DNA of 32,303 bases from a virus, in IMG/VR virus record IMGVR_UViG_3300033571_011981, positions 1 to 32,303 of that record; one strand, 5' to 3'. Made by a program: the position numbers and the translations under genes. The notes beneath the pieces are model-generated. The model ran no database searches. It was not told the origin of the DNA and was given only the letters and a program-made list of their open reading frames with translations. Each line of letters begins with the position of its first letter. The stretch's first letter is position 1. Positions 1 to 32,303 of the stretch are shown piece after piece.

Positions 1-87
1 AAAAAAACAATAAAAAAGTCATTAAATAATTTGGAAAATAGGAATTGATGATCTTATCTTTGAGAAACCGAACAAAAAACCTAAACC
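1..87. repeat. Exact 87-bp terminal direct repeat, left copy
   Basis: Bases 1-87 are identical to 32217-32303. The same sequence at both ends is what a circular (or circularly permuted) genome gives when assembled linearly. A true short terminal repeat is the alternative, but a length of 87 looks like an assembly overlap. The repeat is AT-rich and contains a complete promoter-like element (30-62). It ends exactly before the first ATG at 88. Confidence 0.95.
30..62 (+). promoter_or_regulatory. Bacteroidota-type promoter for the early genes
   Basis: TTTG at 30-33, a 21-bp spacer and TATCTTTG at 55-62 match the known Bacteroidota primary sigma consensus (TTTG, 19-21 bp, TAnnTTTG) at every defined base. 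Transcription would start near 66-70, giving an untranslated leader of about 20 nt before the ATG at 88. It lies just after the terminator at 32128-32158 on the circular map, so it probably drives the first operon. This is the best host indicator in the window. Confidence 0.8.
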
Positions 88-378
88 ATGGAAAAAAAAA
101 CATATCAATTTAAAGCAATTGAATTCTTATCATTAGAGAATAGTTTTGGTATTATTAAACAAGATAACAATGTAGAATTGACCGTTACCCTGGGCATCAA
201 TAGTGATACTTATGGATGGTTTGAAATTTATGATACTGAAAGTGGTGGAGATGAATGGTATGCAGAAGGAGGTCTATGGTTTAACAATAAAGAATTAGTA
301 GACTATGATGGAGTATATTGTCTTCCAATATCAGTGATCAAGATGCTACAACAATTAGGATATCAATGCGAAGACTAA
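88..378 (+). CDS. Hypothetical protein, first early gene
   Basis: This gene encodes 96 residues and is the first gene after the promoter. The ATG at 88 follows an A-rich leader (CCTAAACC) with no Shine-Dalgarno site, the usual pattern here. The protein is acidic, has several aromatic residues (Y42, W44, F45, W57, W64) and no predicted membrane segment or signal peptide. A short TYGWFEIYD stretch followed by EWYAEGGLWF suggests a small beta-rich domain. I do not recognise a family. Its place directly behind the strongest promoter suggests expression immediately after infection, as for host take-over genes, but nothing in the sequence shows that role. Confidence 0.75.
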   Translation: MEKKTYQFKAIEFLSLENSFGIIKQDNNVELTVTLGINSDTYGWFEIYDTESGGDEWYAEGGLWFNNKELVDYDGVYCLPISVIKMLQQLGYQCED

Positions 379-405
379 CAATATTATTCACCAAACCAAA
401 TAAGC

Positions 406-576
406 ATGAAGACAAAACAAGGCAGGAAACCTATTGATCCTTCCATCAAGAAGACATCAGTAGCAATCTATCTTCCCAAGCACATGATCTTGAAGATAGG
501 TATTGACAAACTCAAAACAGAATTACTTAAACATTCAAAACAAATCTATGACTCTTTACCATCAAATTCTAACTGA
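406..576 (+). CDS. Small basic protein, possible DNA-binding
   Basis: This is a 56-residue ORF starting at the ATG at 406 and overlapping the next gene by 29 nt. The N-terminus GRKPIDPSIKKTSVAIYLP is basic. It is followed by a helix-like lysine-rich segment (KLKTELLKHSK). A short strand followed by helices resembles small ribbon-helix-helix regulators (for example the VAIYLP strand), but this is only a shape argument. It fills a stretch between 379 and 547 that is otherwise empty, and its codon use matches its neighbours. The function is unknown; a small regulator is a guess. Confidence 0.55.
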   Translation: MKTKQGRKPIDPSIKKTSVAIYLPKHMILKIGIDKLKTELLKHSKQIYDSLPSNSN

Positions 577-778
577 CAATGATGAGGTAGACATTGTAGT
601 AGACTACAATCCTCAAGATGACTCAATAGAAATCATTGAGATCTGCTTCAACAAAGTTGACTATACTGAAACCTTAGACCATTTATCATCCTTAAAATTT
701 GTATATGAAATCGACTGGCAATCAATCTACAAAGAAAACAAACAGCAATTCCAATATGACCAATGGAAGAATTCCTGA
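548..778 (+). CDS. Hypothetical acidic protein
   Basis: This gene encodes 76 residues from the ATG at 548. An in-frame TTG at 503 would add 15 residues but lies deep inside the upstream gene, so the ATG is preferred. The protein is strongly acidic (TDNDEVDIVVDYNPQDDS near residues 9-26) and has an amphipathic C-terminal half. It has no membrane segment and no motif that I recognise. Small acidic early phage proteins are often inhibitors or DNA mimics, but there is no direct evidence for that here. Confidence 0.6.
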   Translation: MTLYHQILTDNDEVDIVVDYNPQDDSIEIIEICFNKVDYTETLDHLSSLKFVYEIDWQSIYKENKQQFQYDQWKNS

Positions 779-842
779 TATAGTTGTATTCATTATTGGA
801 ATCCTATTAGCACTATTTGCTGATTCTATTGTAAACTTCTAA
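756..842 (+). CDS. 28-residue membrane peptide
   Basis: This short ORF has an ATG at 756, inside the end of the preceding gene, and a TAA at 840-842. Residues 9-23 (VVFIIGILLALFADS) form one hydrophobic segment long enough to span the membrane. It exactly fills the gap before the gene at 854. At this length an ORF can arise by chance; support comes from its overlap with the upstream gene and its clean membrane-peptide composition. The function is unknown. Confidence 0.4.
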   Translation: MTNGRIPDIVVFIIGILLALFADSIVNF

Positions 843-853
843 AAACCTATATC

Positions 854-1102
854 ATGTACTTTAAGCATCCAATTATTGAAATCTATGCAAAGATCACAGA
901 TGATGTGATTGTCAAAGCAGGATATAATCTCTCAATGATTGCTCTGTATAAGAAAGAGAGCAAAGACTATGATCAGGAGAAGAGGAATATATCTCTTGAT
1001 TGGGATCCATGTTATTCATTTGAATTCAACAATGTATATTTGCAAACATTAAAAAACCTACAAAATCATGCAGACATCACCAACAATCAAGTCAATTGCT
1101 AA
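854..1102 (+). CDS. Hypothetical protein
   Basis: This gene encodes 82 residues from an ATG preceded by an A-rich leader, and it overlaps the ERF gene by 35 nt in another frame. It begins with a beta-like segment (HPIIEIYAKITDDVIVKAGYN) and has a charged middle. There is no signal peptide, membrane span or recognised motif. The overlap with the annealing protein suggests co-translation and a role in early DNA metabolism, but this is context only. Confidence 0.6.
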   Translation: MYFKHPIIEIYAKITDDVIVKAGYNLSMIALYKKESKDYDQEKRNISLDWDPCYSFEFNNVYLQTLKNLQNHADITNNQVNC

Positions 1103-1610
1103 GGCATTGACTACCTTCCATGTCAAAGTGGATACCATCAAGAAGGATGCAAAGAATCCTTTCTTCAAGAGCAGCTATGCCTCACTTCCCAACATCTTAG
1201 AATCAATCACAGAGCCATTGATAGAATGTGGTCTATCAATAGTACAGTTCCCTACTGGCATGGATGGTCTTACTACAATGCTCATGCATGAATCAGGGGA
1301 GTGGATATCTGCAGAGTATCAGATGATACCATCTAAGAATGATCCTCAAGGTAGAGGATCTGCAATCACCTATCAGAGAAGGTATGCAATAGCCTCAGTC
1401 CTTTGTCTAAATATAGATGAGGATGATGATGCAAACCTTGCTACTCATGGCAGATCAAATCCTGATGACAAGCAATGGCTAAATGCAGGTACTGATCAGT
1501 TCAAATCTGCCTTAGCTTACATACAAGGAGGAGGATCAATAGACAAGATCAAAGAGAAGTATAAAATATCCAAAGAAGTAGAAACTAAACTTTTAACCAA
1601 ATACTTTTAA
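1068..1610 (+). CDS. erf: ERF-family single-strand annealing protein
   Basis: This 180-residue protein carries the ERF-family pattern. The N-terminal region SIAKALTTFHVKVDTIKKDAK leads into NPFFKSSYASLPNILESI (about residues 31-48), the usual NPFF-KS-YA-L box. It is followed by a beta-rich core and the GSAITYQRRYAIASVLCL segment (about 97-114), then an acidic DEDDDAN turn. ERF proteins anneal complementary single strands in phage homologous recombination, often helping to circularise or concatenate genomes. The C-terminal 50 residues form a small separate basic domain. The ATG at 1068 is the natural start. With no exonuclease partner evident, it probably works with host nucleases. Confidence 0.9.
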   Translation: MQTSPTIKSIAKALTTFHVKVDTIKKDAKNPFFKSSYASLPNILESITEPLIECGLSIVQFPTGMDGLTTMLMHESGEWISAEYQMIPSKNDPQGRGSAITYQRRYAIASVLCLNIDEDDDANLATHGRSNPDDKQWLNAGTDQFKSALAYIQGGGSIDKIKEKYKISKEVETKLLTKYF

Positions 1611-1628
1611 CCAAATAAATCAAAAACC

Positions 1629-2033
1629 ATGCAACAGACTACACTATTCTCATCAATCAAATTCTTCAACAAAGAGAAGACAATGAGAGGATCAAATCAA
1701 AGTAAGCCTCACATTACCTATGCAATCTCATCAGGAAAGATTAAGAATTCAAGTTACACTATGAATATATCCATGATTGCAAGGAAAGATAAATTAGATT
1801 GGGACTATATGAAAATTGGAACTTTTGGAAATCATTTAGTCATTGTAAAAGCATCAGAAGATGATGGTCACCTTATTAGTAAAGGGAACTATACCATGTC
1901 TTCAAAGAGTCTAATGGGTGAACTACTTCAATTTTTTGGAGAGACAGTGCCTAAAAATCAAGGAGAAAGAGTAGTCATATGTTTTGACTATGAGAAGGTA
2001 TCTGATGATATGTACCTACTAAGAAGAATCTGA
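1629..2033 (+). CDS. Hypothetical protein next to ERF
   Basis: This gene encodes 134 residues, 18 bp after the ERF gene, with an AAAAACC-ATG start. The sequence is beta-rich and basic (SIKFFNKEKTMRGSNQSK, then NISMIARKDKLDWDYMK) and has no cysteine pairs, signal or membrane segment. An alternative start at the internal ATG of codon 19 (MRGSNQ) would leave 116 residues. Its place beside an annealing protein is where many phages encode a single-strand binding protein, but I see no OB-fold signature, so this stays an unknown recombination-region gene. Confidence 0.65.
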   Translation: MQQTTLFSSIKFFNKEKTMRGSNQSKPHITYAISSGKIKNSSYTMNISMIARKDKLDWDYMKIGTFGNHLVIVKASEDDGHLISKGNYTMSSKSLMGELLQFFGETVPKNQGERVVICFDYEKVSDDMYLLRRI

Positions 2034-2239
2034 TGCAGGACTGGAATACACATACTGAGGACTTCGGTTCGTTTTATCCATACCATAAAAAACATGAATT
2101 AGCATCAAAAACCAAAATCAAAAATCTATGCTCCCAACAATCACAAAGGATCTCACCAAAGGTCAGATCAAGAAAATTGCTGAAGAATCTCTTCACTCAC
2201 TTATGGAGAATGGCAATATCATTGAAGCAGCAGATATGA
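2033..2239 (+). CDS. Doubtful small ORF
   Basis: This 68-residue ORF starts at a TGATG overlap with the previous stop. It fills the otherwise empty 2034-2127, but its last 112 nt overlap the well-supported gene at 2128 in another frame. The overlapped part is Lys/Arg/Ser-rich as expected of a shadow frame. It may be a real short gene with an extended overlap, or chance. Confidence 0.25.
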   Translation: MQDWNTHTEDFGSFYPYHKKHELASKTKIKNLCSQQSQRISPKVRSRKLLKNLFTHLWRMAISLKQQI

Positions 2240-2592
2240 TTGCCAAGATGGAACTATTCATTAAAGAGATTAAAGGCAATCCTGAGTACATAGACTATCT
2301 CAGATATGAAGTAGCAAAGTATGGTCAGAGTATGACTACTGCTACAGGCACAAAAATTGAACTTTCTGAGGTAGGCACTAAGTATGACTATGTATTCTGT
2401 GAGGATGACATCTATAATGAATTAGTTATCAAGAGGGATGCTCTTGATGAACAAATTAAGGAACGTCAACAATTCCTGAAGACATTGCCATCAGAAGGAA
2501 TAGATATCATCAATGAGGATGGAGTAGTAAGTAGAATTTATCCTCCATCAAAATCATCTACATCATCAGTTAAATGCACAATTCAGAAGTGA
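2128..2592 (+). CDS. Conserved-type phage protein of the recombination region
   Basis: This gene encodes 154 residues. The N-terminal half is helical (KGQIKKIAEESLHSLMENG, then EAADMIAKMELFIKEIKGN). The middle YGQSMTTATGTKIELSEVG and the charged coiled-coil-like segment near residues 108-125 lead to a C-terminus rich in serine and threonine (PPSKSSTSSVK). This layout resembles a protein often found near ERF or RecT genes in Bacteroidota phages, for which I know no function. There is no catalytic motif. A role in DNA recombination or replication is inferred from position only. Confidence 0.7.
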   Translation: MLPTITKDLTKGQIKKIAEESLHSLMENGNIIEAADMIAKMELFIKEIKGNPEYIDYLRYEVAKYGQSMTTATGTKIELSEVGTKYDYVFCEDDIYNELVIKRDALDEQIKERQQFLKTLPSEGIDIINEDGVVSRIYPPSKSSTSSVKCTIQK

Positions 2593-2762
2593 TTTGGCAG
2601 TACCTTATAGAAGATGTGATCAGCTACAATAGGAAGAAGATCTATGGCAAAGCAGGTGAGAAGGTCTATGTGATTGCCAATCATCATCCTGTTGCACTGG
2701 TCATATCTGAAAGAGGTGAGAAATTTGCAACCAAATTTGACAATCTAAAAAACAAACCTTAA
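2574..2762 (+). CDS. Small SH3-like hypothetical protein
   Basis: This gene encodes 62 residues and overlaps the end of the previous gene by 19 nt. The core (YGKAGEKVYVIANHHPVALVISERGEKF, residues 24-51) alternates strand-like and turn residues around a GEKV...HHPVALV pattern, as in small SH3-like barrels of phage early regions. No function is known to me. Its end lies 2 bp before the DnaA-like gene, so the two are probably co-translated. Confidence 0.6.
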   Translation: MHNSEVIWQYLIEDVISYNRKKIYGKAGEKVYVIANHHPVALVISERGEKFATKFDNLKNKP

Positions 2763-2764
2763 AA

Positions 2765-3127
2765 ATGGCAGTATGTAGTACCTGTAGACAGACTATCCTT
2801 GAGTCAGAAAAATTCCTGACTGCAGAGGATATCCTGCAGAAGTTATGTGAATATTATAAAGTCAACTATTCAACACTAATCAAGAAGAATAGGACAAGAA
2901 ATATGGTAGAGATCAGGATGATATCTGCTCATTTATTATTCAATGATTGCACTCTTGGAATGACATTGAGTAGCATAGGTAAATTGCTTGGAGGCAAACA
3001 TCATACAAGCATCATTCATATGCTTAAAAAATGCAAGAATTTCTATGAGATCTATCCTGATTTTCAAGATAAGTTGAAAAATGTCCATCAATTTGTATAT
3101 GGACATACACTGAATGTGAAATTTTAG
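2765..3127 (+). CDS. Stand-alone DnaA domain IV-like DNA-binding protein
   Basis: This 120-residue protein consists almost only of the C-terminal DNA-binding domain of DnaA. Residues 22-45 give the first helices (ILQKLCEYYKVNYSTLIKKNR). R51 and the AHLL segment follow, and residues 71-86 (IGKLLGGKHHTSIIHM) match the DnaA signature that contacts the DnaA box. The AAA+ ATPase domain is absent, so it could bind origin-like sites but not oligomerise on ATP as DnaA does. A CxxC pair (C4, C7) at the N-terminus is unusual. It may mark a phage origin, recruit host factors or compete with host DnaA. A structured intergenic region and a replication gene follow directly. Confidence 0.85.
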   Translation: MAVCSTCRQTILESEKFLTAEDILQKLCEYYKVNYSTLIKKNRTRNMVEIRMISAHLLFNDCTLGMTLSSIGKLLGGKHHTSIIHMLKKCKNFYEIYPDFQDKLKNVHQFVYGHTLNVKF

Positions 3128-3138
3128 TACATTTGTAC

Positions 3139-3220
3139 ATGATGAGTAGCAGCATCATTGAACACTATTTTTGCCCTGATAGATCTTAGTAGACTGCTAC
3201 CTACTCTGATCTTGATGGGC
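3139..3220 (+). promoter_or_regulatory. Two hairpins with complementary loops before the replication gene
   Basis: Hairpin 1 is a perfect 6-bp stem (ATGATG 3139-3144 with CATCAT 3153-3158) closing an 8-nt loop. Hairpin 2 spans 3173-3220: GCCC/GGGC at the base, AGATC/GATCT-type pairing (3181-3185 with 3208-3212), then AGTAG/CTACT (3188-3192 with 3201-3205), closing another 8-nt loop. GTAGCAG in loop 1 (3146-3152) is the exact complement of CTGCTAC in loop 2 (3194-3200), so the loops could kiss. The second hairpin is followed by ATTTTTATT and ends 11 bp before the ATG at 3232. It could act as an attenuator, a leader control element or part of an origin. Confidence 0.5.
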
Positions 3221-3231
3221 ATTTTTATTCT

Positions 3232-3948
3232 ATGGCACAAGATCCTGCATTCCTATTCTATGTGAATGATTTTGATACAGGTACTAAATTTTTCTCAGAT
3301 GAGCAAGTTGGGAAATACCTGAGACTATTGATTGCTCAGTTTCAACATGGTCACCTAAATGAGAGACAAGTGTTATTCATATGTAAATCATATGATGAAG
3401 ACATCATGAAGAAATTCTGCAAGGATGATGAAGGAAATTTTTTCAATCAAAGACTTGAGGATGAGATTCAAAAAAGAAGAGGGTATTCTTTAAGTAGATC
3501 TAACAATAGAAAATCAAAAAAAACTGAAGACATCAAAAACATATGTCAATCATATGATTCACATATGGAAGATGAAAATGAAAATGAAAATGAAATTAGA
3601 AATAAGACTATAAAAGTCAATTTTTTGAATTTCTCAGATGACTTCAAAAAAAAGTGGGCAGAATGGAAGGAGTATAAAAAAATTCAACATAAATTCACCT
3701 ATAAACTCAAAGCAAGTGAACAATCAGCAATCAAGAAACTCTATGACATTGCAAGAGGGAATGAACAAACTGCAGTCAAAATTATTGACCAATCCATTGC
3801 AAACGGATGGAAAGGATTCTTTGAAGTCAGAAAATCAGACAGGAATCCAAATGACAGGGATGAAGACAGGATTGACTACTGGAACGACATGGTCCAAGCT
3901 TTCGGAACTGATGAAGAGAAAGAAAGTAAGCGAATCAACAGATCTTGA
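3232..3948 (+). CDS. DUF1376-like phage replication protein
   Basis: This 238-residue protein starts with PAFLFYVNDFDTGTKFFSDE followed by VGKYLRLLIAQF (residues 5-37). This is the layout of phage DUF1376-type replication proteins, which act like lambda O or DnaD by binding the origin and bringing in helicase. The middle is basic (RSNNRKSKK), followed by an acidic ENENENE run near residues 120-127. A C-terminal helical domain (about 130-205) begins FSDDFKKKWAEWKEY and resembles other phage replication organisers. It follows the DnaA-like gene and a structured region, which fits an origin-proximal initiator. The assignment rests on the N-terminal pattern and position. Confidence 0.65.
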   Translation: MAQDPAFLFYVNDFDTGTKFFSDEQVGKYLRLLIAQFQHGHLNERQVLFICKSYDEDIMKKFCKDDEGNFFNQRLEDEIQKRRGYSLSRSNNRKSKKTEDIKNICQSYDSHMEDENENENEIRNKTIKVNFLNFSDDFKKKWAEWKEYKKIQHKFTYKLKASEQSAIKKLYDIARGNEQTAVKIIDQSIANGWKGFFEVRKSDRNPNDRDEDRIDYWNDMVQAFGTDEEKESKRINRS

Positions 3949-4588
3949 GATTGCTGAGACATTGATGAAGATCTATGTATTGATTGGTCTTAGAAAGCAG
4001 CATCAGCCATCTCAATTTGAATTGAAGACCTTGCTTGAATTTATCAGAGAGACCTATGGCAGAATGGCTAAGGATGAGTTAATGGTAGCATTCAAACTTG
4101 CAGTTAAAGGGAAACTTGATATTGATGATGTCAATCCATTTGACCAATTCTCTCCTGTTTATTTAGAGAAAATCATGAGAAACTACCGTACTTTTGTTAA
4201 TAAAGCATATCAAGAGCCTGAGACATATACTCCTCCTCCAATGATTGAATACAAGATATCCATAGAAGAGAAACTTGAAGACATTGAAAAATACAGGCAT
4301 TCGACTCTGAGGACTTCACTACTGCCTATCTACCTGTATGATTGGATCATTGAACTTGGACTGATATCTCTTAGCAATGAAGAGCAGACAGAATTGACAG
4401 AAAGATCTTATAAGATCAGGGAGGATCAGTTGATGGATGAGGCAATGCTAAGCAATGACAGGAGAGAATACAGAAGATTCATGGATCAGAAGAAGAATGG
4501 CTTTCAGAATCTACCATTTGAAGAGATTGCTGCATTAGATTCTATTTATAAAAAATTAGTAATAAAGAAGTACTATGGCAAAGATTGA
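3911..4588 (+). CDS. Hypothetical protein, replication region
   Basis: The start is placed at the ATG at 3911, giving 225 residues and a 38-nt overlap with the preceding gene. The frame stays open upstream to 3638, but that part reads as a shadow of the replication gene. The N-terminal 90 residues are helical (DLEIAETLMKIYVLIG, FELKTLLEFIRETYG, ELMVAFKLAVKG) and contain an FDQFSPVYLEKIM segment. A proline-rich linker near residue 112 (TYTPPPM) separates a second helical region. I recognise no catalytic motif. Position behind a replication organiser suggests a helicase-loader-like partner, but that is only inference. Confidence 0.6.
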   Translation: MKRKKVSESTDLEIAETLMKIYVLIGLRKQHQPSQFELKTLLEFIRETYGRMAKDELMVAFKLAVKGKLDIDDVNPFDQFSPVYLEKIMRNYRTFVNKAYQEPETYTPPPMIEYKISIEEKLEDIEKYRHSTLRTSLLPIYLYDWIIELGLISLSNEEQTELTERSYKIREDQLMDEAMLSNDRREYRRFMDQKKNGFQNLPFEEIAALDSIYKKLVIKKYYGKD

Positions 4589-4733
4589 ACTTGAAAACTA
4601 TGGGATAAAAGTCATCATTGAAGATGGCAGGGAGGACCTATGCTTAGAGGAATGGGTAGAGATGTTTAAGGCAGGACTCAAGGCATTGACATTCACAACT
4701 GATCAAATTGAAAAAATAAAAATAGAAGAATGA
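4575..4733 (+). CDS. Small hypothetical protein (52 residues)
   Basis: The ATG at 4575 overlaps the end of the preceding gene by 14 nt, and the TGA overlaps the next ATG (ATGA at 4730-4733). The sequence is acidic (IIEDGREDLCLEEWVEMFK) and ends in a lysine-rich helix. It fills the gap between two genes exactly, with typical codon use. It resembles small phage proteins seen behind replication genes, with no known function. Confidence 0.6.
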   Translation: MAKIELENYGIKVIIEDGREDLCLEEWVEMFKAGLKALTFTTDQIEKIKIEE

Positions 4734-4981
4734 AACTCAAAGGAACTTTATTCAACACTAATGGAAACTGGAAGTTAATGTGTTTAACATCCTGTGAAGA
4801 TGAAGTATATTCAGTAGCTTATGATCTACTTCCATCTCAATTGATTCACTTTGGTGATAGATTTGAAGGTAGGACTACTATCCATGATGTCTATTTTGAG
4901 ATAGTAGATGAGTTTAGTCATCCTGAGGAATTCATTGGAGTGCCTATATTTGAAGGTCAGACCTATGCTAAATTGATATAA
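4730..4981 (+). CDS. Hypothetical protein
   Basis: This gene encodes 83 residues, coupled to the preceding gene by an ATGA overlap. Strand-like blocks (LKGTLFNTNGNWKLMCL, RTTIHDVYFEIVDEF) suggest a small beta protein. There are two cysteines near residues 18 and 22, but no full zinc-binding set, signal or membrane span. No family is recognised. Confidence 0.6.
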   Translation: MKLKGTLFNTNGNWKLMCLTSCEDEVYSVAYDLLPSQLIHFGDRFEGRTTIHDVYFEIVDEFSHPEEFIGVPIFEGQTYAKLI

Positions 4982-4999
4982 AAAATAGATAAGATAAAG

Positions 5000-5407
5000 A
5001 TGGAGTCTCCTGTAGAAATTCAAGAGTATATCAATAAACATGCTTTGTCATTTGGTAGATGGTATTGTGGAGGGAATCGTCCATCTCCTATACAATTGAC
5101 AGGATATAAATTTGATCCTTATTGGGGATGGTCTTTAGTTTTTTCTGATAAGACTAAATATAGATGCTCTCTTCCTTTTTGGTGGAATGAAACCGAGCCA
5201 ATAAAAGAAGTTAACAAATATTCAAATCTTCAAATAAATAAAAGAAAAGAGCATGATTCAGAATATTATAAACTCAAATTAAGGCATGAAATTCTTTGCA
5301 AAAAGAAATTAGAATTAATGACAAAGGGTAAAAATAAATTGATGAGGAATGCATATATAAATCAAGAATTAGAATTGATTAGATCAAAGCTTTCTGAGTA
5401 CAAATAA
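5000..5407 (+). CDS. Hypothetical protein with basic helical C-terminus
   Basis: This gene encodes 135 residues, starting 18 bp after the previous stop. The first 70 residues are rich in Trp, Tyr and Gly (FGRWYCGGNRPSP, DPYWGWSLVF, LPFWWNETEP) and look like a compact beta domain. Residues 77-135 are a charged, Lys-rich helical region (ELMTKGKNKLMRNAYINQEL). The two-part design would fit nucleic-acid or protein binding. No family is recognised. Confidence 0.55.
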   Translation: MESPVEIQEYINKHALSFGRWYCGGNRPSPIQLTGYKFDPYWGWSLVFSDKTKYRCSLPFWWNETEPIKEVNKYSNLQINKRKEHDSEYYKLKLRHEILCKKKLELMTKGKNKLMRNAYINQELELIRSKLSEYK

Positions 5408-5421
5408 AAATCATAAAAACC

Positions 5422-5607
5422 ATGGAAAAAAAATGTTTAAGATGCAATACAGAATTTATCAGTAAATTCCATACTAAAAAATACTGCTCCAAAAAGTGCA
5501 GTCTTGAGACATCCAATGAGAAGTATAGGAATAAGGATAACTCAGAATTGCTCTCAAGAGGTATGTTCTGTTGGTCCGAATACAAAGACAGAACGGTGAT
5601 AGTATAA
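5422..5607 (+). CDS. Small zinc-finger-like protein
   Basis: This gene encodes 61 residues from a typical AAAAACC-ATG start. Residues 5-26 hold a CLRC pair and a YCSKKC pair (C-x2-C and C-x3-C) separated by about 13 residues. This is a zinc-finger layout common in small phage proteins and in the N-terminal part of HNH-type zinc ribbons. The second half is charged and unstructured-looking. A DNA- or RNA-binding accessory role is likely, but no target can be named. Confidence 0.6.
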   Translation: MEKKCLRCNTEFISKFHTKKYCSKKCSLETSNEKYRNKDNSELLSRGMFCWSEYKDRTVIV

Positions 5608-5626
5608 AAACCTAAAACAAAAGCAT

Positions 5627-5854
5627 ATGACATCAATTGAGTGGCTAATAGAAGAAATAATTAAAAATGCTCTTTTTAAGGAGTCAGTGACATTGACTAA
5701 TATAGACCATCTTCAATACGAAGCAGAACAAATGCACAAGCAAGAAATAATTATGGGATATCATAATGGATATTCAGATGCAATATTTTCAGAGCCTAAA
5801 GAATACAATCCTGAAAAGTACTATCATAAAACATATGCAGATAAAAAAAGTTGA
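5627..5854 (+). CDS. Hypothetical protein
   Basis: This gene encodes 75 residues from the ATG at 5627, with a 20-nt overlap with the nuclease gene. The sequence is helical and acidic in its first half (SIEWLIEEIIKNALFK). A GYHNGYSDAIF segment near residue 45 and a Tyr/Lys-rich tail follow. The GY-x-NGY-x-DA pattern is a type I associate with small phage proteins of no known function. There is no signal or membrane segment. Confidence 0.6.
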   Translation: MTSIEWLIEEIIKNALFKESVTLTNIDHLQYEAEQMHKQEIIMGYHNGYSDAIFSEPKEYNPEKYYHKTYADKKS

Positions 5855-6113
5855 TTCTAATCAGAGAATTATTGTGACAAATCTCAGGAAGATTCCAAAT
5901 CTATCTGTATTCTGCACTCATATGGTAGGCAAAGGATTCCCTGATATAGTAGTAGGATACAAAGGAAGAAACTATCTGTTTGAAATAAAGGATGGGAGCA
6001 AAGCAGAATCTCAGAGGAAGTTGACAATAGCAGAGCATTCATTCTTCATGAATTGGAGAGGTCAGGTAAATGTTGCAAATAGCTTAGATGACATTCTAAA
6101 TATCATCAATTGA
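5835..6113 (+). CDS. PD-(D/E)XK nuclease, VRR-NUC-like
   Basis: This gene encodes 92 residues from the ATG at 5835, chosen over an in-frame upstream start at 5766 that lies within the preceding gene. It shows the VRR-NUC core: GFPD (D37) followed by a strand and the E50-x-K52 pair in LFEIKDG, then SQRKLTIAEHSFF and WRGQVNVANS. These residues would bind metal and cut DNA; in phages such small enzymes are thought to resolve branched DNA. The size is typical of phage members. It would suit removal of junctions made by ERF recombination before packaging. Confidence 0.8.
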   Translation: MQIKKVDSNQRIIVTNLRKIPNLSVFCTHMVGKGFPDIVVGYKGRNYLFEIKDGSKAESQRKLTIAEHSFFMNWRGQVNVANSLDDILNIIN

Positions 6114-6625
6114 GTCAATGTCACCATATTATTGAAGAGTTTTATAAGGATGAGAATCTAAAGAGGATCATCTCTAAGATCAATCCTGCATCTCTTCAGG
6201 ATGATTTGAAGCAGGAATTCTTCCTGATTCTCCTTGAATATGATTGTGATGAATTATTGAGGATAAAGAATACAGGGAATCTGACAGGATTCATGCTCAG
6301 GATTCTTTGGAATATGGCATATTCATCTACTCATCCTTTCTATTATAAATTTAGGAAGAGCAATCTGAAGGAGGCAATAGAATACTTCAGAGTCACATCA
6401 GGTAAAGACATCAAATTGGATGCAACCAAAGCACAGAAGATACTGGATAAAAAATTGGAAGGAAGTGCTAAGGATGCACATGAATCTATAATCTTTCAGA
6501 AATATGTCGAATTCAGGAATTGTGTTAAGGTTGCAGAGTACTTTGGCATTCCTCAACAGCATGTATTTGAAGTGGTCAAACAAACTAAAAAACAGCTCAA
6601 GTATGAGATTAATAGTGGAAATTAA
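6110..6625 (+). CDS. Sigma factor-like transcription protein
   Basis: This gene encodes 171 residues, most likely started from the TTG at 6110, which overlaps the preceding TGA (TTGA). No suitable in-frame ATG exists until about codon 68. The N-terminal part (LQDDLKQEFFLILLEYD, about residues 28-44) resembles sigma region 2.1-2.2. The NMAYSSTHPFYYKFRK stretch follows as in sigma-like phage proteins. The last 45 residues (VKVAEYFGIPQQHVFEVVKQ) form a helix-turn-helix like region 4. It may redirect host RNA polymerase to later phage promoters. Similarity is distant, so a plain DNA-binding protein remains possible. Confidence 0.6.
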   Translation: MSQCHHIIEEFYKDENLKRIISKINPASLQDDLKQEFFLILLEYDCDELLRIKNTGNLTGFMLRILWNMAYSSTHPFYYKFRKSNLKEAIEYFRVTSGKDIKLDATKAQKILDKKLEGSAKDAHESIIFQKYVEFRNCVKVAEYFGIPQQHVFEVVKQTKKQLKYEINSGN

Positions 6626-6734
6626 GTCCATAGTAGAAATACTAATCTATTTGATGATCTATGGATCAGTATTCCTATTCACTATATTCCTAATTGCAAA
6701 ATCTTTATCATGGTTTCTGTCATTGCTTCAGTAG
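6603..6734 (+). CDS. 43-residue membrane protein
   Basis: The ATG at 6603 lies within the end of the sigma-like gene. The frame stays open upstream, but earlier starts read as a shadow. Residues 8-43 are almost wholly hydrophobic (LIYLMIYGSVFLFTIFLIAK, then SLSWFLSLLQ), enough for one long or two short spans. It overlaps the next membrane-protein gene by 25 nt. No family is recognised. Confidence 0.5.
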   Translation: MRLIVEIKSIVEILIYLMIYGSVFLFTIFLIAKSLSWFLSLLQ

Positions 6735-6958
6735 TCTTCAGCTACTTTTTTGTAAACATTGCCATGATCCCTAATTGGATCAAGGCTAAGTTAAAATATC
6801 CTGCAGGTAAGAGATTGAAACCTTTAGACTGCACAGTATGTCTATCTGTATATATTGCAGCTATTCTGTACTTCTTCCCAACAATATCTGAATTCATTGC
6901 TATAGCATTTGGAGCAGGTATAACTTCAAATTTTATAGGATGGATAACAAGAAAATAA
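6710..6958 (+). CDS. Small membrane protein with CxxC motif
   Basis: This gene encodes 82 residues. There are hydrophobic spans at about 3-20 (SVIASVVFSYFFVNIAMI) and 47-72, separated by a basic loop. The loop ends in LKPLDCTVCLSVYIA, a CxxC at the head of the second span. This loop-plus-CxxC type recurs in Bacteroidota phages with no known function. The gene ends inside the first glycosyltransferase gene (19-nt overlap), so a link to envelope or glycan modification is possible. Confidence 0.6.
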   Translation: MVSVIASVVFSYFFVNIAMIPNWIKAKLKYPAGKRLKPLDCTVCLSVYIAAILYFFPTISEFIAIAFGAGITSNFIGWITRK

Positions 6959-7959
6959 AGCTATTTGGATTTGGTCAGAGCAATAGTGGAGTGACTTACC
7001 ATAGAATAGCATTGCCTTTGGGATATATGGATGATGTGGAGGGCATGGTATCAAATGTGATCAATCCTGAGTGGGTAGGCAATAAATTTGACCTATTGAT
7101 ATTCAATAGACTGAATCCTTATCAGGATGATATTGGACTGATCAGGCAGGGATTTGGATGCAAAATAGTAGTTGATATTGATGATCACTGGGTACTACCT
7201 GTGAATCATATAAACTATGAAGACTATCTGCATCATGGGAAACTCATAGAAAGGAATCTCTATGAGTCTGATATGGTGACTTGCACTCATGAGAGATTGG
7301 CAGATATATGCAGCAAATACAATAGGAATGTGCAAGTATTTCCTAATGCTCTTCCTTATGGGGAGGATCAATTTATAATCAACAAAGTTGAGGATGACAA
7401 AATCAGATTTTTTTGGGCAGGAGGTTGCACTCATTTGGAAGATCTGAAGATATTGAAGAATCCAATAAGAAGACTCAAATCACATAGATCTCAGGTGAAG
7501 ATGGTGATAGGAGGGTATGATCAGAGCAACTATATGTCAAAATTGATTTGGGATAGGATGACTGACTACTTCACTGCTAATAGGAGTCTGCATCATGAGA
7601 TACTTCCCTCTATGCCTGTCACTGAGTATATGTCAATGTATGATCATGCAGATGTCATGCTTGTGCCATTGATATCCAATGACTGGAGTGCAAATAAGTC
7701 CAATCTCAAACTACTTGAAGCAGCAGCAAAGAAAGTGCCTGTCATCTGTCAGAAAGTTGCTCCTTACTCAGATGATATGGATGCTCCTGTACTTTGGGTA
7801 GATAAGCAGGAGGATTGGTATAAACATATGAATTTCTTTATTAACAATAAAAGTGCAATTATTGACTATGGCGAAAAAATCCATGAATGGGCAGTCACAA
7901 AGTACCATCTCAGAGATGTCAACATCAGGAGAAGACAAGCGTATGCAAGTCTATGCTAA
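6940..7959 (+). CDS. GT4-like glycosyltransferase
   Basis: This 339-residue protein has a GT-B layout. The N-terminal nucleotide-binding-like half begins FGFGQSNSGVTYHRIALPLG and includes IVVDIDDHWVLP (about residues 72-83). Then QVFPNALPYGE and FFWAGGCTHLEDL (about 151-163) occur where GT4 enzymes switch to the sugar-nucleotide half. The segment LLEAAAKKVPVIC (about 251-263) is the donor-site helix with its conserved glutamate. Such enzymes move a sugar from an NDP donor. It heads a cassette with two more transferases and a methyltransferase. The acceptor is unknown: host surface glycan, virion protein or DNA are all possible. Confidence 0.75.
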   Translation: MDNKKIKLFGFGQSNSGVTYHRIALPLGYMDDVEGMVSNVINPEWVGNKFDLLIFNRLNPYQDDIGLIRQGFGCKIVVDIDDHWVLPVNHINYEDYLHHGKLIERNLYESDMVTCTHERLADICSKYNRNVQVFPNALPYGEDQFIINKVEDDKIRFFWAGGCTHLEDLKILKNPIRRLKSHRSQVKMVIGGYDQSNYMSKLIWDRMTDYFTANRSLHHEILPSMPVTEYMSMYDHADVMLVPLISNDWSANKSNLKLLEAAAKKVPVICQKVAPYSDDMDAPVLWVDKQEDWYKHMNFFINNKSAIIDYGEKIHEWAVTKYHLRDVNIRRRQAYASLC

Positions 7960-8143
7960 GTACAAATCTATCTATGATCTCTTTGTGGTATCAGGGGAAA
8001 TAGTTAACTTTAGTCCTGATAAGCAGATGGAGCTATTGATGACATATAGGATAGACTTTCCTCATTATTCATACAATATGAACTGTCAGGCTTGTGTTGC
8101 TGAATTTCTTTCAAAGGCTTATAGACATTATTCAACTCTATGA
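7943..8143 (+). CDS. Small hypothetical protein in the glycan cassette
   Basis: The start is taken at the ATG at 7943 (66 residues); an in-frame ATG at 7916 would add nine. The protein is rich in aromatic residues (YAKYKSIYDLF, YRIDFPHYSYNMN) and has a single CQAC motif near residue 46. It is coupled to the next gene by an ATGA overlap. It may be an accessory of the neighbouring transferases, but nothing in the sequence tells its role. Confidence 0.55.
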   Translation: MQVYAKYKSIYDLFVVSGEIVNFSPDKQMELLMTYRIDFPHYSYNMNCQACVAEFLSKAYRHYSTL

Positions 8144-8811
8144 ACTTTCTCCACTCAGGACAAACAGGTGACATAGTATTCAGTCTTCCCACTATCAAAG
8201 CAATGGGAGGAGGTGATCTGTATATTGTAGACTTTGATAGACAGAGATCTGAGTCAATATCTAAATTGATAGAAATTCAGCCATATATTGGGAAGGTAGT
8301 GATAGATGAAAGACCTGAGTCTTACATTGATTTGAATAAGTTCAGAGAATATGCAAGTCATCACATGAATCTGATTAAGTCTCATTTTATGGGAGCAGGA
8401 ATACCTGTTGACTATTCATACAGGGAAGGTTGGTTGACTTTATCTGAGAATCCATATAACCTGCCTAAAGAGTCATATTCTGTGATAAACAGGACAGATA
8501 GATATGCTGATCCTAAATTCAATTGGAAGGAAGAGGTAGACTATCTGAAGACAATATCAGATAAAGTATACTTCATAGGATACAGACCTGAGTATGAAGA
8601 ATTTTGCACAAAGTTCTGTGAGGTAGAATTCTATGATTGTGACTTCCTTGAGGGAGCATATCTGATTGACAGGGCGGTCATGTTCACTGGATGCTACTCT
8701 GCTTGGTCTGCCATTGCAATGGGATTGGGCAGAGAGTATAGATTAGAGCAAGCTCCCAATCATACCTGCTCTTCACTACTTGAAAAAAGAGAAACCATAG
8801 TCAATGTATAG
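8140..8811 (+). CDS. GT9-like (heptosyltransferase-fold) protein
   Basis: This gene encodes 223 residues. The N-terminus FLHSGQTGDIVFSLPTIKAM (residues 3-22) is the GT9 signature, as in ADP-heptose:LPS heptosyltransferases. Near residues 183-190 the CYSAWSAIAMGLG stretch matches the donor-site turn seen in that fold. It is shorter than bacterial GT9 enzymes (about 330-350 residues), so it is a compact or partial version and may lack full activity. The gene overlaps both neighbours by a few bases, so the cassette is translated as a unit. Confidence 0.65.
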   Translation: MNFLHSGQTGDIVFSLPTIKAMGGGDLYIVDFDRQRSESISKLIEIQPYIGKVVIDERPESYIDLNKFREYASHHMNLIKSHFMGAGIPVDYSYREGWLTLSENPYNLPKESYSVINRTDRYADPKFNWKEEVDYLKTISDKVYFIGYRPEYEEFCTKFCEVEFYDCDFLEGAYLIDRAVMFTGCYSAWSAIAMGLGREYRLEQAPNHTCSSLLEKRETIVNV

Positions 8812-9313
8812 TATAAGTGGACAGGATCAGTTTGTACTTGATATGATCCCAAAGGGGATATTCCTTGAGATTGGAGGTGGTCCTGCAATTATATCAAGCA
8901 ATACCTATCTTCTTGAACTTAATGGATGGGAAGGAATCTCATTAGATATATCTAAAAGTTGGTCTCAGGAGTGGGAATTGAATAGAAAGACTCCTTTGAC
9001 AATAGTCGATGCTTTGGAATATAACTATCAGCCAAAGCACTATGACTATATCTCTTTGGATATAGAGCCTGCAATACAATCATTCAGGGTATTGAAGAAG
9101 ATTCTTGAGAAGGATGTCACATTCTCTATAATGACTTTTGAGCATGAATGGTACTATGATCAGTCAACTAAGTTTGAATCAAGAGAGATTCTGACAAAGG
9201 CAGGATATCATTTAGCTAAGGCAGATGTAGAATGGTCAGGAGGATCCTATGAGGATTGGTGGATAGATCCTAATAAAATAGACATAAAGAAAGCAGAATC
9301 ATGGCAAAAATAA
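8804..9313 (+). CDS. FkbM-like SAM methyltransferase
   Basis: This gene encodes 169 residues. GIFLEIGGGPAIISSNTYLL (residues 18-37) is motif I of a class I methyltransferase, followed by GWEGISLDIS with the acidic residue that holds the SAM ribose. YDYISLDIEP (about 84-93) is the post-core strand typical of FkbM enzymes. These usually O-methylate sugars, fitting a place between glycosyltransferases. It is shorter than most FkbM proteins. It overlaps the next gene by 13 nt. A role in capping a phage-made glycan is inferred. Confidence 0.7.
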   Translation: MYSISGQDQFVLDMIPKGIFLEIGGGPAIISSNTYLLELNGWEGISLDISKSWSQEWELNRKTPLTIVDALEYNYQPKHYDYISLDIEPAIQSFRVLKKILEKDVTFSIMTFEHEWYYDQSTKFESREILTKAGYHLAKADVEWSGGSYEDWWIDPNKIDIKKAESWQK

Positions 9314-10188
9314 AGTTCATCAGCAGGAATACCTTATCATGTGGAGTAGCAGACTACGGAAGGAGACTCAATGATATCCTCAAGAAGTCAAAGCATGAGA
9401 TAGACTTTGAGGAAGTAGATTCTTTCACTAAGTCTCTTGATGGTTATGATCTTGCTCTATACAACTATCATGTATCTACTTTGCCTTTGTTATTAGGCAA
9501 AATCATGCCAAATATCCCTCATGTGGCAATCCATCATGAAGGAGGAGTCAGATTTGAAGCAGATGCAGTGATAGATGTGGACTGTACTAAGGATGGATAT
9601 ACAATGCTCAGACCATTGTTTGAGGGGATTGGTTTCAAGAAAGTAGTCAATGAAGTGCCTGTCATTGGTAGCTTTGGCTTTGGATTCTCTAATAAGGGAT
9701 TCCCAAAGATTGCTCAATTAGTCAAAGATCAGTTTGAAGTAGCTAAGATCAGAGTCAACATTCCTTTTGCCACATTTGGAGATCAAAGTGGGAGCATGGC
9801 AATAGGTGAGGTTGCAAAAATGAGGGAAATATTGTCAGGCACTGGAATTGAATTAGATGCTACTCATGAATTCTATTCACATGAGACTATGCTGCAGATC
9901 CTGTCTGAGTCTGATATCAACATCTTCCCATATGACCAACTTGAGAATAGGAGTCTATCTTCTACCATAGACTTTGCTTTGTCTGCAGGAAAACCTATTG
10001 GAATCACAAACAGTCATATGTTCAGACATATCTACAATGAGTCTATAGATGTAGATAAGACTCCAATCAGACAAATCATAGAGGCAGGACCATTGACAGA
10101 CATTGCACAGGTCCACTCAAATGAGAATCTTGTCAATAGGTTTGATTCTATCATTGATGAAATCTTAAGCAAATGGAAAAAAGATTAA
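9301..10188 (+). CDS. GT4-like glycosyltransferase
   Basis: This gene encodes 295 residues. The N-terminus (KFISRNTLSCGVADYGRRLN) has the GVADY turn of GT4 enzymes such as those for cell-surface polysaccharides. ALYNYHVSTLPLLL and HVAIHHEGG follow. In the C-terminal half, INIFPYDQLENRSLSS and the ALSAGKPIGITN segment (about residues 222-242) match the sugar-nucleotide pocket of GT4. The usual E-x7-E pair is not clear, so the class is by pattern only. It ends the glycan cassette and overlaps the next gene by 16 nt. Confidence 0.7.
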   Translation: MAKIKFISRNTLSCGVADYGRRLNDILKKSKHEIDFEEVDSFTKSLDGYDLALYNYHVSTLPLLLGKIMPNIPHVAIHHEGGVRFEADAVIDVDCTKDGYTMLRPLFEGIGFKKVVNEVPVIGSFGFGFSNKGFPKIAQLVKDQFEVAKIRVNIPFATFGDQSGSMAIGEVAKMREILSGTGIELDATHEFYSHETMLQILSESDINIFPYDQLENRSLSSTIDFALSAGKPIGITNSHMFRHIYNESIDVDKTPIRQIIEAGPLTDIAQVHSNENLVNRFDSIIDEILSKWKKD

Positions 10189-10625
10189 TTGGGAAATATG
10201 AGAAATCTAATGATGGAAGATATCTCATAAGATTATTTCAGTATAATAATGTGGGATTCTACATACATCCATATGAAAGCAATAGAACTGATTTAATTGA
10301 AAATAATTACTATCAATTTAGTTTGAATCCTTATAATAGTGAGAATGAATTCTATGCACATTCATTAGAAAAAATTGATTTTGATGAGAAGAATAATCAG
10401 TCAGATAAAATAGTGCAGCAAGTGATTGACAAATTCAATCAAAGATCAGAAGCAGGAATTCAGAAGTATGGGACTACCTTATGGGAGAATGATAAGGATG
10501 ACTACCTGAAGCATCTACAGGAGGAGTTGATGGATGCAGTTTTGTATATTGAGAAATTAAGAAGTGCAAAGTCTATCATATTCAGTAGATATCACCAATC
10601 AACCAATGACCTATGGGAAAAATGA
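10173..10625 (+). CDS. MazG-like nucleotide pyrophosphohydrolase-like protein
   Basis: This gene encodes 150 residues in two parts. The first 75 residues form an unrecognised beta-like domain. Residues 80-130 carry VIDKFNQRSEAGIQKYGTTL and then LQEELMDAVLYIEKL, the all-alpha MazG-like pattern in which E-E and D residues bind metal. MazG-type enzymes remove pyrophosphate from (d)NTPs and help phages keep nucleotide pools. Phage members with a KYGTTL block are often labelled nucleotide pyrophosphohydrolase-like. The activity is not proven by the sequence, and the N-terminal extension is unusual for the family. Confidence 0.6.
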   Translation: MEKRLIGKYEKSNDGRYLIRLFQYNNVGFYIHPYESNRTDLIENNYYQFSLNPYNSENEFYAHSLEKIDFDEKNNQSDKIVQQVIDKFNQRSEAGIQKYGTTLWENDKDDYLKHLQEELMDAVLYIEKLRSAKSIIFSRYHQSTNDLWEK

Positions 10626-10972
10626 TACTTATCACAGGGATAGTGGAGGGAATGTCTACAAGGAAAGACAAAACCATCAGACTGACCATTGGCACAAATG
10701 AACTGAATCCAAGTCAGACAAGTGACCTATTCCAATTGAGTCAGCAATTCTGCTACTTAGGAATCAAGGCAGAGCCATTCCAAAGAGATGAGACTGACCT
10801 GATAGATTCCATCAAGACAGACCTTGACAATCTGAAGACTCCAAGCCAAAGACTGAGAGGTATACTCTACAGAAACTTTGAGCAGGATTCTAAAGGATTC
10901 CAAGACTTTGGATCTTACTATATATCAGAGATGGACAAGATCTGTGAACACTATAAAAACAAATTAGATTGA
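10622..10972 (+). CDS. Hypothetical phage protein
   Basis: The start is placed at the ATG at 10622, an ATGA overlap with the previous stop, giving 116 residues. An ATG three codons earlier (10613) is possible. The N-terminal part (ILITGIVEGMSTRKDKTIRLTIG) looks like a short beta barrel. The later KTPSQRLRGILYRNF and a helical end resemble proteins that often sit near HNH and terminase genes of Bacteroidota phages. No function is known to me. Confidence 0.6.
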   Translation: MILITGIVEGMSTRKDKTIRLTIGTNELNPSQTSDLFQLSQQFCYLGIKAEPFQRDETDLIDSIKTDLDNLKTPSQRLRGILYRNFEQDSKGFQDFGSYYISEMDKICEHYKNKLD

Positions 10973-11289
10973 TAGCTTTATATAACACAGAGAAGAAGGA
11001 ACTGATGGCAGTATTCAGGTCCACTGCAATGGCATCTATCTTCCTATATGGGAATGGTACTACTGGAAGAGACAGACTGAGAGCAAGGATGTATGATAAA
11101 GTCAGGATTGAAAATACAAGATTTCCATTTGTGGTAGCTGCAAGACCTGCCAATTCAAAGCACATGAAACTACTTGCAGATAAGGATGGCATCATATTTG
11201 AAGGATATCCTGAGTACAGGACCATGATAGTAGGAGGCAATAGATATACTAATTTTGAGAATGCAAAAACATACCAAGATATACTTTGA
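10969..11289 (+). CDS. Hypothetical protein with TTG start
   Basis: This gene encodes 106 residues from a TTG at 10969 that overlaps the previous TGA (TTGA), as at 6110. The first in-frame ATG is at 11005 and would drop 12 residues (IALYNTEKKELM), which look like a natural first strand and so favour the TTG. The body is basic (GRDRLRARMYDKVRIE) with a mixed alpha/beta look. It overlaps the HNH gene by 29 nt. No family is recognised. Confidence 0.55.
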   Translation: MIALYNTEKKELMAVFRSTAMASIFLYGNGTTGRDRLRARMYDKVRIENTRFPFVVAARPANSKHMKLLADKDGIIFEGYPEYRTMIVGGNRYTNFENAKTYQDIL

Positions 11290-11518
11290 CTTCTTTGGAT
11301 ACGATACTGAGTCTTTTATACCATGTGAAGTCTGTGGAGCAAGAGCAGTTGACATACATCACATTCAGTGCAGAGGCATGGGAGGATCTAAGCTTCAAGA
11401 CCACATCAGTAACCTTATGGCAGTCTGCAGGATATGTCATGACAAATACGGTGACAGGACAAAGTATAAGAATTTCCTGAGGGAGATTCACAATGATAAA
11501 ATAAGTCATAAAAAATAG
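11261..11518 (+). CDS. HNH endonuclease
   Basis: This gene encodes 85 residues from the ATG at 11261. A CEVC pair (C22, C25) and a CRIC pair (C56, C59) form a structural zinc site. H33-H34 in DIHHIQCRG is the start of the beta-beta-alpha-metal fold, N51 in SNLMAVC is its middle residue and H60 its last. These are the full HNH catalytic and zinc residues. Small HNH enzymes just before the terminase genes take part in genome packaging in several cos-type phages, so this one is likely to help cut concatemers rather than be a homing nuclease. Confidence 0.85.
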   Translation: MQKHTKIYFDFFGYDTESFIPCEVCGARAVDIHHIQCRGMGGSKLQDHISNLMAVCRICHDKYGDRTKYKNFLREIHNDKISHKK

Positions 11519-11535
11519 TGAGAAAATAGAGAGAC

Positions 11536-11898
11536 ATGGCAAATGAACAGAATCTAAAACCATTCAAGAAGGGAGAGGTAGCAAATCCCAATGGCAGACC
11601 GAGAAAGTATGTATCTCTTCTTAAGGAACAGGGATATAAAGTATCAGAGATCAATGATACTATTCAGACAATGATGTCAATGGAATTGGATGAATTGAAG
11701 GAGGTATGGGACAATCCCAAAGCAACAATTCTTGAGAAGACTATTGCATCAGCAATGCTGAAGTCATTGAAGAATGGATCTCTATATTCATTGGATACCT
11801 TGCTCACAAGAGTCTTTGGGAAACCTAAAGAGACAAGTACTGTGGAGAATACAGGGAAGATTGAATTTGTCATCACTAAAGGGAAGACGATTCTGTGA
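11536..11898 (+). CDS. terS: Small terminase subunit-like protein
   Basis: This gene encodes 120 residues. It starts with FKKGEVANPNGRPRKY (residues 9-24), the basic GRP motif common at the N-terminus of phage small terminase and DUF5681 proteins, which bind DNA. A helical middle (ATILEKTIASAMLKSLKNGS) follows, then RVFGKPKETS near the C-terminus, as in many small terminases. It lies between HNH and large terminase genes. Identification rests on motif and position. Its stop overlaps the next ATG by one base (TGATG). Confidence 0.7.
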   Translation: MANEQNLKPFKKGEVANPNGRPRKYVSLLKEQGYKVSEINDTIQTMMSMELDELKEVWDNPKATILEKTIASAMLKSLKNGSLYSLDTLLTRVFGKPKETSTVENTGKIEFVITKGKTIL

Positions 11899-11975
11899 TG
11901 CTTTTACTCTCATTGCTTACATTAGGAGTATTATTTACTCTTATGAAGTGGATTGATAAATATTGGAAGGATTGA
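11898..11975 (+). CDS. 25-residue membrane peptide between terminase genes
   Basis: The ATG at 11898 overlaps the small terminase stop (TGATG) and the TGA at 11973-11975 lies one base before the large terminase ATG. The peptide has one hydrophobic span (LLLSLLTLGVLFTLM) and a basic-aromatic end (KWIDKYWKD). Both junctions are as tight as in its neighbours, which supports real translation, perhaps to keep ribosomes moving to the large terminase. A role in the membrane is possible but unknown. Confidence 0.5.
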   Translation: MLLLSLLTLGVLFTLMKWIDKYWKD

Positions 11976-11976
11976 T

Positions 11977-13131
11977 ATGCAGATACACATCCCTGAACTT
12001 CACGCTAATCAGCAGGCAATCTTTGATGATAGATCAAGGTTCAGGGTGGTCATGTGCGGGAGAAGATTTGGTAAGTCAGAACTTGCTCAATTGGAGATCA
12101 TATTTGAGGCAATCAAAGGTCATGCAGTAGCTTACATCACTCCTACCTACCAACTGGCAAAGACATTCTTCAAGCAGTTGACTAAGGTCATCCCATTTGA
12201 ACACAATAAGTCAGACCTGACCATCTCCTTCCCTAATGAGGGATCTGTGATGTTTTTCACAGGTGAGAGACTTGATGCTCTTAGAGGTAGAAAGTTCCAC
12301 TTGGTGGTGGTGGATGAGGCATCATTCATCCCAAATCTTGAAGATGGATGGCTAAACTCTATCAGACCTACTCTGACTGACTACAAAGGCAAAGCACTAT
12401 TTCTGTCTACTCCTAAAGGGAAAAACTACTTTTATTCCCTCTTTCAGAAAGGAGGTGAGACTGATTGGTCATCCTATAAATTCAGTACTTATGACAATCC
12501 CTATATTGACAGAGCAGAAATAGATGAAGCAAGGACTCAACTGCCTCCTGCAGTATTTGAGCAGGAATATATGGCTAATGCAATGGAGAATGCATCAAAT
12601 CCATTTGGCAGTCAGTATATCCTATCCTGTATACAACCAATCAGCAATCTTCCTGCAGAATACTATGGTATTGACTTAGCAAAGTCTCATGATTGGACTG
12701 TGATCATTGGTCTTGATAGGAATGGTCATGTCTGCAGGTTTGATAGGTTTCAGAAAGACTGGAAGTCTACAAGGGAGCATATCCTGACCTTAGACAGAGG
12801 CAGACCTGTCATGATTGACTCCACAGGAGTAGGTGATGCAATCACTGAGGATCTTCAGAGGGAATTTAGTGCTATGCATGGATTCAAGTATACATCCTCC
12901 TCAAAGCAGCAGATCATGGAACTACTTGCATCTGCCATCCATAAGGCAGAGGTGAAATATCCTGAGGGTAAGATAGTAGATGAGTTGAATGTCTTTGAGT
13001 ATCAGTATACTTCAACAGGAGTGAGATACAATGCTCCATCAGGATTCCATGATGATTGTGTCAATGCCTTAGCTTTGGCAGTCAGATGCAAGAATGACCA
13101 TAAGTATTCAGGTCAGTACAGGTTCATATAA
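11977..13131 (+). CDS. terL: Large terminase subunit
   Basis: This 384-residue protein is the ATPase/nuclease motor that pumps DNA into the procapsid. Walker A is GRRFGKS (28-34). Walker B is LVVVDEA, with D113 and E114. The coupling-type motif FLSTPKG follows. The RNase H-like nuclease half begins YYGIDLAKSHDW (D233), has MIDSTGVGD (D281) and ends HDDCVNAL (D359, D360). The start ATG at 11977 is preferred to an upstream TTG at 11953. The protein is short for the family, but both domains are whole. Confidence 0.93.
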   Translation: MQIHIPELHANQQAIFDDRSRFRVVMCGRRFGKSELAQLEIIFEAIKGHAVAYITPTYQLAKTFFKQLTKVIPFEHNKSDLTISFPNEGSVMFFTGERLDALRGRKFHLVVVDEASFIPNLEDGWLNSIRPTLTDYKGKALFLSTPKGKNYFYSLFQKGGETDWSSYKFSTYDNPYIDRAEIDEARTQLPPAVFEQEYMANAMENASNPFGSQYILSCIQPISNLPAEYYGIDLAKSHDWTVIIGLDRNGHVCRFDRFQKDWKSTREHILTLDRGRPVMIDSTGVGDAITEDLQREFSAMHGFKYTSSSKQQIMELLASAIHKAEVKYPEGKIVDELNVFEYQYTSTGVRYNAPSGFHDDCVNALALAVRCKNDHKYSGQYRFI

Positions 13132-13159
13132 TAACTTCACATTTTTATATACTATCAAG

Positions 13160-13783
13160 ATGAAAGTCACTATTAGCAAGTTTCAAGAATTGTATAGGAT
13201 CAGCCTGATGGATTTGACAGATTTAGAAAAATCAAGTCTATTCGTACAGGCATTGACAGGATATTCCTTAGACAAAGTGGATAAGATGGACATCAAATCC
13301 TTTGAAAAATTGTGCAATAAAGTTGCTAAGTCTTTCAATGCTTTCTCAGGTAAAATAGAGAAAGGAAGTCCAAAAAAGTGGGTTAAAGTAAATGGAAGAC
13401 TCTATACTCTTGAATATGACATCAATAAGATGGATGCAGGAAAGTATGTAGAGATGGCATCATTCAGTCAGGATATGATAGGCAATCTTCACAAGATTGT
13501 TGCAACCATGTCCACTCCTATGAGATTTGGTATCAAGGGAATAGTAAAAGTAGAGAGAGAGCATGAGGAGATTGCAAATGATATGCTTGAACTTGATTTT
13601 GAGACAGGATATAAAATGAGTGTTTTTTTTTGCAAACTTTCCAAAGACTCAATCAAGACTTTACCATCTTATTTGAGCAATCAGGAGGAGATGTTGGTGG
13701 AAGTGCATCTCAAGGATTCTTCAAGGCATTTGGATGGATATACAATGCCAAATTGGTTTCAGAATTTGAGGGTATCAGTTTAG
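13160..13783 (+). CDS. Tail assembly chaperone-like protein, short form
   Basis: This gene encodes 207 residues in the zero frame, starting at the ATG at 13160 after a 28-bp gap. The N-terminal part (MKVTISKFQELYRISLMDLT) and the KYVEMASFSQ, NLHKIVATM and ELDFETGYKMSVFF blocks resemble chaperones of Bacteroidota-phage tails. A run of nine T at 13623-13631 lies near codons 155-157. The zero frame then continues for 50 residues, overlapping a second frame that also looks coding. This is like lambda gpG and gpGT. The location is unusual, next to the large terminase and 4.4 kb before the tape measure. Confidence 0.6.
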   Translation: MKVTISKFQELYRISLMDLTDLEKSSLFVQALTGYSLDKVDKMDIKSFEKLCNKVAKSFNAFSGKIEKGSPKKWVKVNGRLYTLEYDINKMDAGKYVEMASFSQDMIGNLHKIVATMSTPMRFGIKGIVKVEREHEEIANDMLELDFETGYKMSVFFCKLSKDSIKTLPSYLSNQEEMLVEVHLKDSSRHLDGYTMPNWFQNLRVSV

Positions 13784-13896
13784 ATCAGACCTGGAAGATT
13801 AAACCAAAGCAATTCCTGAATGATCTGACCTATATTAAATTGAAGAGAGAGATGGAGGATGAGCAAGAGAAAAAACTATTGAGGAAACATGGCTAA
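13160..13896 (+). CDS. Predicted -1 frameshift product of the chaperone-like gene
   Basis: If the ribosome slips back one base at T-TTT-TTT (13624-13630), translation passes from codon 157 into the other frame and runs to 13896, giving about 245 residues. The second frame encodes SQGFFKAFGWIYNAKLVSEF followed by EGISLDQTWKIKPKQFLND, which looks like a real folded domain and has no good start of its own (the first in-frame candidate is a TTG within the slip site). The downstream frame overlaps the neck gene start by 8 nt. A T10 run in the real genome would give one uninterrupted gene. Confidence 0.55.
13624..13630 (+). other. Slippery heptamer for -1 frameshifting
   Basis: T-TTT-TTT in the zero frame (codons GTT TTT TTT TGC) fits the X-XXY-YYZ rule, with three T more than needed to slip. 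No obvious strong hairpin is seen in the next 60 bases, so any stimulation must come from a weak structure or the homopolymer itself. It sits 150 nt before the zero-frame stop. Confidence 0.5.
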
Positions 13897-14521
13897 GAAT
13901 ATAACAGAATCACAAAAGCAAGTACTTGGTACTGAGTTCCTTGATAAGAAGAATTCTCAGGACTTCATAGAAGTACAGGCAAAGGATATAGGTGAATTCT
14001 TACTACAGAGGGCAAATGTATTCAAAGAGGCTTGGGAGGAGATTCTTAATAGTAAAAATATAGTAGCAAGTGGAGATATAACCAAGAATCTTGACTTTGC
14101 AGTAGTAGAGAAACCTAATGAGATAGAATTGAATATCTCCTTTGTACCTTATGCTACCTATGTAGATAGAGGAGTGAAGGGAGTCATGTCAGATAGGAAT
14201 GCTCCTGATAGTCCATATCAATTCAGGAATTTTGGTATGAGTAAGGAGGGCAGAAGATCAATCAGTAAATGGTTGAAGACTGCAAAAGCTAAAGTCAGGA
14301 CTACTGATGTGAAAAAATATGGTGCAGTCAATACTGAGAGAAAATTCAAGAAGATAAGTGATCAGGACTCTAAATTGAACACTGCAATCTACATGATCAA
14401 GAGATTTGGTATAAAAAAGAGAAACTTCATCAATCCTGTCCTGCAGAAGACTCTTGAAGGTTTTGAGCAGGAACTTGCAAATAGGATAGGGAAAAATGTT
14501 ATTATAAATATTTTTGAATAA
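13889..14521 (+). CDS. HK97 gp10-like neck or head-tail connector protein
   Basis: This gene encodes 210 residues. YATYVDRGVKGV (about residues 88-99) and the following YQFRNFGMSKEGR are the pattern of HK97 gp10-type proteins that sit between connector and tail. The N-terminal helix contains QAKDIGEFLLQRANVFKEAW, and the C-terminal helix NFINPVLQKTLEGFEQELA is characteristic of the family. The last 25 residues are hydrophobic. The start at 13889 overlaps the chaperone fusion end by 8 nt. The assignment is by pattern; a tail completion role is the alternative. Confidence 0.6.
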   Translation: MAKNITESQKQVLGTEFLDKKNSQDFIEVQAKDIGEFLLQRANVFKEAWEEILNSKNIVASGDITKNLDFAVVEKPNEIELNISFVPYATYVDRGVKGVMSDRNAPDSPYQFRNFGMSKEGRRSISKWLKTAKAKVRTTDVKKYGAVNTERKFKKISDQDSKLNTAIYMIKRFGIKKRNFINPVLQKTLEGFEQELANRIGKNVIINIFE

Positions 14522-15696
14522 TGAGTATAAGTTCACTAATCAATCCAAGTGGGGAGGTATCGGTACAGGATGACCTTTGGCACATAGCACATAGTACACT
14601 ATCAGGTACTACAGACTTCAAGTATGTCTTTGATGTCTACAATGGTAGCACTCAATTGATAAGAGCAAAGGTATTTCCTGATCCTATGAATGGAAGAGGG
14701 TACTTCAATGCAAGTCAGGTAGTAAGGAATGAGATTCAATTCAATTGGTTCACTCCTACTGCATCAGGGAATGTGGCAATGGCACTCATTCAGCCTAATG
14801 TCTCAGGGCAGGTAGGTATCACATATCAGATCAGGGTAGGTGAGGAATTGACAGGTACTACTACCTTGAATCTTGCATCAGGAAATACAACTGCATATAA
14901 CTATACTCCTTCACTCTTCAATAGGAGACAAGTCAATACATCATCCTTTGCACAGAAATTCCTGACAAACAGACCAAGATATGCTACTGCAAAAATTGGG
15001 GAGAAGATACTGATACCATTCAAAGGCACAGGGACTCATGATATTTTCATAGAGACCTATACCTATTCCAATGTCCAATCTACTGCTCAGACAGTCAATT
15101 CAGTCAATATCACCACTGGATACCTGCAGATGGATATAGGATCTGCTGCTATCAATACTGCAACTAATAAGAATACTATAAACTCCAATATCAAGTACTA
15201 TGATGTCTATCTGCAGAAGTCAGGTATTGATACAGAGAGATTCAGAGTCTATCTGACCTGTGATCCAAGATATACAACCATCAATCTATACTTTATCAAT
15301 CAGTATGGGATGTATGATACTGCAAGATTTGGACTATCATCAAGACTCAATATGAGCATTGAGAAGAAGGAATTTGAGAAGAGAGACTTCAGTTTTGGTA
15401 CTACAGGAGTGACCTACTATGATTCAAGGAATGTATACAATGAAAGTATAGTGAACTTTGGCAGCAAAGCACAATGGCAGTATAAGTTGACAATGGACTA
15501 TCCTACTGATGCAGAGTATCAATGGCTTTCTGAGTTATTCATGTCTCCTCAAATCTTTGCAGAGTTAGAGGGTGACTTCTATCCTATCAGCATCAAGGAT
15601 ACCAACTATGAGTATAGTACATACCAAAACAATAAGCTAAAGGTATTGGAGGTCAATATTGACATGAATCAAAAAAGATACGGTTTCAGAAGATGA
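14521..15696 (+). CDS. Tail-tip or distal-tail structural protein
   Basis: This 391-residue protein is largely beta, rich in Thr, Ser, Asn and Gly, and starts at a TAATG overlap with the previous gene. Blocks include YVFDVYNGSTQLIRAK, GRGYFNASQVVRNEIQ and EWKQYKL-like tail turns (the actual text is AQWQYKLTMDYPTDAEYQWL, about residues 318-337). A small C-terminal domain (SIKDTNYEYSTYQNNKLKVL) follows. I recognise it as a type of tail protein found before the large tail-hub protein in Bacteroidota phages. It could be the distal tail protein. There is no enzyme motif. Confidence 0.55.
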   Translation: MSISSLINPSGEVSVQDDLWHIAHSTLSGTTDFKYVFDVYNGSTQLIRAKVFPDPMNGRGYFNASQVVRNEIQFNWFTPTASGNVAMALIQPNVSGQVGITYQIRVGEELTGTTTLNLASGNTTAYNYTPSLFNRRQVNTSSFAQKFLTNRPRYATAKIGEKILIPFKGTGTHDIFIETYTYSNVQSTAQTVNSVNITTGYLQMDIGSAAINTATNKNTINSNIKYYDVYLQKSGIDTERFRVYLTCDPRYTTINLYFINQYGMYDTARFGLSSRLNMSIEKKEFEKRDFSFGTTGVTYYDSRNVYNESIVNFGSKAQWQYKLTMDYPTDAEYQWLSELFMSPQIFAELEGDFYPISIKDTNYEYSTYQNNKLKVLEVNIDMNQKRYGFRR

Positions 15697-17834
15697 CAAG
15701 AATATTCATAGAAGACCAAGAGTTAGATCTTACTAAAGAATTTAGTCAGCAGATAACTTATGCAGTAGATGACCTTCAGAATCTTGATAGTAAGTCTACA
15801 TCATTCTCCAAGACCATAGTACTTGAAGGAACTGCAAACAATAACAGATTGTTGGGCAATATCTTTGAATTCAATAATTCAAATTTTACTGCAGATCTTG
15901 CTCCCAATGTAGGGTATAACTTCAATGCATCAAAGTCTGCAAAAGCAAGGCTTGAGATAAATGGTCTACAGGTGATGAAGGGAGTTATGAGACTTTTAGA
16001 GGTCATCATTGATGGGGATTGGATACAATATGAAGTTGCTCTATTTGGAGAACTTGGAGGATTCTTCACTGCAATGGGATCAAGGAAGTTAACAGACTTA
16101 GACTTCAGTGAATATAACCATCAGTATAATGTCACCAATATCACAAATAGTTGGGACTCTCCAAGTGGAGGCACTGGATACTACTATCCTCTGATAGACT
16201 ATGGTAGTGTATCTCCTACTGATCCTGATGACAATAAGCAGAACTACTATTTCACTGCATTCAGACCTGCATTCTTTGTCAGGGAATACATGGAGAAGAT
16301 CATAGAGCAGGCAGGATATACTTTTGAGTCTGCTTTCATGGATACTGCTTTCTTCAAGAGACTGATCATACCTAATAATCAAAGCAGATTATTGTATAAG
16401 TCAGATATTCAATTTGCATCAAGACCATTCATGTCACTCAGGAATATATCAGGAGACCATGATGTAGAGCAAAGGGATGCACAGACTACTGTTTTCACAG
16501 ACAATGGTTCAGGAGAAGTCATATGGGAATATACTGCAACTGAGAATATTACCTGTGAATTGTATATTCTTTTATCGGGATTCTACAATGTCAGAGCGCC
16601 TGATGGACCAATTGGATCATTTGGTGAGGCATTTGCAAAGGTCCAATTCATTAAGAATGGATCTGAAGTCATTTGGCAGAAGAATAAAATAGGAGGCAGA
16701 ATTGGTGCATATGGTGCTAATACTCCTCCCAATGTTAGATGGGCAACAAGTACTGCATTTGACTTTAATCCTCCTACACTATCTCTGACCAAATTTGATA
16801 CAATTCAAATGAGAGTCAGTTTTGACTATTCAAATAGTGATGAAGCACTGCAGTTGCAGGTATCAATAACATCAGGGAATCTGACTATAAGATCTACAAA
16901 TGATGTATTCATTCCTGCAAATTATAATGACAATCTCTTAGTATCAAGCACTCTTCCTGCTAATATACTTCAGAAAGACTTCTTCACATCCATTCTGAAG
17001 ATGTTCAATCTAATGGTGACAGAAGATAAGTATACAGAGAAGAAGTTGATGATAGAGCCATATGTGGACTTCTATGATACAGATAGGACTACCTATCTTG
17101 ATTGGTCTGATAAGGTAGACAGATCTAAGCCTATTAAGATCAAGCCAATGTCAGAGATCAATGCAAGATACTATCAATTCAACTACAAACAGGACACAGA
17201 CTACTACAATGAGAAATACAGGAAAAAATACTCTGAAGGATATGGTGATAGGGTTTTTGACAATCAGTTGGAATTTGCAAAGGATACTGATAAGTCTGAG
17301 GTCATTTTTTCACCGACTCCTCTTGTAAGCTACTCAGGAAGGGATAAGTATGTATCTGCAATATATAAATTGAATAATGGAGTAGAGCAGATGACAGAGC
17401 ATAACATCAGAATCCTTCAGGCAAAGAAGATCACAGGAGTATCAAACTGGGTGATAAAGAATTCAGACTATTCAAATCTATCCTCAAATCTGACTGCTTA
17501 TGGATATGCAGGTCATATAGACAATCCTGCCAATCCTCAGTCTGATCTAAACTTTGGATCACCTAAGGAGATATTCTTTGTTTATAGCACAGGCAGTCTG
17601 TCAAATAATCTATTCAATGTATACTACTCACCATACTTTGCAGAGATAACAGACAAAGACTCAAGACTTGTGACCTGTAAAATGAAGTTGAATGAGCAGG
17701 ATATTTTCAACTTGGATTTTGGCAGATTTATATATATAGATGGGACTCTCTACAGACTAATCAAGATAGTAGACTATTCTGAGGATGATGTCTGTGAGGT
17801 CCAATTGTTAAGAGTAATTTATACACTATACTGA
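15693..17834 (+). CDS. Large tail-tip/baseplate hub candidate
   Basis: This 713-residue protein is coupled to its neighbour by an ATGA overlap. The N-terminus (RIFIEDQELDLTKEFSQQ, then DSKSTSFSKTIVLEGTANN) is a type common in Bacteroidota phage tails. The middle is beta-rich with long Ser/Thr/Asn stretches. The C-terminal region (about 560-713) includes KITGVSNWVIKNSDYSN and a final DLDFGRFIYIDGTLYRLIKI. The size and place before the tape measure gene suggest the tail hub (a Tal/gpJ-like part). No peptidase or lysozyme domain is seen. Confidence 0.5.
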   Translation: MTRIFIEDQELDLTKEFSQQITYAVDDLQNLDSKSTSFSKTIVLEGTANNNRLLGNIFEFNNSNFTADLAPNVGYNFNASKSAKARLEINGLQVMKGVMRLLEVIIDGDWIQYEVALFGELGGFFTAMGSRKLTDLDFSEYNHQYNVTNITNSWDSPSGGTGYYYPLIDYGSVSPTDPDDNKQNYYFTAFRPAFFVREYMEKIIEQAGYTFESAFMDTAFFKRLIIPNNQSRLLYKSDIQFASRPFMSLRNISGDHDVEQRDAQTTVFTDNGSGEVIWEYTATENITCELYILLSGFYNVRAPDGPIGSFGEAFAKVQFIKNGSEVIWQKNKIGGRIGAYGANTPPNVRWATSTAFDFNPPTLSLTKFDTIQMRVSFDYSNSDEALQLQVSITSGNLTIRSTNDVFIPANYNDNLLVSSTLPANILQKDFFTSILKMFNLMVTEDKYTEKKLMIEPYVDFYDTDRTTYLDWSDKVDRSKPIKIKPMSEINARYYQFNYKQDTDYYNEKYRKKYSEGYGDRVFDNQLEFAKDTDKSEVIFSPTPLVSYSGRDKYVSAIYKLNNGVEQMTEHNIRILQAKKITGVSNWVIKNSDYSNLSSNLTAYGYAGHIDNPANPQSDLNFGSPKEIFFVYSTGSLSNNLFNVYYSPYFAEITDKDSRLVTCKMKLNEQDIFNLDFGRFIYIDGTLYRLIKIVDYSEDDVCEVQLLRVIYTLY

Positions 17835-18268
17835 TGATCATAAAATACTTTGATGATTTTGCAGGTACTTGGACTGATATCTCAGGAGCAACAGGTTCTA
17901 CTTTGGAATATGGTGCAAGTGGATGGACTACATCTCCTGAGACTTGGTTGATATGGGGAACTATTTCTCAAGCAGGGAGTAGTGATCCTACACTGACTAT
18001 AGTGAGAGACAATGCAGGAGCAGGAGCAAATTTAGTACCTACTTATGTAGCTACTGGAGAATATAATATCTATTCTCCTGATTCTATTTTCGATACTTCA
18101 AATTTTTGGGGATTTGTAGCTAATCAATCATCTATAGATAGTGATCAGATAGTGATTCAGACATTTGTGGTAGATTCTGACAATTTGAAAATATTTACTT
18201 ATAAAGGAGGAAGTCTGACAGATGACATTCTCCTGAATACATCATTTGAATTTAGATATCATAACTAA
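17834..18268 (+). CDS. Small tail structural protein
   Basis: This gene encodes 144 residues between the hub candidate and the tape measure, joined by TGATG at its start and TAATG at its end. It is beta-rich, with almost no basic residues until its last third (GGSLTDDILLNTSFEF). The strands include TLEYGASGWTTSPETWLIW and DSDQIVIQTFVVDSDNLKIF. It could be a tail-tip accessory; I do not recognise a family. Confidence 0.5.
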   Translation: MIIKYFDDFAGTWTDISGATGSTLEYGASGWTTSPETWLIWGTISQAGSSDPTLTIVRDNAGAGANLVPTYVATGEYNIYSPDSIFDTSNFWGFVANQSSIDSDQIVIQTFVVDSDNLKIFTYKGGSLTDDILLNTSFEFRYHN

Positions 18269-20514
18269 TGGCACAAAAGACAGAAGTAGGAGTAAAAATA
18301 GTTGTAGATACAGGATCTGCAAATAATGAGGTAAAGAAATTCAATGAAGAGGTCAATCAATTGAAGGATGATCTCAAGCAACTCACTGAAGGGACTGAGG
18401 AATACAATGACAAACTCAAGGAACTTCAAGAGGCAGAGAAGAAGGTCACTAAGGAGACCGACAAGATGAATGATACCTTTGAAAAAACTACAAAGGATAC
18501 AAAGAAGTCTGAGGGTGGTTTCAAGACATTAGGTACTACTCTGAAAGCACTGGGAGTAGTAGGTGCAGTGACTGCAGGATTTGATTTATTGAAGGAGGCA
18601 TTTGGTAAGAATCAGAAGGTTGCAGACTTACTATCTACTGTGATGGCTACCATCACCAATACATTGGGTGCATTCATTGAGGTAGTGGTAAATGTGGTGA
18701 CAAAAGTGAGTGAGTCTACCAATGGCTTTGATGCATTGGGCAAAGTCATGAAGGGACTTATCACTCTTGCAATGACTCCTCTAAAACTGATATTTTTTGA
18801 GATATCACTTGCAATCAGTTATGCTCAATTAGCTTGGGAGAAGTCTTTTTTTGGAGATGATGATCCTGAGACAATCAAAAAACTCAATGCAAGGATTGAT
18901 GAGACAAAGCAGAAACTGATAGAGACAGGTCAGGATGCATTCAAAGCAGGTAAGGATATAGTCAACAATATTGGAGAGGCAGCCACATCTGTAGGTGATG
19001 TAGTGACAGGAGTAGTAGAGGGTGCATCTAAGATTAGTGTAAAGAATATCTATGATCAAGCAAAAGCTACAACTGCACTCAAGAATACTGCTAAAATTGC
19101 AGAGGCAGAATTGAGAGGTCTTGTAGAGCAATATGATAGACAAGCAGAGCAGCAAAGACAGATAAGAGATGATGAATCAAGGAGTATCACTGAAAGGATA
19201 GAGGCAAATAATAAACTCGGCACAATTCTGAAAGATCAGCAGAATGCACAGATTGCTCTTGCAAATCAATCAGTAGCTGCTGCACAGGCAGAACTGAATG
19301 CAAACAAAGGGAATGTTGATCTTCAGGTAGCATTGAAGAATGCACAGAATGAGAGAGCAGGAATACTTGCTCAGATCACTGGTCTTGAGTCAGAGCAGAA
19401 AGTCAATGCAATAGCTTTGAATAAGGAACTTCTTGAACTTGAGAAAGCAAGGACTGAAAGTACCAATACTTTATCATTTGAGAGAAGGAAAGCTAATGCT
19501 GAACTTATCACAGATGAACTGAAGAGATTGGAGACTCTTAAACAGATAGCAAGTGAGGAGAGTGCAATAGAACTTCAGAGATTGCAGGACAATATTAACA
19601 ATACTAAAGAAGGGACTCAGGCAAGAGTAGATGCTGAGATTGCATATAATCAGAAAAAACAGGAGATAGATATAGAATCTGATAAGCTAAGTCAAGATAT
19701 CAATAAGGTCAGGAAAGATAGAAGACAGGCAGAGATCACATCAGAAGTAGACAATGAACTTGCACAGGTTGCTCTCAGAAAGCAATTATTGGAGCAGCAG
19801 AAAATAGATGCCATAGAGAAAGCAAATCTTGCTAATCAATTAGTAAGAGAAGAGACTGCAGTTCTGATAGAGCAACTTCAACTAAAAAGAGATGCTGAAA
19901 TAGCATCAGCAGAGGCACAAGGTCTCAGTACTGTAGAAATCAAGAATAAGTATGCAATTCAGGAGCAACAAATAAATGCACAATTAGCAAAATCAGAAAG
20001 TGATTTGGCACAGGCAAAGATTGATGCATCTGTGAATACTGCCAATGTCATATCAGGCAATCTTAAAGCATTGACTGCAATCATAGGAGCAGAGACTAAT
20101 GCAGGCAAAGCTGCAGCAGTAGCAACTGCTACCATTGATACATATGTTGCTGCATGGACTGCATTTAAGCAAGCACAGAAGAATCCTATAGCAATCATTG
20201 GTCCTGCATATCCTTACATTCAGGCAGGACTTGCAGTAGCAGGTGGTATTGCAAATATCAAAAAAATCATAGCAGTAAAGACTCCAAGTGGTGGAGGTGG
20301 TGCATCTGCTCAAGGGATATCTGCTCCATCAGTTGGAAGTATCACTCCTCCTCCTACTGCTCCTATACTACCTACTACAGAAACTGCTTTACTTAATCAA
20401 ACACAAGTCAATCAAATAGGCAATGCTGCTGCAAGAGCATACATAGTTGAATCTGATGTCACTGGAGGTCAGGAAAGGATTCAAAGATTAAATAGAGCAG
20501 CAAGAATTGCATAA
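18268..20514 (+). CDS. Tape measure protein
   Basis: This 748-residue protein is highly helical. Residues 20-90 are coiled coil (EEVNQLKDDLKQLTEGTEEY). Two hydrophobic regions follow (about 90-150 and 160-190), as in tape measure proteins that insert into the host membrane. Long coiled coils rich in Gln, Ala and Glu run to about 620. The final 90 residues are Gly/Pro-rich (GGGGASAQGISAPSVGSI). By the usual 0.15 nm per residue, the tail would be about 110 nm long. No muramidase motif is present. The protein is of usual size for a siphovirus with a short-to-medium tail. Confidence 0.85.
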   Translation: MAQKTEVGVKIVVDTGSANNEVKKFNEEVNQLKDDLKQLTEGTEEYNDKLKELQEAEKKVTKETDKMNDTFEKTTKDTKKSEGGFKTLGTTLKALGVVGAVTAGFDLLKEAFGKNQKVADLLSTVMATITNTLGAFIEVVVNVVTKVSESTNGFDALGKVMKGLITLAMTPLKLIFFEISLAISYAQLAWEKSFFGDDDPETIKKLNARIDETKQKLIETGQDAFKAGKDIVNNIGEAATSVGDVVTGVVEGASKISVKNIYDQAKATTALKNTAKIAEAELRGLVEQYDRQAEQQRQIRDDESRSITERIEANNKLGTILKDQQNAQIALANQSVAAAQAELNANKGNVDLQVALKNAQNERAGILAQITGLESEQKVNAIALNKELLELEKARTESTNTLSFERRKANAELITDELKRLETLKQIASEESAIELQRLQDNINNTKEGTQARVDAEIAYNQKKQEIDIESDKLSQDINKVRKDRRQAEITSEVDNELAQVALRKQLLEQQKIDAIEKANLANQLVREETAVLIEQLQLKRDAEIASAEAQGLSTVEIKNKYAIQEQQINAQLAKSESDLAQAKIDASVNTANVISGNLKALTAIIGAETNAGKAAAVATATIDTYVAAWTAFKQAQKNPIAIIGPAYPYIQAGLAVAGGIANIKKIIAVKTPSGGGGASAQGISAPSVGSITPPPTAPILPTTETALLNQTQVNQIGNAAARAYIVESDVTGGQERIQRLNRAARIA

Positions 20515-20526
20515 AAAACAAAAAAC

Positions 20527-21894
20527 ATGAGTATACCAATTTATGAATTGAAGATTAGTCAAAACATGGGAGATGAGGCAGAAGTAGACTTCATTGCCTT
20601 AGTAGATGAGCCTGCAATTAGGAAGGATTTTCTTGCATTCAAAAATGAATTCATAGAGCCATCTAAAGGAGAGCATGAGACAGAATTCATTCCAAGATGC
20701 ATCTCTTATGTAGTCAGTGAAGGGAAAGATCAAGAGCAGGCATCAGCCATCTGCTACTCTATTTGGGAGCAGCATTTTTCAGTACTTGATATCTATGGAT
20801 ACAAGCCTACTCACTTTCACCTTTGTCCAATGGCTACTGCTACTTTCAAGCATTTAGTACAGATGAATGTAGGAGTAGATGAGCAAGGAATGATCAGGTC
20901 TGCTGCACAGATTGCTGATAGTATATTCAGAATAGAGCAGAATGTTATTGATGCACAGAAAGCAACTACTGATCAAGTATCAGAATCAGTCATTCTATTA
21001 GATGACTTCATGGACCTGATGAATGAGATAGACAAATTGGTAGGTATGGTTCATGATGTCTCTTATATGAATTCACATATTGAGAAAATCAAATCATTTG
21101 CTCAGGGATATAGCATCCAATTCCAATCCTACACAGACTATCCTAAAGAGGCATCAGAGAATGCTAAGATTGCATTGAGATGGGCAGAAGAGAATGGATG
21201 GGGAGAATGTGGTGAGTCAACAGGGAAAATCAGAGCCCATCAATTAGCCAATTTTGAGCCGATCTCAAGAGACACGATTGCTCGTATGGCATCCTTTGAA
21301 AGACATAGACAAAATTCAAAGAGAGATCTTGGAGATGGATGTGGTAGACTTATGTGGTTGTCATGGGGAGGAGATGCAGGAATTGAATGGGCATCAAGGA
21401 AACTTGCACAAATAGATAGGGAGAAGTTTGCATTCAAGGTCATGAATGAGGAGAAGAGAATCATATCAGGACCTATGATGCTTGCTGATGAATTGATATA
21501 TAGAAACAATGATAAGATAGGGGAGCACTATGTCAAATTCACTGCAGAAACCATCAAACAGATTGTAATTAAATTTTCTAAAAAGAAATACAATAACAGA
21601 GTCAACTTGATGCATGATCCTGAGCAGAAGGTCAAAGGAGTCACCATGTTTGAGTCTTGGATAGTTGACAAAGAAAGAGGTATCATGCCAATGAAGGGAT
21701 TTGAAGAGGTTGCAGATGGAAGTTGGTTTGCTTCATTCTATGTAGAGAATGATCAGGTATGGAATGCCATCAAGAAAGGAGAGTATAGAGGTTTCTCAGT
21801 AGAAGGTCTTTTTGAATATGATCAGCCAATGACTGCAGAAGAGAATGCTCTCAAAAAAATACAGGATTTGCTAAGTCTTAAAATAACTCAATAA
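20527..21894 (+). CDS. XkdF-like head maturation protease with insert domains
   Basis: This gene encodes 455 residues. The N-terminal part (IYELKISQNMGDEAEVDFIALVDEP) matches the start of XkdF/S78-type proteases. An insert at about 45-85 (CISYVVSEGKDQEQASAICYSI) looks like a small cysteine domain common in phage capsid-region proteins. Another insert (about 190-300) contains LRWAEENGWGECGESTGK and DLGDGCGRLMWLSWGGDAG. The C-terminal part (ISGPMMLADELIYRNNDKIG, then LMHDP and a GFSVEGLFE end) is the XkdF core that cuts capsid and scaffold. The split core with two inserts makes it longer than usual family members. Confidence 0.75.
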   Translation: MSIPIYELKISQNMGDEAEVDFIALVDEPAIRKDFLAFKNEFIEPSKGEHETEFIPRCISYVVSEGKDQEQASAICYSIWEQHFSVLDIYGYKPTHFHLCPMATATFKHLVQMNVGVDEQGMIRSAAQIADSIFRIEQNVIDAQKATTDQVSESVILLDDFMDLMNEIDKLVGMVHDVSYMNSHIEKIKSFAQGYSIQFQSYTDYPKEASENAKIALRWAEENGWGECGESTGKIRAHQLANFEPISRDTIARMASFERHRQNSKRDLGDGCGRLMWLSWGGDAGIEWASRKLAQIDREKFAFKVMNEEKRIISGPMMLADELIYRNNDKIGEHYVKFTAETIKQIVIKFSKKKYNNRVNLMHDPEQKVKGVTMFESWIVDKERGIMPMKGFEEVADGSWFASFYVENDQVWNAIKKGEYRGFSVEGLFEYDQPMTAEENALKKIQDLLSLKITQ

Positions 21895-21908
21895 AAATAT
21901 ACTAAAAC

Positions 21909-22454
21909 ATGAAAGCAATAGAAGTACTTGAAAGAATCCGAGAGGTATTCAACGAAATCAACAAACCAATACAACCTGTCTCTATGTTAGATGCAATGCT
22001 TAAAGATGGCACAAAGGTCCAAGTCACTGAATTAGCAGTGGGTGGTATTGTTACCATTGAAGGCACTCCTGCTCCTGCAGGTGAGCATACTTTGGAAGAT
22101 GGCACTGTCATTGTACTTGGTGAGAATGGTGCAATCATGGAGATCAAGCCAAAGGAAGAGGAAGAGATAGAGATTGAGGTAGAGATGCCTGAGGACATGA
22201 GTGCAAAGTTCAATGCATTCCAATCATCTGCAAATGAAAAGTTCAGTTCATATGAGGCAAAATTTGCTGCCTATGAGAGTCGCTTTGCAGATTATGAGAG
22301 CAAATTGAACAAAGCAAATCAAGTCATTGAAGGTCTCTTGAATCTTACTCAGACTTTAGCACAGACTCCTACAGGGACTCCTGATAGTTCTATAAAATCA
22401 GAGTCAAAATTCTCTGAGCAAAAAATGAAATCATACGATATCCTATTTTCTTAA
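21909..22454 (+). CDS. Scaffold-like capsid assembly protein
   Basis: This gene encodes 181 residues between protease and capsid genes, where scaffolds usually lie. The middle has a beta sandwich-like part (TVIVLGENGAIMEIKPKEEE) and an acidic run (EEEEIEIEVEMPEDMS). Residues 104-135 show three 7-residue repeats (FSSYEAK, FAAYESR, FADYESK), a coiled coil. The C-terminus is Ser/Lys-rich, fitting a site where a scaffold holds the capsid. The assignment is by position and shape only. Confidence 0.6.
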   Translation: MKAIEVLERIREVFNEINKPIQPVSMLDAMLKDGTKVQVTELAVGGIVTIEGTPAPAGEHTLEDGTVIVLGENGAIMEIKPKEEEEIEIEVEMPEDMSAKFNAFQSSANEKFSSYEAKFAAYESRFADYESKLNKANQVIEGLLNLTQTLAQTPTGTPDSSIKSESKFSEQKMKSYDILFS

Positions 22455-22475
22455 TAAACAAACAACAATAAAAAA

Positions 22476-23435
22476 ATGGCACTTAATTTAACAGGCTTAA
22501 CAAACTATACTAACCAATTGGTTAGACCATTGCTGACTTCTGCAGTATTTGATGCAAAGACTCAGCAATTGATTAAGGATGGCGGTATTGTCATTCCTGG
22601 AGTAAAATCATCAGCAGCAATTCCTTTGATGGATACTGATGCAGTATTCCAAGCAGATGGTTGTGGTTATAGTCCAAGTGGCGTCACTTCTTTCACCCAA
22701 AGAACGGTGACAGTGGGCAAGATACAAGTATCTGAGACTATCTGTCCTAAAGACTTTGAGTCAAAATTTACTCAACTTGCTCTCAAGGCAGGCTCTACTT
22801 ATGAGGATTTTGGCAATCAGGAATTCCTTGAGGCTTACTTAGCAAAGAAGAATGCTCGTATTGCTGCTCAATTGGAGACTGCAATTTGGCAGGGTGATAC
22901 TACAGGTAGTACTGCTAATCTTACTCAGTTTGATGGTCTGATGAAGTTGATTGATGCAGGATCTCCTGTCAATGCAAACGTATCAGGATTCACTGGAGTA
23001 GCTACCATCACTACCATCACTCAGTCAAATGTGGTTGCTGCAACTGAAGGTATCTATAAAGCAATCCCTGCTGCAGTAGTATCTAAAGGTGATGTGAAAA
23101 TCTTTGTAGGATATGATTGGTATCGTTTGCTGATCATGGCTTACCGAGCATTGAATCTGTTCAGCTACAATCCACAGGATGCCAATGCAAATTCATTCAT
23201 CCTTCCTGCTACCAACATCGAAGTAGTTGCAGTACATGGTCTGAATGGTACAGGTGATGCTTATGCAATTAGCTTGTCAAACATGGTACTTGGTGTAGAT
23301 CTTGAAGATGAGTATACAAACTATAATCTTTGGTATTCAATTGATAATCAAGAGGTTAGAAGTAAAGTTGCTTTCAAGATCGGCGTACAGGTCGCTTTCA
23401 CAAATGAGTGTGTCGCTTTCAAGGCAGCTATCTAA
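22476..23435 (+). CDS. Major capsid protein
   Basis: This gene encodes 319 residues. It begins TNQLVRPLLTSAVFDAKTQQ and contains SSAAIPLMDTDAVFQ, SETICPKDFESKF and IFVGYDWYRLLIMAYRALN, a pattern of Bacteroidota-phage HK97-fold capsid proteins. No N-terminal delta region is evident, so the scaffold is probably the separate upstream protein. Its codon use differs from the rest of the genome: it has CGT arginine codons, and about twelve CpG, whereas most genes have none. A strong terminator follows. It is expected to be the most abundant virion protein. Confidence 0.85.
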   Translation: MALNLTGLTNYTNQLVRPLLTSAVFDAKTQQLIKDGGIVIPGVKSSAAIPLMDTDAVFQADGCGYSPSGVTSFTQRTVTVGKIQVSETICPKDFESKFTQLALKAGSTYEDFGNQEFLEAYLAKKNARIAAQLETAIWQGDTTGSTANLTQFDGLMKLIDAGSPVNANVSGFTGVATITTITQSNVVAATEGIYKAIPAAVVSKGDVKIFVGYDWYRLLIMAYRALNLFSYNPQDANANSFILPATNIEVVAVHGLNGTGDAYAISLSNMVLGVDLEDEYTNYNLWYSIDNQEVRSKVAFKIGVQVAFTNECVAFKAAI

Positions 23436-23458
23436 TAAATTCAAATATCTCAAAGAAG

Positions 23459-23490
23459 TGGGTGGTGGAATAATCACCGCCCATTTTTTT
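23459..23490 (+). terminator. Rho-independent terminator after the major capsid gene
   Basis: TGGGTGGTG (23459-23467) pairs with CACCGCCCA (23475-23483) over 9 bp with one G-T pair, closing a 7-nt loop, followed by seven T (23484-23490). It lies 23 bp after the capsid stop. It should limit transcription into the tail-tube gene and add to the level of the capsid message. Confidence 0.85.
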
Positions 23491-23523
23491 GAGTACCTAA
23501 TAAACATATAAAAAATTTATCAT

Positions 23524-24063
23524 ATGCCATGTGCACTAACATCAGGTTACGTCATTGACTGCAGAGAGGCAGTAGGCGGAATTGAAGCAGTATATATCAT
23601 TGAGAATTCTGCTCTATATGATGCATCAGGAAATAGCAGAGTCACTGAAGTCAGTGGTACTGTTACTGCAATGACCAAAGCATCAGGAAAGAAATTTTGG
23701 AAGTTTGAAGTACCAAGAGCAACTGCATCAAGTTCAAACAATATCACATCCTCAAATGAGAATGGAACTGTATTCTATACTCATCAGGTAGTATTCCCAA
23801 TCAATGCAAGATCTGCATCTGTAAGGAATATCATTCAGACCTTAGCTAAGAATAGAGTGAGTATAGTTTGCAAGGAAATGGACGGGACCTTCCGTCTCTT
23901 TGGAAAGGAATTTGGTCTGACTTTGGATACTGTAGAGAGTGGATCAGGAACTGCTGCAGGAGATCGGAATGGATCAGTACTGACTTTCTCATCTGTAGAG
24001 CGTGAGGACTTCTTAGTAGTTTCTCCATCTGTTGCTGCCAATCTTGAAGTAGCAGGTACTTAA
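23524..24063 (+). CDS. Major tail tube protein
   Basis: This gene encodes 179 residues: a compact beta protein with SGYVIDCREAVGGIEAVYII, VVFPINARSASVRNIIQTLA and GTFRLFGKEFGLTLDTVESG blocks. It ends with a domain (SSVEREDFLVVSPS) of a type seen in tail tube proteins of Bacteroidota phages. It stands between two terminators and has many CpG for this genome, so it is probably strongly and separately expressed. No clear promoter is seen in the 88 bp before it, so transcripts may come through the first terminator. Confidence 0.8.
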   Translation: MPCALTSGYVIDCREAVGGIEAVYIIENSALYDASGNSRVTEVSGTVTAMTKASGKKFWKFEVPRATASSSNNITSSNENGTVFYTHQVVFPINARSASVRNIIQTLAKNRVSIVCKEMDGTFRLFGKEFGLTLDTVESGSGTAAGDRNGSVLTFSSVEREDFLVVSPSVAANLEVAGT

Positions 24064-24084
24064 TAATAGTAAATAATAAAAGAG

Positions 24085-24119
24085 GACTCCCAACCGATTA
24101 AAGGTCGGGAGTCTTTTTT
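24085..24119 (+). terminator. Strong rho-independent terminator after the tail tube gene
   Basis: GACTCCC (24085-24091) pairs with GGGAGTC (24107-24113). The inner ACC/GGT pairs add 3 bp after a one-base mismatch; the loop is 7 nt. Six T follow at 24114-24119. The next ATG is only 4 bp later, at 24124, so the translation start of the next gene sits next to the hairpin. Confidence 0.9.
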
Positions 24120-24123
24120 GTAT

Positions 24124-24495
24124 ATGATAACACTGTACAAAGGATATACTGAATGGATCATTCATTTCACAGGTAAAATGCTTGCTGAAGAGACTCCTGA
24201 TTTTTACTATTTCAAGTTCACCAATAGGACTACACTGGATGAGGTGGATATGTGGGTACTTCCTGAGTTATCAGGTACTGACAGGTATGAGTTCTGCTTC
24301 ATTGATACAATTGAATACTTCACTGACTATCCTGAAGGATTTTGGGACTATGAGATCTATCCTGCAGAAAATCAAGTATTGCCTACAGAGCCAATGATTG
24401 AATCAGGATTGATGTATCTTTATCCTCAGACAGAATTCACTCCTACCAAATATGATGATCAAAACAATACTTTTGTAGTATACAATGGACAATAA
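24124..24495 (+). CDS. Hypothetical structural-module protein
   Basis: This gene encodes 123 residues. The ATG at 24124 is preferred to a TTG two codons earlier, within the terminator's T run. It is rich in Tyr, Phe, Trp and Glu (FYYFKFTNRTTLDEVDMWVL, GFWDYEIYPAENQ), consistent with a beta-rich virion protein, and overlaps the portal gene by 11 nt. It is of a type that recurs next to portal genes in Bacteroidota phages. The function is unknown. Confidence 0.6.
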   Translation: MITLYKGYTEWIIHFTGKMLAEETPDFYYFKFTNRTTLDEVDMWVLPELSGTDRYEFCFIDTIEYFTDYPEGFWDYEIYPAENQVLPTEPMIESGLMYLYPQTEFTPTKYDDQNNTFVVYNGQ

Positions 24496-26446
24496 TTACA
24501 AGCATTTAGTCCTGCAGTTTGACAGGGCAGTGCAGCCAAGATTTGAGGAGAAGAAAGGAAAGGGATGGGTAGAATTTGGAGAGTTAAATAACTATCCAAA
24601 CTATCTTATTGATCTATACAATGAATCCCCAAAACATGGTGCTATTGTAAAGAGTAAGACTACCTATATCTATGGCAAAGGTTTTGAGAATGCAGGACTT
24701 GCAAACTCAAGAGGAGAATCTTGGAATAATATTCTGAAGAAGTGCATCAAGGATGATGAACTATTCAGAGGATACTATCTGCAAGTGATTTGGAATAGAA
24801 TTGGTCAGATAGCAGAAATATATCACATAGATTTTGCAAAGGTGAGAGTCAGCAAAGACTTGAATACATACTATGTAAAAAATGATTGGACTGACTACAA
24901 GGAGAAACCGAGACAATATCCTGCATTCAATACCAATGATAAGTATGGCAGTCAGATTCTGTATGTGAAGGAATACAATAGTACATCAGAGGTATATCCT
25001 CTGCCGCAGTACTTTAGTTGCTTGAACTATATAGAAAGTGACATTGAGGTGAGCAGGCATATCTTAGGCAATGCTAAGCAGGGATTTGTAGGATCTACTT
25101 TAATCAATCTCAATAATGGGATGCCTCATGAAGAGAAACAGGCAGAGGTAGAGAAGAGTCTTCTAAGGAAGTTCACTGGTCATGATGGAAAGAGAGTGGT
25201 GATCATGTTCAATCCAAGCAGAGAGAATTCTGCAGAGATTCAGAACTTAGGTACTACAATGTTGACAAAGGAAGACTTCACAAATGTGAATAATCTAATT
25301 CAGCAGGAGATATTTGCAGGTCATCAGATAGTGAGTCCTGCACTAATGGGTATCAAGACAGAAGGTCAACTTGGGAGCAGAAGTGAGATAAGGGACAGTT
25401 ATGAGATCTTCAACAATACATATGTAAGAGAAAGACAGGATGAGTTTAATACTATGTTTACTCAATTGAGGAATCTTAAAGGTGAGGCAGGAGAATTTAA
25501 TATTCAGCCTGTAGAGCCTTTGAAGTTTGAATTCACAGAGGGTATCATGGCACAGAATCTGACTCAGAATGAGATAAGAGAATTAATGGGACGTGAACCA
25601 TTGCAATCTAATGAAGTGACTGCTGATGGTGCAAAGGCATTGCCTGAAGCAACTGAGGTGAAAGCACAATCAAATGATGCAATCAGAAACCTAACAGGCA
25701 GGCAGTATCAGAATGTGATGAGGATAGTACGTCAATTTGGGAATGGAAAACTATCTAAAGCACAGGCATCATTGATGCTGAAGAATGGATTTGGTTTCAC
25801 TGATGATGATGTCAATACTTTTTTAGGTATAGATGAGGACCCTTTGACTGATGATGAGATTCAGAAGTTCAGCATGGATGAAGATGAGAGAATGTATCAT
25901 GAATTCACTTGCTGTGGAGAAGAAAAAAAAAATTTTGAAGAGGTAAGTATTCGTGATGGATTCTCAGAAGTTCTAAATCAGGCACAGGCAGATGTATTGT
26001 CATTGATCACAAAGGACAAGAATATCACAATACCTGTCATAGCAAGGACATTGAAACTGACTCAGGAATTGGTACAGGATATCATTGATGGCTTTATTGA
26101 CAATGATATATTGGCTACCATTCCAAGTAAAGTCAATACTACTCCTGTCTATGAGGTAAAGAAACCATTGAGTGAACTTGAAGGAAAGGATTCTAAGGTG
26201 ACTCAATTGTTCATCAGATATACCTATGAGTGGATGCCTGGATTTGATGATGGTGACTTAGCTACAAGTAGAGCATTCTGTAAGAAGATGATATCTCTTA
26301 GTAAGACTAAGACATGGTCAAGATCTGACATTGAGGATATAAGTGCAAGATTAGGATATTCTGTATGGGAAAGGAGAGGAGGTTGGTATGGTAACAGATA
26401 TTATTGCAGACATAGATGGGTATCAAAACTATATAAAAGGAAATGA
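24485..26446 (+). CDS. Portal protein with C-terminal extension
   Basis: This 653-residue protein starts with blocks typical of portals: FGELNNYPNYLIDLYNESPK (residues 31-50), AIVKSKTTYIYGKGF and EIYHIDFAKVRVS. The later region about 255-300 carries ALMGIKTEGQLGSRSEIRDS, the stem region. From about 400 a separate tail begins: a helical segment, a wHTH-like part (IPVIARTLKLTQELVQDIID) and a Trp/Arg-rich end (GYSVWERRGGWYGNRYYCRH). Portals usually stop near residue 450-500, so the last 200 residues are added. The extension could contact DNA or the terminase. Confidence 0.8.
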   Translation: MDNNYKHLVLQFDRAVQPRFEEKKGKGWVEFGELNNYPNYLIDLYNESPKHGAIVKSKTTYIYGKGFENAGLANSRGESWNNILKKCIKDDELFRGYYLQVIWNRIGQIAEIYHIDFAKVRVSKDLNTYYVKNDWTDYKEKPRQYPAFNTNDKYGSQILYVKEYNSTSEVYPLPQYFSCLNYIESDIEVSRHILGNAKQGFVGSTLINLNNGMPHEEKQAEVEKSLLRKFTGHDGKRVVIMFNPSRENSAEIQNLGTTMLTKEDFTNVNNLIQQEIFAGHQIVSPALMGIKTEGQLGSRSEIRDSYEIFNNTYVRERQDEFNTMFTQLRNLKGEAGEFNIQPVEPLKFEFTEGIMAQNLTQNEIRELMGREPLQSNEVTADGAKALPEATEVKAQSNDAIRNLTGRQYQNVMRIVRQFGNGKLSKAQASLMLKNGFGFTDDDVNTFLGIDEDPLTDDEIQKFSMDEDERMYHEFTCCGEEKKNFEEVSIRDGFSEVLNQAQADVLSLITKDKNITIPVIARTLKLTQELVQDIIDGFIDNDILATIPSKVNTTPVYEVKKPLSELEGKDSKVTQLFIRYTYEWMPGFDDGDLATSRAFCKKMISLSKTKTWSRSDIEDISARLGYSVWERRGGWYGNRYYCRHRWVSKLYKRK

Positions 26447-27234
26447 GTAAGAATATAATCTTCATCACAGAGCAGACTTTCAAAGAGAGGACAGGAGCAT
26501 CCAATCAGATTGATGCAAAGCAACTATTCCCAATGATCAAGGTGGCAGGAGATATCCATATTCAGCCTGCACTTGGTTCACAATTATATAAGAGATTGCA
26601 GTTGGGAGTAGAGGGAGATAACCTGACTCCTGATGAGCAGACTCTTATCAATGACTATCTGACTGATGCTCTCATTTGGTATACAATGTCCATGCTGCCC
26701 ATGACTATGGGATTCCAATTATTCAGCAAGGGATTCCTGCAGAAGACTGCAGAGGATTCCAATGCTCCATCAAGGGGAGACTTGGAGATGCTTGAGACTA
26801 AGTATCTGAGTTTAGCAGAATTCTATAAGACAAGGATGATCAAGTACCTGCAAGAGAATTATACTCTTTATTATGAGTATTTCAATACAGGATCAGGATT
26901 TGATGTCATCTTCCCTGAGGAGAAAGGATATGCCTGTCCTATTTACTTAGGAGACAGAGACTATATGAGATATCCAAGATACAACAATAGTACAAGTGGA
27001 TATGCTCCTCCTAACTATATCACCTATAGTGCAGCAGCAGGACTCTCTACCTTCACTATCCCTACATTGGTAGGCAGGACTATCCTATTAGCAGTGAGAT
27101 CAGGATTGGTGAAGAATATCACTACTCAAACTACTTCAGATACTGAATTCTTGCAGATAGTGAATGGAGTCATAACATTGCCCACAGGAGATGTGACCAT
27201 AGCAAATGAGAAATTTATTTTTCAATACAGATAA
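26443..27234 (+). CDS. Head-tail connector-like protein (DUF6712-type)
   Basis: This gene encodes 263 residues and starts by an ATGA overlap with the portal. The helical first half (NIIFITEQTFKERTGASNQI, FPMIKVAGDIHIQPALGSQL) resembles DUF6712-type adaptors found after portals in Bacteroidota phages. The second half (TYSAAAGLSTFTIPTLVG and onward) is a short beta barrel. This is the expected adaptor (gp6-like) under the portal. The position in the same operon as portal and tail completion fits. Confidence 0.65.
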   Translation: MSKNIIFITEQTFKERTGASNQIDAKQLFPMIKVAGDIHIQPALGSQLYKRLQLGVEGDNLTPDEQTLINDYLTDALIWYTMSMLPMTMGFQLFSKGFLQKTAEDSNAPSRGDLEMLETKYLSLAEFYKTRMIKYLQENYTLYYEYFNTGSGFDVIFPEEKGYACPIYLGDRDYMRYPRYNNSTSGYAPPNYITYSAAAGLSTFTIPTLVGRTILLAVRSGLVKNITTQTTSDTEFLQIVNGVITLPTGDVTIANEKFIFQYR

Positions 27235-27237
27235 AAT

Positions 27238-27396
27238 ATGGCTAAAAACTATAAGAAAGAATATATAGATAAAGTCAGGTCAAAATTCTATGACATACAA
27301 CCAAATAGTACTAAAGATCACAGATCTACTGGAAAGCAACAAATTCATCAAGACAGTAAGATTCTCAAGTCCAAACGAGTGGATCGGGTGGACTGA
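27238..27396 (+). CDS. Uncertain small overlapping ORF
   Basis: The ATG at 27238, 3 bp after the connector stop, opens a 52-residue frame that overlaps the next gene by 107 nt in another frame. The first 17 residues (AKNYKKEYIDKVRSKFY) look designed, while the rest is Lys/Asp-rich as in a shadow. It could be a real short basic gene whose end overlaps the next, or a remnant leader. The next gene has a good ATG. Confidence 0.3.
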   Translation: MAKNYKKEYIDKVRSKFYDIQPNSTKDHRSTGKQQIHQDSKILKSKRVDRVD

Positions 27397-27718
27397 GATG
27401 CCTGTCATGCCTGTTGCATCATTTGTGATAAATAATGGTCAGTTGAATGCAGGCAGAGAGATTGTCTACTCTGTCACTTTTTGGTTTTTGGATAAGTCAG
27501 GGATAGAGGGACAACATGAGACTCAGGTAGTCAATGATCAGTTAATGATTGCCAATGACATCATCTCATCTCTCAGGAATGATCAGACTATATCACTTGA
27601 TCCTTCAATAAGTTGGGATGCAATTAGTGAGAAGTTTGAAGACTATCTTTCAGGAGTTACTACAACATTCAATATATCACTCACAGGTAAATTTGGACAA
27701 TGCGATTTCCCATCATAA
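27290..27718 (+). CDS. Tail completion-like protein
   Basis: This gene encodes 142 residues. YNQIVLKITDLLESNKFIKT (3-22), IVYSVTFWFLDKSG (about 58-71) and the final GVTTTFNISLTGKFGQCDFP end form the alpha-beta pattern of small tail completion or neck proteins. It sits in the portal-connector operon, where such genes are usual. Identification is by shape and place. Its end overlaps the fibre gene by 19 nt. Confidence 0.5.
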   Translation: MTYNQIVLKITDLLESNKFIKTVRFSSPNEWIGWTEMPVMPVASFVINNGQLNAGREIVYSVTFWFLDKSGIEGQHETQVVNDQLMIANDIISSLRNDQTISLDPSISWDAISEKFEDYLSGVTTTFNISLTGKFGQCDFPS

Positions 27719-29283
27719 AAATATTTTTTATCATAGTACTTGCTATCTTTAGCAAAGTATCATTTAGTCAGGTCTATCAGATCATGCCTCAGTATGGATA
27801 TCAGGCAAACAGGATGAGATTTGATTCTACCTTGCAGATTCCTACTGTCTGTGGAGTGCCTACTTTGAAGAGCAATGTCTTGAAGTTAGGTGCAATTGCA
27901 TTTGATTCCTGCAACAATAGATTTTTTACTTACAATCCAAAGACTGCAACATGGTCTCAAGTGAGTGGAGGAGGTGGATCTACAGATACTACTTCTCTCT
28001 CAAACAGGATCAATCTCAAGATAGACTCAGTAAAGAGAAGGCTTGATTCTGTCTTTGCTTATCGGAATGGATCAGAGATATTCCAATTCAAAGACTCTAT
28101 AGGTACAAATCCTCCTCCAAGTGGATACTATGCATCATTTAGAGATACTACTACTCAATCTGCTTTGTCTATAAATACTGCTTATCCAATTAAGATGGGA
28201 GTGACTGATCTATCAAATGGTATAACAATAGTCAATAATTTGAATGGAAATCCTACAAGAATCACAATATCAAATGCAGGTATATATAATATTCAATTCT
28301 CTTTGCAATTAGAGAAGACTGGAGGTAGTGGAAATATGACTGCAGATATATGGCTTAGAAAAAATGGCAATAATATTGAAGGTACAACAGGCAAAGTAGT
28401 ACTTACAGGTAGTGTAAATGCATCTCCTTTGATTGCTGCATGGAATTATGTTATTGATGCAAGCAGCAATGACTACTATGAATTGATGTGGTCAACTTCA
28501 AATGTGAATGTAAAGATAGTTGCAGATCCTGCTTCTCCTCCATATCCATCAATACCTTCAGTGATTCTTACAGTTACTCAACAAAGTGGTATCATGGCAG
28601 GAACAGGAATCTCTCCTCTTGATACAGCCAATATGCTTTCTACATATTTGAGAAAATCAGATACAACTGCAATGCTAAGTCCATATCTCAGGGAATCAGA
28701 TACAACTGCAATGCTGAATCCATATCTGAGGGAATCGGATACTTCATCTCTCTCTCAGAGGATCAATGCTAAGCTGAGCATCTCAGATACATCAGTATTC
28801 CAAAGAAAGCAACTACCCGCATATTCATTCATAGCAAACAATACTAATGCAGTAGCAAATGGTACTGCTACATTTTTTGAAGATACTTCAGGAACTTATA
28901 CAGGTTCAATCACTTGGACTGCAGGAACGAATCCAAGTGGAGCAACTAATCACTCATATAGGTGGACTCGGATTGGTAAGATGGTATATCTTACAATATC
29001 TTTAGTCTATGCTACAAATGCACTGACTGCTACTCAGGTCATAGTGACTCTTCCAAGTGATGCTCCTACTCCTTTGAAACCTGCAGGACTCACAAATGCA
29101 TCAAATGGTCTCTATGCAGTAAATGTGCAAACTCAACAAAATGCAACTGCTGCTGCCTTGAACAATACAGGTAGAGCAATCCTGAGGAATAACTCAGGGA
29201 ACAATGGATTTGAGATCATTGCAGGATTTTCATCTTCTACAATTATTCATACTTTTTTTCAAGTTCAATATACTGCTGAATGA
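27700..29283 (+). CDS. Fibre or adhesin-like protein with signal peptide
   Basis: This gene encodes 527 residues. The first 24 form a clear signal peptide (KIFFIIVLAIFSKVSFSQ), cut after SFSQ or so, which is unusual for a virion protein. A thick linker (SGGGGSTDTTSLSNRIN, about residue 87) leads to a jelly-roll domain (about 140-300) like a receptor-binding head. Then come three 13-residue repeats (308-346), a stalk and a C-terminal beta domain. A DTTSLS-x-RINLK motif occurs both near residue 96 and after the repeats. It could be a receptor-binding tail fibre that is exported, or a secreted adhesin. Confidence 0.6.
   Translation: MRFPIIKIFFIIVLAIFSKVSFSQVYQIMPQYGYQANRMRFDSTLQIPTVCGVPTLKSNVLKLGAIAFDSCNNRFFTYNPKTATWSQVSGGGGSTDTTSLSNRINLKIDSVKRRLDSVFAYRNGSEIFQFKDSIGTNPPPSGYYASFRDTTTQSALSINTAYPIKMGVTDLSNGITIVNNLNGNPTRITISNAGIYNIQFSLQLEKTGGSGNMTADIWLRKNGNNIEGTTGKVVLTGSVNASPLIAAWNYVIDASSNDYYELMWSTSNVNVKIVADPASPPYPSIPSVILTVTQQSGIMAGTGISPLDTANMLSTYLRKSDTTAMLSPYLRESDTTAMLNPYLRESDTSSLSQRINAKLSISDTSVFQRKQLPAYSFIANNTNAVANGTATFFEDTSGTYTGSITWTAGTNPSGATNHSYRWTRIGKMVYLTISLVYATNALTATQVIVTLPSDAPTPLKPAGLTNASNGLYAVNVQTQQNATAAALNNTGRAILRNNSGNNGFEIIAGFSSSTIIHTFFQVQYTAE
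28621..28737 (+). repeat. Three 39-bp in-frame repeats in the fibre gene
   Basis: Units at 28621-28659, 28660-28698 and 28699-28737 encode DTANMLSTYLRKS, DTTAMLSPYLRES and DTTAMLNPYLRES. Units two and three differ by only a few bases. The tandem form is typical of fibre stalks, where repeats lengthen the shaft; recombination could vary the copy number. Confidence 0.85.
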
Positions 29284-29483
29284 TACATATAAGAGCTAAA
29301 ATAAACAGGACAGATCCTACTGCAAGAATGGCTTACACAATAGTCAATACTTCTGACTTTGTAGGTTATCTATCTGAGCATCCTATTTTATTAGATCATC
29401 CTGATTCCTATGAATTAGTAGATGAAGACATACCAACAGATTTGAATCTTTGGAGTATTGAATACCAAAACTATCAGCCATGA
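29280..29483 (+). CDS. Hypothetical small protein
   Basis: This gene encodes 67 residues, coupled by an ATGA overlap to the fibre gene. The sequence (IHIRAKINRTDPTARMAYTI, then SYELVDEDIPTDL) is mixed and has no membrane segment. It may be a fibre chaperone or accessory; no family is recognised. Confidence 0.5.
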   Translation: MIHIRAKINRTDPTARMAYTIVNTSDFVGYLSEHPILLDHPDSYELVDEDIPTDLNLWSIEYQNYQP

Positions 29484-29722
29484 CTGCAATAGAGAATCAA
29501 GCAATCAAAGGAATTACTATAGGCAATGTGAAGTCAATGGTAGTATCTACTGCAATCATCTGCTCAGTAGTCATTGGCACATACTACAAATTGATATCTA
29601 AAGTGGATTCTATTGCTCAGACAAGTGAAGCAAACAATAGAATGATTGACCTTAGACTCAACTTCTTGGAGCAGAAGATATCTGCCTTAGAAATACAAAT
29701 AAACCAAATCAAATCAAAATGA
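29480..29722 (+). CDS. Membrane protein with coiled coil, lysis region
   Basis: This gene encodes 80 residues. One hydrophobic span at about 18-37 (KSMVVSTAIICSVVIGTYYK) is followed by a helical coiled coil to the end (LRLNFLEQKISALEIQINQI). This looks like an XhlA-type or antiholin-like small lysis protein. It is coupled by ATGA to both neighbours, placing it in the lysis unit before the holin candidate. Confidence 0.5.
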   Translation: MTAIENQAIKGITIGNVKSMVVSTAIICSVVIGTYYKLISKVDSIAQTSEANNRMIDLRLNFLEQKISALEIQINQIKSK

Positions 29723-29940
29723 GTACATTTTTGAATCTTAACATTCAGGACCTTGTGAAAGGATTGATTTTGACAGTATTGTCAAGTACTTTGACAATTG
29801 TCTATCAGACATTAGAATCAGGATCATTGACCTTTGATTGGAAGGGGATCTCATTGGCAGCTCTGACATCAGGCATTGCTTATCTTATGAAGAATCTCCT
29901 CACCAATTCACAAGGTGAATTTTTGACTAAGGAGAAATAA
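29719..29940 (+). CDS. Holin candidate
   Basis: This gene encodes 73 residues with two hydrophobic helices (about 13-32, LVKGLILTVLSSTLTIVYQT, and 43-60, ISLAALTSGIAYLMKNLL), a short loop and a charged end (GEFLTKEK), the usual holin shape. It precedes a terminator and the u-spanin and lysozyme genes. The role is inferred from size, topology and place. Confidence 0.55.
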   Translation: MSTFLNLNIQDLVKGLILTVLSSTLTIVYQTLESGSLTFDWKGISLAALTSGIAYLMKNLLTNSQGEFLTKEK

Positions 29941-29970
29941 AAAAAAGGGAGTAGAAACTCCCTCTTTTTT
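29941..29970 (+). terminator. Rho-independent terminator after the holin candidate
   Basis: GGGAGT (29947-29952) pairs with ACTCCC (29957-29962) over 6 bp with a 4-nt loop AGAA. A six-T run follows at 29965-29970, and six A precede the stem, so it may act on both strands. The gene at 30014 starts 43 bp later. Confidence 0.85.
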
Positions 29971-30013
29971 ATCTACTAATCCTTAAAATTATGAACAAAA
30001 CTCAAGCAAATAT

Positions 30014-30466
30014 ATGAAGAAAATAGTATCAAGTTTGATTTTGTTCATTTTTATTTCCTCCTGTTATACAGAAAGGAAAGCAGAAAGGATATTGGATAGA
30101 GTCAATAAGAAGAGACCTGATATAGTTGCAAAGAAGTCTGCAGAATGGTTTCCTGTCACTGGAGATACCATCTACAAGGAGATTCTGAATGATTCTGTGA
30201 GAGTCATGTTTTTGACTGCAGTAGATACATTGATTGTCAATACAAGGGACACAGTGATTCAGAATAAGCTAATCAGGGCAAAGGAGATTATCAAAGAATA
30301 CAGACCTGTAGACAGGATAGTCAGAGTAGTAGATAGTGCAAATTCAAAAGCATTCAGATTGAAGTCTGAGAAGTTAGAGATGAAAGTCACATCTATGACA
30401 TGGTGGATCATTGGGATTCTATTATTTATAAATTTAATTTTACTAATAATTTTAGTTAAGAAATGA
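30014..30466 (+). CDS. Unimolecular spanin (u-spanin)-like lipoprotein
   Basis: This gene encodes 150 residues. The N-terminal signal ends in a lipobox-like FISSC, with C17 the predicted lipid-modified cysteine, for the outer membrane. The C-terminal segment (WWIIGILLFINLILLIILVK, about 129-148) is a transmembrane span for the inner membrane. This pairing of a lipoprotein at one end and a membrane anchor at the other is the design of u-spanins, which fuse the two membranes in the last lysis step. The middle is charged and helical. It overlaps the lysozyme gene by ATGA. A plain lipoprotein is the alternative. Confidence 0.65.
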   Translation: MKKIVSSLILFIFISSCYTERKAERILDRVNKKRPDIVAKKSAEWFPVTGDTIYKEILNDSVRVMFLTAVDTLIVNTRDTVIQNKLIRAKEIIKEYRPVDRIVRVVDSANSKAFRLKSEKLEMKVTSMTWWIIGILLFINLILLIILVKK

Positions 30467-30900
30467 AACCAAGTCAGAATGCAATTAACCTGATCAAGAA
30501 GTGGGAGGGATACAGATCTCAAGCATATCTCTGCAGTGCATCAGTGCCTACCATTGGATTCGGTTCTACAAGATGGTCCAATGGGCAGAAGGTGAAGATG
30601 GGTGAAGTGATCACCATGAGCATGGCAGAGCAATTGCTTATGAATGATATCACTAAGATGTCAAAAGCATTGGATGGTCTGAAACTAAATCAGAATCAAT
30701 ATGATGCTCTTTGCTCTTTCATTTACAATGTAGGAGTAGGAGCATTCAATAGATCTACTCTGAAGAGGTTAATATCTGCCAATCCTAATGATCCTCTGAT
30801 TAGGAGTGAGTTTATGAAGTGGAAGAGAGCAGGAGGGAGGGTAAATCAAGGTCTAATTAACAGACGTACAGACGAATCAAATCTATATGACAAAGACTGA
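30463..30900 (+). CDS. GH24 lysozyme (endolysin)
   Basis: This 145-residue protein is a T4-type muramidase. E15 is the catalytic residue in IKKWEGYRSQAY, and VPTIGFG includes T30. The residue at the D20 place of T4 lysozyme is C24 (AYLCSASVPTIG): E-9-C-6-T spacing is as in T4 (E11, D20, T26). Cysteine there is common in phage lysozymes and still allows activity. QYDALCSFIYNVGVGAF and the C-terminal RRTDESNLY end are also typical. No signal peptide or SAR is seen, so a holin is needed. It overlaps both neighbours. Confidence 0.9.
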   Translation: MKPSQNAINLIKKWEGYRSQAYLCSASVPTIGFGSTRWSNGQKVKMGEVITMSMAEQLLMNDITKMSKALDGLKLNQNQYDALCSFIYNVGVGAFNRSTLKRLISANPNDPLIRSEFMKWKRAGGRVNQGLINRRTDESNLYDKD

Positions 30901-31882
30901 TCTATGCAAGGAATACAGGTTAAAGCATCCTGATATGCCTACTCTGAAACTCTCAAGAATAATCTACAAAGATCACAATCTATCATTTAAGGATGTGGAG
31001 CAGATCAGAGATATATTGAGAAGGATTGAGGGTAAGACTGGCAATAGCAAAGACAAGAAGACTGCAATGACAAAGCATTCAGATATATTCAGATCAGAGG
31101 ATAGACCTAAGAATCCCTACAAACTGCCTGAATCTGATGAGGATAAATATACTCCCTATGTATTCCCTCATCACAATAAGTTAGGGATATTGTCTGACAT
31201 ACATCTTCCATATCACAATATAGAGGCACTATCTGAGGCATTGACAGTATTGAAGAAGGAGAAGGTGGATGCAGTCCTGCTGAATGGAGATACCATAGAC
31301 TGCCATCAACTATCAAGATTCAGCAAAGATCCAAAAAAGAGAGACTTCAAGTATGAACTTGATACACTAAGTGCATTCATTGATAGATTGACAGATATTC
31401 TCAATTGCAAGATATACTTCAAGATTGGCAATCATGAAGCAAGGTATGAACACTTCTTGTATACCAAAGCCCATGAACTTGCAGGAATAGAAGACTTCCA
31501 ATTGAGCAACCTTATCAAAGCAAGGGAGAAAGGAATAGAGGTGATATCTTCCAATCAATACATGAAGATCAACTCATTGAATGGTATACATGGTCATGAA
31601 TACTTTGGAGCATTCAGTCCTGTCAACATTGCAAGAGGTCTGTACATGAGAGGGAAGACTTCTGCCTTTCAAGGTCACAATCATCAGACTTCAGAACATA
31701 CTGAGACTGACATGAATGGAAATATCACTACTACATGGTCAGTAGGATGTCTCAGTGAATTACATCCATCCTATATGCCATTGAATAAGTGGAATCATGG
31801 ATATGCATGGGTAGAGATGGATCAGAACAAAGTTGACTATGTTTTTCACAATAAGCGAATCTATAAAGGAAAAACTCTATGA
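30887..31882 (+). CDS. Metallophosphoesterase
   Basis: This gene encodes 331 residues. It has the metal-binding set of calcineurin-like phosphoesterases: SDIH (D104, H106), NGDTID (D135), GNHE (N182, H183), HGH (H235, H237) and GHNH (H264, H266). The first 90 residues are a basic helical domain with no known fold and could target nucleic acid. The activity could be on nucleic acid ends, cyclic nucleotides or phosphoproteins. Its place after the lysozyme is odd for an enzyme of this kind. It overlaps the lysozyme gene by 14 nt and the next gene by ATGA. Confidence 0.8.
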   Translation: MTKTDLCKEYRLKHPDMPTLKLSRIIYKDHNLSFKDVEQIRDILRRIEGKTGNSKDKKTAMTKHSDIFRSEDRPKNPYKLPESDEDKYTPYVFPHHNKLGILSDIHLPYHNIEALSEALTVLKKEKVDAVLLNGDTIDCHQLSRFSKDPKKRDFKYELDTLSAFIDRLTDILNCKIYFKIGNHEARYEHFLYTKAHELAGIEDFQLSNLIKAREKGIEVISSNQYMKINSLNGIHGHEYFGAFSPVNIARGLYMRGKTSAFQGHNHQTSEHTETDMNGNITTTWSVGCLSELHPSYMPLNKWNHGYAWVEMDQNKVDYVFHNKRIYKGKTL

Positions 31883-32103
31883 GTGAAGAAGAAATACAAG
31901 GAGAGATCATATTCACCACTACCACTGAGTACATTCAGTCTGCCTGTTTAGCTTTGACTGCAATGGCAGAACTTGATCCTATGCTCATGTCAAAGGCTGA
32001 TGAATTGAGGTGGAAAAGAATTAGGAGGAAGTCCATGAAGATCATAGATATTTGTGTGAGCGAGATGTATGATGAACTTTTTGAAGAAGATTCAGAAGAC
32101 TGA
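31879..32103 (+). CDS. Hypothetical last gene
   Basis: This gene encodes 74 residues and starts by an ATGA overlap with the phosphoesterase. The sequence is helical with a basic patch (ELRWKRIRRKSMKIIDICVS) and an acidic tail. No family is recognised. It is the last gene before the terminator. Confidence 0.55.
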   Translation: MSEEEIQGEIIFTTTTEYIQSACLALTAMAELDPMLMSKADELRWKRIRRKSMKIIDICVSEMYDELFEEDSED

Positions 32104-32127
32104 TTGCTGCTTTATTTTCATAGGTTT

Positions 32128-32158
32128 ACCACTGATGTGTCTACATTGGTGGTTTTTT
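32128..32158 (+). terminator. Terminator before the origin of the map
   Basis: ACCACTGATGT (32128-32138) pairs with ACATTGGTGGT (32143-32153) over 11 bp, with two G-T wobbles and a 4-nt loop, followed by TTTTTT (32153-32158). It lies 24 bp after the last stop and just before the promoter in the terminal repeat, so it separates the last operon from the first on the circular map. Confidence 0.85.
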
Positions 32159-32216
32159 ATTTTGTAGATAACTCATTGAAATTTAATTCCTTAAATAGTG
32201 CAATAAAAAAAAGATA

Positions 32217-32303
32217 AAAAAAACAATAAAAAAGTCATTAAATAATTTGGAAAATAGGAATTGATGATCTTATCTTTGAGAAACCGAACAAAAAACCTAA
32301 ACC
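32217..32303. repeat. Exact 87-bp terminal direct repeat, right copy
   Basis: The sequence is identical to 1-87, with the promoter element at 32246-32249 and 32271-32278. The interval 32159-32216 between terminator and repeat is AT-rich with A runs and no ORF. It may help strand opening but shows no iterons or DnaA-box cluster. Confidence 0.95.

What the first reader, a model, noticed from the sequence alone, without database searches (positions are those of the whole stretch)
1..32303. Extreme CpG depletion across the genome
A hand count gives roughly 90 CpG in 32 kb, against about 1,000 expected if C and G were independent (estimated composition), so near a tenth. Stretches such as 9359-11301 (about 1.9 kb) have none, and Arg is encoded almost only by AGA/AGG. 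All CpG contexts are affected, which points beyond one restriction site: host methylation and deamination, broad defence avoidance, or host tRNA supply are all open.
Basis: partly seen in the sequence, partly recalled or inferred. Interest (0 to 1): 0.65.

Follow-up and report, generated by a model that had tools for sequence, protein, structure and literature searches.

The report
Phage genome purged of CpG
A complete virus of freshwater Bacteroidota has lost about 92% of the CG letter pairs expected by chance while its closest relatives have more than expected, a loss that happened at least five times in this virus family and looks like selection by something in the host that attacks CG in viral DNA, which may be a defence not yet described in bacteria.

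Summary
Confirmed. The window is a complete 32.3-kb tailed phage (87-bp terminal repeat) with 86 CpG, observed/expected 0.079; shuffling its own synonymous codons gives 478±15 in its ORFs against 75 observed. Depletion is equal inside Arg CGN, inside NCG and across codon junctions (38 against 424), so it concerns the dinucleotide, not codons or tRNAs. The nearest relatives (TerL 89-90% identical) have CpG 1.14-1.30. In a tree of 85 TerLs, extreme depletion (<0.25) needs at least five changes of state. About 980 Bacteroidota genomes surveyed never fall below CpG/GpC ~0.19 genome-wide (phage 0.083; others down to ~0.04). No phage gene, C5-methyltransferase included, tracks the state. Between close depleted relatives, synonymous changes that make or lose CpG are mostly 10-50 times rarer than matched controls, AGR-CGN Arg changes included: new CpGs are removed by selection rather than only deaminated. 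The same phages contain lineage-specific total absences of other sites (window: CTAG 0, GGCC 0), the footprint of restriction. Best reading: host-imposed, restriction-like selection against CpG itself. The agent is not identified; bacterial CpG-specific enzymes are reported only from Mollicutes. Rivals: an unsampled extremely CpG-poor host; 5mC deamination; RNA-level CpG sensing.

The parts
1..32303 (.). Whole phage genome: CpG O/E 0.079; CTAG 0 and GGCC 0 copies; CCAG/CTGG 0.25 of expected
1..87 (+). Left copy of the 87-bp exact direct terminal repeat (record complete or circularly permuted)
32217..32303 (+). Right copy of the 87-bp terminal repeat
19219..21259 (.). Longest CpG-free stretch (between CpGs at 19218 and 21260)
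9358..11301 (.).
11977..13131 (+). Terminase large subunit (2 CpG against 51 expected); gene used for the family tree
22476..23435 (+). Likely major capsid protein (phrog_11320 family; position and PHROG context); 12 CpG against 39.6 expected, at CGN and codon-junction positions, almost none in NCG
   Evidence: MCP assignment inferred
23524..24063 (+). Gene after the capsid gene, also less depleted (6 CpG against 22.6 expected)
24485..26446 (+). Portal protein (5 CpG against 65 expected)
18268..20514 (+). Tape measure protein (2 CpG against 85 expected)
1068..1610 (+). ERF single-strand annealing protein
2765..3127 (+). DnaA C-terminal-domain-like protein; with the O-like initiator at 3232-3948 and no DNA polymerase found among the genes scanned, suggests replication by the host machinery
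   Evidence: inference
30463..30900 (+). Endolysin

Best explanation
The phage genome is under strong, genome-wide natural selection against the dinucleotide CpG as a nucleic-acid motif, imposed by the host or hosts it currently infects. The selection is restriction-like: each CpG lowers the chance that an incoming genome survives, so CpGs are removed by any available synonymous route (CGN to AGR, NCG to NCA/NCT, NNC|G to NNT|G or NNA|G). The cost per site is smaller than for the classical restriction sites that are wholly absent from the same genome (CTAG, GGCC), so a few CpGs remain where another benefit is larger, above all in the capsid gene. Relatives change state repeatedly, most simply when they change host. 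Shown here: depletion, independence of codon phase, repeated origin, no matching host composition in the sample, no phage-gene correlate, suppression of CpG-making changes in other depleted lineages. Inferred: that the host agent is a CpG-recognising defence (nuclease, or modification-sensing system) acting on DNA.
For: (1) Phase independence: 21 CGN, 16 NCG and 38 junction CpGs against 424 expected at junctions. (2) Nearest relatives have CpG 1.14-1.30. The depleted state needs at least 5 changes on the tree, on starred branches alone. (3) Close depleted pairs: L051 against L055, C/T differences at synonymous third positions 5 with 585 shared T before G, but 113 with 404 before A (odds ratio 0.03, p 4e-34); CpG-normal clades show no such deficit. 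Arg AGR/CGN difference rate is 0.0035 in the L051 clade against 0.09-0.29 in normal clades; NCA/NCG 0.003 against a control of 0.054; A/C before G 0 with 318 shared A, against 56 with 1,515 before other bases. (4) Hosts: about 980 Bacteroidota genomes, lowest genome-wide CpG/GpC estimate ~0.19, phage 0.083. (5) Restriction yardstick: CTAG 0 against 66 in synonymous shuffles, GGCC 0 against 17.5; other depleted lineages lack GATC, AGCT, CATG or CCTG. Within CpG, some contexts are absolute zeros in some lineages (L051 clade CCG 0 of ~406; L037 clade TCGA 0 of 293; L049 CGC 0 of ~180). (6) Capsid gene retention at CGN and C-ending codons but not NCG suggests a finite cost outweighed by translation.
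Against: No host and no CpG-targeting enzyme was identified. Bacterial CpG-specific methyltransferases are described only from Mollicutes (PMC9465063). CpG is at 8%, not zero, unlike CTAG. Capsid-gene retention is seen clearly only in the window (L051 and L055 do not show it). Intergenic CpG is less depleted than coding (0.16 against 0.064 pooled), which a purely DNA-level cost does not predict without extra regulatory constraint. Pairs within a clade are not independent samples. Most unrelated phages fetched through two other genes are not strongly depleted.
Confidence: 0.55

Rival explanations
1. Composition mimicry: the phage follows a host whose own genome is equally CpG-poor but is not in the sample.
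For: Relatives inside host genomes match their host: Pollutibacter prophages CpG/GpC 0.83-0.88, host 0.86; UBA8137 0.65-0.69, host 0.59. Two Chitinophagaceae genera are consistently low (genome-wide estimates about 0.19-0.3).
Against: None of about 980 genomes approaches 0.04-0.08. Five or more phage lineages with different overall signatures (GA, TG, TA values) would each need such a host. It would move the question to the host, not answer it.
Confidence: 0.17
2. Mutation: phage DNA is methylated at CpG by a host enzyme and 5-methylcytosine deaminates to T, as in vertebrates.
For: TpG/CpA are raised (1.33) and G+C is 3 points lower than in L003. A CpG equilibrium in the saturated regime could also give few C/T differences before G.
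Against: Arg CGN, whose deamination is never synonymous, is lost as fully as NCG (vertebrates keep over half, from memory), and AGR-CGN changes are suppressed. Intergenic CpG, the least constrained, is less depleted than coding. Retained CpGs are as often shared as different between close kin. It would need hypermutability of the order of 50-200 times. CCGG is enriched about 5-fold in depleted L038 while other contexts are low or near zero. No C5-methyltransferase in the complete depleted genomes.
Confidence: 0.13
3. RNA-level selection: a host ribonuclease or sensor acts on CpG in phage transcripts, by analogy with vertebrate ZAP.
For: Coding sequence is more depleted than intergenic in most depleted genomes (window, L051, L055, L037, L049; the reverse in L038 and L039). 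CpG is a palindrome, so strand cannot tell DNA from RNA.
Against: The capsid gene, presumably the most transcribed, is the least depleted. Context rules such as total loss of CCG in one lineage and CGC in another resemble restriction sites. No such bacterial ribonuclease is known to me.
Confidence: 0.1
4. Union of many ordinary restriction systems whose 3-6 bp sites happen to contain CG, with no CpG-specific agent.
For: Context-specific zeros differ between lineages. Freshwater Chitinophagaceae can carry many modification motifs: 11 motifs and 6 methyltransferases in one partial Lake Biwa genome (PMC6329791).
Against: Every NCGN context is at or below 0.16 in the window, non-palindromic ones included, while GpC is untouched (0.94) although GpC-containing sites are equally available.
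Confidence: 0.15
5. Host tRNA supply or codon preference.
For: Arg is almost only AGA/AGG.
Against: Junction CpG equally lost, context-dependent Phe/Asp/Asn codons, 40% CGN in the capsid and following gene.
Confidence: 0.02

Closest known systems
Restriction-site avoidance in prokaryotic viruses (Rusinov et al. 2018, PMC6286503)
   Same: Lineage-specific loss of short motifs from phage genomes; the same genomes here lack CTAG, GGCC, GATC, CATG or AGCT altogether.
   Different: The avoided word is a dinucleotide in all contexts, graded rather than absent; no enzyme is known.
CpG suppression in small eukaryotic viruses (deamination, TLR9 or ZAP)
   Same: Same dinucleotide, similar or greater depth, phase independent.
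   Different: A bacterial dsDNA virus; Arg CGN lost as fully as other CpG; close relatives have CpG above 1; no vertebrate-type sensor.
CpG methyltransferases M.SssI / M.MpeI of Mollicutes
   Same: A bacterial enzyme that reads CpG alone; host CpG O/E 0.46-0.5 in Mycoplasma agalactiae (PMC9465063).
   Different: Reported only from Mollicutes; depletion there is several times weaker; none found in these phages.
PAM depletion in phages of CRISPR-bearing hosts (PMC4246573)
   Same: Avoidance of very short motifs under host immunity.
   Different: I expect PAM effects to be weaker and strand-specific (not tested); here the depletion is over tenfold and palindromic.

Membership tests
Restriction-site avoidance | Motif far below expectation with composition and codon use controlled | tested here: met
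   75 CpG in ORFs against 478±15 in synonymous shuffles
Restriction-site avoidance | New sites removed by selection among close relatives | tested here: met
   (other depleted lineages; no close depleted relative of the window was available)
Restriction-site avoidance | A cognate restriction-modification system in the host | not testable with these tools
   Host not identified; specificity cannot be read from sequence
Restriction-site avoidance | Near-total absence of the site | tested here: inconclusive
   CpG at 8% overall, but zero for particular CpG contexts in some lineages
CpG loss by 5mC deamination | Compensating TpG/CpA excess | tested here: met
   TpG/CpA 1.33 against 0.94 in L003; also expected under selection
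CpG loss by 5mC deamination | Non-synonymous CpG (Arg CGN) retained better than synonymous CpG | tested here: not met
   CGN 5% of Arg against 59% in L003; NCG 0.8% against 24%
CpG loss by 5mC deamination | Unconstrained DNA most depleted | tested here: not met
   Intergenic 0.16 against coding 0.064, p 2e-5
CpG loss by 5mC deamination | CpG methyltransferase in phage | tested here: not met
   No PF00145 in the window or in the L051, L049 and L038 records
CpG loss by 5mC deamination | CpG methylation in host | not testable with these tools
   No host, no methylome
Host composition mimicry | A host with similar CpG O/E | tested here: not met
   about 980 Bacteroidota genomes, minimum genome-wide CpG/GpC about 0.19; the sample is not exhaustive
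tRNA or codon preference | Effect confined to codons, absent at codon junctions | tested here: not met
   Junction O/E 0.09

The most novel reading that the evidence does not exclude
Some freshwater Bacteroidota carry an innate defence that recognises the bare CpG dinucleotide in foreign DNA (or its transcripts), a bacterial counterpart of CpG sensing in vertebrates, and phages that infect them escape by purging CpG from the whole genome.
Probability: 0.35. Interest if true: 0.9.

Novelty: new variant of a known kind. Interest (0 to 1): 0.66.

Why it matters
Avoidance of 4-6 bp restriction sites by phages is well known. Purging a dinucleotide in every context, repeatedly within one virus family and beyond any sampled host, implies a pressure that reads only two bases. 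If a CpG-directed bacterial defence exists, the family offers a natural experiment, since relatives 90% identical in terminase lie on both sides of the switch. It also gives a cue for matching uncultured phages to hosts, and shows by internal controls that strong CpG loss need not mean deamination.

Tried and rejected
Phage gene as cause: gene families of 14 genomes compared. The best candidate, the family of window 10613-10972, is in most depleted genomes but also in CpG-normal L007-L009, L012, L013, L052 and L072, so it was dropped. C5-methyltransferase PF00145: 7 of 50 records, mostly CpG-normal. The one depleted carrier (L035) aligns mainly to the conserved motifs of HhaI, DNMT3 and M.MpeI, so its specificity cannot be read. 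Substitution spectrum between the window and L002/L003: synonymous sites are saturated, so direction is not readable; replaced by close pairs inside depleted clades. Recent import of the capsid gene from a CpG-rich relative: rejected, four-fold identity only 0.46-0.49. Whole-window nucleotide match in the phage collection: none (first 25 kb searched). Papers: no precedent for CpG-depleted phages found in the open-access library; subscription papers are not covered.
Full report
WHAT IT IS. The window is a complete tailed phage genome of 32,303 bp with an exact 87-bp terminal repeat. It encodes terminase, portal, protease, probable capsid, tape measure, endolysin, ERF annealing protein, a DnaA-like protein and an O-like initiator. 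No DNA polymerase and no C5-methyltransferase was found among the genes scanned. No near nucleotide match exists in the phage collection. Eighty IMG/VR relatives were found by terminase, and the only close genome-resident relatives lie in Chitinophagaceae, so hosts are most likely freshwater Chitinophagaceae or near kin (inference).

THE OBSERVATION. CpG occurs 86 times, O/E 0.079, with GpC at 0.94 and TpG/CpA at 1.33. Shuffling the phage's own synonymous codons gives 478±15 CpG in ORFs against 75 observed. Codon usage of the most CpG-poor host genomes sampled gives 453-630, and that of CpG-rich relative L003 gives 1,275. The loss is equal at all codon phases: CGN 5% of Arg, NCG 0.8% of NCN codons, junction O/E 0.09, against 59%, 24% and 1.39 in L003. 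Phe is TTC 79% of the time before A and 3% before G. This is a dinucleotide effect.

IT IS REPEATED. The three nearest relatives (89-90% identity in terminase) have CpG 1.14-1.30, and the surrounding clade 1.1-1.3. Over 85 terminases the state below 0.25 needs five changes, five also on starred branches alone, bootstrap 5-7, against 15.7 for shuffled labels. Other depleted lineages: L051/L055/L046/L050 (0.04-0.08), L030-L037 (0.05-0.11), L039 (0.05), L035/L041 and L049 (0.16-0.20). Their wider signatures differ, which suggests different hosts.

IT IS NOT COPIED FROM A SAMPLED HOST. A three-CpG pattern against its reversed control was counted in about 980 distinct Bacteroidota genomes. The lowest gives CpG/GpC of about 0.19 (3 against 410, cube root), while the window has 0.083 and L055 about 0.04. 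Twenty-kb samples of low hosts have CpG O/E 0.39-0.62, and two contigs of 3-5 kb 0.26. Prophage-like relatives do match their hosts, so an unsampled host remains a rival.

SELECTION, NOT ONLY MUTATION. Among close relatives in depleted clades, synonymous C/T differences are almost absent before G: L051 against L055, 5 with 585 shared T before G, 113 with 404 before A; CpG-normal clades show the opposite or nothing. This alone could be fast decay of CpG. But Arg codons settle much of it: AGR-CGN changes are transversions whose CpG product cannot decay synonymously. They are as rare as 0.0035 per AGR in the L051 clade against 0.09-0.29 in normal clades, with Leu TTR/CTR controls of 0.03 against 0.04-0.18. 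The effect is weaker in the L037 clade (0.030 against a Leu control of 0.053). Intergenic CpG is less depleted than coding (0.16 against 0.064, p 2e-5), opposite to neutral decay. A residual mutational model needs extreme hypermutability plus second-order selection on Arg codons; I give it 0.13.

RESTRICTION-LIKE FOOTPRINT. The same genomes contain words that are wholly absent: CTAG and GGCC in the window (0 against 66 and 17.5 in synonymous shuffles); GATC, AGCT and CCTG (one copy left) in L037; GATC and CAGG in L039; CATG in L049. CpG contexts themselves differ by lineage: CCG is 0 of about 406 in the L051 clade, TCGA 0 of 293 in the L037 clade, CGC 0 of about 180 in L049. The window is more uniform, from 0 (CCGG) to 0.155 (CCGA/TCGG). 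Such rules look like recognition specificities. Avoidance of restriction sites is well documented in phages (PMC6286503), and a Lake Biwa Chitinophagaceae genome carries many modification motifs (PMC6329791). CpG-only enzymes are reported only from Mollicutes (PMC9465063).

MODEL. Host cells attack DNA (or transcripts) at CpG with a modest cost per site. Phages that enter such hosts lose CpG by every synonymous route. Where translation benefits from CGT or C-ending codons more than CpG costs, as in the capsid gene, CpGs remain (12 of 40 expected; NCG still nearly absent). A DNA-level, uniform cost explains capsid retention better than an RNA-level cost, but the coding/intergenic contrast points slightly the other way. 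The agent and the host are unknown.

LIMITS. Synonymous sites between the window and its nearest relatives are saturated, so the direction of change was inferred from the tree and from other depleted clades. Pairs within a clade share history. Host sampling is broad but incomplete. The novelty statement rests on an open-access library only.

Noticed in passing
1-32303: CTAG and GGCC are completely absent (0 against 66 and 17.5 in synonymous shuffles) and CCAG/CTGG is at 0.25 of expectation: independent restriction-type avoidance.
   Followed up: partly
L038 (G618, 30.8 kb): CCGG is enriched about 5-fold (150 copies) although every other CpG context is depleted; NCC is used before GGN in 89 of 113 cases and CCG for Pro before G in 45 of 59. 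Unexplained; perhaps a protective methylation site or mismatch-repair bias.
   Followed up: partly
22476-24063: Capsid gene and next gene keep CpG at CGN and codon-junction positions but not in NCG, as if translation selection outweighed CpG cost there.
   Followed up: yes
G114, G1030, G1027, G185 and G249, G137, G201, G047 (host genomes): Two Chitinophagaceae genera with unusually low genomic CpG (genome-wide CpG/GpC estimates about 0.19-0.3).
   Followed up: partly
L035 (L134:13938-15389, minus strand): A CpG-depleted relative encodes a 483-aa C5-methyltransferase-like protein of unknown specificity.
   Followed up: partly
6940-10188: Block of glycosyltransferase-like, methyltransferase-like and unknown genes between replication and packaging genes, variable among relatives.
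   Followed up: no
L037, L039, L038: GATC entirely absent (0 against 71, 62 and 156 expected) and AGCT too; CCTG absent or down to one copy in L037 and L039; TpA also very low (0.38-0.51).
   Followed up: no
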